Assembly: GCF_002127655.1 (NCBI RefSeq)
Contig: NZ_NEHB01000014.1
Coordinates: forward strand, 2,864 to 66,863
Reading direction: 5' to 3'
Source of the DNA: Janthinobacterium sp. GW456P
GTDB lineage: Bacteria > Pseudomonadota > Gammaproteobacteria > Burkholderiales > Burkholderiaceae_D
DNA: 64,000 nt
The notes under the pieces are model-generated. The model was not told the origin of the DNA. It searched no databases and saw only the letters and a list, made by a program, of their open reading frames with translations. This document shows, piece after piece, positions 1 to 64,000 of the stretch; within the stretch, counting starts at the first letter, position 1; each line of letters opens with the position of its first letter. A program made the translations under genes and the position numbers.

Positions 1-98
1 GTTGGTCCCACCCCTTCCCATCCCGAACAGGACCGTGAAACAACTTTGCGCCGATGATAGTGCTGCAACCAGTGTGAAAGTAGGTTATCGTCAGGCTT
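1..98 (+). rRNA. rrf: 5S ribosomal RNA, 3' portion (5' end outside window)
   Basis: The first ~98 bases match the conserved 5S rRNA pattern. The CCCAC/CCCATCCCGAACAG loop, the GCCGATGATAGTG segment, GTGTGAAAGTAGG and the terminal CAGGCT that would pair with the missing 5' end can all be read in order. About the first 20 bases of the molecule lie left of the window. An intrinsic terminator follows directly, so this is the 3' end of an rRNA operon transcribed rightwards. The exact 3' nucleotide is uncertain by a base or two. Confidence 0.93.
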
Positions 99-106
99 GT
101 TATTCG

Positions 107-143
107 AAAAAACCCCCATCGGTGATCCGGTGGGGGTTTTTTT
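107..143 (+). terminator. intrinsic terminator of the rRNA operon
   Basis: A hairpin with the stem ACCCCCATCGG / CCGGTGGGGGT (one G.U pair) and a TGAT loop is followed by a run of seven T. It begins about 9 nt after the 5S rRNA and is the expected end of the rrn transcript. Confidence 0.9.
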
Positions 144-181
144 ACGTCTGGCGCTTTGGCATGCTTCACCGCATACCGGCA

Positions 182-213
182 TAAAAAAAGGCAGCGCTAC
201 GCGCTGCCTTTCT
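182..213 (-). terminator. intrinsic terminator downstream of dacB
   Basis: GGCAGCGC-TAC-GCGCTGCC is a perfect 8-bp stem flanked by A-rich sequence on its left. On the minus strand it therefore ends in a T tract, as expected for the end of the dacB transcript. It lies just beyond the dacB stop codon. Confidence 0.8.
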
Positions 214-223
214 TGCTTTCCGT

Positions 224-1726
224 TTATTGAGCGCCAACCACCGGCGTGGCGCCGCTCCTGGCCACCCACTCGATCAGTGCATCGACTGCCGCGCGGCCAT
301 TGCCGTTGCCTGCCAGGTCGCTATTGATCATGGCGACCACTACGCACTGTTGATTATTCGCATCGGGCACGTAGCCGGCGATGGCCACCACATTCTTTAA
401 TGTTCCCGTCTTGATGCGCGCCCGTGCAGCGGCCGGGCTGTTCAGCAGGCGCTTGCGCATGGTGCCGTCCAGTGCCACGATGGGCAGGCTGGACTGGAAC
501 TCGGGGGCCCACGGACTGTACTGCATCGCCTGCAAGACACCGGCCATTTGCGCTGGCGCAATGCGCCCCGTGCGCGACAAGCCGGAACCGTTGTCGACCA
601 GCATGCCCTGGGTATCGATATGGTGCCGCTGAAACCATTCCTGGATCACTTGCCGTGCCCGGCTGGCCGTGTCTTCCGGTGCCGCCATGGCGACGGGGCG
701 GCTGCCCAGCCAGCCATCGCTTTGCAGGCTGCCCAGGCTCAGGAACAGGGTGCGGGCCAAGGTATTGTCGGAGGTCTTGTTGATATCGCGCAAGACTTCC
801 GGCAAGGCGCGCGCCACGTGGTCGGCCAGCATCCGCGTGCCGACCGGTTCGGCCGTCGGCGGCAAGCCTGTAAATGGCGCTTCGCGCACCGTGCCCGTGA
901 TGGTGCCACCCAGGCGTTTCCAGGTGGCGCGGAACAAGCGGTCCGCATAATCGTTGCGATCAAGTACATTGATGCTGGTCGCCTTGCTGCAATTTTGCGG
1001 GAAAGTGCCGTGCAGGATCACTTGCAGCTTGCCGCTCGCATCGCGCCGGTATTCGGGCGGGCGCCAGCCATCTTCCCACCTGGCGCAACTGCCCTTGATG
1101 AGTTTCATGTCGCTCGTGATGCTGACGTTCTCGAGCGCCGGCTGCATCAGGATGCTCAATTGCCGGTCCGTCGAGTTCATATTGATATCGAGCAAATTTG
1201 TGTTCAACAATAAGGCATCGGGGATGACGTTGTAGCGGAACTCGGCCGACTCGTCGAACGGTGGCGTGCCGATATCGGGCCGGGCCGGCTGAAACAGCTG
1301 ACGGTCGAGGATCAGATCGCCCTTGATTTTCACGATGCCCTGGTTGCGCAGGGTTTGCAGCATATGCTCCAGCACGTCCGCGTTGAAATCCGTGTCGGCG
1401 CCGCCGCGCAGGATCAAGTCGCCCTTCAGCACGCCATTGATGACGTCGGCGCTGGTGCGCAGTTCCGTGCGGCCGCGGAAGATGGGGCCTAATTGTTCCA
1501 GGCCCACGGCCGTCGTCACCAGCTTCATGGTGGACGCGGGCTGCATGCTGCGCTCGGCCCCATGCGACAGCACGGTGGTGTTGCCGCGCAAGACGATGGC
1601 GCCCATGGCGTCTTCGGGGATATTCGCGCTGCGCAGCAGCAGGTTGACGGATTCGGGCAATTGCGCCTGCGCATTTGACAAGCCGATGCCAGCCAGCAAG
1701 GCGGCGATGAGGATGGGACGGAACAT
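224..1726 (-). CDS. dacB: D-alanyl-D-alanine carboxypeptidase/endopeptidase (PBP4, DacB family)
   Basis: A 500-residue periplasmic penicillin-binding protein of class C (peptidase S13), which trims or cleaves peptidoglycan stem-peptide cross-links. The N-terminus (residues 1-21) is a signal peptide ending in NAQA. The serine-enzyme motifs are present: STMK at 65-68 (nucleophile Ser65), SDNTLA near residue 320, and KTGTLK near residue 425. Length fits the family (E. coli DacB is slightly shorter). The reading frame extends upstream into the neighbouring gene, but ATG at 1726, directly followed by the signal peptide, is the sensible start. It lies 8 nt after the stop of the upstream membrane-protein gene, so the two are probably one operon. 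Confidence 0.93.
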   Translation of the reverse strand: MFRPILIAALLAGIGLSNAQAQLPESVNLLLRSANIPEDAMGAIVLRGNTTVLSHGAERSMQPASTMKLVTTAVGLEQLGPIFRGRTELRTSADVINGVLKGDLILRGGADTDFNADVLEHMLQTLRNQGIVKIKGDLILDRQLFQPARPDIGTPPFDESAEFRYNVIPDALLLNTNLLDINMNSTDRQLSILMQPALENVSITSDMKLIKGSCARWEDGWRPPEYRRDASGKLQVILHGTFPQNCSKATSINVLDRNDYADRLFRATWKRLGGTITGTVREAPFTGLPPTAEPVGTRMLADHVARALPEVLRDINKTSDNTLARTLFLSLGSLQSDGWLGSRPVAMAAPEDTASRARQVIQEWFQRHHIDTQGMLVDNGSGLSRTGRIAPAQMAGVLQAMQYSPWAPEFQSSLPIVALDGTMRKRLLNSPAAARARIKTGTLKNVVAIAGYVPDANNQQCVVVAMINSDLAGNGNGRAAVDALIEWVARSGATPVVGAQ

Positions 1727-1734
1727 GGTGCTCC

Positions 1735-2973
1735 TTAGTGGAAAAAGACGTAGGCGACAAAGACGGCCGTGATCACGCCAGCCAGATCGGCGATCAGGCC
1801 GGCCGTGATGGCATAGCGCGTCTTGCGGATGCCGACGGAACCGAAATACAGGGCCACGATATAGAAGGTGGTGTCGGCCGAACCCTGGAAGACGCAGGCC
1901 AGGCGGCCGACAAACGAGTCGACGCCGTAGGTGTTCATGGCGTCGATCATCATGGCTTTCGAGCCGGAGCCGCTGAGCGGCTTCATCATGGCCGTCGGCA
2001 AGGCGGGCACGAAATCCGTATTGATGCCCAGGTTGGCGAAGAACCAGTTCATGCCACTCATCAGGAAATTGAACACGCCCGCGTTGCGGATCACGCTGAT
2101 GGCCACCAGCATGCCGACCAGATAGGGAATCACGGTGATCGACGTCTGGATGCCGCCTTTCGCGCCCTCGATGAAGGCGTCGTACACGTTCACCTTCTTG
2201 CGCAGCGCGCCGATGATGAAGATGGCGATGACGCTGATCAACACCAGATTGCTGACCACTTTCGAGACCAGCTCGATTTCCTGTTTCGTCAGGTATTGCG
2301 TGAAGTACCAGATCATGGCGACGATGGCGCTCGTCATGCCGCCCATCCAGCCCAGCACGACTCTGTTGAGCAAGTTGATGCGCTGCTTGATGGAGACCGT
2401 GATGATGCCGACCATGGTGGCGACATAGGTGGCGATCATGCACGGGATAAAGATGTCGGACGGGTCGGCCGCGCCGAGGATCGAGCGCTGCGCCATGATG
2501 GCCAGTGGAATCAGGGTCAGGCCCGAAGTGTGCAGCACCAAAAACATGATTTGCGCATTCGTCGCCTCTTCCTTGTTCGGGTTCAAGGTTTGCAGGCTTT
2601 CCATGGCCTTCAAACCGAACGGCGTGGCCGCATTGTCCAGGCCCAGCAGGTTGGCCGAGAAATTCATCACCATGTGGCCGGTCGCCGGATGGTCTTTCGG
2701 AATTTCCGGGAAGATGCGCGAAAAGAACGGGGCGATGACTTTCGCCAGCCAGCCGACGATGCCCGCCTTTTCACCGATGTTCATGATGCCGAGCCACAAG
2801 GTCATCACGCCTGCCAGCGGCAGGGCGATGTCCATCACGCCCATGCGCGCCGTTTCGAAGGTGCCGTCGATGATGCGCTTGAAGATATCGGTATCGCCGA
2901 GAAACAGCCACTGCAGCACTGCGGCCAGGAAGCCAACGAGGAAAAAGCCGGACCAGATGTAATTAAGTGCCAT
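1735..2973 (-). CDS. fused SpmA/SpmB-like nucleoside-recognition (Gate) domain membrane protein
   Basis: A 412-residue polytopic inner-membrane protein that resembles spore maturation proteins A and B joined in one chain. The N-terminal half has a GLDNAATPFGLKAM segment typical of the SpmA/nucleoside-recognition family. The C-terminal half repeats a similar fold, with several hydrophobic helices and the segment GSGSKAMMIDAM. No sporulation is expected in a betaproteobacterium, and the substrate is unknown. In Bacillus the spm genes lie next to dacB and affect cortex formation. Here too dacB follows 8 nt downstream, which suggests a conserved envelope role. A good minus-strand -10 (TATACT, 3026-3021) lies upstream, with a poor -35. 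No clear ribosome-binding site is visible at ATG 2973. Confidence 0.85.
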   Translation of the reverse strand: MALNYIWSGFFLVGFLAAVLQWLFLGDTDIFKRIIDGTFETARMGVMDIALPLAGVMTLWLGIMNIGEKAGIVGWLAKVIAPFFSRIFPEIPKDHPATGHMVMNFSANLLGLDNAATPFGLKAMESLQTLNPNKEEATNAQIMFLVLHTSGLTLIPLAIMAQRSILGAADPSDIFIPCMIATYVATMVGIITVSIKQRINLLNRVVLGWMGGMTSAIVAMIWYFTQYLTKQEIELVSKVVSNLVLISVIAIFIIGALRKKVNVYDAFIEGAKGGIQTSITVIPYLVGMLVAISVIRNAGVFNFLMSGMNWFFANLGINTDFVPALPTAMMKPLSGSGSKAMMIDAMNTYGVDSFVGRLACVFQGSADTTFYIVALYFGSVGIRKTRYAITAGLIADLAGVITAVFVAYVFFH

Positions 2974-3020
2974 ATGCGATCAGTTCTGTATTTCGGGGAG
3001 GTGAAAGGTGCTGCAAACAA

Positions 3021-3026
3021 AGTATA
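3021..3026 (-). promoter_or_regulatory. possible -10 element for the SpmAB-dacB operon
   Basis: TATACT on the minus strand, about 48 nt upstream of the start at 2973, matches a sigma70 -10 box closely. The -35 region at normal spacing is a weak match, so this is only a candidate. Confidence 0.35.
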
Positions 3027-3188
3027 GAGGCAGCCCGATACGAGTTGATGAAAGAATGCAGCAATCGCATGCCAAAAAGTTATAAGCTGGCAGCCTGTTT
3101 TCATTGGCGCCCCGTAGCTTGCCCGCGTAGTGTGGGGGATGCCTGTCGCTTATCGCTGTTCGTTACCCTTGTCTGCACTGGACCACTG

Positions 3189-4994
3189 ATGATGTTTTTA
3201 CGCAAAACCGCCTGCGCCGCCGGCCTGGCCCTGTTGACGCTATTTACCGTGCCCGCCGATGCCGCCACCGATGCCCGCGCGAACAAGACCCTGCATTTGT
3301 TTTTGAGCACCAGCGAGACGGGCCTGGACCCGGCCGTGGCCTCGGACCTGGCCAGCCTGAATTTGATGGAAAACATTTTTGACCCGCTGCTGCGCTATGA
3401 CTACCTGGCGCGCCCGGTGCAACTGCAGGGCAACACGGCGCGCGGGATGCCGACCGTGGAAGACGACGGCCGCACGTATATTTTTCACTTGCAGCCCGGC
3501 ATTTTCTTCACCCCCGATCCCTCTTTCAAAGGCCAGCCGCGCGAAGTGACGGCGCAGGATTATGTGTACAGCCTGACGCGGCTGTATGACCCCAGCCTGA
3601 AGTCGCCGTGGTTGTTCTTGCTGGAAGATAAGCTGGTGGGCGACGCGGCCCTGAAAAGCAAATTCAGCTACGACACGCCGATCGCCGGCCTGCAGGCGCT
3701 GGACAAATACACCTTGCGCATCCGCTTGAATGGCGTCGATCCGAACTTCCTGTTTTACCTGGCCATGCCGGCGACCGCCGTGGTGGCGCGCGAAGTGGCG
3801 GAGGCGTACCCGGCGGCAGGGCAGATCGGCAACCATCCCGTGGGCACGGGACCCTTCCTCGTGAAGGAGTGGAAGCGCAGCGACAAGATCGTGCTGCAAG
3901 CCAATCCGACTTTCCGTGCCACCGTGTTCCATACACAGGTCAAGGCGCTGGCCGCCTTGCCGCCGGACGCGCGCGCCATCGCCGCCGCGCTGGAAGGCAA
4001 GCAATTACCGCTGGTCGAGCGCATCGAAGTGCGCATCGTCGAGGAATATCAATCGCGCATGCTGGGTTTTCTGAAAGGCGAATTCGATTACCTGGAGCAA
4101 GTGCCCGAATCGATGACGGACATGGTGCTGGAAAACGACGCCTTGAAACCGGCGCTGGCCGCCAAGGGCTTGCAACTGACGCGCTTTCCCGTGCTGCAGA
4201 CGTATTACATGTGGATGAACATGGACGACCCCGTGCTGGGCGGCACGAGCAAGGACAAGCTGGCCCTGCGGCGCGCCATCGCCCTCAGCTACAACAGCCG
4301 CGAAGACATCGCGTTATTAAAAAAGGGGCTGGCCTTGCCGGCGCAATCGCCGCTGCCGCCCAACATGCTCGGTTACGACAAGCATTACCGCAGCCCCGTC
4401 GGCTACGATCCGGCGCTGGCGCGCGCCCTGCTGGACCGCTTCGGCTACAAGGCGGGGGCCGACGGTTTCCGCGCGCAGCCGGACGGCACGCCCTTGCTGC
4501 TCACCATGCATACGGAGCCGAGCACGGTAGGACGGCTGCGCGATGAATTGTGGCGCCGCAACCTGAACGCCATCGGCCTGCGCGTGGAATTCAAGAGCGA
4601 CAAGAAGACGGAAATCATCAAGGCGTCGCGCCTGGGCAAGGTGCAGATGTTCGAGACCAACTGGATCGCCGACTTCCCCGATGGCGATAACTTTATGCAA
4701 TTGTTGTACGGTGGCAACGTTGGCCGCGCCAACTATGCCCGCTTCAACTTGCCCGATTACAATAAACGCTATGAGGAGGCGCGCCTGCTATCCGATACGC
4801 CGCGCCGACGCAGTCTGTACTTCGACCTGTTTCAGCTGATCCACGCTTACACGCCGTGGGTGCTGCTGACGCATCCCATCTCTGCCGACCTGCAACAACC
4901 GTGGCTAAAAAACTACAGGCGCCACCCCGTGGAATTCACGTCCTGGCGCTATCTGGACGTGGATAAAACCAGGGCTGGCCCCGCAGGCAAGTGA
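3189..4994 (+). CDS. family 5 extracellular solute-binding protein (peptide/oligopeptide ABC type)
   Basis: A 601-residue periplasmic binding protein of the SBP_bac_5 (OppA/DppA) family, expected to bind peptides or similar ligands for an ABC importer. It starts with a signal peptide (residues 1-22, ending in PADA). The family pattern follows: an early SETGLDPAVASDLASLNLMENIFDPLLRYD segment, here spelled in parts because it is long, and the NHPVGTGPFLVKEW block near residue 220. The frame is open further upstream, but the hydrophobic leader begins at the double ATG 3189/3192. No permease or ATPase genes are adjacent, so it may work with a transporter elsewhere or act as an orphan. It is divergently oriented from the SpmAB-dacB unit. 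No strong ribosome-binding site is visible. Confidence 0.85.
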   Translation: MMFLRKTACAAGLALLTLFTVPADAATDARANKTLHLFLSTSETGLDPAVASDLASLNLMENIFDPLLRYDYLARPVQLQGNTARGMPTVEDDGRTYIFHLQPGIFFTPDPSFKGQPREVTAQDYVYSLTRLYDPSLKSPWLFLLEDKLVGDAALKSKFSYDTPIAGLQALDKYTLRIRLNGVDPNFLFYLAMPATAVVAREVAEAYPAAGQIGNHPVGTGPFLVKEWKRSDKIVLQANPTFRATVFHTQVKALAALPPDARAIAAALEGKQLPLVERIEVRIVEEYQSRMLGFLKGEFDYLEQVPESMTDMVLENDALKPALAAKGLQLTRFPVLQTYYMWMNMDDPVLGGTSKDKLALRRAIALSYNSREDIALLKKGLALPAQSPLPPNMLGYDKHYRSPVGYDPALARALLDRFGYKAGADGFRAQPDGTPLLLTMHTEPSTVGRLRDELWRRNLNAIGLRVEFKSDKKTEIIKASRLGKVQMFETNWIADFPDGDNFMQLLYGGNVGRANYARFNLPDYNKRYEEARLLSDTPRRRSLYFDLFQLIHAYTPWVLLTHPISADLQQPWLKNYRRHPVEFTSWRYLDVDKTRAGPAGK

Positions 4995-5211
4995 CCCTGT
5001 CGCTGAAAAGGGCATTCATTCCAAAAAGTTATGGTTAGGAAAGCATTTTTCATTGGCTGGGCCCGGATGCATCGCGCTACTCTGAAAATGAAAACAAATA
5101 AAGTAAAGCGCTGGCGTCATAAAAAAATGTACCGCGAGACAGACGCCGCGACCTTACAAAACAGCCTGGACTTGAGAACTCAAGTTTCGATTGCCCAACA
5201 AGGAGAGACCA

Positions 5212-7965
5212 GTGAAATTGAAGAAACTAGCGCAGTTGGTGGCATTGATGGGGGTGGTGGGGCCGGTGATGGCACAGGAAGCGGCGGCGCCGGCGATGCA
5301 ACGGGTCGAAGTAACGGGCAGCAGCATCAAGCGCGTGGCCAAGGAAGGCGCGCTGCCGGTGCAAGTCATCAGCTTTGACCAGATCGAAAAACAGGGCATC
5401 ACGACGACCGAGCAACTGGTGCGCACCCTGTCGGCGAATGGCACGGGCGCCGATAACATGACGTCGGGTAATAACGTGTTTGGCGCCGATGCCGACCGGG
5501 TCAGCGGTGGCGCCTCGTTCGCCTCGCTGCGCGGCCTGGGACCGTCGAGCACTCTGGTGCTGTTGAATGGCCGCCGCATCGCCACGCACGGCGCCAGCGG
5601 CAAGTCGGTCGACCTGAACTCGATACCGCTGGGTGCAATCTCTCGCGTGGAAATTCTCAAGGATGGCGCTTCGGCCATCTACGGCACGGACGCCATCGGC
5701 GGCGTGATCAATTTCATTCTGAAAACCAATTACAGCGGCGTGGAAGCGTCCGTCTCCACGAATGACACGCAGGCCGGCGGCGGCGCCACGCGCCGCGCTT
5801 CCCTGCTGGCAGGCACGGGCTCGCTGGAGTCGGACCGCTACAACATCATGGCCAGCCTGACGGTTGATAAAGCGCAACAGCTCAATGGCCGCGACCGTTC
5901 CTTCGTCAACGGTTTCCAGCCGGGCCGCGGCCTGTCGCCCGATACCACGGGCACGCCGTTTGCCAACCAGATGGGGGGAGCCGGGACGGCGCTGGGTGCC
6001 TCGTTCCAGCTGCCTGGCGATGCAAACAAATACCTGCAAGCCAATCCGCTGAGCTTCCAGGGCAAATGCGACACCATCGCCGGCATGTCGCAATACCAGA
6101 CGGAGCTATGGAAAGACGTGACCTCGCCGCTGCGCACCAGATATTCGTGTGCGTACGACTATGGCGCCGATTACGTGCTGCAATTTCCCGTCGAACGGGC
6201 CAATCTGTTGTCGCGCGGCACGTTCCAGCTGGCGCCCGACCACCGCATGTTTGTCGAAGTGCTCGGTTCGCGCACCAAGGCGACAGCTATCCTGACGCCG
6301 ATGCAGGTGCAGGCGACGGTCGCCAACAAGAATCTGTACCCGGTGGGCGGCGCGTATTACCAGGATCTGTCGGCCTACATCCCGTCGTTCGACAACACCA
6401 AGCCGATTTCCTACAAATGGCGCGCCAATGACGTGGGCAACCGCACGCAGGAAAACACCACCGACAATGCGCGCGTGCTGGTGGGATTTGAGGGCAACTT
6501 CGGCAAGTGGGATTACAAGGCCGGCATTTCGCGCGCCGAAAGCAGCACCAAGACCAAGCTGACGGATGGCTATTCCTACACGGACAAGCTGTACGCGGCC
6601 CTGGCGACGGGCATCATCAACCCGTGGGTGGGCGCCGGCCAGAGCCAGACGGAAGCGGCCAGGCAATTGATCGAATCGACCAAGTTCCGTGGCGACTTCC
6701 AGCACGGCAAGACGACCCTGACGCAGATCGACGGTTCCGTTTCGGGCGAACTGTTCCAGCTGCCGGCCGGTGCGCTGGCCATGGCGGCCGGCTTCGACTT
6801 GCGCCGCGAAGGTTACAGTTTCGCGCAAGACGTCGATGCCACGCAGATTTTGCTGTCGCCAGGCAATGCCGCACTCAAAGATGCCAGCCGTACCGTCAAG
6901 GCCGTATATGCGGAACTGCTGGTGCCGGTCACGAAAGACCTGGAAATGCAGCTGGCCATCCGCCGCGACGATTACAGCCTGGTGGGCGCGACGACGAATC
7001 CGAAAGTGGCCTTCCGCTACCAGCCGGCCGACTTCCTGCTGTTCCGCGGTTCGGCCAGCAAGGGTTTCCTCGCGCCGAGCTTCCAGCAGCTGTATTCCGG
7101 TTCGCTGAGCCAGGAATTGCCGAACGGCGTGGTCGACCAGGAAGGCTGCGCCAAGCATCCGGGCGTGCCCGAGTATTGCTCCATCGACCGCCTCGACTAC
7201 AAGACGGGCGGCAACACGAATTTGAAGCCGGAAACGTCGAAGCAGGGCAGCGTCGGTTTTGTCATCGAACCGTTCAAGGGCTATTCGGCCTCGTTCGACT
7301 ACTGGGCCATCAACACCAAGGACCGCATCCTGAACCGCACGCCGCAAATCGTGCTGGCCAATTACCAGGCGCTGAACCAGTACATCCACCGCAATCCGGA
7401 CGGCACCATCGAGTACGTGCAGGCGGGCTGGATCAATGCGGCAGGCAGCCGCGTGCGCGGCCTCGACGTGGGCTTGCGCGGCGAAGGCAAGGTCAATGAC
7501 GCGAAATGGACGGCGACCCTGGATGGCACGTATATGGACAGCTTCAAGTTTGCCGAATATCAAGGCCAGGAATACCAGGAACTGGTCGGCAAGTTCTATA
7601 CGCGTGACCTGTATTTGCGCTGGAAACATAACGCCAGCTTTGGCGTATCGCGCGGCGACTGGAGCGGCTTGCTGATCCAGAGTTTTTCGTCGGGCTACAA
7701 GGACCAGTTGCCGAATGGCGGCAAGGGCGCGCCGCCACCGGGCTTCAAGCCGGACGTGTCCAGCTACACCACGTATAACCTGTCGGGCACCTACACGGGC
7801 TTCAAAAATACCACCATCACCGTGGGTATCCAGAACTTGTTCGACCGCGATCCACCGTTCACCGCGCACAACGTGGATGAAGTGGTGGGCGCCGGCTGGG
7901 ACCCGCGCGTGGCCGACCCGCGCGGCCGTTCGCTGTCGTTCCAGCTGAAGTACAAGTTCATGTAA
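5212..7965 (+). CDS. TonB-dependent outer-membrane receptor
   Basis: A 917-residue TonB-dependent transporter. The signal peptide ends at VMAQ (about residue 20). A short linker with VEVTGSSIKRV follows, then the plug domain (about 45-165, with the typical GLGPSSTLVLLNGRR and ISRVEILKDGASAIYGTDAIGGVINF regions in sequence). A long beta-barrel follows and ends in FQLKYKFM, with a near-terminal aromatic residue. The start is GTG 5212, preceded by AGGAGA at 5201-5206. The TTG at 5191 in the same frame would place extra residues before the signal peptide. There is no N-terminal STN signalling domain, so it is a transporter rather than a FecA-type sensor. The plug style resembles the large carbohydrate/siderophore receptors of Xanthomonas and Caulobacter. 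The ligand is unknown. Confidence 0.9.
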   Translation: MKLKKLAQLVALMGVVGPVMAQEAAAPAMQRVEVTGSSIKRVAKEGALPVQVISFDQIEKQGITTTEQLVRTLSANGTGADNMTSGNNVFGADADRVSGGASFASLRGLGPSSTLVLLNGRRIATHGASGKSVDLNSIPLGAISRVEILKDGASAIYGTDAIGGVINFILKTNYSGVEASVSTNDTQAGGGATRRASLLAGTGSLESDRYNIMASLTVDKAQQLNGRDRSFVNGFQPGRGLSPDTTGTPFANQMGGAGTALGASFQLPGDANKYLQANPLSFQGKCDTIAGMSQYQTELWKDVTSPLRTRYSCAYDYGADYVLQFPVERANLLSRGTFQLAPDHRMFVEVLGSRTKATAILTPMQVQATVANKNLYPVGGAYYQDLSAYIPSFDNTKPISYKWRANDVGNRTQENTTDNARVLVGFEGNFGKWDYKAGISRAESSTKTKLTDGYSYTDKLYAALATGIINPWVGAGQSQTEAARQLIESTKFRGDFQHGKTTLTQIDGSVSGELFQLPAGALAMAAGFDLRREGYSFAQDVDATQILLSPGNAALKDASRTVKAVYAELLVPVTKDLEMQLAIRRDDYSLVGATTNPKVAFRYQPADFLLFRGSASKGFLAPSFQQLYSGSLSQELPNGVVDQEGCAKHPGVPEYCSIDRLDYKTGGNTNLKPETSKQGSVGFVIEPFKGYSASFDYWAINTKDRILNRTPQIVLANYQALNQYIHRNPDGTIEYVQAGWINAAGSRVRGLDVGLRGEGKVNDAKWTATLDGTYMDSFKFAEYQGQEYQELVGKFYTRDLYLRWKHNASFGVSRGDWSGLLIQSFSSGYKDQLPNGGKGAPPPGFKPDVSSYTTYNLSGTYTGFKNTTITVGIQNLFDRDPPFTAHNVDEVVGAGWDPRVADPRGRSLSFQLKYKFM

Positions 7966-8008
7966 GGCGGTCATGCCGGCGGCGATCCCGTCGGCATGCT
8001 AACCTCGT

Positions 8009-8036
8009 GCGGCGGCGCCTGGCGTCGCCGTTTTTA
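8009..8036 (+). terminator. intrinsic terminator after the TonB-dependent receptor
   Basis: GCGGCG and CGTCGCC-type arms form a GC-rich stem (one G.U) over 8009-8030, followed by five T. A second hairpin (CATGCCG/CGGCATG, 7973-7999) precedes it. Confidence 0.65.
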
Positions 8037-8053
8037 TTCCAGGAAAGGGCCGC

Positions 8054-9133
8054 ATGTCCAGTCAGACCAATCTCAGCCGGCGCCGCTTCGGCGGCTTGCT
8101 GGCCGCCACCGTGGGGGCGGCAGGCACACCGGCGTGGGCGGCGGCCGCGCAAGGGAAGGACAAACGCATGCAACAGCACCACGCATTGATCAAACCGGCG
8201 CGCCTGCGCGACGGCGACCTGGTGGCCATCATCGCGCCGGGCGGTTTCACGGATGAAGAGGCCATCGCCAAGGCCCAGCGCAATATCGAATCGCTGGGCT
8301 TGCGCGTCAGCCTGGGCGCGAATATCCGCGCCGTGCACGGCAACTATGCGGGCACGGTGCAGCAGCGCCTCGACGATCTGCACGCGGCGTTCGCCGATCC
8401 CGAGGTCAAGGCGATCTGGGCCATTCGTGGCGGCTCCGGCTGCATTTCGCTGCTGGCGCTGCTCGACTACGCCTTGATCCGGCGCAATCCGAAAGTGCTG
8501 ATCGGCTATTCCGATATCACGGCCCTGCACCTGGCCATCGCCAGCCAGACGGGCCTGGTGACCTTCCACGGACCCGTGGCCTCGTCCACGTTTTCCGATT
8601 ACACGGTGACGCAGCTGCGCAATGTACTGATGACGCCGCAAGACAGCTACACGATCCCGATGGCGCTGGACAACCATCGCCGTGCGCAGACGCAGCCGAA
8701 CTTCGCCATCCGCACCGTGCATGGCGGCCAGGCGACGGGACGCTTGACGGGCGGCAATCTGTGCCTGGTCAGCGCGCTGGCCGGCACGCCGTATGCGGCC
8801 GATTTCCGCGAACGCATCTTGTTCCTGGAAGAAATCAATGAAGTGCCGTACCGCATCGACCGCATGCTGTGCCAGCTCGACCTGTCCGTCGGTTTCAAGC
8901 ACGCGGCGGCCTTGATGCTGGGCATCTTCGAGCATTGCGAGGCGGCCGAGGGCGATACGGCGCTGACCCTCGATGCCACCCTGGACCAGCATTTGCAGCC
9001 CTTGCGCGTGCCGGCCGTCAGCGGCTATTCGTTCGGCCACATCCGCCACCAGTTCACGCTACCGATGGGCATCTTGGCGACCCTGGATGCGGACCGGCAA
9101 ACCTTGACCTTGCTGGAGCCAGCCGTCTGCTAG
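8054..9133 (+). CDS. S66 family LD-carboxypeptidase (muramoyltetrapeptide carboxypeptidase), Tat-type leader
   Basis: A 359-residue protein of the LdcA family, which removes the terminal D-alanine from tetrapeptide muropeptides during cell-wall recycling. The nucleophile region GYSDITALH places the catalytic serine at residue 153. The expected Glu (LFLEEINE, ~257) and His (FGHIRHQ, ~333) regions of the Ser-Glu-His triad are present. Unlike the cytosolic E. coli LdcA, it begins with a twin-arginine-like leader (SRRRFGG, residues 8-14, then an Ala-rich hydrophobic stretch), which suggests Tat export to the periplasm. AGGAAAGGG at 8041-8049 precedes ATG 8054. Confidence 0.88.
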   Translation: MSSQTNLSRRRFGGLLAATVGAAGTPAWAAAAQGKDKRMQQHHALIKPARLRDGDLVAIIAPGGFTDEEAIAKAQRNIESLGLRVSLGANIRAVHGNYAGTVQQRLDDLHAAFADPEVKAIWAIRGGSGCISLLALLDYALIRRNPKVLIGYSDITALHLAIASQTGLVTFHGPVASSTFSDYTVTQLRNVLMTPQDSYTIPMALDNHRRAQTQPNFAIRTVHGGQATGRLTGGNLCLVSALAGTPYAADFRERILFLEEINEVPYRIDRMLCQLDLSVGFKHAAALMLGIFEHCEAAEGDTALTLDATLDQHLQPLRVPAVSGYSFGHIRHQFTLPMGILATLDADRQTLTLLEPAVC

Positions 9134-9218
9134 CGTACGGTGCAGCGGGGCGATTGTCAGTATGCTAGTGTGATAAGGCGTGGCACGAGGCCGCGCCGCC
9201 TTTCTCACCGCACACGAC

Positions 9219-10112
9219 ATGATCAACCGCCACGCCAGTACCTACATCCTCAGCCACCCGCTGGCCTTCGTGCTGCAGGTATTGAAGGGCTTTCGCGCCA
9301 ACCAGGGCTTGCTGCTGGCGGGCGCCGTCGCGTATTACTCGCTGCTGTCCATCGTGCCCCTGCTGATGCTGGTGGTGGTGGCCCTGTCGCACGTGATCGC
9401 GCAGGACGAATTGCTGCAAACAATCGGCCATTACCTGGAATGGCTGGTGCCGGGCCAGTCGAAAGCCATCGTGGCGGAAGTGGCGCATTTCCTCAACAAC
9501 CGGGGCGTGATCGGCTGGCTGCTGCTGCTGACCATGCTGTTTTTCAGCTCCCTGGCGTTTACCGTGCTGGAAAACGCCATGAGCGTGATCTTTATCCACC
9601 GCGTCGCCATCCGCCGCCGCCATTTCCTCATTTCCGCGGTGCTGCCGTACTGCTACATCCTGTGCCTGGGCGTGGGCATTTTGCTCATCACCCTGGTGGC
9701 GGGCAGCTTGCAGGTGATGGGCGAGGAAAGCGTGCGCTTCCTGCGCCACGACTGGGGCCTGGAAGGGGTGTCGGGCGTGTTGCTGTACTTGCTGGGGCTG
9801 GCGGGCGAAATCCTCGTGCTGAGCTCGATCTACCTGGTCATGCCCGTGGGGCGATTATCGATCACGCATGCGCTGATCGGCGGCGTGACGGCGGCCCTGC
9901 TGTGGGAAATCGCCCGCCATGTACTGGTCTGGTATTTTTCCACCCTGTCGCAGGTCAACGTCGTGTATGGCTCGATGACGACAGCCATCGTCGTCATGTT
10001 CAGCCTGGAAATCGGCGCCACCTTGCTGCTCTTGGGCGCGCAAGTGATTTCCGAATACGAAAGAGTGGCGCGTGGCGGCGAAGAAGACAAGCCACTGGCG
10101 CTAAGGACTTGA
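9219..10112 (+). CDS. YihY/BrkB family inner-membrane protein
   Basis: A roughly 297-residue integral membrane protein of the YihY/BrkB family (once misnamed ribonuclease BN). The conserved N-terminal segment GAVAYYSLLSIVPLLML is present. Six or so hydrophobic helices follow, and a conserved VNVVYGSMTTAIVVM region lies near the C-terminus. The molecular function is not established. ATG 9219 is chosen because GTG 9180, 13 codons upstream in frame, has no properly spaced ribosome-binding site. The start is therefore uncertain. Confidence 0.83.
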   Translation: MINRHASTYILSHPLAFVLQVLKGFRANQGLLLAGAVAYYSLLSIVPLLMLVVVALSHVIAQDELLQTIGHYLEWLVPGQSKAIVAEVAHFLNNRGVIGWLLLLTMLFFSSLAFTVLENAMSVIFIHRVAIRRRHFLISAVLPYCYILCLGVGILLITLVAGSLQVMGEESVRFLRHDWGLEGVSGVLLYLLGLAGEILVLSSIYLVMPVGRLSITHALIGGVTAALLWEIARHVLVWYFSTLSQVNVVYGSMTTAIVVMFSLEIGATLLLLGAQVISEYERVARGGEEDKPLALRT

Positions 10113-10137
10113 TTTAAAGTATGGTTTGAATTCGTTG

Positions 10138-10166
10138 TTGCACTGCACAAAAGCCTGTGCTATACT
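10138..10166 (+). promoter_or_regulatory. strong sigma70-type promoter
   Basis: TTGCAC (10138-10143), exactly 17 nt, then TATACT (10161-10166). Five of six bases match each consensus hexamer. No normal-length gene lies downstream before the terminator at 10412-10438, which points to a dedicated small transcript. Confidence 0.75.
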
Positions 10167-10315
10167 GCGTTCAGTGATTGAGATTTGCTTGCAAATAGTC
10201 TCACTATCCAGGCTCAGCGCGGCGACCGGCAGGTGTAATGTCGATGGCGTGACAGTGCGAAAGCGTGGATTTTGTAATTCCGGATACGTTGGTCGATTTT
10301 ACACTTGGAGTCACC

Positions 10316-10363
10316 ATGCAGATAGCATGGGAGTCCGAAAATCAGGAGGCACTTTGCAGATAG
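10316..10363 (+). CDS. mini-ORF 1 (15 codons) in the small transcript
   Basis: ATG with GGAG six to seven nt upstream encodes MQIAWESENQEALCR and stops at TAG 10361-10363. Its first 21 nt are repeated 38 nt downstream as the start of mini-ORF 2, and the two ORFs overlap by 10 nt. The only support for translation is the ribosome-binding site and the repetition. It may instead be an RNA structural repeat. Confidence 0.25.
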   Translation: MQIAWESENQEALCR

Positions 10364-10398
10364 CACTGGCGTCCATGACACGATTAAAGCATTGGTAA
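10354..10398 (+). CDS. mini-ORF 2 (14 codons) in the small transcript
   Basis: TTG 10354 is preceded by a perfect AGGAGG (10344-10349) with a short 4-nt spacer. The peptide would read MQIALASMTRLKHW and end at TAA 10396-10398, right before the terminator. It shares the MQIA opening with mini-ORF 1. It is tentative for the same reasons. Confidence 0.25.
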   Translation: MQIALASMTRLKHW

Positions 10399-10411
10399 TA
10401 CATTGGAACGA

Positions 10412-10438
10412 AGCCTGCATATGTGCAGGCTTTTTTTT
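10412..10438 (+). terminator. strong intrinsic terminator of the small transcript
   Basis: AGCCTGCA-TATG-TGCAGGCT has an 8-bp perfect stem running into eight consecutive T. It ends the transcript that starts at the 10138-10166 promoter. Confidence 0.9.
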
Positions 10439-10471
10439 CGTCTGGTGGACGCATTTATAAACCTACTGCGC

Positions 10472-10541
10472 AGCCTGCTATTGAATCGGCGTTACTCGCC
10501 GTACCGAAGTACGGCTGCGTTACTCAATCCGATATCAGGCT
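10472..10541. repeat. extragenic palindromic repeat, copy 1 (GTAC-NNAA-GTAC core)
   Basis: A 70-nt imperfect palindrome bounded by AGCCTG and CAGGCT, with the perfect core GCCGTAC-CGAA-GTACGGC at 10498-10515. The core and flanks (GCGnTnCTC on the left, TGCGnTnCTC on the right) recur at 18853-18890. It sits between convergent transcripts: the small RNA from the left and the acyl-CoA dehydrogenase from the right. That is the usual place for REP/BIME-like elements. Confidence 0.7.
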
Positions 10542-10584
10542 TGCTCGCGACGGTTTCTAAAAGCGCCGGGACTTTTACTGCTTT

Positions 10585-11712
10585 TTATAAAGCCCTGGCG
10601 ATGAGTATCTTCTGGATATCGCTGGTGCCCTCGTAAATCTGGCACACGCGCACGTCGCGGTAGATGCGCTCGACGGGGAAATCGGACACATAACCGTAGC
10701 CGCCGTGCACCTGGATGGCGTCGGAGCACACTTTTTCCGCCATTTCCGACGCAAACAGCTTGGCCATGGCCGCTTCCTTCAAACACGGCAAGCCCGCATC
10801 CTTCATCGACGCCGCATGGCGGATCAGCTGGCGCGCCGCTTCAATCTGCGTCGCCATGTCCGCCAGGCGGAATTGCACGGCCTGGTGTTCATAGATGGGT
10901 TTGCCGAAACTCTCGCGTTCGCGCGCATAGCTCAAGGCCGCTTCGTACGCGGCGCGCGCCATGCCCACCGCTTGCGAGGCGATGCCGATGCGCCCGCCTT
11001 CCAGGCCGGACAGGGCGATCTTGTAGCCTTGGCCCTCTTCGCCTATTAAATTTTCCGCAGGGATGCGGCAGTTCTCGAACAGGATTTGCGCCGTGTCCGA
11101 TGAATGCTGGCCCATCTTCTGTTCCAGTCCCGCCACGATGTAGCCCGGCGTGTTCGTCGGCACCCAGAAGGCGCTGATGCCGCGCTTGCCGGCCGCCTTG
11201 TCGGTGACGGCCATGACGATGGCCACGTCCGCATACTTGCCGCTGGTAATGAACTGCTTCGTGCCGTTGAGCACATAGTCATTACCGTCGCGCGTGGCCG
11301 TCGTGCGCAGGGCCGAGGCGTCGCTGCCCGTGTGCGGTTCCGTCAGGCAAAACGCCCCGAGCATCGTGCCTTGCGCCAGCGGACGCAGCCATTGTTCCTT
11401 CTGTGCATCATTGGCGTACATCATGGCGATGCTGCACACGGGGCAATTGTTGACGGAGATGATGGTCGAGGTGCCGCCATCGCCGGCGGCGATTTCTTCG
11501 AGCACCAGGGCCAACGATACGTAGTCGAGGCCGGCGCCACCGAGCGCTTCCGGCACGGCCACGCCAAAGGCGCCCAGCGCGGCCAGTTCCTGCAATTCTT
11601 CTTTCGGGAAATGATGTTCCTTGTCCCAGCGGGCCGCATTGGGCGCCAGGCGCTCGCGCGAAAAGCTGCGCAGCGCCTCCTGAATCATGGTCTGTTCTTC
11701 ATTGAGTATCAT
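10585..11712 (-). CDS. acyl-CoA dehydrogenase
   Basis: A 375-residue FAD-dependent acyl-CoA dehydrogenase, catalysing alpha,beta-desaturation of acyl-CoA with electrons passed to ETF. Family signatures: CLTEPHTGSDASAL (FAD/substrate region, ~128-141), the VLNGTKQFITSG segment, and the C-terminal IYEGTSDIQK in which Glu ~361 is the catalytic base. This arrangement is typical of short-chain/butyryl-CoA type enzymes (AcdA/BcdA). It is the last gene of the leftward catabolic block after the SDR gene (38 nt gap). Substrate chain length cannot be fixed from sequence alone. Confidence 0.9.
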   Translation of the reverse strand: MILNEEQTMIQEALRSFSRERLAPNAARWDKEHHFPKEELQELAALGAFGVAVPEALGGAGLDYVSLALVLEEIAAGDGGTSTIISVNNCPVCSIAMMYANDAQKEQWLRPLAQGTMLGAFCLTEPHTGSDASALRTTATRDGNDYVLNGTKQFITSGKYADVAIVMAVTDKAAGKRGISAFWVPTNTPGYIVAGLEQKMGQHSSDTAQILFENCRIPAENLIGEEGQGYKIALSGLEGGRIGIASQAVGMARAAYEAALSYARERESFGKPIYEHQAVQFRLADMATQIEAARQLIRHAASMKDAGLPCLKEAAMAKLFASEMAEKVCSDAIQVHGGYGYVSDFPVERIYRDVRVCQIYEGTSDIQKILIARAL

Positions 11713-11750
11713 GGGACGTCGTCTCGTTTGTTTTTATGGTGTGTAGGGAA

Positions 11751-12419
11751 CTACCAGCCGATGGGCTTGCCGTCGTAGTTGCGAAACACGGCTTTGTCCG
11801 TGGCCGGCAGGCTGGCCAAGGTGGCGCGGATGCCGGCGGCACTTTCCTCGGGCGAAATATCGGCGCCGGCGCCGCCCATGTCCGTGCGTACCCAGCCCGG
11901 GTGGAACGCCACGCAGCTGACGCCTTGCGGACCATGCACGAGGCTGGTATCGATCAGCACGGAATTCAAGGCCGCCTTGCTGGCGCGGTACAGCGAACCG
12001 CTGGGGTTGCCCCGTTCGCTCAGGGAACCCATGTGCGAGGACAGCACGGCCAGCTTGCCCTTGGCATTGGCCACCAGCGGCGCCAATATCGGCAGCAGGC
12101 GCATGGCCGCCAGCACGTTGGTGTGCATGACGAGGTCGAAATCGGCTTGCGCAGGGAAACCGTCGTGGCGGGGGCCGTACACGCCCGCGTTGAGGATGGC
12201 CACGTCGAGCTTTTCATCGTCGAGCTTCCAGCCCAGGCCGGCACAGCCTTCCACATCCGTCACGTCGAGCTGGTGCGCTTCCGCGCCCAGTTGCTTGAGG
12301 GCCTCGCAAGCGTCCGGCGTACGCGCCGTGGCGATCACTCGCCAGCCATCGTGGCGGTATTGACGGACGATTTCGTGGCCGATGCCGCGCGAGGCGCCGA
12401 TGATCAATGCGGTAGGCAT
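11751..12419 (-). CDS. SDR family NAD(P)-dependent oxidoreductase
   Basis: A 222-residue classical-like short-chain dehydrogenase with a Rossmann fold. The cofactor motif GASRGIG is at residues 8-14, NAG at 77-79, a catalytic Ser near 128 and YRASK at 144-148 (Tyr144, Lys148). It resembles the C-factor/CsgA-like SDRs of unknown substrate. It sits between a thiolase and an acyl-CoA dehydrogenase, so a hydroxyacyl or related substrate is possible, but this is inference. A hairpin lies between the thiolase gene and this one. Confidence 0.85.
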   Translation of the reverse strand: MPTALIIGASRGIGHEIVRQYRHDGWRVIATARTPDACEALKQLGAEAHQLDVTDVEGCAGLGWKLDDEKLDVAILNAGVYGPRHDGFPAQADFDLVMHTNVLAAMRLLPILAPLVANAKGKLAVLSSHMGSLSERGNPSGSLYRASKAALNSVLIDTSLVHGPQGVSCVAFHPGWVRTDMGGAGADISPEESAAGIRATLASLPATDKAVFRNYDGKPIGW

Positions 12420-12429
12420 ATGTTTTCTC

Positions 12430-12469
12430 CCTGAAAATAAAATGAAAGGCGCGCACCGTGGTGCGCGCC
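12430..12469 (-). terminator. hairpin with T-rich tail between thiolase and SDR genes
   Basis: GGCGCGCACC-GT-GGTGCGCGCC (12448-12469) is a perfect 10-bp stem. On the minus strand it is followed by TTTCATTTTATTTTC. It probably terminates or attenuates transcription leaving the thiolase gene. The downstream SDR and acyl-CoA dehydrogenase genes would then depend on read-through or a second promoter. Confidence 0.6.
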
Positions 12470-12485
12470 CGTGCTCGGGAAGAGC

Positions 12486-13682
12486 TTATACCAGTTCGAT
12501 CGCCATCGCCGTCGCTTCGCCGCCGCCGATGCACAGGGCAGCCACGCCGCGCTTGCCGCCGGTTTTCTTCAGGGCGCCCAGCAGGGTGACGATGATGCGC
12601 GCGCCCGAGGCGCCGATCGGGTGGCCCAGCGCGCACGCGCCGCCGTGGATGTTGATCTTGCTATGCGGAATATCGAGATCGTGCATGGCGGCCATCGGCA
12701 CGGCCGCGAAGGCTTCATTGATCTCGAACAAGTCCACGTTGCTGCTGCTCCAGCCCGTCTTGGCGTAGAGTTTTTTCACCGCGCCGATGGGGGCCGTGGT
12801 GAACTCGTTCGGCGCCTGCGCATGCGTGGCGTGGCCGTGGATTTTCGCGATGACGGTGCAGCCCAGCTTTTTCGCCGTCGATTCGCGCATCAGCACCAGG
12901 GCGGCCGCGCCATCGTTGATCGACGAAGATGAGGCGGCCGTGATGGTGCCATCCTTCTTGAATGCCGCCTTCAGGGTCGGGATTTTTTCCAGGCGGGCTT
13001 TTTGCGGGCCTTCATCGATGCTGACGACGGTGTCACCGCCGCGGCCGGAAACGGTGACTGGTACGATTTCCCATGCAAAACTGCCATCCTTGGTGGCCGC
13101 TTGCGCGCGTTTCACGGATTCGATGGCAAATGCATCCTGCGCTTCGCGCGTGAACTGGTACTGGCTGGCGCACTCTTCGGCAAACGTGCCCATCGAGCGC
13201 GCATTGCCCTTTTCATCGCGGCTGTAGGCGTCTTCCAGGCCATCCATCATCATGTGGTCATAGATCATGCCGTGGCCGATGCGGTAGCCGCCGCGCGCCT
13301 TCGGCACGAGATAGGGGGCGTTGGTCATCGATTCCATGCCGCCCGCCACCACCACGTCGGCGCTGCCGGCGAGCAAGGTGTCGTGTGCGAACATGGTCGT
13401 CTGCATGGCCGAGCCGCACATTTTCGACAGGGTCACGGCGCCGGTAGAGTCCGGCAAGCCCGCCTTGCGCAAGGCCTGGCGCGCGGGCGCCTGGCCCTGG
13501 CCTGCCATCAGGCAATTGCCGAAAAACACATGTTCAACGGCATCGGGCGCCACGCCGGCCCGCTCGACGGCGGCGCGGATGGCCACGGCGCCCAGGTCGC
13601 TGGCGGTCACGTTGGCAAAATCGCCCTGGAAGGCGCCCATGGGGGTGCGCGCGGCACCGACGATTACGACTGGATCATTCAT
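12486..13682 (-). CDS. acetyl-CoA C-acyltransferase (thiolase)
   Basis: A 398-residue thiolase (AtoB/PhaA/FadA family) that interconverts acyl-CoA plus acetyl-CoA and 3-ketoacyl-CoA. The nucleophilic cysteine is in SKMCGSAMQ (Cys89). The [10 protein letters not shown] block (~353) supplies the His, and CIGGGEA (~383) supplies the acid/base Cys. The true start is ATG 13682, because the upstream extension of the frame runs through aceK. ATGA at 13679-13682 overlaps the aceK stop, so translation is coupled. Together with isovaleryl-CoA dehydrogenase this suggests leucine/acyl-CoA degradation to acetyl-CoA. Confidence 0.92.
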
Positions 13683-15478
13683 GTTGGATCTCCGGTTGAG
13701 GGTAGGGATGGTGACTGCATACAAAAACGCAGGTGCTGCGGATACGGGAAGACGTCCTCGATATGGCCGTCTTCGATGCGCTGCTTGCGCGCCTGCCAGT
13801 ATTGCGCCGTCAGCAGGTCGGCATGGTGCTGCATGAAATAGCTGCGGATGCGGGGATTGCCCAGCAGGAAGGTCCCGAATTGCTCGGGAAACACATCGTG
13901 CTTGCCGATGGGATACCAAGGTTCGGCCGACATTTCTTCCTCCTCCGTGCGGGCTTGCGGGATGACGCGGAACTGGCAATCGGTGATGTACTCGATTTCA
14001 TCGTAATCGTAAAATACGACACGCTGATGACGGGTTACGCCAAAGTTTTTATACAGCATGTCGCCAGGGAAAATATTTGCCGCCACCAATTCCTTGATGG
14101 CGTTGCCGTATTCGACGATGGCGTGTTCCACCAAGTCGTCGCGGCCTTCTTTCTCGGCATTGCTCAGCCACATGTTCAGCGGCACCATGCGCCGCTCGAT
14201 GTACAGGTGGCGGATGATGATCTGCTCCCGGTCCTCTTCGACCAGCGAGGGGGCGAACTGTTTCAGTTCGGCCAGCAGTTCCGTGGAAAAACGGTCGCGG
14301 GGAAAGGCCACGTTGGAATACTCGAGCGTGTCGGCCATGCGGCCCACGCGGTCGTGGTGCTTCACCAGCAAATACTTTTGCTGGACTTGCGCGCGCGTGG
14401 TTTCCTTGGGCGGCGGAAAAAAATCCTTGATCACCTTGAAGACATATGGAAACGACGGCAGGGCAAACACCAGCATGACCAGGCCGCGGATGCCGGGCGC
14501 GCTCTCGAAATGATCCGACGAGTGTTTCAGGTGCTGCAGGTAGTCGCGGTAAAACAAGGTCTTGCCCTGCTTTTGCAAGCCCAGTATCGTATAAATCTCA
14601 CTGCGAGGCTTGCGCGGGAGCAAACTTCGGAGAAATTGTACATAGGCCGACGGCACTTCCATATCGACCAGGAAATACGCGCGCGTAAACGAAAACAGCA
14701 CGGCGATCTGCTGCTGCTCGAACAGCACCGTGTCGAGCACCAGCTTGCCGTGGCGGTTGTGCAGGATGGGCACGACGAACGGGTATTCGCGGTTGCCGTT
14801 GATGGCCTTGCCGACCAGGTAGGCGCCCTTGTTGCGGTAGAACAAACCGGTCAAGACCTGGAGCTGGTGGTTCGGCTCCAGCCGGTCGCCGCCGAACAGC
14901 TGCCGCAGGCGCGCTTCCACCTGGGCCACGTCGCGCTCGAGGTTGGCAAATGCGCAGTCCAGCTGGAAGTTGTTCACCATGCGCTGCAAGGTGTGGCGCA
15001 AGCCATCCTTGCCCGGATAGTACACGCGGTAAGTAGGAGCGGGGTCTTGCGTTTCGATGTACTCCGTGGAAACGACGGGGCGCACGAAAATATAGTCGTT
15101 ATTGAAATAGGTGCGGTGCAGGATGTTGCAGCAGACGGAATTGAAGAAGGTTTCCGCCAGTTCCGGCTGCTTGTGTTCCGTCAGCATGCCGATGTAGTGC
15201 AGCTTGAGTTCGCGCCACACTTCGTCGGTCAACTCCGACTCTTCGTACTCATCTTCGAGCATCTGCACGCATTCCTGCACGCGCTTGTCATAAAAGTCGA
15301 TGCGTTCGCGGGCCGCCGTTTGCGCCGCGGCCCAGGCGCCTTGCTCGAAATACCGCTTGGCTTGCTGGCTCGTTTCGCGGAACAGGCGGTAATGCTTGTC
15401 GAAGCCGAGCAAGATGGTGCGCGCGATATCGAATGCAATCTGGGAAGAAAGCAATTTGGGGAAGGCAATGTGCGTCAT
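13679..15478 (-). CDS. aceK: isocitrate dehydrogenase kinase/phosphatase
   Basis: A 599-residue bifunctional enzyme that phosphorylates and dephosphorylates isocitrate dehydrogenase, steering isocitrate between the TCA cycle and the glyoxylate bypass. Full length for the family, with the characteristic stretches [14 protein letters not shown] (~125) and [24 protein letters not shown], read here in two parts, near residue 470. Unusually, it is not next to aceA/aceB. It lies inside a leucine/acyl-CoA catabolic operon, 53 nt after isovaleryl-CoA dehydrogenase and overlapping the thiolase by ATGA. That placement makes sense if acetyl-CoA supply from these pathways is matched to glyoxylate-bypass flux. 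Confidence 0.94.
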
Positions 15479-15531
15479 ATCTGTGCTCGCATGAATGGCT
15501 CATCACCCAGTCGATTGCCGCGCGCCCGTAC

Positions 15532-16716
15532 TTACTTGGTTTCCGCAAACAGTTCGCGGCCTATCAGCATGCGGCGGATTTCGCTGGTCCCGGCGCCGAT
15601 TTCGTACAGCTTGGCATCGCGCCACAGGCGGCCGGCCGGATACTCGTTGATGTAGCCGTTGCCGCCCAGGGCCTGGATCGCTTCGCCCGCCATCCAGGTC
15701 GCCTTCTCCGCACTATACAGAATAGCGCCGGCCGCATCCTTGCGCAGTTGGCGCACGGCTTCCGGCGTGGTGGCGCGGTCGCAAGCCTGGCCCACGGCAT
15801 ACACATAGGCCTTGCACGCCATCATGGTCGAATACATATCGGCCAGTTTGCCTTGCATCAACTGGAATTCGCCGATGGGCTGGCCGAATTGCTTGCGGTC
15901 ATGTACATAGGGCACGACCAGATCCATGCAGGCCTGCATGATACCCAGCGGCCCGCCGGACAGCACGGTGCGCTCGAAATCGAGGCCCGACATCAGCACG
16001 TTGACGCCCTTGCCCAGGCCGCCGAGCACGTTTTCGGCCGGTACTTCGCAATCCTGGAACACCAGTTCGCCCGTATGCGAGCCGCGCATGCCCAGCTTGT
16101 CGAGCTTTTGCGCGATGGAAAAGCCCTTGAAATTCTTTTCGATCAGGAAGGCCGTCATGCCGCGCGGACCCGCTTCCAGGTCGTTCTTCGCGTACACCAC
16201 CAGCACGTCCGCGTCGGGGCCGTTGGTGATCCACATCTTGGTACCGTTCAAGACCCAGCGGTCGCCCTTGAAGTCGGCGCGCAGCTTCATGCTGACGACG
16301 TCCGAGCCCGCGTTCGGTTCCGACATGGCCAACGCGCCGATGTGCTCGCCCGTGATGAGTTTCGGCAGGTATTTCGCCTTTTGCTCGGCCGTGCCGTTGC
16401 GCTTGATCTGGTTCACGCACAGGTTCGAGTGGGCGCCGTAGGACAGGCCGACGGAAGCCGAGGCGCGCGAGATTTCTTCCATGGCGATGATGTGCGCCAG
16501 GTAGCCCATGCCGGCGCCGCCGTACTCTTCGCTGACGGTGATGCCGAGCAAGCCCATGTCGCCCATCTTGCGCCACAGGTCCATGGGGAACTGGTCCGTG
16601 CGGTCGATGTCGGCCGCGCGCGGCGCGATTTCGGCGGCGGCGAATTGTTGGATCGCTTCGCGCAAGGAGGCGATGTCGTCGCCGTGGTCAAAGGTCAAGC
16701 CTGGGAGATGGAGCAT
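15532..16716 (-). CDS. liuA: isovaleryl-CoA dehydrogenase
   Basis: A 394-residue acyl-CoA dehydrogenase of the isovaleryl-CoA branch, converting isovaleryl-CoA to 3-methylcrotonyl-CoA in leucine degradation. The catalytic base is placed as in IVD rather than in short-chain enzymes: Glu248 in [12 protein letters not shown]. The FAD region is [15 protein letters not shown] (~131), and the C-terminus reads [14 protein letters not shown], where the usual YEG Glu is absent (IGAGT). It is the first gene of the leftward operon, with a LiuR-like operator in its promoter. The methylcrotonyl-CoA carboxylase genes that often follow liuA are not in this window. Confidence 0.93.
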
Positions 16717-16798
16717 GTCGTCCTCGTCGTCGTTATAAGTATGAGTGTGGCGGTCATGGTGGCCGGGGCAGTAAAGCTGTGAGTCAATGAAGCAATGA

Positions 16799-16829
16799 TA
16801 CCTAGTTGTGACGTTTACGTAAACGTCAA
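16799..16829 (-). promoter_or_regulatory. liuA promoter containing a perfect MerR/LiuR-type operator
   Basis: Leftward TTGACG (16829-16824) and TAGGTA (16804-16799) are separated by 19 bp, the elongated spacing typical of MerR-family promoters. A perfect 20-bp palindrome, TGACGTTTACGTAAACGTCA (16809-16828), covers the -35 and most of the spacer. It lies about 90 nt upstream of the liuA start and next to the MerR regulator gene. An 18/20 match lies upstream of that regulator (17342-17361). Confidence 0.75.
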
Positions 16830-16865
16830 GCGATGCGTGTGCGGCCTGCGCCGCCGCGTGAATGC

Positions 16866-17339
16866 CTAGTTTGTTTGCGCCTTATCAAGGTTCAAGTCCG
16901 CCAGCATGCGCGCGCACGCATCTTCATGCGCGCTGATCTCCGCCAGCGCCATTTCGATATCGATGCGCTGCTGCTCCAGGGTCTGCCGGTGCTGCGCCAG
17001 CACGCCCAGGAAGCGGTCCATCTGCGCGCGCGTGTCCTTCGGCGACTCGTACATGTCGACCAGGCTCTTGATCTCCGACAACGCCAGGCCCAGGCGCTTG
17101 CCGCGCAGGGTCAGTTTCAATCGGGTGCGGTCGCGTGGCGTGTAGACGCGGCTACGGCCACCGGCGCCTTCGCGTTTCGGGCTGAGCAAGCCCTGGTCCT
17201 CATAGAAGCGGATGGCGCGCGCCGTGATGTCGAATTCCCGCGCCAGTTCGGTAATGGTATAGGTCGTCGTGGGTGCGGGCGGTGTCGGTTGCATGGGTGG
17301 TCGGTAGCTGGATGGATGATGCGAGGCAATGGTTGGCAA
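16866..17339 (-). CDS. liuR: MerR family transcriptional regulator, LiuR-like
   Basis: A 157-residue MerR-type regulator. The winged HTH is at about residues 27-95 ([26 protein letters not shown], read as two parts). A coiled-coil dimerisation helix follows at about 95-150. There are no conserved metal-binding cysteines, as expected for the LiuR group that senses branched-chain catabolic intermediates. It lies directly upstream of isovaleryl-CoA dehydrogenase in the same orientation, with near-identical palindromes in front of both genes, so autoregulation plus control of the leucine operon is likely. The start is ATG 17339. An internal ATG (17294) would shorten the disordered N-terminus. Confidence 0.85.
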
Positions 17340-17341
17340 AG

Positions 17342-17361
17342 TGCCGTTTACGTCAACGTCA
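17342..17361 (-). promoter_or_regulatory. second LiuR-type operator, upstream of the regulator gene
   Basis: On the minus strand this reads TGACGTTGACGTAAACGGCA, which matches 18 of 20 positions of the perfect palindrome at 16809-16828. It ends 2 nt before the regulator's ATG, so binding would directly repress it. Confidence 0.65.
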
Positions 17362-17947
17362 ATACTATTGTAGCTTGCCCTGCCCGTGCTGCAACAAAGA
17401 AAAAAGAAGACGTGAAGGGGGAATTTGGCGAATCAGGCAACAATTACTGAAAATAAATTGATTCTTCTTGCACAAACGCGCTTAAGATCGAGAGTTGGTG
17501 GCCAACATGACACCAAAAAGAGCTTTCCTGGCATAACGGCGACATTCTTTTCGCTGTGATGGCAGTAAAATTTTTTAGGCGCAGATTCTTTCCTGTAGGC
17601 ACGATCAAAAAACAACGTTTCACTATGAACACGTTGTTCATATCGTTTCCATATTGGAAACAAAATGGCCCTTCTGAAAACTTTGTCTACAAGAAATTGT
17701 ATGACATGGGCATTGCGCGTATCGATAGAGGAGGGCATTATCCGATACCGTACGTTGTAATGCCAAACCGAGGCTTTGAATCGTGCTGCAGTGCGAAAAT
17801 CAAGGCTAGCCGCGAATTTGACCCGAAGCCACGCAGAATCGCAAGAGAAAATTCGGCCCACTTTTTGACCTGAAAAGCCCGGCCGGAGTGTTAATTGTTA
17901 ATTGATGCTCTTTTCAAATGTAACAATCTGTATGGTCATTCAAGAAA
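17362..17947. other. AT-richer intergenic stretch with palindromes, no recognised gene
   Basis: About 590 nt of lower GC than the surroundings. Open frames exist on both strands: plus 17556-17873, 105 codons, and minus 17433-17861, 142 codons. Neither has a clear ribosome-binding site, a recognisable domain or normal codon bias for this genome. Two perfect palindromes lie side by side: TATGAACA-CGT-TGTTCATA (17624-17642) and GTTTCC-ATATT-GGAAAC (17645-17661). It may be a decayed or transferred fragment attached to the regulator gene that follows. Confidence 0.4.
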
Positions 17948-17976
17948 CTGACTTTCATGTTACAACATGAAATAGT
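17948..17976 (+). promoter_or_regulatory. candidate promoter/operator of the XRE-like regulator
   Basis: TTTCATGTT-AC-AACATGAAA (17953-17972) has perfect 9-bp arms and ends 10 nt before the ATG at 17983. It overlaps the 17-bp spacer between a weak -35 (CTGACT, 17948-17953) and -10 (AATAGT, 17971-17976). This is a classic layout for an autorepressor. Confidence 0.5.
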
Positions 17977-17982
17977 ACACCT

Positions 17983-18390
17983 ATGAATTCTTCTAACGAA
18001 CGCGAAAGCTTCAGCCAGCGACTTCAGTTGGCTCTCAAAAACGCCCATTACTCTCCAGACAGCCCGACCAGACTGGCCCGGGAATTCAACATCCGTTTCG
18101 ATGGACGCCCGATTACTGTGCATGCAGCTAGGAAATGGTTAGTAGGTGAAGCAATTCCCACGCAAGAAAAATTGCGCATGATTGCCCAATGGTTGGGTGT
18201 TCCCGCGGAATGGTTGCGTTTTGGCGGCCCGGAAAGCGCCACGCCGAATGGCGAAGCGGGCAGCGCTTTATCGCGCTTTGAGTCCGCTGATGTGAAATTA
18301 ATTGCCGATTTGCAAAGATTAGATGAACATCATCGTCAAATCGCGCGAGAATTTATTCGCATGCTGGTGAGAGTCAACTACCAAAAGTAA
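17983..18390 (+). CDS. XRE-like helix-turn-helix transcriptional regulator
   Basis: A 135-residue protein with a phage-repressor-like HTH in the first 75 residues. The key stretch, TVHAARKWLVGEAIP then EKLRMIAQWLGVPAEWLRFG, contains the recognition helix and the typical following helix. The C-terminal ~35 residues are helical and charged and may dimerise. A perfect palindrome sits in its promoter, so autoregulation is likely. The adjoining upstream DNA is AT-richer than the genome, which hints at acquisition by transfer, though the gene itself has fairly normal composition. The target genes are not evident. Confidence 0.78.
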   Translation: MNSSNERESFSQRLQLALKNAHYSPDSPTRLAREFNIRFDGRPITVHAARKWLVGEAIPTQEKLRMIAQWLGVPAEWLRFGGPESATPNGEAGSALSRFESADVKLIADLQRLDEHHRQIAREFIRMLVRVNYQK

Positions 18391-18635
18391 GCATTCAGGC
18401 CCTCCCCGGCCGGTGCCGTCCGCCTTACGCTGACGGCGCTCCCCCTGTCCTTTTATTTGCGCAAGGTCATACTGGAGACATGATTTTGCCGCACAATAAG
18501 ACCTCGCATGTTGCGCTGCAGCGGAATTATTTGACAATAATCCCGTCCGCAGCGGCGCAGCGGCCAATACCAGCGCATAATCACGTCAGAAGCAGCCAGT
18601 TCATCCACTACGGAGCCGAGCATTTGAGCCGTCTT

Positions 18636-18806
18636 ATGAAAAGTAACTACAGCAATACCGCGCAGCTGAAGGACTTGATGACCGTGCCCCCCATGACTGC
18701 CGCGCAACATGCGGAAGTGATGCGCAAACGGATCGCCCACCGCAGGATGGTTGAAGAAGCCAGGGATTTGAAGCAGGCCAGTGCCCATCAGTTCGACAAG
18801 CGGTGA
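18636..18806 (+). CDS. small hypothetical protein
   Basis: A charged, helical 56-residue protein (MKSNYSNTAQLKDLM onwards, ending HQFDKR) with no domain I recognise. The frame is open back to ATG 18480, which would give 108 residues. The extra N-terminal part looks low in coding character, and the ribosome-binding site of either start is poor. It is followed directly by a large palindromic repeat. It may not be a real gene. Confidence 0.35.
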   Translation: MKSNYSNTAQLKDLMTVPPMTAAQHAEVMRKRIAHRRMVEEARDLKQASAHQFDKR

Positions 18807-18812
18807 GTGGTG

Positions 18813-18932
18813 GATGCCTGACCAAAGCTGCTGCGCGTCGCGCTTTGCGGCCGGCGATGCTCACCGTACTAAAGTACGGTTGCGCTTCTCGGCCACAAAT
18901 CACTGCCGCTCGCTACGCTTTTGTCAGGCATC
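18813..18932. repeat. extragenic palindromic repeat, copy 2 (GTAC-NNAA-GTAC core)
   Basis: A 120-nt imperfect palindrome with arms GATGCCTGAC (18813-18822) and GTCAGGCATC (18923-18932), and the core ACCGTAC-TAAA-GTACGGT (18864-18881). Intermediate stretches also pair, such as GGCCG with CGGCC. The central ~38 nt closely match the copy at 10488-10525. It lies between a plus-strand small gene and minus-strand ubiX, that is, between 3' ends. Confidence 0.75.
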
Positions 18933-18959
18933 GTGACGCCGACTCAATCGTGACGCCAA

Positions 18960-19574
18960 CTACAAGATAGGGGTGTCGCCAGTGGGCTTAAGACCATTCC
19001 ACCGCGGCGCCAGGCTGTGCTCGATGCCGAGCAGGTCGATGACGCGCGCCACCGTATGGTCGACCATCTCCGCGATGCTGTGCGGGTGGTGATAAAAGCT
19101 GGGTAAGGGCGGGAAGATGATGCCGCCCATTTCGGTCACGGCCGTCATATTGCGCAGGTGCGCCAGGTTGAACGGCGTCTCGCGCACCATCAGGATCAGG
19201 CGGCGGCGCTCCTTGAGCACCACATCGGCGGCCCGCGTGATCAGATTATCCGACAAGCCATGCGCGACGGCCGCCAGCGTCTTCATCGAGCATGGTGCGA
19301 CGACCATGCCATCCGATTGAAACGAGCCGCTGGCGATTGACGCGCCGATGTCGCGCAGCTTGTGCACGACGTGCGCCTGCGCTTCGATGTCCTTGCGCCC
19401 CACGCCCGTTTCCTGGTGCAGGGTCAGTACGGCCGCATCCGACAAGACCAGATGCGTCTCGACGCCGGGGATGGCACCGAGCAATTGCAGCAGCCGCAAG
19501 CCATACACGGCGCCTGTGGCGCCCGTGATGGCCACGACGACACGGCGCGGCCGCTGCGTTTGGCTATCAGGCAT
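18960..19574 (-). CDS. ubiX: flavin prenyltransferase UbiX
   Basis: A 204-residue UbiX/Pad1 family enzyme. It attaches a dimethylallyl unit to FMN to make the prenylated-FMN cofactor used by the UbiD decarboxylase in ubiquinone synthesis. The N-terminal FMN-binding motif [14 protein letters not shown] (residues 16-29) is present, as are [16 protein letters not shown] (~90-105) and the [13 protein letters not shown] region (~132-144), all canonical. The first 8 nt overlap the 3' end of grxD, so the two genes form one leftward operon. Confidence 0.93.
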
Positions 19575-19878
19575 CCAGCAGGGACTTCAGTTCGCCCGAT
19601 TCAAACATTTCATTCATGATATCGGAACCACCGATGAACTCGCCTTTCACGTACAGCTGTGGAATGGTCGGCCAGTTCGAGTAATCCTTGATGCCTTGGC
19701 GCACTTCCGGGTCATCCAGCACGTTGACGGTAGCGATGTTTTCTACGCCGCACGCTTTCAGGATCTGGATGGCGCGGCCGGAAAAGCCGCACTGCGGGAA
19801 CTGGGCCGTGCCCTTCATGAACAGCACGACTGGCGTGTTCGTCACGGTTTCTTTGATCCAGGTTTGTACGTCGCTCAT
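19567..19878 (-). CDS. grxD: monothiol glutaredoxin, Grx4/GrxD family
   Basis: A 103-residue CGFS-type glutaredoxin that carries [2Fe-2S] clusters and delivers them to target proteins, often together with BolA. The CGFS active site is at residues 30-33. The conserved [19 protein letters not shown] segment (~69-87) contains the cis-proline and glutathione-binding residues. Length is typical. It is transcribed leftward and overlaps ubiX by 8 nt. Confidence 0.95.
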
Positions 19879-19977
19879 AGCTGCCTCTGATGGGTAAATA
19901 AATAGATGCCGTCATTTTATAAGAAAACGCCGGCACGGGTATGCGCTCAAGTCATAAATTGGGCAAGTCAGCCACGT

Positions 19978-20460
19978 TCAGGCGTGCAAGGTCTTGCCCA
20001 GGCAGACCGATTGTGCCGCGCCCACGTATTTGCCCCAGGCAATGACTGGAGCATAGCCGTGTTTGGCATAGAACGCCACCGCGCGGCTATTGACCACGCG
20101 GGTGGACAGGTGCAGCGCCTGGTAGCCATGCCGGCGCGCCTGCGCCTCCACGTGGGCCAGCAGGGCCGCGCCCACGCCCAGGCCACCTTTGCCGGGGCGC
20201 GCATACATGCGCTTGAGTTCGCCTATGGAACTGTCCGCCCCGCCCAGCGGGCGCAGGGCGGCGCAGCCCTGCAGTTCCCCGTCGGCATCGCGGGCGATAT
20301 AAAAGCCGCCGCGCGGCGTTGCCGCTTCGGCATCGAAAGAGGCGCGGCCGCTGTCGCCATTGATGCGCAGCAGCGCGTCCGACAATTCGTCGAGCAGCAG
20401 CTGCGCATCCGGGCCGGCGGCATCGACCGCCAGGATGACAAGGTCATGCCTGGCGGCCAT
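19978..20460 (-). CDS. GNAT family N-acetyltransferase
   Basis: A 160-residue acetyl-CoA-dependent acetyltransferase fold. The acetyl-CoA pyrophosphate-binding loop RPGKGGLGVGAALL is near residue 95, with the AVAFYAKHGYAPV motif near residue 137. The substrate is unknown. The start, ATG 20460, is 4 nt beyond the stop of tex, so it is translated from the tex transcript. Confidence 0.85.
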   Translation of the reverse strand: MAARHDLVILAVDAAGPDAQLLLDELSDALLRINGDSGRASFDAEAATPRGGFYIARDADGELQGCAALRPLGGADSSIGELKRMYARPGKGGLGVGAALLAHVEAQARRHGYQALHLSTRVVNSRAVAFYAKHGYAPVIAWGKYVGAAQSVCLGKTLHA

Positions 20461-20464
20461 GGGC

Positions 20465-22813
<2,349 letters not shown>

Positions 22814-22907
22814 GGTTGTTTCCAGAGCGATCAAGCCTGGAATGATACGCAATCGGCGCGATTGCGCAATCTTGACAGCGCAAATGGACTGTGCGTTGAC
22901 AAGCGGC

Positions 22908-23273
22908 CTAGCGGGCCGGCAGCAGCGGGCTGGCGGGTGCGGGAGTTGGCGGCCTCTGCGGCGTGACGGACTTGCCGAAGGCATTGCCCATGCGGTGTTC
23001 GAGGGCGGCGCGGTTGTACAGCCCCAGTTGGTTCGACGGGCGCTGCATGACCGCTTCGGCGCCGGACAGGGTGGGCGGCGGCCGGTTCAGGGTGTTGCTG
23101 TTTGGCAATAATTTTTCAGTCAGGCACGACATCGATGGCGCGCGCTGGCCTTGCCCTTCCGCTTCCGCGCAGCCTTTCTGGGGGGCGGGTGCCTTCACGA
23201 CGACGGTGTGCTCGTCCGCCTGCGCGGGCAGGGCGGCGCAGATCAACAGCAACAGCGATAACAGGCGTGCCAT
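22908..23273 (-). CDS. small secreted hypothetical protein
   Basis: A 121-residue protein with a clear signal peptide ([19 protein letters not shown], residues 1-19). A polar, proline-rich mature region with two cysteines follows (C in QKGCAEAE and SMSCLTEK), and no domain I recognise. ATG 23273 is preferred over the ATG eight codons upstream because the signal peptide begins there. It is divergent from the STN/ECF operon at 23468. Confidence 0.6.
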
Positions 23274-23467
23274 GGCGGCTCCCGGAGCGGTGGACAAGCG
23301 CTCAGCATAGCAAAGTCATGTGTCGCAGTGATGACACGCCAGCCCGGCAGCTATATGACCGATGTCATGCAGTTGTCATTTTACGCAGCTACCATCCTGC
23401 CATTCTGCAGACAACATTGCAGTCAAGACACTTCATGAGCAGGATTTTTCGTTGATTCCCCTGGAAA

Positions 23468-24196
23468 ATGACACTAAGCCACCGCCGCGCCGCAAGGGGC
23501 AATGCCCTGTCCGCCTGCTTGCTGATGACATTGATGACATTCATGACATTCGCGCGGCCCGCTGCCGGTGCGGATGGCGCTGATGCCAGCGCGCACTCTA
23601 CCCTGCGCTTCGACTTGCCCGCCCAGCCGCTCGACGCGGCCCTGGTGGCGTTTGGCGAAGTGACCGGGTACTCCGTGCTCGTCAGCAGCCAGCTGGCGGC
23701 CGGCAGAGTGGCGGCGCCCGTGCGCGGCGAGTATACGCCGGCCGAAGCACTGCAGCGCCTGCTGGCAGGCACGCAGCTGGGCGCGCGCTTCAGCGGCAGC
23801 AATGCGTTTACCTTGCTGGCGCTGGCCGACGCCCCTGTGGCGCCGGCGCCCGTGCCGGCCGAGGCCGCTCCCGCCGCGCCACCGTTGCAAGGCTACGCGT
23901 CCGTCCTGCAGCGCTCGCTCACGCGCGCCCTGTGCCGCTTGCATCCGGACGCCTTCGGCCGCTACCGGCTGGCCTTCCAGCTGTGGCTGGACGAGCGGGG
24001 CAAGGTGCGCGACGTGCACGTGCTCGAAGGGAGCGGCGTGGAACAGCGCGACCGCGCCGTGTTGCAGCGTTTGCGCAGCCTGCTGATGGATGGCGTGCCG
24101 CCGGCGGGTTTGCCGCAACCGCTGACGATTTTACTGACGCCGCGGCCCGACCCCGGCGCCGATTGCGCGCCCTACCTGCCGGCCGGAGCGCCCTGA
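23468..24196 (+). CDS. free-standing STN domain plus TonB C-terminal-like domain protein
   Basis: A 242-residue exported protein: hydrophobic leader (about 12-34), an STN (secretin/TonB short N-terminal) domain at about 46-118 (LRFDLPAQPLDAALVAFGEVTGYSVLVSS, read in part), a Pro/Ala linker (120-140), and a TonB-C-like domain at about 145-226 (FQLWLDERGKVRDVHVLEGSG, in part). STN domains normally sit on FecA-type receptors and talk to FecR anti-sigma factors. Here the module is detached from any barrel and lies 2 nt upstream of an ECF sigma gene and its FecR. It is the likely periplasmic signal transmitter of this operon. The function is inferred. Confidence 0.7.
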   Translation: MTLSHRRAARGNALSACLLMTLMTFMTFARPAAGADGADASAHSTLRFDLPAQPLDAALVAFGEVTGYSVLVSSQLAAGRVAAPVRGEYTPAEALQRLLAGTQLGARFSGSNAFTLLALADAPVAPAPVPAEAAPAAPPLQGYASVLQRSLTRALCRLHPDAFGRYRLAFQLWLDERGKVRDVHVLEGSGVEQRDRAVLQRLRSLLMDGVPPAGLPQPLTILLTPRPDPGADCAPYLPAGAP

Positions 24197-24198
24197 CG

Positions 24199-24756
24199 AT
24201 GTCGGACTTGCTGAAAGCCACCTTGCGCAAGCTGTTCCTGGAACGCTACGGACAGTTTCGCCGCCACCTGCAGCGCCGCCTGGGCTCGGAAGACCTGGCC
24301 AACGATGCGCTGCATGAAACATATTTAAGAGTGGAAAAGATGACCGCGCCCGAGGCGATCAGCTACCCGTCCGCCTACCTGATGCGCATCGCCATCAACA
24401 TTGCGGAAGATCAACGCCGCGACAATGCGCGCCTGCTCAGCCTGCCCGATATCGACGATCTGTACGAGATGGCCGACGAGCTGGCCGACCCGGCCCGCAC
24501 CTACAGCGCGCGCGCCGAAATCGAGGAACTGGAACGGGCGCTGCAGGAGCTGCCGAAACGCCGGCGCGCCATCGTCATCGCCGCCCGCGTCGATCAGTTG
24601 CCGCACCGCGACATCGCCGAGCGCTTCGGCATTTCCGCCCGCACGGTGGAGAAGGAATTGCGCGCCGGCCTGGAACATTGTTGCGAGCGCATGGGACGCG
24701 ATTTCATCCAGCGCTTCGGTCCCGGCGCGGGAAAAACGTCTACACATCATGACTGA
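24199..24756 (+). CDS. ECF RNA polymerase sigma factor, FecI-like
   Basis: A 185-residue group IV sigma factor. Region 2 is at about residues 10-75 (FRRHLQRRLGSEDLANDALHETYLRV, in part), and region 4 is at about 115-170 (LPKRRRAIVIAARVDQLPHRDIAERFGISARTVEKEL, in part, containing the HTH). The start ATG 24199 is 2 nt after the STN gene, and the end overlaps the anti-sigma gene by 8 nt, so the three are co-translated. Its likely targets are tpsA and tpsB, which share a promoter-like motif that ends in CTGTC. Confidence 0.88.
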   Translation: MSDLLKATLRKLFLERYGQFRRHLQRRLGSEDLANDALHETYLRVEKMTAPEAISYPSAYLMRIAINIAEDQRRDNARLLSLPDIDDLYEMADELADPARTYSARAEIEELERALQELPKRRRAIVIAARVDQLPHRDIAERFGISARTVEKELRAGLEHCCERMGRDFIQRFGPGAGKTSTHHD

Positions 24757-25696
24757 ACAAGCGGAAGACGATATGGGTGTCATCCAGAAGGAAGCGCAGG
24801 CGTGGGTCGTGCGCCTGGCCTCGGGCCAGGTCAGCGAGCGCGATGCGCAAGTGTTTCGCCACTGGTGCGCGCGCAGCCGCAAGCATGCGACGGCGTTTGC
24901 CGAGGCGCGCGCCGTGTGGAGTGCGATGGCGCCCGCCGCGCATGCGGTCAAGCGGGCGCAGGCACCCGTGAACGTGGCGCGGCGCGCCTGGCTGGGCGGC
25001 GCAGTGGCTGCCTCGCTGGGCTTGCTGGTGCTGCGCCCGCCCACGGACCTGTGGCCGGCCGTGGCGGGCCTGGGCGCCGACTACGCCACCGGTACGGGCG
25101 AGCAGCGCGAAGTGGCGTTCGATGGCGGCGTGCTGGTGCAGATGAATACGCAGACGCGTCTCGACGCGGCGCCCGTGCAGGACGGCGCCGCGGCGCTGGT
25201 GCTGCTGGCGGGCGAGGCGGAATTCCAGGCCGGCCTGCGCGGTGCGGCGAGGGTGCGCGTGCAGGCGGGCGACGGCATGGTGTCGGCCGGCAGCGCACGC
25301 TTCAATATCCGCCTGTTCGGCCAGGAAGTGTGCGTGACGTGCCTGGCGGGCCGCTTGCGCGTGGCGCAGGCCGGCAACGATGCGGAGCTGGCCGCCGGCC
25401 AGCAGCTGCGTTACCGGCCCGAGCATTTCGGCATCGCCCGCGCCGTGGAAAAAAGCGACGTCAGCGCGTGGCGCCACCGGCTGCTGGTGTTTAAACAAAG
25501 CACCCTGGCCGAGGTGGTGGACGAGGTGAACCGCTACCGTCCGGGCAAGCTGATCCTCAATGGTGACGCCTTGAAGCACACGCGCGTGCAAGCGAGCTTC
25601 TCGCTCGACCGCCTCGACGATGTGATCGCCCTGATCCAGGATGCATATGGCGCGCGCGTGACGCGGCTGCCGGGCGGCATCGTGCTGTTCGGCTGA
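24749..25696 (+). CDS. FecR family anti-sigma factor / transmembrane regulator
   Basis: A 315-residue FecR-type protein: an N-terminal sigma-binding domain (about 12-52, EAQAWVVRLASG..), a single membrane segment (about 80-95, AWLGGAVAASLGLLVL), the FecR beta domain (about 105-205), and a C-terminal STN-like domain (about 245-315, STLAEVVDEVNRYRPGKLIL). It should hold the sigma factor inactive until a periplasmic signal arrives, here probably via the separate STN/TonB-C protein. The first 8 nt overlap the sigma gene. A perfect 10-bp inverted repeat follows the stop codon. Confidence 0.87.
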   Translation: MTEQAEDDMGVIQKEAQAWVVRLASGQVSERDAQVFRHWCARSRKHATAFAEARAVWSAMAPAAHAVKRAQAPVNVARRAWLGGAVAASLGLLVLRPPTDLWPAVAGLGADYATGTGEQREVAFDGGVLVQMNTQTRLDAAPVQDGAAALVLLAGEAEFQAGLRGAARVRVQAGDGMVSAGSARFNIRLFGQEVCVTCLAGRLRVAQAGNDAELAAGQQLRYRPEHFGIARAVEKSDVSAWRHRLLVFKQSTLAEVVDEVNRYRPGKLILNGDALKHTRVQASFSLDRLDDVIALIQDAYGARVTRLPGGIVLFG

Positions 25697-25699
25697 GGC

Positions 25700-25721
25700 C
25701 CGCCTTGGCACGCCAAGGCGG
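25700..25721 (+). promoter_or_regulatory. perfect hairpin after the anti-sigma gene
   Basis: CCGCCTTGGC-AC-GCCAAGGCGG is a 10-bp perfect stem starting 4 nt after the stop at 25696. There is no T tract, so it is not a classical terminator. It could stabilise the regulatory mRNA or attenuate read-through into tpsA. Confidence 0.5.
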
Positions 25722-25731
25722 AGCGCCAATT

Positions 25732-25777
25732 ATGACATTTTCATGACCTTTTGCAGTCCCGGACCTTGTTCCCTGTC
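25732..25777 (+). promoter_or_regulatory. candidate ECF-type promoter of tpsA
   Basis: ATGACATTTTCATGACCTTT precedes GCAGTC (25753-25758). A 14-nt spacer follows, then CTGTC (25773-25777). The same elements with exactly the same 14-nt spacing occur upstream of tpsB (39601-39625). CTGTC fits the GTC-type -10 of many ECF sigma factors. The start codon of tpsA lies about 105 nt downstream. Confidence 0.55.
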
Positions 25778-25882
25778 AATGCTGCTGGAAGCCGCGAATC
25801 AGTGCCTGCCGCCCGCCCCGTGCGTGCCGCGCGCCGCCTCGCGATATCGGTCAGCAACGGAACATGAAAAGGGAATGTCGCC

Positions 25883-28800
25883 ATGCAGCGAAGCAAGTCG
25901 GTCACGAAACACGCATCCTCCTCCGCCATGGCGGGCAACCGGACCGGGCGCCCGGTGCGCCTGAAACCGCTGGCGCTGGCCATCGCCATGCTGCTGCAGA
26001 CGGGCGGCGTGCAGGCGCAGCAGCCGTTCAGCGGCGCCTGGTTTGCGGGCAAGGGCGCGCAGCAGGGCACGGCCGCCGCCACCGGACGCTTGCCGAATGG
26101 CCAGGCCATCATCGGGACGGACAATAAGCAGGCGCAGCAGCAAAAAGCCAATGCGCAGCTGCAAAGTTCGCTGAACAATCTGCAACTGGCGGCGCGCGCC
26201 ATCGCGGTGCAGCAGGCGGCCCAGCAGGCGGCGCGCCAGGCGGCCATCGCCGCCGGCGCGAAGGTGCCGGAAGGCCTGGCCGAAGGCGGCTTGAAAGTCG
26301 ACAGCAACAGCCTGACGGCAGGCTGGTTCAATGCGAATGGCCCCACGCAGGCGCAGGCCGATGGCAAGACCGTGGTGACCGTCAAGCAGACGGCCGACAA
26401 GGCGATCCTGAACTGGGAGACGTTCAATATCGGCCAGAATACCACCCTGCAATTCGACCAGTTGGCGAACTGGTCCGTGCTCAACCGGGTCAACGATCCG
26501 CTGGCCCGGCCCAGCCAGATCCGTGGCCAGATCAAGGCGGACGGCACGGTGATGCTGGTCAACCGCAACGGCATCCTGTTTACGGGCAGCAGCCAGGTCG
26601 ACACGCGCAGCCTGGTGGCCGCCGCCGTGGGCATGAGCGACAGTCAATTCAAGAAGGGCATCTACAGCGAAACGCTGGGCTCGGGCTTCAAGCCCACGCT
26701 GGCCAACGACCTGGTGCTAAACGGCAGCGTGGCCACGCACGGCAACGCCACGGCCGACGTGGTGGTGCAGGCCGGCGCGCAGATCAGCACGCGCAAGCCG
26801 CAGACGGTGACGGAAGGCGGCGGCTATGTGCTGCTGGCCGGGCGCGAAGTGCATAACGGCGGCAGCCTGTCGGCGCCGAACGGCCAGGTGACGCTGGTTG
26901 CCGGCGACAGCTTCGTCATCCGCAAGGGGCTGGGCACGGACGCCAACCAGACCTCCAGCACGCGCGGCAACGAGGTCGACGCCAAGTTCAACGCGCACAG
27001 TGGCGCCGGCACGGCGATGAATACGGGCCTGGTGCAGGCGCTCACCGGCGACGTCACCCTGGTGGGCCGCGACGTGCAGCAGGCCGGCGTGTTGCTCAGC
27101 AGCACCAGCGTGACGACACGCGGCACCGTGCACCTGAAGGCCGACGGCAGCGACGGCCTGGTCACCCTGGCGCCGGACAGCCTCACCACGGTACTGCTCG
27201 ACGACAGTGGCGCCACCGCGCTGGACGTGCAGCGCGATGCGCTCATCAAGGACTCAGCCCTGCTCAGCGACGGTGCCTACAACCGCCGCGACCTCTCGCT
27301 GATCCAGATCGCCTCCGGCCGTGACATCGTCTTCGACAGCGGCTCGCTGACCCTGGCCACCGGCGGCCAGGTCAATGCGCTGGCCACGCGCCGCACGCAA
27401 GTCGCGCGCGGCGCCAGCATCGACGTTTCCGGTGCCGTCGGCGTCAACGTGGCGATGGCTTCGAACAACGTGCTGATCAATGCGCAGGGCAACGAGCAGC
27501 GCGACGCGCCCGGCAACCGCGACAGCAAGGTGCTCAACAACGCCGACCTGTGGGTCGACCGGCGGGACCTGGTACGCGTGGCGGCCGGCACGAATGGCTA
27601 TCCTACCGACCGCTGGTACACGGGCGGCGGCTTGCTCGAAGTGAGCGGCTATCTGAACACCAGTGGCCATGGCATCGGCGAATGGGCGGCGCAGGGCGGC
27701 ACGGTGGCGTTCAAGGGCGGCGAACTGGTGACCCAGGCCGGTTCCTCGCTCAATGTTTCCGGCGGCACCTTCGACGTCCAGACCGGGATGATTCGCCAGA
27801 GCTGGCTCAGCGGCAAGGATGGCCAGCTGTACCGGTTGTCGACGGCGCCCGGCGACGTGCTCTATAGCGGCCTGTATCGTGGATTCGAATCGTTGCACAA
27901 GCGCTGGGGAGAGGGGGCGACCGAAAACTTTGCCAACCCCCTGATCGGCGCGCGCGAACGCCTGGAAAACGGCTATATCGTGGGCCGTGACGCTGGCCGC
28001 GTCATCGTCGGCACCGGTTCCGCGGTGCTCGAAGGCGGCATCGAATCGAGCGTGTTCCAGGGCGAGCGCCAGAAGGCGACGCGCGATGCCACCCTGGATA
28101 GCTACCGCCAGTCGCAGCTGGCGGCGCCCCGCAAGGGAGAATTGCTGCTGGGCCAGATCGTGCCGGTATTCGATGCCACCAGCGCACAGTTGCGCGACAA
28201 CCCGACGGCCCTGCTGCAGTCGCTGCACGTCGGCACGGCCGGCGCTGGCAGCGCCCCAATGGCCGCGCCCGGCCTGCCGGACGCCATGCCTGACAGCCTG
28301 GTCGGCAAGGCCTTCCTCGATGCGGGCTGGCTCAACGCCCAGCAACTGGGCGGCTTCAAGGCCTATGTCACCGGCGGTATCGCGGTCGATGCCGCCGTGC
28401 AAGTCGCTCCTGGCGGCGAGATTGCGCTGCACGCTCCCGAGGTAGCAGTGAATGCCGGCTTGAGCGCGCGCGGCGGCAGCATCGCCCTCGGCGACATCGT
28501 CAACAAGCTGGCCAGCAGCGGCAATGGCTGGATCGACACCGTCATCGCGCCGACACCGAAAGGGCAGACGGCCGGCATCAAGGTCGCATCCGGCGTCACG
28601 CTCGACACCCGCGGCCTGTGGAGCCAGCTGCAGCTGGACCCGAGCGACATTTCCGGCTTGCCGTACGTCAATGGCGGCAAGGTGTCGCTGGTCGGCAGCG
28701 GCGCCGTCACCCTGGCTGCCGGCAGCGTCATCGACACTTCCTCCGGCGCGGCCACGCTGGCCAATGGCAAGTTGCAGGGCGGGCGTGGCGGCAACATCAC

Positions 28801-31800
28801 TCTCAAATCAAACCAGAACGACGTCGATGGAAAAGGCTCGGCGGCGCTGGTGATGGACGGCGAGTTGCGCGGTTACGGCGTGAAGGGGGGCGGCACGCTG
28901 AGCATCGATTCCGGCATCGGCGTGGCCATCGGTGGCGGCGTGCTGGCCGAGAACGGCATCTTGCCGGCGGGCCAGTCTGTTCCGGTGCACCTGACCCTGG
29001 CAGAGGCCTTCACCATCAAGGCCGGCACGGTGCTCGACAGCGATTTCAGCTATATCAGCAACCGTCTTGCGCCCGGCCAGCCGTTGCTCGACCTGCCTGA
29101 CTTCAGCGTGTCGCGTCCCTACACCCTGGCTGCCCCGTGGGTGGTGCCGCCGGCCTCGGTCAGCTGGGAATATATCTACATCGGCGCCACGAATGGCTCC
29201 ACGTACATGTCCGGCATGACCGTGCCGGCAGGCGTCACGCTGAACAGCGTGCAGGGCAAGCTTGGCTCCGGCTACCTGGTACCGGCCGCGGCGTTCCCGA
29301 ACGGCATGCCCGTCGCTCCCTATAGCGCGATAGTGGCCGCCGGCACCGCGTTTGCGGCGGACGTGACCCTCAACGCGGGTGACCGCCTGATGGCCGGCAA
29401 CCGCGTGCCGCAGGATCTGGCGATCAAGCCGCTGCTGATACTGGACAGTTCCCTGTTCCAGCGCGGCTTTGCGCACTACGACATCAGTGGCCAGCAAGGC
29501 GTGCAGGTGGCGCAGGGCGCCGCCATCGACGTGGCGATGCCGGTGCTGCGCGCCGATCCGGCGGTGGCGCGCACGCTGGCCAGCGGCGCCGATCCCGCCG
29601 CCGCCTTGCAGCCGTGGCTGGGGCCGCAGTGGCAGGAAGACGCCGTCAAGGGCGTGTTGACGCAACGCGCCGGCGCCGATATCGCCTTGGCGGCCGGCAC
29701 CCGCAGCGCCAAGGCGCCGCTGGTGATCGGCCAGGGCGCCGCGCTGCGTGTGGACGAGGGGCAGAGCATCAGCCTCACCGGCAATGGCCAGGTCACGGTG
29801 GAAGGCAAGCTCAGTGCCGCCGGCGGGCGCATTTCCGTGCTGCCGGGCCTGCTGGTCACCGGTAACGAGAGCAATCGTCCGGATGGCAGCGCCAATGCCC
29901 AGTCGATCTGGATCGGCGACGGCGCGGTGCTCGACGTGGCCGGCCGCGCGGCCACCGCCATCGATGCCCAGGGAGGCGTGTATGGCCATGTCGGCAGCGG
30001 CGGCACCATCGAGATCGGCGCCAGGCACAAGCTTGACGCCACCCGGGTCGAGGCGGCCGACGCTTTTGTCGTGCTGCGTCCTGGTGCGCGCCTGGAAGCG
30101 TCCGGCGCAGCGGCCACACTTGACCTGCCCGGCCAGGGCAGCGTGCTGGTGGCCGGCGACGGCGGCAGCATCGCGCTCAGCTCCTTCCGTGGACTGTTCC
30201 TTGACGGCGGCATGCATGCGGCGGCCGGTGGCGCGGGCGCGGCCGGCGGCACCCTGGCGCTGAACCTGGAAACACCGAACTACGGCATCGTCGGCAAGAT
30301 CGACTTGAAGGGACTCGTCGTCGAAGACGCGGTGCGCGTGCCGCGCGAACTGGTGGTGTCGCGCCTGCAGGGCGACAGCGGCCTGGCCAGCGACCTGATG
30401 GCCGGCGACAGGGACCCGGCGCTGCGCTACGGCGCGGCGCGCCTGGGCGTCGACCGCATCCAGGCCGGCGGTTTCGACCACCTGGCCCTGCTGTCCAACG
30501 GCTTGCTCAGCTTTGATGGCGATGTCGACCTGTCGCTGGGACAAAGCCTGCGCCTGACCGCCACCTCGCTGGCGCTGGGCCAGAAGGCCGACGCCGCCAC
30601 GCAGGTCAGGCTGGCGGCACCGTATATCCGCCTGTCGGGCACCACCCGTACGCAAGCCGATGACCATTTGCTGCCCAACCCGGTCAACGGTTCGGGCAAT
30701 CTCGGCGCGGGCGGCGGCAAGCTGGGCACGCCGGCCGTCGCCGACACTGCGCGCCTGGCCCTCGATGCCGCCTTGATCGACCTTGCCAACACCGTCAATT
30801 TCGGCGCCAATGGCAGCATCGTGCAGAACGTCGCCAAGGACCTGGAAGTCAAGCGTGACGCCTTTGGCGAGCTGGAACTGCGCAGCAGCGGCGATATCCG
30901 CATGCTCGGCGATGCCGCGCTGTACACGCCCGGCAACCTGACCCTGGCGGGCGCGCAGATCTATCCTGCCAGTGGCGCCAAGGGTCGCGTGATCGTTGGC
31001 CAGAAATCGGTGCTCAACGAGTACGGACAGATGGTGCGCCAGTTCGACCCCGCGCGCAGCCTGACCATCGAGCGCGCCGGCGATCCGTCCGCGCCGCTGC
31101 CGGCCATGCCGTACTCGGTATTCGGCTCGCTCGAACTGGGCGCGGCCACGGTGAACCAGGGCGGCGTGTTGCGGGCGCCCTTGGGCAAGATTGCGGTGGG
31201 CATGAACGGCTCGGGCGCGGTGACCAGCCAGCTCAATGTGCTGCCCGGCAGCGTGACCTCGGTCAGCGCGAATGGACTGGTCATGCCTTACGGCGGCACG
31301 CTCGACGGTCTCAGCTACATGTATGACGGCGACGACGTGGCGTACAAGGGCGTGGGCAACGATCCGGCGATCGTACTCGCCGGCAAGAGCGTCGACGTGC
31401 GCGATGGTGCCGTGCTCGACATGACGGGCGGCGGCAGCCTCATGGGCGCCGCTTTCCTGGCCGGGCGCGGCGGCTCGACCGATGCGCGCCTCAATCCATT
31501 GGTGCAGACCTCGGCCAAGGGTGGCTTCGTGCTGCCCGGCCTGGCCACCAACCCCGTCTACGCCATCGTGGCCGGACCGCAGGCCGCCTATGCGCCTGTC
31601 GTTGCCGAGAACGGCGCGGGCGATCCGGCGCTGGGCCGCCAGATTACTATCGGCACCGGCGTGCCTGGCCTGGCGGCCGGCACCTACACCTTGCTGCCGT
31701 CGAGCTTTGCCCTGTTGCCGGGCGCCTTCCGGGTCGAACTCAATGGACTGGCGGCCGGCGGCATGCCCATGGGGACGGCCACGGCCATGCGCAATGGTTC

Positions 31801-34800
31801 GTATGCCGCCGCGGTGCAACTGGGCATCAGCAACACCAGCCAGCGCGACGTGCGGTCATCGCAGGCGCTGCTGACGTCGGCCGACGTGCTGCGCAGCTAT
31901 TCGCAATTCAACGAAACCAGTTATGCCGACTTCGCGCTGGCCCAGGCCGTGCGCGACGGCGTGCCGCGTCCGCTGCTCGAACGCGATGCCAAGGCGCTGC
32001 ACTTCGACCTGGTGGCACCCGTGGCCGGCGACAGCACCGCCGCCACCGACGCGCTGCGCTTTGCCGGCAAGGCGCAGTACACGCCTGGCAAGGATGGCTT
32101 CGGCGGCAGCGCCCTGCTGCTGGGCGGCTACAGGCGCAACTATGAAATCCTGGGCAGCGGCGCCGCGCCCACCGCCGGTTTCGATGGCACGTCGGTGCGC
32201 GTGGACGCCCTGAACGCCATTGCCGCGCCGCGCCTGGGCATCGGCGGCTTGCCAGTGGCTAATTACAACGATCCGTTCACCGGCCGTCAGCAAGCCAACG
32301 TGGCGCAGTTCCAGAGCGGCGCGGGTACGGTCGTGCTGCGCGACGGCGCGGTGCTGCGCGCTGGCGAGGTTTTCCTGGTGACCGATACCAAGGCCGGCGG
32401 CATCATCATCGAGCAGGGCGGCGGCATCAATACGCTGGGCCGCGGCACCGCCGCCTGGGATTCATCGAACGGCTTCGTGTATGCGCCGGGCGCGTCCAGC
32501 GTGCTGGCCGTTTCGAACGGGCGGCTCGACATGCTGGCCCCGACCTTCAGCACGGATCCGATCCGCGGGGCGGGCCGCATCGATATCGGCGCCTGCGCGC
32601 CGGGCGCCACATGCAGCGGCGCGACGCCGCTGTATTCGGAAGGCACGATCGCCGCCGCCACGGACCAGAGCTTCCAGCTGCGCGACGCCACCACCTACGG
32701 CACGCGCAACCTGGTGCTGGCGGTGGGCGGCATCAACGTCGGCAGCGAAGCGTCGCTGGCGGCGATGGCTGCGCGCGATGCGCTGCCGGCCGGGTTGACG
32801 CTGAACCAGGGCATTCTCGACCGCCTGCTGCGCGGCGACGCCAGTGCCGGCGCACCTGCGCTGGACAACCTGGTGCTGACGGCGCGCGACGCCATTAATT
32901 TCTATGACAACGTCGAATTGTCGACCATAGACGCGAGCACGGGAAAATCGTCGCTGGAGCGCCTGGTGATCGGCACGCCGGCGATCTATGGCGCCGGCGG
33001 CAGCGACGCCGTCGCGCGCATCCACACCGACGTGCTGGTGTGGAATGGCGCCACCACGGCGCCGGGCCTGCCAGCCACCGAAGGGGCGGGCAGCGGCAAG
33101 GGGCGCCTGCAGATCGACGCCCGCCAGGTCGAGTTCGGCTATGGCCCCAACAGCCGGCCAGACACCATCCACAGCATGGACCGGCTGATCCTCGGCTTTG
33201 GCGATGTCGCCATCAACGCCGCCGAGCGCATCACCGCCAACCATAGCGGCTCGCTGGCCGTCTACCAGTCGCAAAGCGGCTGGGATACGGCCAGCAAGGG
33301 CTACCTGCGTAGCGGCGGCAACCTGACCCTGAATACGGCGCTGCTGACCGGCAACGCCGGCTCGGTCAACAAGATCAAGGCGGGCGGCGACATCGTGGTC
33401 TCCAGGCCATCCACGGCCAAGGATGTGCCTCAGGACGCGACCGCCCTGGCCGGTGCGCTGGGCGCGGAGATCGCGCTCGACGGGCGCAGCGTCACCCTGG
33501 ACACGTCCGTGCTGTTGCCGAGCGGCAAGCTCACTGTCTCGGCCGAGCGCGACGTGCTGCTGGGCGACGCCGCCCGGCTTGACCTGGCCGGCCGCAAGAT
33601 CGCCTTCCACGACGTGAGCAAATACAGCTGGGGTGGTGACGTGGTACTCGACAGCCGCAGCGGCGACGTGCGCCAGGCTGCCGGTTCGCGCATCGACATC
33701 TCGGCCGTATCGAACCGCGCCGGCAAGCTGACCGCCACGGCGCTGGGCCAGGAAGCGGGCACGGTGTCGTTGCTGGGCGGTATCGCGGGCGGCAGCAGCG
33801 GCCACTATGACGCCGGCGGCACCGAGGTGCCGTTCGCGGCCGGCGGCGCCGACATCCGCGGCCAGCATATCGCGGACTTTGGCAGCCTGAACCAACGCCT
33901 GACGGATGGCGGGGTAGTCGGCAGCCGCAGCTTCCAGCTCAAGCAGGGCGACCTGGTGCTGGGCAACGAGCTGCGCGGACGCGAAATCAACGTCTCGGTC
34001 GATGCCGGCCACCTGACGGTCAAGGGCACCGTCGACGCCAGCGGCGAGCAGGTCGGCAGCATCCGCCTGGCCGCGCGCGACGGCGTCCACCTGGCCGGCA
34101 GCGCCGTGCTCGATGCCCACGGCAGCGTGTTGCGGGTCGATAGCTATGGCAAGGTCATCGAGGCACCCAACCGTGCCGTGATCGACATCGATGCCGGCAG
34201 CGGCCGCCTGGTGCTCGACAGCGGTGCGCGCATGGACTTGCGCGCCGGCACGGCCGGCAAGGCCGACCGGATCGCCTCGCTGGGCACGCTGGAACTGAGC
34301 GCGCAACGTGTCGGTGGCGCTCGTGGCAACGACATCGCCATCGATGCGGCCGGTCCGCTGGCCATCGACGGCGCCCGTGCCATCACAGTCAACGGCTTCT
34401 GGTCGTACACGGACGCCCGTCCGGGCACCGACGCGACGGCCGACGGCCGTCCCTACCAGGTCATCGACCAGGACTACCTGGACCGCAAGCACGACGACAG
34501 CGTGGCCTTCATGACGGGCGCCCTGGCGAATGACGGGCTGATGAATGGCCGCCTGTCCGGCCTGCGCAACTACCGGGACGCCTTCCACCTGCGTCCGGGC
34601 GTAGCCATCCTCAGCGCCACGCCGGGCGGCGACCTGCATGTCGATGGCGACATCGACCTGTCGGGCTACCGCTACGCCAGCGTCAACCCGCATGCCATGC
34701 ACACCGCAGTGCGCGGCTCGGGCGAAGCGGGCGCGCTGGTGCTGCGCGCCGGCGGCAAGCTGAACATCTTTGGCAGCCTGAACGACGGTTTCGACGGTGC

Positions 34801-37800
34801 GGCCCTGCCGGTCACGCCGGACGACAATGGCTGGGTGCTGACCAAGGGCCGCGTGCCCTGGGGCGCCGACGTCATCGTGCCGCATGACCAGCTGGTCACG
34901 CTGGCCGACGACACTTTCTTCCAGTCCGGCCGCACCCTGAACTACGATCTGCCCATGAAAGCCATGGGCTTGCGCGCCGACACCGCGCTGCCGGCGCAGG
35001 CCACCTTGACGGCCGACTTGCAGTTGCCGGCCGGAACCGTGCTGGGTGGCGCCGTGCGCAATGCGGCTGGCGCGGTGATATATGCGGCTGGCACAGTGTT
35101 GGCCAGCAATGTCACGCTGAGCAGTGGCATGCGGCTCGATGCCGGCACCCGCCTGCCGGTACCGATGCGGGTCGCCGCCATGACCTGGCCCGGTGGCGTG
35201 CCGCTGCCGTATCCGATCGGCGCGGTCAACGATACGCCCAGCCCCGACTATAACGGCGATGGCGTGCCCGATACCCCTGCCAATGGGGTGATACTGGCTG
35301 GCAATTTGACCCTGCGCAAGGGCGCGCTGGTGCCGAGCGAAACCTGGGTGCGCCTGCCCGACGGCGCCGATATGGTCAAGCTGCGCCCGAGTGACGCGGC
35401 CGGCAACCAGGGACGCAACTGGGCCCTGGCGCCGATGCTGGCGAGCGGTTCCCAGTCGTGGTCGATGCGCCTGGTGGGCGGCGCCGATACGCAGGCGGCC
35501 GACAGCCGCGCGCTGCGCCAGGGGGCACCGGACGCGGGCTTGCTGCTGACGGATCATCATTACGGCATGGGCCAGGCTTACGAGCTGCCCACCGTGGCCG
35601 TGCCGCCGACGCCTGGCGTGGCGGGCAACTTTTACTGGATGGGCCAGTCGGACATCTATGCCGGCTATCCGGCTGGCACGAAGATCAATCTCGACGATTT
35701 TCCGAGCGTGGAAGCCTTGCTGGAATACAACCAGTGGGGCGTGGGCGACCTGGTGACCTGGCTGCCCGAGGGCGCCAGTTTTCCAGCGGTGGCCAAGCCG
35801 GCGCGGCAACAGCTGTTCAGCGTGCTGCGTACCGGTACGGGCGACCTGGACCTGCTTGCCGGTGGCAACTTCAGCCAGAGTTCGCCGTATGGCGTCTACA
35901 CGGCCGGCACGCAGGCGGCCGACGTTGGCGCCGCCTACCGTCAGGCGCGCGCGACTGATCGCAACGGTTCCATCCTCGGTCCCGATGGCGCGGCCTTCAA
36001 GCCCTACGTCGATGGCGGTGCGCAAAGCCTGTACCAGGCCTGGTATCCGGACCACGGCGGCAACGTGCTGGTGCGCGCCCAAGGCGACGTGACCGGCGAT
36101 CTGGTCGGCGCCGCCCGCGGTGATCGCCGCACGGACGACCTCGGCTACATGCGTCCCCAGCTCAGCAGTACAGGTGTTGGCAACTGGCTGTGGCGCCAGG
36201 GCACCGGCAGCGCCGTCGCCCAGGCTGACGGCGTGCCGACCGCCTGGTGGATCAACTTCGGCAGCTACGTCGCCGGTGGCAGCGGCAGCAATTACCTGTT
36301 CGAGACGCTGCCGGTGATGACCGGCTTCACGGGCATCGGCACCCTGGGCGGCGGCAACCTGGTGCTGGAGGCCGGCGGTGCCGCCGGCATGCTGTCGACC
36401 CGCGCCGACCAGTCCGGCAGCGCCGTGGCGCGCAGCCAGGGCCTGAATTTGGTGGTGGCCAGCACTGGCCGGGTGGCGCCGGACGGTTCGGCGATGACCT
36501 TGACCGGCGGCGGCGACCTGGACTTCCGCATCGGCGGCGGCCTGAACCCGGTGGCCGAAGTGCGTTCGTTCGCCACGCCGACGGGCGAGGTCACGTCGCA
36601 GACCCGCTTCGAGGGCAGCCGTAGCGACCTCAATAGTACCTTCGTCAACTTGCGCGGCGCCATGCGCATGGCGGCCGGCTCGGTGGGCGGCATCGAGTTG
36701 CGCTTCGACAAGGGCGATAACCAGGAGTCGCGCGCCTATCAGGTCTACAAGGCCACGTCGTCGATCGGCGGCGGCGGGCCGGTGCTGGTGCCGGGCGATG
36801 CCGGCGTGCGCATCGATACGCGCGGCGACCTGGTGCTCGGTGGCGTGGGCGACGCCGGCCGTGTCACGCAGGTGAACAATGGCACGCCGTTTACCGCACA
36901 AGGGGTGGCGCACGATGGCGAGGGTTACAGCTGGTTCTCGCTGTGGACGCCATCGACCGCCATCGACCTGTTCAGTGCGGGCGGCAACCTGACGCCGTCC
37001 ACCGCCTGGATGGATGACCGCGCCAGCGCCAACCTGGCGTCCGCCGGCGGGCGCTTCGTGCTGCCATCGCAACTGCGGGCGGTCGCGGCCAGCGGCAGCC
37101 TCTACTACGGCAACTCCAGCCTGGGCGGCAAAGACCTTACGGGCGTCCCGCTGCGACCCGCGGCCGGCCTGCTGCTCGCACCCTCGCCGGTCAGTCCACA
37201 TTTCACCCGCAGCACCCCGGGGCAACTGGAACTGATGGCCGGTGATTCGATCTATGCGGGCGGTTATTCGGTGACGGCTTCGGGCGCCGATCCGACCATG
37301 CTGCCTAGTCCTTTCAATCCCGGCTTCGCCGGTGTTTCCGGCGTCACCGTGTACGGCGACCTGTATACGCACAACGTGAGCCAGAATGCGCAGGCGCCCG
37401 ACTTGCTGTTCGTGCCGCGCGATGCGGGCGGCTCGCCGCAACGCTATCCGCTGTTCACGTTTGCGCCGCCGACCGCATCGGGCTATGCGGTGCAGGGCCA
37501 GCTTCCGGCGCGCTATTACGCCGCCGAGGGCGATCTTGTCGGGTTGCGCACGGGATCGATCATCACGCGCAATGTCGGCAAGACGGAGCGGCTCAGTACC
37601 TGGTACGAAGGCGGCGGGCCGGTGGCGCTGCGCGCCGGACGTGACATCGTCAACTCCGGCACGGCGCTGGGCCTGTTCGACGGCACGCCCGATGGCCTGC
37701 TGGGCTGGAGTTCGCAGGTGGCGTACAACAACCCGGCGCTGCCGCTGCGACCGACCCTCGCCACCCTGGGGGCGGCGAGTGGCAATCTGCTGGTGCACAA

Positions 37801-39574
37801 CAATCCGGACGATGTCTCGGTGGTCAGCGCGGGCCGCGACCTGCGTTACAGCACCTTCTATGTGGCCGGTCCCGGCACGCTGGAAGTGACGGCCGGGCGT
37901 GACATCTACATGGCAGACAAGGCGGAACTGAAAAGCATCGGGCCGGTGGTCAACGTCAAGCCGGGCGACCGCAGCAGCGGCGCCGGCATCGTGGTCGCTG
38001 CCGGGGTGGGAGCGCATGGTCCCGATTACGCCGCCTTCGCCGCACGCTACCTCGATCCGGCCAACCTGAGCGAGCCGGGCAAGTCCCTGGCCGACCAGCC
38101 AGGCAAGGCGGTGGCCGTGTATGGCGGCCGTCTGGGCCTGGCCGACTGGCTGCGCACGGAATTTGGCTACAGCGGCGACGCGGCGGGCGCGCCAGCCTTC
38201 CTGGCCGCGCGCCAGAGCGAGCTCGACAAAACTAGCCAGGCCACCAGCGGTGCCGTCAGGCGCGACCTGCAGCGTGAGTACGGCCTGTCGAGCCAGTTGC
38301 ATCTGGTCAACTGGCTGGAAACCCGCTATGGCGCCGGCCAGCGCAATGGTGCCGGGCTGACTTTCGATGCCGCCAGCATGGACGCCCGCAAATTTTTCGC
38401 GGCCTTGCCGGCCGAACAGCAACGTGTCTTCCTGCGCAACATCTATTTCGCCGAACTCAAGGCTGGCGGGCGCGAATACACGGCAGCGGGCGGCGTACGC
38501 GAAGGCAGCTACCTGCGCGGCCGCGAAGCCATCGCCACGCTGTTCCCGACCAAGGATGCGCAGGGCAAGCCCGTGACGTATGGGGGCGACCTGACCATGT
38601 TCAGTGGCGCCACCTACTATCTGGATGGCAGCGAGGGCGCCAGCACCACGCGGCCGCGCAAGGGGGTCACTTACCTTACTCGCGAGCAATATGCGCTTGG
38701 TGGAGACAGCCATCGGCCCGTGTTTGACCTGGCCGATGCCGGCATCCATACCGATTTCGGCGGCAACATCGACATCCTGACGCCGGGCGGGCGCACCCTG
38801 GTCGGCGTCGATGGCGGTTTCGTGCCGGGCGAAGGCTCGGGCGTGCTGACGCAGGGCGCCGGTGAAATCCAGATCTATGCCCGCGACAGCATCCTGCTGG
38901 GCCAGAGCCGCATCTTCACCACGTTCGGCGGCAACATCCTGGCCTGGTCGGCGCAGGGCGACATCAATGCCGGCCGCGGCTCCAAGTCCACGGTGGTGTT
39001 TACGCCGCAGCGCCGGGTCTACGACGACATCGGCATGGTCACCTTGTCGCCGACTACGCCGAACACGGGCGCCGGCATCGCCACCCTGAATCCGATCCCG
39101 GAGGTGCCGCCTGGCGACATCGACCTGATCGCCCCGCTCGGCACCATCGATGCGGGCGAGGCGGGCATCCGCGTCTCGGGCAACGTCAACCTGGCTGCGC
39201 TGCAGGTAGTCAACGCGGAAAACATCCAGGTGCAGGGCAAGTCCACGGGCATGCCGGCCATCGCCGCGGTGAACGTGGGCGCGCTGAGCAATGCCAGCGC
39301 GGCCGCCTCGCAAGCCGTGACGGCGGCGCAGGACGTGCTGCAGCGCGAACGGGCCGCCACGCGCCAGGCGCAGCCGTCGCTGTTCACGGTGAAGGTACTG
39401 GGCTTCGGCAACGAGCAGGCGGACGAGGGCGGCGCCGGCAAGCACAGCGGCGGCGAGCCGCAGGCGTCCAGCTACCAGCCGGCCGGCGTGGTGCAGGTGC
39501 TGGGTGCGGGACCGTTGACGGCGCCGCAGCTGCAGGCGCTCACGCCAAACGAGCGGCGCGGCCTGCAGCCATGA
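25883..39574 (+). CDS. giant filamentous-hemagglutinin-type exoprotein (TpsA)
   Basis: A 4563-residue two-partner secretion exoprotein. An extended signal sequence (about 1-46, ending VQAQ) precedes a helical Gln/Ala-rich stretch (~75-130). The hemagglutination-activity/TPS domain is at about 136-270, with NRNGILFTGSSQVD corresponding to the family's NPNG-type motif. Thousands of residues of Gly/Ala/Asp-rich beta-helix-forming repeats follow. The C-terminal region (NPIPEVPPGDIDLIAPLGTID from ~4400, in part) resembles the DUF3739 region of this exoprotein group. A TSP3-like calcium loop DYNGDGVPD starts at residue 3122. Only two cysteines occur in the whole chain (2238 and 2244). AGGGA at 25869-25875 precedes ATG 25883. 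TpsB is encoded immediately downstream. Confidence 0.9.
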   Translation: MQRSKSVTKHASSSAMAGNRTGRPVRLKPLALAIAMLLQTGGVQAQQPFSGAWFAGKGAQQGTAAATGRLPNGQAIIGTDNKQAQQQKANAQLQSSLNNLQLAARAIAVQQAAQQAARQAAIAAGAKVPEGLAEGGLKVDSNSLTAGWFNANGPTQAQADGKTVVTVKQTADKAILNWETFNIGQNTTLQFDQLANWSVLNRVNDPLARPSQIRGQIKADGTVMLVNRNGILFTGSSQVDTRSLVAAAVGMSDSQFKKGIYSETLGSGFKPTLANDLVLNGSVATHGNATADVVVQAGAQISTRKPQTVTEGGGYVLLAGREVHNGGSLSAPNGQVTLVAGDSFVIRKGLGTDANQTSSTRGNEVDAKFNAHSGAGTAMNTGLVQALTGDVTLVGRDVQQAGVLLSSTSVTTRGTVHLKADGSDGLVTLAPDSLTTVLLDDSGATALDVQRDALIKDSALLSDGAYNRRDLSLIQIASGRDIVFDSGSLTLATGGQVNALATRRTQVARGASIDVSGAVGVNVAMASNNVLINAQGNEQRDAPGNRDSKVLNNADLWVDRRDLVRVAAGTNGYPTDRWYTGGGLLEVSGYLNTSGHGIGEWAAQGGTVAFKGGELVTQAGSSLNVSGGTFDVQTGMIRQSWLSGKDGQLYRLSTAPGDVLYSGLYRGFESLHKRWGEGATENFANPLIGARERLENGYIVGRDAGRVIVGTGSAVLEGGIESSVFQGERQKATRDATLDSYRQSQLAAPRKGELLLGQIVPVFDATSAQLRDNPTALLQSLHVGTAGAGSAPMAAPGLPDAMPDSLVGKAFLDAGWLNAQQLGGFKAYVTGGIAVDAAVQVAPGGEIALHAPEVAVNAGLSARGGSIALGDIVNKLASSGNGWIDTVIAPTPKGQTAGIKVASGVTLDTRGLWSQLQLDPSDISGLPYVNGGKVSLVGSGAVTLAAGSVIDTSSGAATLANGKLQGGRGGNITLKSNQNDVDGKGSAALVMDGELRGYGVKGGGTLSIDSGIGVAIGGGVLAENGILPAGQSVPVHLTLAEAFTIKAGTVLDSDFSYISNRLAPGQPLLDLPDFSVSRPYTLAAPWVVPPASVSWEYIYIGATNGSTYMSGMTVPAGVTLNSVQGKLGSGYLVPAAAFPNGMPVAPYSAIVAAGTAFAADVTLNAGDRLMAGNRVPQDLAIKPLLILDSSLFQRGFAHYDISGQQGVQVAQGAAIDVAMPVLRADPAVARTLASGADPAAALQPWLGPQWQEDAVKGVLTQRAGADIALAAGTRSAKAPLVIGQGAALRVDEGQSISLTGNGQVTVEGKLSAAGGRISVLPGLLVTGNESNRPDGSANAQSIWIGDGAVLDVAGRAATAIDAQGGVYGHVGSGGTIEIGARHKLDATRVEAADAFVVLRPGARLEASGAAATLDLPGQGSVLVAGDGGSIALSSFRGLFLDGGMHAAAGGAGAAGGTLALNLETPNYGIVGKIDLKGLVVEDAVRVPRELVVSRLQGDSGLASDLMAGDRDPALRYGAARLGVDRIQAGGFDHLALLSNGLLSFDGDVDLSLGQSLRLTATSLALGQKADAATQVRLAAPYIRLSGTTRTQADDHLLPNPVNGSGNLGAGGGKLGTPAVADTARLALDAALIDLANTVNFGANGSIVQNVAKDLEVKRDAFGELELRSSGDIRMLGDAALYTPGNLTLAGAQIYPASGAKGRVIVGQKSVLNEYGQMVRQFDPARSLTIERAGDPSAPLPAMPYSVFGSLELGAATVNQGGVLRAPLGKIAVGMNGSGAVTSQLNVLPGSVTSVSANGLVMPYGGTLDGLSYMYDGDDVAYKGVGNDPAIVLAGKSVDVRDGAVLDMTGGGSLMGAAFLAGRGGSTDARLNPLVQTSAKGGFVLPGLATNPVYAIVAGPQAAYAPVVAENGAGDPALGRQITIGTGVPGLAAGTYTLLPSSFALLPGAFRVELNGLAAGGMPMGTATAMRNGSYAAAVQLGISNTSQRDVRSSQALLTSADVLRSYSQFNETSYADFALAQAVRDGVPRPLLERDAKALHFDLVAPVAGDSTAATDALRFAGKAQYTPGKDGFGGSALLLGGYRRNYEILGSGAAPTAGFDGTSVRVDALNAIAAPRLGIGGLPVANYNDPFTGRQQANVAQFQSGAGTVVLRDGAVLRAGEVFLVTDTKAGGIIIEQGGGINTLGRGTAAWDSSNGFVYAPGASSVLAVSNGRLDMLAPTFSTDPIRGAGRIDIGACAPGATCSGATPLYSEGTIAAATDQSFQLRDATTYGTRNLVLAVGGINVGSEASLAAMAARDALPAGLTLNQGILDRLLRGDASAGAPALDNLVLTARDAINFYDNVELSTIDASTGKSSLERLVIGTPAIYGAGGSDAVARIHTDVLVWNGATTAPGLPATEGAGSGKGRLQIDARQVEFGYGPNSRPDTIHSMDRLILGFGDVAINAAERITANHSGSLAVYQSQSGWDTASKGYLRSGGNLTLNTALLTGNAGSVNKIKAGGDIVVSRPSTAKDVPQDATALAGALGAEIALDGRSVTLDTSVLLPSGKLTVSAERDVLLGDAARLDLAGRKIAFHDVSKYSWGGDVVLDSRSGDVRQAAGSRIDISAVSNRAGKLTATALGQEAGTVSLLGGIAGGSSGHYDAGGTEVPFAAGGADIRGQHIADFGSLNQRLTDGGVVGSRSFQLKQGDLVLGNELRGREINVSVDAGHLTVKGTVDASGEQVGSIRLAARDGVHLAGSAVLDAHGSVLRVDSYGKVIEAPNRAVIDIDAGSGRLVLDSGARMDLRAGTAGKADRIASLGTLELSAQRVGGARGNDIAIDAAGPLAIDGARAITVNGFWSYTDARPGTDATADGRPYQVIDQDYLDRKHDDSVAFMTGALANDGLMNGRLSGLRNYRDAFHLRPGVAILSATPGGDLHVDGDIDLSGYRYASVNPHAMHTAVRGSGEAGALVLRAGGKLNIFGSLNDGFDGAALPVTPDDNGWVLTKGRVPWGADVIVPHDQLVTLADDTFFQSGRTLNYDLPMKAMGLRADTALPAQATLTADLQLPAGTVLGGAVRNAAGAVIYAAGTVLASNVTLSSGMRLDAGTRLPVPMRVAAMTWPGGVPLPYPIGAVNDTPSPDYNGDGVPDTPANGVILAGNLTLRKGALVPSETWVRLPDGADMVKLRPSDAAGNQGRNWALAPMLASGSQSWSMRLVGGADTQAADSRALRQGAPDAGLLLTDHHYGMGQAYELPTVAVPPTPGVAGNFYWMGQSDIYAGYPAGTKINLDDFPSVEALLEYNQWGVGDLVTWLPEGASFPAVAKPARQQLFSVLRTGTGDLDLLAGGNFSQSSPYGVYTAGTQAADVGAAYRQARATDRNGSILGPDGAAFKPYVDGGAQSLYQAWYPDHGGNVLVRAQGDVTGDLVGAARGDRRTDDLGYMRPQLSSTGVGNWLWRQGTGSAVAQADGVPTAWWINFGSYVAGGSGSNYLFETLPVMTGFTGIGTLGGGNLVLEAGGAAGMLSTRADQSGSAVARSQGLNLVVASTGRVAPDGSAMTLTGGGDLDFRIGGGLNPVAEVRSFATPTGEVTSQTRFEGSRSDLNSTFVNLRGAMRMAAGSVGGIELRFDKGDNQESRAYQVYKATSSIGGGGPVLVPGDAGVRIDTRGDLVLGGVGDAGRVTQVNNGTPFTAQGVAHDGEGYSWFSLWTPSTAIDLFSAGGNLTPSTAWMDDRASANLASAGGRFVLPSQLRAVAASGSLYYGNSSLGGKDLTGVPLRPAAGLLLAPSPVSPHFTRSTPGQLELMAGDSIYAGGYSVTASGADPTMLPSPFNPGFAGVSGVTVYGDLYTHNVSQNAQAPDLLFVPRDAGGSPQRYPLFTFAPPTASGYAVQGQLPARYYAAEGDLVGLRTGSIITRNVGKTERLSTWYEGGGPVALRAGRDIVNSGTALGLFDGTPDGLLGWSSQVAYNNPALPLRPTLATLGAASGNLLVHNNPDDVSVVSAGRDLRYSTFYVAGPGTLEVTAGRDIYMADKAELKSIGPVVNVKPGDRSSGAGIVVAAGVGAHGPDYAAFAARYLDPANLSEPGKSLADQPGKAVAVYGGRLGLADWLRTEFGYSGDAAGAPAFLAARQSELDKTSQATSGAVRRDLQREYGLSSQLHLVNWLETRYGAGQRNGAGLTFDAASMDARKFFAALPAEQQRVFLRNIYFAELKAGGREYTAAGGVREGSYLRGREAIATLFPTKDAQGKPVTYGGDLTMFSGATYYLDGSEGASTTRPRKGVTYLTREQYALGGDSHRPVFDLADAGIHTDFGGNIDILTPGGRTLVGVDGGFVPGEGSGVLTQGAGEIQIYARDSILLGQSRIFTTFGGNILAWSAQGDINAGRGSKSTVVFTPQRRVYDDIGMVTLSPTTPNTGAGIATLNPIPEVPPGDIDLIAPLGTIDAGEAGIRVSGNVNLAALQVVNAENIQVQGKSTGMPAIAAVNVGALSNASAAASQAVTAAQDVLQRERAATRQAQPSLFTVKVLGFGNEQADEGGAGKHSGGEPQASSYQPAGVVQVLGAGPLTAPQLQALTPNERRGLQP

Positions 39575-39580
39575 GATTTA

Positions 39581-39625
39581 TGAACATTTGATGACATTCG
39601 GCAGTCGCCGCGCGCGGCGGCTGTC
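39581..39625 (+). promoter_or_regulatory. candidate ECF-type promoter of the tpsB operon
   Basis: ATGAACATTTGATGACATTC-like sequence, then GCAGTC (39601-39606), a 14-nt spacer and CTGTC (39621-39625), repeating the arrangement upstream of tpsA. The spacer itself contains the palindrome GCCGCGCGCGGC. It lies 92 nt upstream of the tpsB ATG and would drive tpsB and the exbB-exbD-tonB-porin genes. Confidence 0.55.
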
Positions 39626-39716
39626 TAGGCATCAGTAGATCAGCATTAGCAATAAACAATACGCCGGCCCAGCGCCGCAACACAGGGCAACCGTTTGATT
39701 TTAAGGTGAATGGAAG

Positions 39717-41354
39717 ATGCGTGAAATGACAAGCAAGGGCAGGGGCGTGCCGCCAGCGGCGCCCGCGACCGCCTTGACGATGCTGTGCCTGGCCATGCTG
39801 GGGCTGCCCGGCATGGCGCGCGCGCAGGATGCGGTGCCGGCGGCGGCTCCCGTGGCCGCGCCGGAACGGCAGGTGACGATCGAGGAATACCTGGTGCGCG
39901 GCAATACCGTGCTCGATGCCCGCGCCATCGAGGCAGCCGTGACCCCATTTCTGGGGCCGGGGCGCACCCTGAAGGATGTGGAAGGCGCGCGCGACGCCCT
40001 CGTCGCGGCATATCAAGCCCGTGGCTACCAATCCGTCTACGTCGACTTGCCGGAGCAGCAGGTGGAGCAGGGCGTGGTGGTGCTGCAGGTGAGCGAAACC
40101 AAGGTGGGCCGGCTGCGCGTTGTCGGCGCGCAATACAACTCGCCGCTCGACGTGCGCCAGCAAGTGCCGGCCCTGACGGAAGGCAAGGTGCCCGACTTTA
40201 CGCAGGCGCAAGTGGAGCTGACGGCGCTGAACCGCGGTCCCAAGCGCCAGGTGATGCCGCTGGTCAAGCAGGGCAGCCTGCCCGGCACCATGGACGTGGA
40301 CCTGAAGGTCGAGGACAGCAGCCCGTGGCGCGCCAACGTCGGCCTGAACAACGACTACAGCGCCGATACGAAAAAATTGCGCACGAGCATGTCGGTCGGC
40401 CACGACAACCTGTGGCAGCTGGGGCACAGCGCCACCATCAGCTTTTTCGGCACGCCGGGCGACCTGAACCAGACCAAGGTGTGGTCCGCCTCGTACGTGG
40501 CGCCGATCGGCACGCAGGGCTGGAGCGTGGAAGCGACCGGTTACCAGTCGAACAGCAACGTGGCCAGCACAGGCGGCACCAGCGTGCTGGGCAAGGGGCA
40601 TGCGCTGGGCATGAAGCTCAACTACACGGTGCCCAACAGCGGCATCTGGTGGCACAGCTTTTCTGCCGGCATCGACTTCAAGGATAACCAGGAAGCGCTC
40701 ACGCTCAATGGCACGGGCAGCAATATTCCGCTCAAGTACGTGCCGCTGAGCGTGTCGTACAACGGCTTTGCGCAGACGGAGACAGCGACCTACGGCCTGG
40801 GCCTGTCGCTGGTGGCCGGCACGCGCGCCGCGTTCGGCTACGGCAGCGACAGCGCCGCCTACGACAACAAGCGCTACAAAACTTCGCCCAGCTTCCTCGT
40901 GCTGAAGGGCGACGCCAACGCCACGTATACCCTGGGCAGCGGCGCGCAGCTGCATGGGCGCATGTCGGGCCAGCTGGCCGATGCGGCGCTCGTGTCGGGC
41001 GAGCAGATGGCCGCCGGCGGCGCCAATTCCGTGCGCGGCTACCTGTCGGCCGAAGCGACGGGCGACTATGGCGTGTCCGGCACGGTCGAATGGCGCACGC
41101 CCCAGCTGACGTATTTCAGCCGCCTGGAAAACTGGCGCTTGTTTGCCTTCGCCGATGGCGCGCGACTGCGCCTGCGCGATCCGATGATCGAGCAGAAAGA
41201 TCTGTTTGGCCTGGCGTCCGTGGGCGTGGGCAGCAGCTTCCAGTTCCTGCGCTACTTGAATGGCCGCATCGACTTTTCGTATCCGCTGCGCGATGGCCCG
41301 CGCACGCACAAACACGTGCGCCGCATCAATTTCAACCTGTCGGCCAGCTACTGA
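39717..41354 (+). CDS. TpsB outer-membrane transporter (ShlB/FhaC/HecB family)
   Basis: A 545-residue Omp85-superfamily protein that secretes and folds the adjacent TpsA through the outer membrane. The signal peptide ends at ARAQ (about residue 37). POTRA domains cover about 50-210 (VTIEEYLVRGNTVLDARAIE; then LRVVGAQYNSPLDVRQQVP, in part). The ShlB barrel extends from ~215 to the end, with a GGANSVRGYLSAE motif (~436) that corresponds to the conserved loop L6 VRGY tetrad, and a C-terminal aromatic (SASY). It is the first gene of a long transcription unit ending at 47370. Confidence 0.93.
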   Translation: MREMTSKGRGVPPAAPATALTMLCLAMLGLPGMARAQDAVPAAAPVAAPERQVTIEEYLVRGNTVLDARAIEAAVTPFLGPGRTLKDVEGARDALVAAYQARGYQSVYVDLPEQQVEQGVVVLQVSETKVGRLRVVGAQYNSPLDVRQQVPALTEGKVPDFTQAQVELTALNRGPKRQVMPLVKQGSLPGTMDVDLKVEDSSPWRANVGLNNDYSADTKKLRTSMSVGHDNLWQLGHSATISFFGTPGDLNQTKVWSASYVAPIGTQGWSVEATGYQSNSNVASTGGTSVLGKGHALGMKLNYTVPNSGIWWHSFSAGIDFKDNQEALTLNGTGSNIPLKYVPLSVSYNGFAQTETATYGLGLSLVAGTRAAFGYGSDSAAYDNKRYKTSPSFLVLKGDANATYTLGSGAQLHGRMSGQLADAALVSGEQMAAGGANSVRGYLSAEATGDYGVSGTVEWRTPQLTYFSRLENWRLFAFADGARLRLRDPMIEQKDLFGLASVGVGSSFQFLRYLNGRIDFSYPLRDGPRTHKHVRRINFNLSASY

Positions 41355-41410
41355 CGGGCCAGCTCAACAGCACTGCACTTTTTTAGACTTTTCTTCGGAG
41401 AATCACTGTC

Positions 41411-43192
41411 ATGCAACGTTTTCTTTTTCTGCTCACGATCCTGGGCACGCTCGTTCCCGGCCTGGCGCATGCCTGGTGGCAGCCCGACTGGGCTTACCGC
41501 AAACCCGTCACCGTCGACGCCGGCCCGAAGGCGGGCGCCGTGGGCGGCGATCCAGGCCGCATTCCCGTGCTGCTGCGCTTGCATTCGGGTAACTTCAACT
41601 TCGAAGGCGTCAGCGACAACGGCGCCGACCTGCGCTTCGTGGCGGGCGACGACAAGACGGTGCTGAATCACCAGATCGAGCAATTCAATCCACTGTTGGG
41701 CATCGCCCTGATCTGGGTCGACGTGCCGGCCCTGACGGCCGGTACGCCGCAGCAGCTGTGGATGTACTACGGCAATCCGAAGGCGCCCGCTTCCGGCAAT
41801 GGCCAGCGCACGTTCGACCCCGACTACAGCCTCGTGTATCACTTCAGCGAACCGGGCGTGCCTTCGCGCGACAGCACCGCCTACGGCAACCATGCCCAGA
41901 CAGCCGTGCCGGCGCTCGACGGTTCCGTCATCGGCGCCGGTGCCCGCCTGGGCACCACGCCATTGATGCTGCCCGCCTCGCCATCGCTGGCGCAGGCTGC
42001 CGGCGCGCCGTTCACCTTTTCCGCCTGGGTGCGTCCGGACAGCCTGGGCGCCCAGCAAGTGCTGTATGCGCGCCGCGACGGCGCCAATGAATTGCTGATC
42101 GGCGTCGACCAGGGCGTGCCTTTCGTGCAGGTGAATGGCCAGCGCAGCAAGCCGGGCCAGCCTATCCAGGCCGCGCAATGGTCGCACCTGGCCGTCAAGG
42201 CAGACAAGAATAATGTGGCCCTGTACGTGGGCGGCCGTCCGGCCGTCTCGCTAGCCACGGCCCTGCCAGCGTTCGCCACGGCCGCCTCGGTGGGCGCCGA
42301 TGCAGTGCCGACCGCTTCCGGCGCCACCACCCTGGCCAACTTCACGGGCGCCATCGACGAGCTGCGCCTGTCGCGCACGGCCCGTCCTGACGCCCTGCTG
42401 CTGGCCGACGCTGTCTCGCAAGGTTCCGAATCGCGCCTGGCCGTGTTTGGCGCCGATGAACAGCAGGCCGGTAAAAGCCATTTCGGCTTCATCATCGCCG
42501 CCATGCCGCTCGACGCGTGGATCGTTGTCGGCGTGCTGGGCCTGATGATGGTCTTGTCGTGGATCATCATGATCGGCAAGGGCCGCAGCTATGGCGCCAT
42601 CTCGCGCGCCAATGCGCAATTCATGCAGTCGTTCCACGAAGCGGCCGGCGCGCCGCTCGACCACCTGGCGCGCAACGGCAAGCTGAGCGCTTCCGTGAAG
42701 ACGGATTCCTCGCTGTGGCGCCTGTATGACGTGGCCATCGACGAGATGCGCCGCCGCCACGACCGCGGTTACGACTTGAACGCCGTGTCGAACGCGACGA
42801 TCGGCGCCATCCGCGCCGCCATGGATGGCGTGATGGTGCGCGAAAGCGAGCGCATGTCGAAACGCATGATCTGGCTCTCGACCACCATCGAAGGCGCACC
42901 GTACGTGGGTCTGTTCGGTACCGTGATCGGCATCATGCTGGTGTTCGTCGTGGCGGCCATGGCCGGCGCCGTGGACATCAACTCGGTGGCGCCGGGCATG
43001 GCGGCAGCGCTGCTGTGTACGGCGGCCGGCCTGGGCGTGGCGATTCCCGCCCTGTTCGGCTACAACTGGCTGTCCTCGCGTTCTGACGCCATCGTCGCCG
43101 ATATGGCCGTCTTCGTCGATGAGTTCGCCACGCGCCTGGCGGAAGAGCAGGGCGACGGACGCCAGATGCGTCCCGCGCTGCATCAGGCGTGA
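41411..43192 (+). CDS. ExbB/TolQ/MotA-type proton channel fused to a DUF2341 + LamG-like periplasmic module
   Basis: A 593-residue fusion. Signal peptide at 1-21. DUF2341-like domain starting WWQPDWAYRKPVTVD (~22-115). Concanavalin/LamG-like lectin fold (~135-335: SLVYHFSE, APFTFSAWVRPD, WSHLAVKADKNNVALYVGG). First membrane segment ~361-387, then a cytoplasmic loop (~390-495) and the ExbB pair of helices at ~500-520 (GLFGTVIGIMLVFVV) and ~527-553 (GMAAALLCTAAGLGVAIPAL). The C-terminal third makes it a proton-channel subunit. The front two thirds should sit in the periplasm and could bind glycan or the TpsA chain. exbD follows after 12 nt. Confidence 0.87.
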   Translation: MQRFLFLLTILGTLVPGLAHAWWQPDWAYRKPVTVDAGPKAGAVGGDPGRIPVLLRLHSGNFNFEGVSDNGADLRFVAGDDKTVLNHQIEQFNPLLGIALIWVDVPALTAGTPQQLWMYYGNPKAPASGNGQRTFDPDYSLVYHFSEPGVPSRDSTAYGNHAQTAVPALDGSVIGAGARLGTTPLMLPASPSLAQAAGAPFTFSAWVRPDSLGAQQVLYARRDGANELLIGVDQGVPFVQVNGQRSKPGQPIQAAQWSHLAVKADKNNVALYVGGRPAVSLATALPAFATAASVGADAVPTASGATTLANFTGAIDELRLSRTARPDALLLADAVSQGSESRLAVFGADEQQAGKSHFGFIIAAMPLDAWIVVGVLGLMMVLSWIIMIGKGRSYGAISRANAQFMQSFHEAAGAPLDHLARNGKLSASVKTDSSLWRLYDVAIDEMRRRHDRGYDLNAVSNATIGAIRAAMDGVMVRESERMSKRMIWLSTTIEGAPYVGLFGTVIGIMLVFVVAAMAGAVDINSVAPGMAAALLCTAAGLGVAIPALFGYNWLSSRSDAIVADMAVFVDEFATRLAEEQGDGRQMRPALHQA

Positions 43193-43204
43193 GGGGGCAT
43201 AACC

Positions 43205-43615
43205 ATGGCCACCTCCGCCAAGTTTACCCCCCGCAAGCGTAGCGGCGGCATCAACATCACGCCCTTCGTCGACGTGTTGCTGGTGGTGCTGGTGATCTTC
43301 ATTTTGACCAGCAACGCCAGCATTCCCGGCATCAAGGTCGACCTGCCCAAGGCCAGCTCGGCCATGGCGCTGGAAAAACCGAAGACCAAGGCCATCACCA
43401 TCGACAACGCGGGCCAGGTCTTCCTCGATGCCTATCCCGTCACCTTGCCCGAGCTGGAAGAGCGCTTGCGCACGGAAAAGGCGCTGACGCCCGACTTTCC
43501 CGTGATCGTGCGCGGCGATGCCGCCGTGCAATACGCGAAAGTGGTCGAAGTGCTGGACCTGCTGCGCCGTATCGACCTGAACCAGGTGGGTCTGGTGACC
43601 GGCAAGCCGGCATGA
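43205..43615 (+). CDS. ExbD/TolR family biopolymer transport protein
   Basis: A 136-residue ExbD-type protein with one membrane helix near residues 20-37. The conserved proton-pathway aspartate is Asp23 in TPFVDVLLVVLVIF. The periplasmic domain ends in VVEVLDLLRRIDLNQVGLVT, in part. With the upstream ExbB fusion and downstream TonB-like protein it forms a complete Ton-type motor. Gaps are 12 nt upstream and 10 nt downstream. Confidence 0.92.
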   Translation: MATSAKFTPRKRSGGINITPFVDVLLVVLVIFILTSNASIPGIKVDLPKASSAMALEKPKTKAITIDNAGQVFLDAYPVTLPELEERLRTEKALTPDFPVIVRGDAAVQYAKVVEVLDLLRRIDLNQVGLVTGKPA

Positions 43616-43625
43616 GGAGCGCAAG

Positions 43626-44342
43626 GTGAAGCGTGACGACATGATGAAGATGGCCGGCTCGGAATCGTCGGGCGCGGTGCAGTGGTGGCGCCGCTGGGGC
43701 GGCGTGGCCGGCGGCGCGCTGCTGGCCGCTGGTCTGGCCGCGCTGGTCTGGTATTTGCTGTCCGATACGGCGGCCACCAAGCGCGAAGTGGCGGCCCCGC
43801 CGATGCTGATGCTGCCACCGCCGCCACCGCCGCCGCCGGAACCGGAAAAATTGCCGGAACCGACACCGGACAAGGTGGTGCCGGAAGTGTCCGAGCCGGA
43901 ACCGACGCCTGCCGACAAGCCCATGGATGACGCGCCGGAAAGCCCGTCGCCGGACAAGGGCGACCCCGTCACCATCGACGGCGCGGCGCAGGCCGGCAGC
44001 GATGCGTTCGGCATCCAGGCCGGGCGCGGCGGCGGCATGACGGGCGGCGGCGGTGGCGGCGGACTCGGCGCGGGATCGTATGGCCGCTACGTGGCCAACG
44101 CGCTGCAGCTGGCGTTCGCCCGCGACCCGCGCACGCGCCAGCTGGCGTTTGCCGACATCCGCGTCGACCTGTGGCTCGATCCGGAAGGCAAGACGACGAA
44201 AGTGCAGCTGGTGCAAGGCACGGGCAATGCGCAGACGGATGAGCAGGTGCTGGCCATGGTGCGCGATTTCCGCGCCGATGAGCGGCCGCCGGCATCCCTG
44301 CGTTTCCCGGCCCGCGTTTCCATCAAAGGCCGGCGCCCGTAA
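43626..44342 (+). CDS. TonB-like energy transducer
   Basis: A 238-residue protein with one N-terminal membrane helix (about 27-47), a rigid Pro/Glu-rich spacer (about 57-105, including eight consecutive prolines) and a Gly-rich hinge (GGGMTGGGGGGG, about 135-150). The C-terminal TonB-like domain covers about 150-238 (FADIRVDLWLDPEGKTTKVQL, in part). It should couple the ExbBD motor to an outer-membrane partner, possibly the porin or TpsB next door. The start is GTG 43626, with AGGAG at 43615-43619 overlapping the exbD stop. Confidence 0.85.
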   Translation: MKRDDMMKMAGSESSGAVQWWRRWGGVAGGALLAAGLAALVWYLLSDTAATKREVAAPPMLMLPPPPPPPPEPEKLPEPTPDKVVPEVSEPEPTPADKPMDDAPESPSPDKGDPVTIDGAAQAGSDAFGIQAGRGGGMTGGGGGGGLGAGSYGRYVANALQLAFARDPRTRQLAFADIRVDLWLDPEGKTTKVQLVQGTGNAQTDEQVLAMVRDFRADERPPASLRFPARVSIKGRRP

Positions 44343-44379
44343 GCGCATGACTTTAATTCCTCATTTACCGAAAGAAGCG

Positions 44380-46113
44380 ATGAATTCCATATTTTCTTCC
44401 CCACAGCGTGCGCGCCGTCTTCCGCTGGCGTTCGCTGCCCTGGCCCTGAGCGTGGCGGCAGGCGCCGTGCAAGCGCAGGCACCGGCCGACAGCACCATGG
44501 TCAAGCTGATCCGCGGCTTGATCCAGAGCGGCGCCCTGAACAAGGATGCCGGCGAAGCCTTGCTGGCGCAGGCGCAGAGCGAAGCGCTGGCCGCGGCGCA
44601 AGCCCGCCCGGCCGCCGCGCCGGCCGCCCTGGCCCAAGTGCAGCCGGGCGACGTGCGCGTGCCGTATATTTCGCAAACCGTGCGCGAGCAGATCCGCGAC
44701 GAGATCAAGGGCCAGGTCATGGCCGAGGCCAAGGCGGGCGGCTGGGCGGCGCCGAATGAAACGCCGGCCTGGACCAAGCGCATCCGCCTGGAAGGCGACG
44801 TGCGCGCGCGCTACGAATCGCGCTATTACGACATGGCCAACAGCAATATCGAGATCGACTGGCGCTCGCTCAACAGCGGCAGCGGCTACGACGTCAATTC
44901 GAACACGAATCTGGCCCTGCCGGCGTTGCTGAACACGCGCGAAGACCGCAAGCACTTGCTGCGCGCCCGTGCCCGCCTCGGTATCCTGGCCGACATTTCC
45001 GACACCACGCAAGCGGGCATCCGCCTGGCCAGCGGCAATGACGACAGCCCGGTCTCGACCACGCAAACCCTCGGTGGCGGCCTGGGCAAGAAGAACATCT
45101 GGCTGGACCAGGCCTGGTTGTCCTACCAGCCCGCTTCCTGGCTGAAACTGACGGCGGGCCGCTTCGACAATCCATTCGTGTCCGGCGACGAACTGTTTTC
45201 CAGCGAACTTAATTTCGACGGCATCGCGGCCAAGGTGCAGCAGCCGGTCGGCGAGAGCAAGGACGTCACCGTGTTCGGTACCCTGGGCCTGATTCCGCTC
45301 GAGTATTCGTCCGACAATGCGCCTAGCCGCAGCCAGGCAAAAATGTCCAGCGAAAACAAGTGGCTGCTCGGTGCGCAGGTGGGCGCCTCGTGGAAGATCA
45401 ATAGCGACCATCAACTGCGCGGCGCCGTGGCCTACTACAACTTCCGTAACATCAGCGGCGAATATTCGCAGCCGTGCGCGCTGTACGCGGGTGCCGATGG
45501 CTGCAGCACCGACTGGTCGCGTCCGTCGAGCATGCAAAAGGGCAATAGCTTGATGTTGCTGCGCAATATCGCCTTGAACCCGCTGGACCCGGCGAATACG
45601 CCGCAGCCGCAATTCGTCGGCCTGGCCTCGAAATTCCGCCTGGCCAACCTGAATGCGCGCTGGGATAGCAAGGTCGCGGGCGGCACGGACTTGCGCATCG
45701 AAGGCGATTATGTGCGCAACATGGCCTATGACAAGAATGAGATGTGGGCGCGCGCCAAGGGCGGCATCATGAACAACTTCGGCGGCACGGGTGGCGTCTC
45801 GCAAGCCGATTTCAAGAGCGGCGGCAATGCCTACATGCTGCAGGCCACCCTGGGCAAAGCGAACCCGGCGGCGCGCGGCGACTGGAACGTGCTGCTCGGT
45901 TACAAGCGCATCGAACCGGACGCTTTGCCTGACGCCTACAACGATTCCACCTTCCACCTGGGCGGCACGAATGCGCGCGGCTACTACCTGGGCGGCGCGT
46001 ATGCGCTCGACAAGAATACCTGGCTGAACGGCCGCTGGACGTCGAGCCGCGAAGTGTTCGGTTCGGCACTGTCGATCGACACCCTGCAAATCGAATTGAA
46101 CGCGCGTTTTTAA
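44380..46113 (+). CDS. putative outer-membrane porin (Porin_5 type)
   Basis: A 577-residue predicted beta-barrel. Signal peptide (~1-35, ending VQAQ). A periplasmic helical part with an Ala/Gln-rich stretch (~40-120) resembles the family's N-terminal region. A barrel from about 130 onward has alternating strands and ends in LQIELNARF with the C-terminal phenylalanine needed for BAM insertion. ATG 44380, after GAAAGAAG, is preferred to ATG 44347. It lies between the TonB-like gene and a coiled-coil gene in the same operon. Confidence 0.83.
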   Translation: MNSIFSSPQRARRLPLAFAALALSVAAGAVQAQAPADSTMVKLIRGLIQSGALNKDAGEALLAQAQSEALAAAQARPAAAPAALAQVQPGDVRVPYISQTVREQIRDEIKGQVMAEAKAGGWAAPNETPAWTKRIRLEGDVRARYESRYYDMANSNIEIDWRSLNSGSGYDVNSNTNLALPALLNTREDRKHLLRARARLGILADISDTTQAGIRLASGNDDSPVSTTQTLGGGLGKKNIWLDQAWLSYQPASWLKLTAGRFDNPFVSGDELFSSELNFDGIAAKVQQPVGESKDVTVFGTLGLIPLEYSSDNAPSRSQAKMSSENKWLLGAQVGASWKINSDHQLRGAVAYYNFRNISGEYSQPCALYAGADGCSTDWSRPSSMQKGNSLMLLRNIALNPLDPANTPQPQFVGLASKFRLANLNARWDSKVAGGTDLRIEGDYVRNMAYDKNEMWARAKGGIMNNFGGTGGVSQADFKSGGNAYMLQATLGKANPAARGDWNVLLGYKRIEPDALPDAYNDSTFHLGGTNARGYYLGGAYALDKNTWLNGRWTSSREVFGSALSIDTLQIELNARF

Positions 46114-46119
46114 GGAGCC

Positions 46120-46809
46120 ATGATGTTGATATCCAACAAAATGCGCTTGCCGCTTTTGCTGCTGATGCTGCTGGCCGGCGGCACGGCCCAGGCGCAGGCG
46201 CAGAAGGGGCAAAGCATGGAAGAGCGTTTGCGTGCCGAGCTGCGTAATGTCACGGCGCAATTGCAGCAGACGCGCGGCGAACTGGAAGCGCTGAAAGCCA
46301 AGGGTGCGCCGGCCGCCAAGGCGGCGCCGGAGGCCGCACCCGCCAGCGAGGGCTTGAAAAAGGAACTGGCGCGCAGCCAGTCGCAGCTGGCGCAAGAACG
46401 CGCGCAGCGGGAAAAGCTGGGCGAGCAGCAACAGCGCAGCGCGGCTGCCGCGCAAGAGGCGGCCGCCAGTGCGGCGCAGTACCGCCAGGCCAGCGAGCAA
46501 TTGACTGCCACGGGCAAGCAGCTGGCAGCGGAACGGGCGCGCCTCGATGGCGAAGTGACGGCCCAGCGCAGCGCCCTGGCGCGCTGCGAAAGCAAGAATG
46601 CCCAGCTGTATGCGGCCGGGCAGGAGATCCTGCGAGCGTATGAAGGCCTCGGCGTGCTGGACGTCATGAAGGCGCGCCAGCCGTTCGCCGCGCAAAGCAG
46701 AGTGAAACTCGAGCAAATCGCGCAGCAGTACGGCGACCAGCTGTACCAGGGCCGCTTTGATGCGCGTCAAACAGAAACACCTGCCGCGCCCGCGCCGGCC
46801 CCCCAATAA
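46120..46809 (+). CDS. periplasmic coiled-coil protein of unknown function
   Basis: A 229-residue protein: signal peptide (about 1-27), then almost continuous heptad-like helix (about 30-185), rich in Ala, Gln, Glu, Lys and Arg. A short conserved-looking end (YEGLGVLDVMKARQPFAAQSRVKLEQIAQQYGDQL, in part) and a Pro/Ala tail follow. I recognise no enzyme domain. AAGGAG at 46112-46117 overlaps the porin stop, so the two are translationally linked. It could be a scaffold or spacer for the envelope complex encoded in this operon. Confidence 0.7.
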   Translation: MMLISNKMRLPLLLLMLLAGGTAQAQAQKGQSMEERLRAELRNVTAQLQQTRGELEALKAKGAPAAKAAPEAAPASEGLKKELARSQSQLAQERAQREKLGEQQQRSAAAAQEAAASAAQYRQASEQLTATGKQLAAERARLDGEVTAQRSALARCESKNAQLYAAGQEILRAYEGLGVLDVMKARQPFAAQSRVKLEQIAQQYGDQLYQGRFDARQTETPAAPAPAPQ

Positions 46810-46834
46810 TCTTTTTAAAATGAATGGAACGACG

Positions 46835-47323
46835 ATGGAAAATACCAACACCTTGCTGACCACCCTGAATGCGGAACAAACGGCCGAGGCCATCAAGACT
46901 GCCGGCTGCGCCGTCACCAGCATTGAACACGATGGCGTCGTGCGCCTGCACAGCGCCAGCCATGGCATCGGCTTCCAGGTGCTGTGGGGCAATGAGGCCG
47001 CGCCCGGCCAGTACGCGGACCTGACCCTGAGCTGCCCGCTGCGCGTGCAGGGCGGCGACTTGCCGGCCGGCTTGCTGGCCGAATGGCACCGCAGCAAGCG
47101 TTTCGCCCGCGTGGCCCAGCATGGCGATTTCGTCGTGCTGGAGATGGATGTGCTGGTTGCCGGCGGCGTCAGCAAGGATTACCTGAATATCAATCTGCAA
47201 CTGTGGACGCAGATGATGGGACAGTTCTTCTTGTTTTTGCGCAACTTTACGCCGGCCGATACGAGCACGGCACCGGTAGTCGAGGCCGCCAGCGTGACCG
47301 AAGAAGAAACTGTGCCGGCCTGA
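46835..47323 (+). CDS. YbjN domain-containing protein
   Basis: A 162-residue protein whose body (LNAEQTAEAIKTAGCAVTSI.., then LTLSCPLRVQG.. and LLAEWHRSKRFARVAQHGDFVVLEMDVLVAGGVS, in part) matches the YbjN/T3S-chaperone-like sensory fold. There is no signal peptide, so it is cytosolic. ATG 46835, with GGAAC 5 nt upstream, is chosen. ATG 46820 is also possible. It is the last gene of the operon, with a terminator 21 nt after the stop. A chaperone or regulatory role in the system is only a guess. Confidence 0.7.
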   Translation: MENTNTLLTTLNAEQTAEAIKTAGCAVTSIEHDGVVRLHSASHGIGFQVLWGNEAAPGQYADLTLSCPLRVQGGDLPAGLLAEWHRSKRFARVAQHGDFVVLEMDVLVAGGVSKDYLNINLQLWTQMMGQFFLFLRNFTPADTSTAPVVEAASVTEEETVPA

Positions 47324-47343
47324 TAAGCTATCCACAGGCGGCG

Positions 47344-47370
47344 AAAAAAGGCCCATGACGGGCCTTTTTT
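47344..47370 (+). terminator. intrinsic terminator closing the tpsB-exbBD-tonB-porin operon
   Basis: AAAAAAGGCCC-ATGAC-GGGCCTTTTTT has a strong stem and six T, and the A/T symmetry makes it bidirectional. It follows the YbjN gene directly. Confidence 0.92.
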
Positions 47371-47523
47371 GCCGTCAGCGGACCCCAAGTGTCGTATTAA
47401 ATACTTATTTTTTAGGCATCGCGCATTAAAACTGCTCAAAGAGCGTGTGTGAATCAAGCCAGCAACGGCTGTATGGCGGATAATATTGCCTGTTGCCGAT
47501 TTGGATACGACCTTTAGACAAAA

Positions 47524-50637
<3,114 letters not shown>

Positions 50638-50686
50638 CGCTGCCGCACGCGTATACTTGGCAATTCTCTCTTGCCAGGTATACCGC

Positions 50687-51832
50687 ATGCTGCCCTTCCT
50701 GCCCTTCCTGCCTTTCCTTCTCCTGCTGCTTGCCGGCGTCATCCTCATGGCGCTGCGTTTCGTCCAGTTGCGCCGCGCCCTGCTGCGCGCGCGGGCGGGC
50801 GAAGCGCAGTTCCGCCTGTTGGCCGAACATGGCCGCGACGCCACCTTCCTGCTCGACGCCGCCACTCTCGAATTGCTCTACATCAGCCCCGCCGCGCAGC
50901 GCCTGACCGGTTACGACCTGGCCGCCTTGCGCGAACACGCGGCGCAGCTGGCGCAAGACGTGCCGGCCCGGCTGCAGCGCTGGCGCGACGGCGACACCAG
51001 CCGCTTGACCTTGCTGCGCGAAGTGGAATTGCCGCATGCGGACGGGCACCCGCTGGCGCTGGAAATCAGCTCGACCATCGTGCCTGCGGCAGCGGGGCGG
51101 GGCGTCACCGTCGTGGGCACGGTGCGCGACGTCAGCGCCGCCCAGGCGCAGGAAGCGGAGCGGGAAAAGGAGCAGAAGCGCTTCGCCTCGATGCTGTCGC
51201 ATGAATTCCGCACGCCGCTGGCCACCATCGACGGCGCCATCCAGCGCCTCGTTTCGACGTCCACCGAGGCGGACGAAGCCACGCGCAAGCGCTACGTGAA
51301 GATTCAGACGGCCGTCGACCGCCTGCTGGCCATGATCGACGATTATTTGTCGCCCGAACGCATGGCGGCCATCGGCCGCGAGCGGGCCGCCGACGGCATC
51401 GCGCCGCTGGCCTTGTTGCAGCAGGCGGCCGCCACTGTGCCGGCCAGCCATCGCGTACAGCTGGAACTCGACGAGGACTTGCCGGCCCGGTTGCGCTGCG
51501 ACGTGCCTGGCATGGCCCTGTGCCTGAAAATCCTGCTCGACAACGCTGTCAAGTTCAGCCCGCATGGCAGCGTCATCACCGTGTCTGCCAGGCTGGTGCC
51601 CGAGGGCGGCGTGGCTCTGTGCGTGGGCGATGCGGGACCCGGCTTGCGGGAAGAAGAATTGGCGCAGCTGTTCGAAAAAGGTTTCCGTGGAACCGATGCG
51701 ACGCATGCCGGTGCGGGCCTGGGCCTGTACATGGCGCGCGCCGTGGTGGACGTGCATGGCGGGAGTTTACAGGGGCATAATCTGCCCGAAGGCGGGGCTA
51801 TTTTCCGGATTTGGCTGCCGCTTCCTGGCTAG
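50687..51832 (+). CDS. PAS-containing sensor histidine kinase
   Basis: A 381-residue kinase: one N-terminal membrane helix (residues 1-25, very Leu/Pro/Phe rich), a PAS domain (~40-155), the H-box MLSHEFRTPLATI with His172, an N-box LKILLDNAVKFSPHG (~287), and G-boxes GDAGPGL (~323) and GAGLGLYMARAVV (~352). There is no large periplasmic loop, so the signal is probably sensed through PAS. The kinase and the downstream OmpR-type regulator (51969) form a pair. ATG 50687 places the membrane helix at the start. An upstream in-frame start adds ten residues of little coding character. Confidence 0.88.
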   Translation: MLPFLPFLPFLLLLLAGVILMALRFVQLRRALLRARAGEAQFRLLAEHGRDATFLLDAATLELLYISPAAQRLTGYDLAALREHAAQLAQDVPARLQRWRDGDTSRLTLLREVELPHADGHPLALEISSTIVPAAAGRGVTVVGTVRDVSAAQAQEAEREKEQKRFASMLSHEFRTPLATIDGAIQRLVSTSTEADEATRKRYVKIQTAVDRLLAMIDDYLSPERMAAIGRERAADGIAPLALLQQAAATVPASHRVQLELDEDLPARLRCDVPGMALCLKILLDNAVKFSPHGSVITVSARLVPEGGVALCVGDAGPGLREEELAQLFEKGFRGTDATHAGAGLGLYMARAVVDVHGGSLQGHNLPEGGAIFRIWLPLPG

Positions 51833-51968
51833 ACTAGAAAAAAGTTGCTTCCGCTGAAGGCAACCGTGATAATTCCTTGACGTAAACCTATTGTGCCGTC
51901 CATCATGGTGCAGAAGTGAATGGCATGGTTTGCCCACGGTAGCTCACTAATGGAAGAATGGCGTTGCA

Positions 51969-52649
51969 ATGACGAAAATACTGATCGTCGAAGACAATCT
52001 GGACTACGCCGAAGACATGGCGGAGTTTCTCGTTGAGCTCGAACACGAAGTTCATATCACCAGCTCGGCTGGCGGGATGTGGACCGCGTTGAGCCATGGC
52101 AATGTCGGGGTGGTCGTGCTGGACCTGGGCTTGCCCGATGAGGACGGCTTCAACGTCATCCCCCGCATGCGCCAGCTGTATCCGCAGATCGGCGTGCTGG
52201 TGCTGACGGGGCGTGTCGCCTTCGACAGCCGCATCCTCGGCTTGCGCCTGGGCGCCGACCACTATCTGACCAAGCCGATCAAATTCCCAGAACTGGCCGC
52301 CCACATCGAGGCGCTCGACCGCCGCGTCGGGCCGCAAGATCCCGTGCCCGAGCCGGGCAAGTGGACCTTGAAAGTAAGCGCTCGCCAACTTGAATTGATG
52401 GGCGCCGTCATCGCCCTGACGGAAAAGGAATTCAACTTCCTGCATCTGCTGACCATCAACACGCGCCCCGTGCCGCGCGACGTCATCGTGGCCGGCATGG
52501 GCGGCGAAGACCCCGATGCGGGCCGCCGGGTCGACATGCTCGTGTACCGGCTGCGCAAGAAAGCCAAGACGGGCCTGGGCCAGGACTTGCCGCTGCGCAG
52601 CGCGTATGGCGAGGGCTACAGCCTGTCGGCCAGTTTTAATCTGTCCTGA
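51969..52649 (+). CDS. OmpR/PhoB-type response regulator
   Basis: A 226-residue two-component regulator: receiver domain (1-115) with phospho-acceptor Asp52 (VVVLDLGLPDEDG), Thr80 and Lys102 (YLTKPIK), then a winged-helix DNA-binding domain (~130-222: LTEKEFNFLHLL; VDMLVYRLRKKAK; SAYGEGYSL). The partner is most likely the kinase ending at 51832. A 136-nt gap with a possible -35 TTGACG at 51877-51882 separates them, so it may also be transcribed separately. The target genes are not evident. Confidence 0.9.
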   Translation: MTKILIVEDNLDYAEDMAEFLVELEHEVHITSSAGGMWTALSHGNVGVVVLDLGLPDEDGFNVIPRMRQLYPQIGVLVLTGRVAFDSRILGLRLGADHYLTKPIKFPELAAHIEALDRRVGPQDPVPEPGKWTLKVSARQLELMGAVIALTEKEFNFLHLLTINTRPVPRDVIVAGMGGEDPDAGRRVDMLVYRLRKKAKTGLGQDLPLRSAYGEGYSLSASFNLS

Positions 52650-52660
52650 GACCTGATGCC

Positions 52661-52682
52661 AGCCACCCGCAAGAGGGTGGCT
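52661..52682 (+). other. hairpin after the response-regulator gene
   Basis: AGCCACCC-GCAAGA-GGGTGGCT has an 8-bp perfect stem starting 11 nt after the stop at 52649. No T tract follows. It is a possible factor-independent pause or mRNA 3' stabiliser at the border of the transposase-associated segment. Confidence 0.5.
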
Positions 52683-52690
52683 GCATAAAA

Positions 52691-53638
52691 AGGGACGGAG
52701 TCCATCACTTTTTCCAGCATTTCAAAGAAAACAGGGTCAGAGTCGCGTCCTGCGCTCGCAAGTGTGTAAAATCAAGGCCTTAGCCTTCATTTATCGACTT
52801 TGCCATGGCCCGTTTGCCCCGCCTCATCATTCCAGCATTGCCCCATTACGTGATACAGCGCGGCAGCAACCGCCAGAGCGTGTTCCAGGATGCGTCCGAC
52901 TACGCGCAATTTTTGTCCTGGCTGAAAACGGGCGCGAAAATGTTCAAGGTGGCCATCCACGCCTACGTTTTGTTGCCAGATCAGCTACATTTATTGGCCA
53001 CGCCCAGCGATGCGACGGGCCTGGGACAGCTGATGCAGTGGCTGGGACGCTATTACGTGCCGTACTTCAACCAGAAATACGGCCGGGAAGGGGCGCTGTG
53101 GCAGGGACGCTACAAAACCGCCGTCATCGATCCCGATAATTTCTTCCTCACGTGCTGCCGTTACCTGGAATGCGTGCCCGTGCAGACGGTGCTGGCCGCC
53201 CAGGCATTGGACTATAGTTGGTCCAGCTATGCCCACCATGCCGGTGTGCGGCCCGATCCCGTCATCACCGACCATGCCTTGTACTGGGCGCTGGGCAACA
53301 CGCCGTTCGACCGCGAGGCGGCGTATTTGCGCCTGTTCGAGCAGGGCCTGGGCAGCAGCCAGGTCAAAGTGGTGGAACAGGCTGTATTGAAGGGCTGGCC
53401 CCTGGGTTCCGACGCTTTCAAGCAGGCGCTCGAGCAGAAAATGCAGCGGCAAGTGGTGCCCGCCAAGCGGGGCCGTCCCCGCAAAATCGTGGCCGAGTCC
53501 GACGCCAATTGAAACACATTCGCATTTAAAACAAAAAATGGTGTCTTTCTGACGATTTATTGAAATCGCTTTCACTATGTCCCTATTAAATTTTTTGAGC
53601 GACAGAATCTAATTTAATTCGACTCCGACCCTAATTTT
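52691..53638 (+). mobile_element. IS200/RAYT-like element with crossed inverted repeats
   Basis: The transposase gene is flanked by two pairs of inverted sequences. AGGGACGGAGT (52691-52701) pairs with ACTATGTCCCT (53574-53584), 9 of 11. AAAACAGGGTCAGAGTC (52728-52744) pairs with the complement of GACTCCGACCCTAATTTT (53621-53638), differing at a few positions. The pairs are interleaved rather than nested. GGGTCAGAGTC-like ends commonly accompany this transposase type in Burkholderiales. Exact element borders and target duplication are not determined. Confidence 0.6.
52805..53512 (+). CDS. IS200-like / REP-associated tyrosine transposase (Y1_Tnp) with a degenerate HUH motif
   Basis: A 235-residue Y1 transposase-fold protein. 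The opening MARLPRLIIPALPHYVIQRG (residues 1-20), the GREGALWQGRYK block (~93-104) and the DYSWSSYAHHAG segment are typical. The metal-binding HUH, usually NHVHLL, reads DQLHLL (Gln60, His62), so the first histidine is missing. The presumed catalytic tyrosine Tyr120 (CCRYLE) is kept, but the usual ELNPVRA after it has become ECVPVQT. The frame is intact. The protein is either inactive for DNA cleavage or repurposed. Confidence 0.85.
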   Translation: MARLPRLIIPALPHYVIQRGSNRQSVFQDASDYAQFLSWLKTGAKMFKVAIHAYVLLPDQLHLLATPSDATGLGQLMQWLGRYYVPYFNQKYGREGALWQGRYKTAVIDPDNFFLTCCRYLECVPVQTVLAAQALDYSWSSYAHHAGVRPDPVITDHALYWALGNTPFDREAAYLRLFEQGLGSSQVKVVEQAVLKGWPLGSDAFKQALEQKMQRQVVPAKRGRPRKIVAESDAN

Positions 53639-53706
53639 TCTGGTTGAGTTTTTTGTTGCGTTGCACTACTCTAGTTTTTCGATAGTCATATGCAGCGGAG
53701 AAGCCC

Positions 53707-56700
53707 ATGAAAGCGCAAGGCCTGTACGACCCAGCCAATGAACACGATGCCTGCGGCGTCGGTTTCGTCGCCCATATCAAGGGCAACAAGACCCATTCGA
53801 TCGTCGAACAGGGTTTGCTGATTCTGAAAAACCTCGATCACCGGGGCGCCGTGGGCGCCGATGCGCTGATGGGCGACGGCGCCGGCATCCTGATCCAGAT
53901 TCCTGACCAGTACTACCGCGAAGAAATGGCCAAGCAGGGCGTGGAATTGCCGCCGCCTGGCGAATACGGCGTGGGCATGGTCTTCCTGCCGAAGGAACAC
54001 GCGTCGCGCATCGCTTGCGAGCAGGAAATCGAACGCGCCGTGCGCATCGAAGGTCAGGTGGTGTTGGGCTGGCGCAACGTGCCCATCGATACGGACATGC
54101 CGATGTCGCCTACCGTGCGCGCCAAGGAACCGGTGATCCGCCAGATTTTCATCGGCCGCGGCCCGGACATCATGGTCACCGATGCGCTCGAGCGCAAACT
54201 GTATGTGATCCGCAAATCGTCGGGCCACGCCATTCAGGCCTTGAAACTGCTGCACGGCAAGGAATTCTTCGTGCCGTCGATGTCGGCCCGCACCATCGTC
54301 TATAAAGGCTTGCTGCTGGCCGACCAGGTGGGCGTGTACTACAAGGACTTGCAGGATGCGCGCTGCATCTCGGCCCTGGCCCTGGTGCACCAGCGTTTCT
54401 CGACGAATACCTTCCCGGAATGGCCGCTGGCCCACCCCTACCGCCTGATCGCGCACAATGGCGAGATCAACACGGTGAAAGGCAACTTCAACTGGATGCG
54501 CGCGCGCGAAGGCGTGATGAAGTCGGCCGTGCTGGGCGACGACTTGCAGAAGCTGTTCCCGCTGATCTATGAAGGCCAGTCCGACACGGCGTGCTTCGAC
54601 AATGCGCTGGAATTGCTGCTGATGGCCGGCTACCCGATCGCCCAGGCGATGATGATGATGATTCCGGAAGCGTGGGAAAACCACACGACGATGGATGACA
54701 ACCGCCGCGCCTTCTATGAGTACCACGCCGCCATGATGGAACCGTGGGACGGCCCCGCCGCCATGGCGTTCACGGACGGGCGCCACATCGGCGGCACCCT
54801 GGACCGCAATGGCTTGCGTCCGGCGCGCTACATCGTCACGGACGACGACCTGGTGGTGATGGCGTCGGAATCGGGCGTGCTGCCGATTCCCGAGTCAAAA
54901 ATCATCCAGAAATGGCGCTTGCAGCCTGGCAAAATGTTCCTGATCGACCTGGAAGCGGGCCGCATCATCGACGACCAGGAACTGAAAAACACCTACGCCA
55001 ACGCCAAACCGTATAAAGCGTGGATCAACTCGGTGCGCATCAAGCTCGACGAGATCAAACTGGCCGAAGGCCAGGCCAAACTGGACCGCGCGCAGGGCGA
55101 AAAAGCCCAGCCATCGTTGCTGGACCGCCAGCAGGCGTTCGGCTACACGCAGGAAGACCTGAAATTCCTCATGGCGCCGATGGCACTGGCCGGCGAAGAA
55201 GCGACGGGCTCGATGGGCAATGACTCGCCGCTGGCCGTCATGTCGAACAAATTGAAGCCTTTGTATAACTACTTCAAGCAATTGTTCGCGCAAGTGACGA
55301 ATCCGCCGATCGACCCGATCCGCGAAGCGATGGTGATGTCGCTGGTGTCCTTCATCGGCCCGAAACCGAACTTGTTAGATACCAACAACGTCAACCCGCC
55401 GATGCGCCTGGAAGTGGCGCAGCCCGTGCTGGGCTTTGACGATATGGCGCGCCTGCGCAACATCAGCGCCCATACGGGCGGCAAGTTCAAGTCGTACGAA
55501 CTCGACATCTGCTACCCGCTGGCCTGGGGCAAGGAAGGCGTGGAAGCGTGCCTGGCCTCGCTGTGCGCCGAAGCCGTCGACGCCGTGAAATCCGGCCACA
55601 ATATTTTGATTGTGTCGGACCGCGCCATTTGCGCCGACCAGGTGGCCATCCCCGCGCTGCTGGCCACGTCCACCGTGCACCAGCATCTGGTGAGCAAGGG
55701 TTTACGGGCCTCCACCGGCCTCGTCGTGGAAACGGGCTCGGCCCGCGAAACGCACCACTTCGCCTTGCTGGCGGGCTATGGCGCGGAAGCCGTCCACCCG
55801 TATCTGGCCATGGAAACCCTGGCCGAGATGGCGCATGGCTTGCCGGGCGAGCTGTCGGGCGAGAAAGCCATCTACAACTACACCAAGGCGGTCGGCAAGG
55901 GCTTGATGAAAGTCATGTCGAAGATGGGCATTTCGACCTACATGTCCTACTGCGGCGCGCAAATCTTCGAAGCCATTGGCTTGAACAAGTCGCTGGTCGA
56001 CAAGTATTTCAAGGGCACGGCCTCGAACGTGGAAGGCATCGGCGTGTTTGAAGTGGCGGAAGAAGCGCTGCGCCTGCATGCGTTGGCCTTCGGCAACGAT
56101 CCCGTGCTGATGGATAAGCTCGACGCGGGCGGCGAATACGCGTTCCGCGTGCGCGGCGAAGACCATATGTGGACGCCGGACGCGATTGCGAAATTGCAGC
56201 ACTCCACGCGCAGCAACAATTTCTCCAGCTATAAGGAGTACGCGCAAATCATCAACGACCAAAGCCGTCGCCACCTGACCTTGCGCGGCCTGTTCGAGTT
56301 CAAGCTCGATCCGACCAAGGCGATCCCGCTCGATGAAGTGGAACCGGCCAAGGAAATCGTCAAGCGTTTCGCTACCGGCGCCATGTCGCTCGGCTCGATC
56401 AGCACGGAAGCGCACGCCACGCTTGCGGTGGCCATGAACCGCATCGGCGGCAAGTCGAACACGGGCGAAGGCGGCGAAGATCCGAACCGCTACACGCAAG
56501 AATTGAAGGGCATCCCGATCCGCCAGGGCGACACCATGGCGTCCGTCGTGGGCGCCGAGCAGATCGTCGTCGATATTCCGCTGCAGGAAGGCGACTCCAT
56601 GCGCTCGCGCATCAAGCAGGTGGCGTCGGGGCGTTTCGGCGTCACGGCCGCTTATTTGAATTCCGCCGACCAGATCCAGATCAAGATGGCGCAAGGCGCG

Positions 56701-58407
56701 AAGCCGGGCGAAGGCGGCCAGTTGCCGGGCCATAAGGTGTCCGAATACATCGCCAGCCTGCGCTTTTCCGTGCCGGGCGTGGGCCTGATTTCGCCGCCGC
56801 CGCACCACGACATCTATTCGATCGAAGATCTGGCGCAGCTGATCCATGACTTGAAGAACGCCAACCCGCGCGCCTCGATTTCCGTGAAACTGGTGTCGGA
56901 AGTGGGCATCGGCACGGTGGCCGCCGGCGTCACCAAGGCCAAGGCCGACCACGTCGTCGTCGCCGGCCACGATGGCGGCACGGGCGCCTCGCCACTGTCG
57001 TCCGTGAAACATGCGGGTACGCCGTGGGAGCTGGGTCTGGCGGAAACGCAACAAACCCTGGTCTTGAACGGCTTGCGCAGCCGCATCCGCGTGCAGGCCG
57101 ACGGCCAGATGAAGACGGGCCGCGACGTGGTCATCGCCGCCCTGCTGGGCGCTGACGAGATCGGTTTCGCCACGGCGCCGCTGGTGGTCGAAGGCTGCAT
57201 CATGATGCGCAAATGCCACTTGAATACGTGTCCGGTGGGTGTGGCCACGCAAGATCCGGTGCTGCGCGCCAAGTTCTCGGGCAAACCCGAGTATGTCGTC
57301 AATTACTTCTTCTTCGTTGCCGAGGAAGCCCGTCAATTGATGGCGCAGCTGGGCATCCGCACGTACGACGAACTGATCGGCCGGGTTGACCTGCTGGACA
57401 AATCGAAGGCGATTTCGCACTGGAAGGCGCAGGGGCTGGACTTCTCGTCCATCTTCCACAAGCCGGAAACACCGGATCACCAGGCTTGCCGCCACGTGGA
57501 AAACCAGGACCATGCGCTGGAAAAGGCGCTCGATCACAAGCTGATCGCGCAAGCGCGCGCGGCGCTGGAAAAGGGCGAGCGCGTCTCCTTCATCTCGCCC
57601 GTGCGCAACCTGAACCGCACGGTGGGGACCATGCTGTCCGGCGAAGTGGCGAAGAAATACGGCCATGCCGGCTTGCCGGACGACACCATCCACATCCAGC
57701 TGCAAGGCACGGCGGGCCAGTCGGCCTGCGCCTTCCTGGCGCACGGCATCACGATCGACCTGGTGGGCGAGGGCAACGATTACGTGGGTAAAGGCTTGTC
57801 GGGCGGGCGCATCATCGTGCGGCCGAATACGGAATTCCGTGGCTGGGCCGTGGACAACATCATCATCGGCAACACGGTGCTGTACGGCGCCATCGCCGGC
57901 GAAGCTTTCTTCAACGGCGTGGCCGGTGAACGCTTTGCCGTGCGCAACTCGGGTGCCACCACGGTGGTCGAGGGCCTGGGCGACCATGGCTGCGAATACA
58001 TGACGGGCGGCACGGTCGTGGTCCTGGGCAATACGGGCCGCAACTTCGCGGCCGGCATGTCGGGCGGCATCGCCTATGTGTATGACCCGGCGGGCGACTT
58101 TGCCAGCAAGTGCAACACGGCCATGGTCAGTCTGGACAAGGTCGTGTCGGCAGCGGAACAGCATCTCGACCGCGATGCCTGGCATACGCAGCACCGCGAC
58201 GGCGCGCCGGAAGCGGACGAGGTCATCCTCAAGCGCCTGATCGAGCGTCATTTCAAGCACACGGGCAGCACCCGCGCCCGCGTCCTGCTCGACGACTGGG
58301 CCGCGGCGCGCGGCAAGTTCGTGAAAGTCTTCCCGAACGAATACAAGCGCGCACTGATCGAGATGGCAGCGGACGCCGCCATGGAAGTGCAAGCCGTCGC
58401 CGCCTGA
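53707..58407 (+). CDS. gltB: glutamate synthase (NADPH) large subunit
   Basis: A 1566-residue alpha subunit of GOGAT, which makes two glutamates from glutamine and 2-oxoglutarate. The N-terminal class II amidotransferase has its cysteine at residue 16 (DACGVGF) after a short propeptide. The central and FMN-binding synthase domains follow ([14 protein letters not shown] and [17 protein letters not shown], in part, ~920-1020). The 3Fe-4S cysteines are in [15 protein letters not shown] (~1164-1178). The C-terminal GXGXG structural domain follows (~1290-1500). Full length. gltD follows after 79 nt. Confidence 0.97.
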
Positions 58408-58439
58408 GCCAGCCAAGCTCATTGCCAAATGAACGACCA

Positions 58440-58460
58440 GGGAGCGGCCATGCCGCTCCC
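58440..58460 (+). other. intercistronic hairpin between gltB and gltD
   Basis: GGGAGCGGC-CAT-GCCGCTCCC has a perfect 9-bp stem without a T tract. It is likely an mRNA processing or stability element that sets the gltB:gltD ratio rather than a terminator. Confidence 0.5.
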
Positions 58461-58486
58461 CGCCAGCCAAATACAAAGGAACTATC

Positions 58487-59950
<1,464 letters not shown>

Positions 59951-59952
59951 TT

Positions 59953-59975
59953 AACGAGCAATTGTTCGTTTTTTT
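59953..59975 (+). terminator. intrinsic terminator 1 after gltD
   Basis: CGAGCAA-TTGTTCG (one G.U, almost no loop without opening inner pairs) followed by seven T, starting 3 nt after the stop codon. Confidence 0.7.
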
Positions 59976-59978
59976 GAC

Positions 59979-60019
59979 AGGGCCACGGCGCGGTTTGCGG
60001 CGTGGCCCTTGTTATTTTT
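59979..60019 (+). terminator. intrinsic terminator 2 after gltD
   Basis: AGGGCCACG (59979-59987) pairs with CGTGGCCCT (60001-60009) around a GC-rich loop, followed by TGTTATTTTTA. It is a tandem back-up to the preceding terminator. Confidence 0.75.
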
Positions 60020-60198
60020 AGTTGGCAGGTCGATGGCCGTGAACGCTGGCGGATGAGGGCGCGATGCGCAGGTCAAATTTCCACTACAATATCTGACTTT
60101 CGATTCATTAGTGTTGTATTCTTCCCCATTACGGGGCTGTCCCAAGGGGTGTCTCAGCAGAGGTTGGCGTTTCTGCACTACAATACGCCATTAAAATA

Positions 60199-61020
60199 GT
60201 GAGCTTCGTCGTGCCAAATCTTGTTGAGATCCGTGATTTACACTTTGCCTATGGAGAACGTTCGATTTTATCGGGCCTTCAAATGGATTTCCCACGTGGA
60301 AAAGTTGTGGCCGTCATGGGTGGCTCCGGCAGTGGCAAGACGACCGTACTGCGCCTGATCGGCGGGCAGTTGCGTCCCAGTTCCGGTTCCGTGAATGTGG
60401 ACGGCCAGATCGTCCATACGCTGGGGACCGACCAGTTATATCAGTTGCGCCGCAAGATGGGCATGCTGTTCCAGCACGGCGCCCTGTTTACGGATTTGAC
60501 GGCGTTCGAAAACGTCGCGTTCCCTCTGCGCGAACACACGGACTTGAATGAAGAGCTGATCCGCACCCTGGTGCTGATGAAGCTGCACGCCGTGGGCTTG
60601 CGCAATGCGGCGCAATTGAAGCCGGCCGAGATCTCGGGCGGCATGGGCCGCCGCGTCGCGCTGGCGCGCGCCATCGCGCTCGACCCCGAACTGATCATGT
60701 ACGACGAGCCGTTCGCCGGCCTGGACCCGATTTCCATGGGCGTGACGGCCAATTTGATCCGCAATCTGAACGATGCGCTGGGCTCCACGTCTATCCTGGT
60801 ATCGCACGATGTGAAGGAGTGTTTCGCCATCGCTGATTACGTCTATTTTCTGTCATCGGGCAAAATTGTGGCGCACGGCACGCCGGCCGAGATGGCCGTG
60901 TCGACGCATCCGTACGTCAAGCAGTTCGTCAATGCCGAGGCCGATGGCCCCGTGCCCTTCCATTATCCGGGCAAGTCGCTGGCCGACGACCTGGGCCTGC
61001 ATGCGGGAGCGGGCCGATGA
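60199..61020 (+). CDS. mlaF: MlaF, ATPase of the Mla phospholipid transport ABC complex
   Basis: A 273-residue ABC ATPase: Walker A GGSGSGKTT (~41-49), Q-loop LFQHGALF (~92), signature ISGGMGRR (~149), Walker B LIMYDEPFAGLD (~170), and H-loop VSHD (~202). It energises retrograde or anterograde lipid movement between the two membranes with MlaE, D and B. GTG 60199 or GTG 60211 could be the start, and neither has a good ribosome-binding site. It overlaps mlaE by ATGA (61017-61020). A -10-like TAAAAT sits just before the gene. Confidence 0.94.
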   Translation: MSFVVPNLVEIRDLHFAYGERSILSGLQMDFPRGKVVAVMGGSGSGKTTVLRLIGGQLRPSSGSVNVDGQIVHTLGTDQLYQLRRKMGMLFQHGALFTDLTAFENVAFPLREHTDLNEELIRTLVLMKLHAVGLRNAAQLKPAEISGGMGRRVALARAIALDPELIMYDEPFAGLDPISMGVTANLIRNLNDALGSTSILVSHDVKECFAIADYVYFLSSGKIVAHGTPAEMAVSTHPYVKQFVNAEADGPVPFHYPGKSLADDLGLHAGAGR

Positions 61021-61802
61021 TCGCGCGTTTCCTGGCGTCGATCGGAGCATGGTTGCGCAATTCGGTACAAGACCTCGGCTTTGCCGTGCGTTCCTTCTTT
61101 ATCGTCGTGGCCGCCTCGGGCGGACTGTGGCGCCGGCCCCACCTGCTCATTGAGCAACTGTTTTATATCGGCAGCCGTTCGCTGGTGATCATCGCCGTCT
61201 CCGGCCTGTTTGTCGGCATGGTGCTGGGCTTGCAAGGTTATTACACCCTGAGCACCTTTGGCGCGACGCAGTCGCTGGGGCAGCTCGTTGCGCTGTCGCT
61301 GATGCGCGAACTGGGACCGGTCGTCACGGCGTTGCTGTTCGCGGGCCGCGCCGGCACCTCGCTGACGGCGGAAATCGGCCTGATGAAGGCGGGCGAGCAA
61401 TTGTCGGCCATGGAAATGATGGCCGTGAACCCGATCCAGCGCGTGCTGGCGCCCCGTTTCTGGGCCGGCGTGATCGCCATGCCTATCCTGGGCGGCATCT
61501 TCACGGCCGTCGGCATCATCGGCAGCTATCTGGTCGGCGTGGTGCTGATCGGCGTCGACGAAGGCTCGTTCTGGTCGCAGATGCAAGGCGGCGTGAATGT
61601 TTGGAAGGATATCGTCAACGGTACGTATGTCAAAAGCTTGGTGTTCGGGATCGCGGTGACCTTTATCGCCCTGTTCCAGGGTTATCAGGCGCAGCCGACA
61701 CCGGAAGACGTCTCCGGCGCCACCACGCGCACGGTGGTGATTTCCTCGCTGATGGTGTGGTGGCTCGATTTCATGATGACGGCGTTGATGTTTAGCAAGT
61801 AA
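61017..61802 (+). CDS. mlaE: MlaE, permease of the Mla complex
   Basis: A 261-residue integral membrane permease (MlaE/Ttg2B family) with five or so helices. The conserved stretch ELGPVVTALLFAGRAGTSLTAEIG (~98-122, in part) and the motif MEMMAVNPIQRVLAPRFWAG are present. It starts within the mlaF stop (ATGA), so translation is coupled. Confidence 0.95.
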   Translation: MIARFLASIGAWLRNSVQDLGFAVRSFFIVVAASGGLWRRPHLLIEQLFYIGSRSLVIIAVSGLFVGMVLGLQGYYTLSTFGATQSLGQLVALSLMRELGPVVTALLFAGRAGTSLTAEIGLMKAGEQLSAMEMMAVNPIQRVLAPRFWAGVIAMPILGGIFTAVGIIGSYLVGVVLIGVDEGSFWSQMQGGVNVWKDIVNGTYVKSLVFGIAVTFIALFQGYQAQPTPEDVSGATTRTVVISSLMVWWLDFMMTALMFSK

Positions 61803-61881
61803 TTACGGATCAGCAAAAAAATTAGCGGCCTGGGCTGTAACTGCGCAGGTGGCGGCAAGTAAAAATTATTTAGGATTGTTT

Positions 61882-62352
61882 ATGCAACGTAAATCTTTGG
61901 ATGTCTGGGTTGGCTTGTTCGTCTTGCTGGGTGTGGCGGCGGTGATGTTTCTGGCGTTCAAGGCCGGCAATATGAGCTCGCTGTCTTTCAGCAAGACGTA
62001 TACCATTACGGCAAAGTTCGACAATATTGGCGGCCTCAAGCCGCAGGCACCCGTCAAGGGCGCGGGCGTGGTGGTAGGGCGCGTGGCGCAGATCACATTT
62101 GACGACAAGACGTATCAGGCGCTGGTGAAACTCGACATCGAAGATGGCTACAAATTTCCGAAAGACAGCTCGGCCAAGATTTTGACGGCCGGTTTGCTGG
62201 GTGAGCAATATATCGGCCTGGAAGCAGGCGGTGATTTGGCCAACCTGGCAGAGGGCGACAAGATCGCCCGTACTCAATCGGCCACAGTGCTGGAAGACCT
62301 GATCAATCAGTTCATCTACAGCAAGGCAGCGGAAGGAAAGGACAGCAAATGA
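61882..62352 (+). CDS. mlaD: MlaD, membrane-anchored MCE-domain lipid carrier
   Basis: A 156-residue MCE protein: one N-terminal membrane helix (~8-27, VWVGLFVLLGVAAVMFLAF) and one MCE domain (~38-120, ITAKFDNIGGLKPQAPVKGAGVVVGRV, in part, with the LLGEQYIGLEAGG strand). It forms a hexameric ring over MlaE in the periplasm. ATG 61882 is preceded by AGGA at 61871-61875. The 4-nt overlap with mlaA (62349-62352) couples them. Confidence 0.94.
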   Translation: MQRKSLDVWVGLFVLLGVAAVMFLAFKAGNMSSLSFSKTYTITAKFDNIGGLKPQAPVKGAGVVVGRVAQITFDDKTYQALVKLDIEDGYKFPKDSSAKILTAGLLGEQYIGLEAGGDLANLAEGDKIARTQSATVLEDLINQFIYSKAAEGKDSK

Positions 62353-63230
62353 GCGAGTCGACCAAAAAAAATCAAGGCAGCCTGGCGCGTATCGGCCTGG
62401 CCCTGGCCATCGCCGCCGGCGTGAGCGCCTGCGCCACCGGCACCAATCCGCGCGACCCGCTGGAAGGGTATAACCGCGCCATGTTCAAGTTCAACGACAC
62501 CGTCGACCAGGTGGCGCTGAAGCCCGTTGCCACGGCCTACAAGACGGTGACGCCGTCGTTCGTGCAAACAGGCGTGGGCAACTTCTTCGGCAACCTGGCC
62601 GATGTGTGGAGTGCCGTGAACAACTTGCTGCAAGGCAAGGGAGAAGCGGGCTTGCAAGACGTCGTGCGCGTCAGCATGAACTCGACCTTCGGCATCCTCG
62701 GCCTGATCGACATCGCGTCGCAGGCCGGCATTCCCAAGCATAACGAAGACTTTGGCCAGACCCTGGGCTGGTACGGCGTCCAGTCGGGGCCGTACGTGAT
62801 GCTGCCGCTGCTGGGCCCATCGACCGTGCGCGACACGGTGGCCTTGCCGCTCGACATCGCAGGCGACCCATGGCGCTACAAGGATCCCGTCAATGTACGC
62901 AATATCGGCACGGTGACGCGCGTGGTCGACAAGCGCGCCGCGCTGCTCGACGCGACCAACCTGATGGAAGCGGCCGCGCTGGACCGCTATGAATTCATCC
63001 GCGACGGTTTCCTGCAGGCGCGCGAAAGCAAGGTGTTCGACGGTGATACGGACCGCCGCGACCGCAAAGTGCCAAAAAACGACAGCAGCGATTACGAGCC
63101 GGAGTACGAGGCAAAACCGCAAGCTGCCAATGACGCGCCTGCGGCCACCGCCGCCGCCGAGGTGGCGCCAGCGGACCTCGTAACATCTGGTAGCAATACC
63201 GTTGCTTCCGAGGCCAGGCCCCAGGAGTAA
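62349..63230 (+). CDS. mlaA: MlaA (VacJ) outer-membrane phospholipid-removal lipoprotein
   Basis: A 293-residue lipoprotein. The lipobox GVSAC puts the lipidated cysteine at residue 28 after a positively charged start and hydrophobic segment. The VacJ domain covers about 35-230 (DPLEGYNRAMFKFNDTVDQ; FGQTLGWYGVQSGPYVMLPLLGPSTVRDTV, in part). The C-terminal ~60 residues are a variable acidic/Ala-rich tail. It extracts outer-leaflet phospholipids and hands them to MlaC. Having mlaA inside the mla operon is the betaproteobacterial arrangement, unlike E. coli. Confidence 0.95.
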   Translation: MSESTKKNQGSLARIGLALAIAAGVSACATGTNPRDPLEGYNRAMFKFNDTVDQVALKPVATAYKTVTPSFVQTGVGNFFGNLADVWSAVNNLLQGKGEAGLQDVVRVSMNSTFGILGLIDIASQAGIPKHNEDFGQTLGWYGVQSGPYVMLPLLGPSTVRDTVALPLDIAGDPWRYKDPVNVRNIGTVTRVVDKRAALLDATNLMEAAALDRYEFIRDGFLQARESKVFDGDTDRRDRKVPKNDSSDYEPEYEAKPQAANDAPAATAAAEVAPADLVTSGSNTVASEARPQE

Positions 63231-63301
63231 ACTGAACACAAGAACACCACGGCTGCGATCAACGCCAGCCGGTGCATAGCAACACCATGAAAGGTAGAAC
63301 C

Positions 63302-63937
63302 ATGAAATTGATGAAACAACTGCTGGCGATGGCGACCATCGCCTTTGCCACCGCGGCCCAGGCCGCACCCGCCGTCGAAGCGCCGGACGCCTTGGTCAAA
63401 CGCATCAGCCAGGACGTGATCGACACGGCCAAGGCCGACAAGGCCATCCAGGCCGGCGATATCAAGCGCGTCACCGAATTGGTGGAAAGCAAGATCTTGC
63501 CGTATGTGGATTTCCAGCGCATGACGTCCCTGGCCGCCGGCCGCTTCTGGCGCGATGCCACGCCGGACCAGCAAAAGCAGCTGTCCAGCGAATTCCGCAC
63601 CCTGCTGATCTACACGTATTCGGGCGCCCTGTCGCAGATCAAGAACGAAACCGTGGAATTCAAGCCGCTGCGCGCCGACCCCGCCGACACGGAAGTGGAA
63701 GTGCGCTCGCAAGTGAACGTGGCGCGCGGCGAACCCGTGCCGCTGAACTACCGCGTGGCGAAAACCCCGGCCGGCTGGAAGATCTATGACATCAACGTGC
63801 TGGGCGCGTGGCTGGTGGAAACGTACAAAAGCAGCTTTGCCAGCGAGATCAGCAAGGGTGGCATCGATGGCCTGATCAAGACCTTGCAGGCAAAAAACAA
63901 GGCCCTGGCCAGCCGTCCCGCTGCCAAAGCCAAATAA
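63302..63937 (+). CDS. mlaC: MlaC, periplasmic phospholipid shuttle protein
   Basis: A 211-residue MlaC/Ttg2D family protein. The signal peptide (~1-22, ending AQAA) is followed by the lipid-binding domain: LPYVDFQRMTSLAAGRFWRDATPDQQ, in part, ~62-90; LLIYTYSGAL ~103; GWKIYDINVLGAWLVETYKSSFASEI, in part, ~165-190. ATG 63302, with AAAGGT 7 nt upstream, is chosen over ATG 63287. It carries lipid between MlaA and MlaD. Confidence 0.94.
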   Translation: MKLMKQLLAMATIAFATAAQAAPAVEAPDALVKRISQDVIDTAKADKAIQAGDIKRVTELVESKILPYVDFQRMTSLAAGRFWRDATPDQQKQLSSEFRTLLIYTYSGALSQIKNETVEFKPLRADPADTEVEVRSQVNVARGEPVPLNYRVAKTPAGWKIYDINVLGAWLVETYKSSFASEISKGGIDGLIKTLQAKNKALASRPAAKAK

Positions 63938-63989
63938 TCGGCTATCATATAGCTCCAGACCCAGCTCCAGACCAGCGCAGCCCGACGCC

Positions 63990-64000
63990 ATGCCCGACTC
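63990..64000 (+). CDS. start of the next gene, truncated by the window edge (possibly mlaB)
   Basis: An ATG at 63990 opens a frame reading MPD before the window ends, 52 nt after mlaC. In betaproteobacterial mla operons the STAS-domain gene mlaB usually follows mlaC, so this is a guess from position only. Confidence 0.3.

Follow-up and report, generated by a model that had tools for sequence, protein, structure and literature searches.

Gene set and its PUMA3 relatives

The window, a 64,000-nucleotide stretch of DNA from Janthinobacterium sp. GW456P, was examined by coordinates and domain searches. All genes named in the original prediction were recovered on the forward strand and in the order given there. 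The features are listed below; Pho-box-like sites were scored against the Pho-box pattern TGTCATN5TGTCAT.

23363-23379, + strand: Pho-box-like site upstream of vreA (TGTCATN5TGTCAT, 0 mismatches)
23468-24196, + strand: VreA-like protein with a TonB/TolA-type C-terminal domain; STN 23669-23815 (Pfam 1.9e-10), signal peptide by eye
24199-24756, + strand: ECF sigma factor, VreI-like (Sigma70_r4_2 1.4e-15, Sigma70_r2 2e-6)
24749-25696, + strand: FecR-type anti-sigma factor, VreR-like (FecR 3.9e-12, DUF4880 1.1e-10)
25732-25748, - strand: Pho-box-like site upstream of tpsA (1 mismatch)
25883-39574, + strand: TpsA exoprotein, 4563 aa; TPS domain 26408-26629 (TIGR01901 7.5e-18), DUF3739 38927-39259 (3.2e-39)
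39374-39409, + strand: TpsA tail motif 1 (residues 4498-4509), strand-like and isolated; candidate docking site of the TonB-like protein
39473-39571, + strand: TpsA tail motif 2 and terminal helix (residues 4531-4563); candidate docking site of VreA
39580-39596, - strand: Pho-box-like site upstream of tpsB (2 mismatches)
39717-41354, + strand: TpsB transporter; POTRA 39876-40097, ShlB barrel 40284-41234 (ShlB 1.9e-21, POTRA_2 2.1e-15)
41411-43192, + strand: fusion of DUF2341 (41618-41818), LamG (41996-42385) and an ExbB/TolQ channel (42785-43105), all by Pfam
43205-43615, + strand: ExbD/TolR (ExbD 3.5e-29)
43626-44342, + strand: TonB-like protein with a TM helix and a Pro-rich and Gly-rich linker; TonB/TolA C-terminal domain 44157-44312
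44380-46113, + strand: Porin_5 family outer-membrane porin (Pfam E 2.9e-191)
46120-46809, + strand: coiled-coil protein, probably exported; no Pfam family
about 46820-47323, + strand: YbjN-type protein (YbjN 1.3e-7)
about 47344-47370, + strand: inverted repeat and T tract, AAAAAAGGCCC-ATGAC-GGGCCTTTTTT, a likely terminator read from the sequence

The FecR gene overlapped the ECF sigma factor gene by 8 bases, and the two largest gaps within the set were 186 bases before tpsA and 142 bases before tpsB. Because a Pho-box-like site was found in the gap before each of vreA, tpsA and tpsB, the eleven genes are probably transcribed as three units and not one. In P. aeruginosa PUMA3, PhoB sites lie at the vreA, tpsA and tpsB-side promoters, and the sites predicted here occupied the matching three places. 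The 3' inverted repeat at about 47344-47370 was absent from the list of a simple terminator scan, and no RNA elements were found at gathering scores across positions 20000-50000.

The TPS domain of TpsA and the POTRA and ShlB barrel domains of TpsB were those of a two-partner secretion pair, and TpsB matched the CdiB structure 6wim at 5.3e-6. The TonB, ExbB and ExbD components of a TonB-dependent uptake system were likewise all present. The ExbB fusion matched TolQ/ExbB structures by sequence and belonged to the conserved family A1. The TonB-like protein scored 30.5 bits with TIGR01352 (cut-off 27.1); when its structure model was used in a fold search, the nearest folds to its C-terminal domain were TolA domain III and TonB homologues. 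No TonB-dependent receptor with plug and barrel occurred among the eleven genes, where Porin_5 was the only barrel besides TpsB; ordinary TonB-receptor regulation was ruled out since the cluster lacks a receptor. A CDI (CdiA) toxin system was also ruled out, as Pfam at E 0.01 matched DUF3739 alone in TpsA and no toxin family, and the next gene was tpsB, not an immunity gene.

VreA combined an STN domain with a TolA/TonB-like C-terminal domain and had no barrel. Taken as a single protein, its C-terminal domain matched TonB types just under the cut-offs (TonB_2 0.005, below the Pfam cut-off; TIGR01352 26.4 bits against 27.1); the family profile match was strong, the VreA and TonB-like protein profiles having homologous C-terminal domains (hhalign 99.2%, E 1.6e-19). 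The ECF sigma factor and FecR-type anti-sigma factor genes adjoined vreA, and the TPS pair was followed by ExbB, ExbD, a TonB homologue and a PA0696-type porin downstream of tpsB. In P. aeruginosa, the PUMA3 regulon comprises vreAIR, pdtA/pdtB, exbB2-exbD2-tonB4 and PA0696-0698, secretes a giant surface protein in response to phosphate starvation and surface signalling, and extends to Hxc and phosphatase genes. The TPS, ExbB, ExbD, TonB, porin and PA0697/0698-type genes formed the same set in the same order here, the comparison of order being made with loci of other Pseudomonas and not by letter-by-letter alignment of the PAO1 proteins. VreA of P. aeruginosa also has an STN and a TolA/TonB-like C-terminal domain. 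Unlike in P. aeruginosa, vreAIR, tpsA and tpsB followed one another here without intervening genes for Hxc type II secretion, a phosphatase or phdA. Judged by gene content, the locus is a PUMA3-type (VreAIR-Pdt) system and not a new kind. The sigma-controlled TPS-ExbBD-TonB cluster had already been published as PUMA3. A 2009 paper had remarked on the association of TPS and ExbBD genes with PUMA3-type genes, Janthinobacterium among them, and had speculated about an outer-membrane partner met by the VreA C-terminal domain.

Likenesses to other systems were partial. The TPS domain and the ShlB-type transporter with POTRA are shared with classical TPS (FhaB/FhaC, CdiA/CdiB); a C-terminal region retained in the periplasm has been described for FhaB (PMC8263021). 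Unlike these, the locus has DUF3739, tail motifs, a dedicated motor, a porin and a coiled-coil protein. ECF sigma, FecR anti-sigma and the STN domain are shared with FecAIR and FoxAIR cell-surface signalling, whereas here the STN domain belongs to a small protein that also has a TonB-like domain or, in three genomes, to TpsA. The ExbB/TolQ and ExbD/TolR channel and the TonB/TolA-type C-terminal domain recall TonB-ExbB-ExbD and TolA-TolQ-TolR, but ExbB here bears a large DUF2341-LamG module. PMC12505986 mentions DUF2341 as an uncharacterised appendage of ExbB/TolQ-type channels.

Motor and TpsA across genomes

When 299 genomes of the order were surveyed, a DUF3739 TpsA was found in 26, the DUF2341-LamG-ExbB fusion in 25 and both in 25. 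In the phylum survey of 396 genomes, the two were present in the same 21. The fusion without DUF3739 was found in none of the 299 and 396 genomes, relative to searches that scored the best first-look candidates (six per genome in the 299 set, three in the 396 set). The claim that the motor belongs with TpsA/TpsB held up, as neither a motor without tps genes nor the reverse was met in these sets, the single exception lying at a contig end. By contrast, 123 of the 149 genomes of the order with ShlB-type TpsB had neither DUF3739 nor the fusion. No motor genes were detected at 11 retrieved classical TpsB sites in seven genomes. The surveys showed, at the level of gene content, that the motor goes with the DUF3739 class of TpsA.

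Gene order was followed in 80 named loci, the best of at least 585 relatives, a choice that favours close ones. TpsB, fusion, ExbD, TonB, porin and coil occurred in this order in 68 of them. TpsB preceded the fusion in 78, the remaining two having no contig upstream. Homologues of the coiled-coil protein were present in 71 and a YbjN homologue in 49. The order recurred in alpha-, beta- and gammaproteobacteria, one Myxococcota MAG and Verrucomicrobiota. Because it recurs across named loci of several phyla, the arrangement, on this comparative evidence, is not chance.

The signalling module proved not to be a constant part of the set as first proposed: VreA was present in 14 of 41 DUF3739 genomes, and 27 of 41 were without full-length VreA, a count that covers VreA. 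These gene counts showed VreA to be an optional part of DUF3739-TpsA/motor loci.

TpsA tail motifs and VreA

Of 103 DUF3739 matches, 80 were retrieved. A 9-residue pattern for motif 1 was present in 112 of 128 TpsA tails (shuffled tails, mean 0.44), and the region was disordered in the structure model (pLDDT <50 over model residues 300-329). In the window's own genome, the motif was absent from all three classical TpsA tails that are complete, one of them weak. Being isolated, disordered and conserved, motif 1 could be a TonB-box-like strand; it is a candidate and could dock elsewhere, e.g., on TpsB. Its similarity to the TonB box consensus was only loose.

Motif 2 resembled motif 1, and its distribution followed VreA. 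By pattern, it was found in 13 of 14 VreA-positive and 0 of 27 VreA-negative genomes of set 1. In the second (named) set, the counts were 29/35 and 0/13 from the first tail extraction, in which ten rows were mis-parsed; the patterns for both motifs had been composed after inspecting tails, some from the named set, so set 2 was not fully blind. The VreA survey covered 49 of the 80 named loci. A profile built from 15 set 1 tails found motif 2 in 42 of 49 VreA-positive and 0 of 40 VreA-negative genomes at 15 bits, a cut picked after the scores were seen; these 89 genomes are at most 88, as G390 and G664 look like one genome (identical contig coordinates). At 5 bits, the profile gave 10/14 vs 1/27 in set 1 and 33/35 vs 2/13 in set 2; at 3 bits, 13/14 vs 2/27 and 34/35 vs 2/13, respectively. 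The seven VreA-positive genomes without motif 2 at 15 bits were G390/G664, G512 and G591 (Stenotrophomonas-type), G428, Luteibacter G682 and Sphingomonas gei G707. Within VreA-positive genomes, 41 of 46 TpsAs with VreA upstream carried motif 2, compared with 26 of 41 others (p 0.005). Further, among 99 genomes of the Sphingomonas gei family (Sphingomonadaceae), three, including that of the query, had an STN domain fused to the TpsA tail.

Motif 2 might instead mark a TpsA subclade that was co-inherited with VreA by descent, with no contact between the two. On a tree of 65 motors, the VreA label changed only four times, as this would expect, and therefore few independent events carry the correlation between motif 2 and VreA. 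We nevertheless consider co-inheritance without contact unlikely, since separate clades (beta/gamma and alpha) and Magnetospirillum showed the association, as did single genomes; in Methylosinus G687, only the TpsA with VreA upstream had motif 2 (33.6 bits, vs 1.2 and -0.6). The TpsA-STN fusions argue against it independently. Contact between tail and VreA is the reading taken further below: the motifs point to a concrete candidate partner for the VreA C-terminal domain, namely TpsA itself.

Proposed mechanism and alternatives

We put at about even odds a mechanism for this PUMA3-type system, reconstructed from sequence, in which the tail of TpsA remains periplasmic and offers motif 1 to the TonB-like protein and motif 2 to VreA. 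TpsB would export TpsA up to DUF3739, which would form a folded cap, while the C-terminal tail, being disordered, would be left on the periplasmic side. Motif 1 would then dock the TonB-like protein of the motor. Where VreA exists, its TonB-like domain would bind motif 2 and its STN domain would contact FecR, so that tail occupancy, i.e., the state of TpsA, could be relayed through VreA and FecR to the sigma factor. By analogy with P. aeruginosa, the sigma factor would drive the motor genes as well as tpsA. Some Sphingomonadaceae have the STN domain fused directly to the TpsA tail. A TpsA tethered through the outer membrane, whose TonB-box-like periplasmic tail is held or pulled by the dedicated proton-driven motor, with motif 2 or the fused STN reporting the state of the exoprotein to the sigma factor, is a tentative proposal that we hold at slightly under even. 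The suggested feedback from the state of TpsA to the sigma factor would be in keeping with the motifs found in the tail, with the way these relate to VreA and with the fusion of STN to TpsA. Against the mechanism, vreA deletion in P. aeruginosa left PvreA, PpdtA and PphdA activity and virulence unchanged, and VreI-induced zebrafish lethality was not lowered by insertions in the tonB homologue, tpsA, tpsB or PA0696.

The near-perfect coupling between DUF3739 TpsA and the motor marks a TPS class that may break the 'no energy source' rule. If the tethered tail is real, a surface fibre would be read by force or occupancy, and DUF2341-ExbB channels and VreA would gain a function. We found no paper on DUF3739, and no description of TpsA tail motifs or TpsA-STN fusions in titles and abstract openings, in searches that mostly fell outside the subscription literature.

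The motor, porin and coiled-coil protein could also constitute a separate uptake or envelope system (e.g., for a phosphorus source), linked to the TPS pair only by common phosphate and sigma control and with no physical role in handling TpsA. The three Pho-box-like sites, the Porin_5 gene adjoining the motor and, in P. aeruginosa, the Hxc and phosphatase genes driven by PUMA3 are consistent with this. It is improbable, however, as the motor was kept with TpsA/TpsB where VreA was absent and across phyla, and the fusion never occurred without DUF3739 in the two surveys.

Equally doubtful is a motor that energises TpsB (pore opening or reset, or translocation) through TpsB or the porin, the TpsA tail motif being a TpsB- or porin-docking strand: TpsB preceded the fusion gene in nearly all named loci and the examined TpsBs of this class had a short pre-POTRA stretch that seemed to leave no space for a plug helix (a heuristic), but reconstituted TPS translocation runs without external energy (PMC5422565), a close TpsB of the same genome has a short N-terminus too and yet no motor, and the match between VreA and motif 2 is left unexplained. 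The missing plug helix was therefore not kept as a defining feature of TpsBs with a motor, given the short N-terminus of the motor-less TpsB and the weakness of the start heuristics. Two motors each were present in genomes G628, G630 and G428.

Gene content and kinship of the locus

The original prediction listed a same-strand gene set running from an STN/TonB-C protein to a YbjN-type protein, and that list was right: coordinates and domain searches confirmed the observation.

Features of the locus (window position, strand, product, evidence)
23468-24196, +, STN/TonB-C protein (VreA-like), domain search
24199-24756, +, ECF sigma factor, domain search
24749-25696, +, FecR, domain search
25883-39574, +, TpsA of 4563 aa with a TPS domain and DUF3739 close to the C-terminal end, domain search
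39717-41354, +, TpsB, domain search
41411-43192, +, DUF2341-LamG-ExbB protein, domain search
43205-43615, +, ExbD, domain search
43626-44342, +, TonB-like protein, domain search
44380-46113, +, Porin_5, domain search
46120-46809, +, coiled-coil protein
about 46820-47323, +, YbjN, domain search
3' of the YbjN gene, inverted repeat with a T tract

The TonB-like protein (30.5 bits) passed the curated cut-off of TIGR01352 (27.1 bits), and the pLDDT of its C-terminal domain in the AlphaFold model was mostly above 90. The top Foldseek matches of this model were TolA domain III (1lr0, E 3.3e-3, probability 1.00) and TonB homologues, with no match reaching E 0.001. The C-terminal domains of VreA and the TonB-like protein were homologous (hhalign 99.2%, E 1.6e-19). 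Before its POTRA, TpsB apparently has only a short Ala/Pro-rich stretch (39717-39875), by a heuristic shorter than in most classical TpsBs examined. Housekeeping-type genes flank the locus (20465-22984, 47524-52649 and 53707-58407), including Tex on the minus strand, an SNF2-type helicase (by eye), a histidine kinase with a response regulator, and glutamate synthase.

The locus is a member of the already known PUMA3 kind. Excerpts of PMC2729926, PMC7035377 and PMC4971064 describe P. aeruginosa PUMA3 as VreA (STN plus a TolA/TonB-like domain), VreI and VreR, together with the TPS pair PdtA/PdtB, exbB2-exbD2-tonB4, the porin PA0696, PA0697 and PA0698. In 2009, homologues beside TPS, ExbBD and PA0696 genes were already listed for other genera, including Janthinobacterium (PMC2729926, in part). 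The closest named relative among the best 80 of at least 585, in a search that may omit the window's own record, came from a Janthinobacterium MAG, with 97% for the fusion protein. A scan with a Pho-box pattern (up to 2 mismatches) gave 7 matches in the 64 kb versus 2.43 expected, a number reached in 2 of 100 shuffles; three precede vreA (0 mismatches), tpsA (1) and tpsB (2), and the remaining four sit elsewhere in the window.

Coupling of the motor and DUF3739 TpsA

The N-terminal part of the DUF2341-LamG-ExbB fusion was matched in 27 of 299 genomes of the order. Two weak LamG-region matches (G052, G229) were set aside, leaving 25 genomes, in all of which ExbD and a TonB-like gene followed the fusion, completing the motor. 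DUF3739 was found in 26 of the 299, including all 25 fusion genomes. In the sole DUF3739 genome without the motor (G120), TpsA ended less than 400 bases from the contig end, so the next gene was out of view. In the phylum survey (396 genomes; fusion profile at E <= 1e-60), DUF3739 and the fusion were each found in 21 genomes, with no difference between the two lists; 6 of the 21 also belong to the order set, and the match in G496 was interrupted by a contig end. ShlB-type TpsB was present in 149 of the 299 order genomes; since these include all 26 DUF3739 genomes, 123 have TpsB with neither DUF3739 nor the motor. As a control, 20 stretches over 11 classical TpsB sites in 7 genomes (4 sites in the window's own genome) were searched with the same profiles. 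The TpsB profile detected the transporter at 10 of the 11 sites, and no match was obtained in any of the 20 stretches for ExbB, ExbD, DUF2341 or Porin_5 at E 1e-6, or for DUF3739 at E 1e-4.

Among the named loci (the best 80 of at least 585 relatives), TpsB lay upstream of the fusion in 78, and ExbD was present in 80, the TonB-like gene in 79, Porin_5 in 77, the coiled-coil gene in 71 and YbjN in 49. The complete order TpsB-fusion-ExbD-TonB-porin-coil was retained in 68. Six of the 12 incomplete loci were on short contigs; the coiled-coil protein was not detected by the profile used in L109, L110, L151 and L171, and L166 and L182 missed the order test because long stop-to-stop frames sort differently. 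However, several observations count against strict pairing: three genomes (G628, G630, G428) have two fusions each, TpsA is sometimes about 15-40 kb off or on a separate contig, and in several genomes TpsAs outnumber motors (e.g., 3 versus 1 in G286).

In some VreA-less relatives (L069, L072, L074-L076), the fusion and the TonB-like gene are separated by a tandem ExbD pair. In a Paraburkholderia MAG (L141:1992-4663), TpsA is split into several DUF3739-bearing pieces. L151, a locus of this Gram-negative envelope type (61% to the fusion protein of the window), sits on a contig named Bacillus subtilis SK7B5, which is probably contamination.

VreA and the motifs of the TpsA tail

Full-length VreA with both domains was found in 14 of 41 DUF3739 genomes (set 1, order and phylum surveys), and full-length VreA in 35 of 49 genomes of named loci (set 2; raw tally 36, with G701 left out, its only match being a receptor STN). 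The motor was kept in VreA-less genomes, showing that VreA is optional and that the motor tracks TpsA rather than VreA. No ECF/FecR matches to the window's proteins were found in 18-20 kb stretches of VreA-less order genomes. An ECF/FecR pair adjoins tpsB in four Bradyrhizobium loci (L165, L166, L170, L172), in whose genomes VreA was not found. One surveyed genome (G000) has a second VreA-ECF-FecR-TpsA set on contig C1 (L078, 2631-18437, and L079), with no motor gene in the 36 kb examined; a further ECF gene comes after it, and other ECF, FecR and receptor-type genes about 10-17 kb beyond.

C-terminal to DUF3739, TpsA is a low-complexity tail with two candidate docking motifs. Motif 1 (PSLFTVKVLGFG, residues 4498-4509) is short, strand-like and close to the tail end, and forms the extreme C-terminus in several VreA-less genomes. 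A 9-residue pattern, composed after the tails were inspected, matched 112 of 128 tails versus a mean of 0.44 (maximum 2) in shuffled tails. Most of the 16 others have variants by eye, L196 being the clearest miss. The control sites yielded only three complete TpsA frames, each from the window's genome; for motif 1, one of them gave -1.5 bits and the other two no reported match, one of these two being a weak control because its last residues look out of frame. When residues 4200-4563 were modelled, the prediction was good over DUF3739, and model residues 300-329, covering motif 1, had pLDDT <50, as would be expected of a linear motif and not a fold element, low confidence by itself being no proof of disorder.

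Motif 2 (YQPAGVVQVLGAG... in the window's TpsA), with a terminal helix, accompanies VreA.

Genomes with motif 2 (VreA-positive versus VreA-negative; profile trained on 15 set 1 tails)
Pattern, set 1: 13/14 versus 0/27 (Fisher 8e-10)
Pattern, named set: 29/35 versus 0/13 (1.4e-7; some rows mis-parsed)
Profile, set 1, 3 bits: 13/14 versus 2/27
Profile, set 1, 5 bits: 10/14 versus 1/27
Profile, set 2, 3 bits: 34/35 versus 2/13
Profile, set 2, 5 bits: 33/35 versus 2/13
Profile, both sets, 15 bits (cut picked after scores were seen): 42/49 versus 0/40

Within VreA-positive genomes, 41 of 46 TpsAs preceded by a same-strand VreA at a distance of 3-22 kb had motif 2, versus 26 of 41 others (p 0.005); in Methylosinus G687 it was limited to the TpsA behind VreA. 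The tree built from 65 motor proteins requires 4 changes of the VreA label, so independent events are few.

The exoprotein tail as a proposed meeting point

The PUMA3-type locus itself belongs to a known class, and the surprise lies in the comparative evidence on the tail. Drawing on the observed gene content, motor-TpsA coupling, motifs, fusions and domain homology, we put forward, as a testable proposal, that motor and sensor may meet at the exoprotein tail. The tail would remain periplasmic, by analogy with the FhaB prodomain, which is kept in the periplasm (PMC8263021, in part). Motif 1 would pair with the TonB-like domain and motif 2 with VreA; the motor may control holding or release of TpsA, and VreA would report to FecR. 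However, in the available parts of PMC7035377 and PMC4971064, vreA deletion in P. aeruginosa left the pdtA and phdA promoters and virulence unchanged, and in those of PMC2729926, VreI-induced lethality was not lowered by insertion in a tonB homologue. These parts of the three papers describe no assay of how TpsA is retained or released in vreA or tonB-homologue mutants.

In Sphingomonas gei, the C-terminal end of one 4145-aa frame consists of motif 1 followed by a linker and an STN domain (Pfam 5.5e-15); motif 2 is absent from this TpsA. Its cluster (L182) also holds ECF and FecR genes, and a separate VreA lies elsewhere in the genome. Fusions were found in 3 of 99 genomes of the S. gei family, the query's own included: G805 (57% identity) and G711 (53%; an 819-aa open frame, perhaps not the full protein) match from DUF3739 through STN, with the STN read by eye in these two and by Pfam in S. 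gei. STN is known as a partner of an anti-sigma factor's periplasmic part (PMC11637429, in part), and an STN on the exoprotein tail therefore argues for a tail that lies in the periplasm and is connected with the signalling module. Single genomes of Rhodoblastus sphagnicola (G690, L160; 10 VreA and 9 DUF3739 matches) and a Hyphomicrobium MAG (G697, L168; 9 and 7) held numbers that we read as large families of separately controlled TpsAs.
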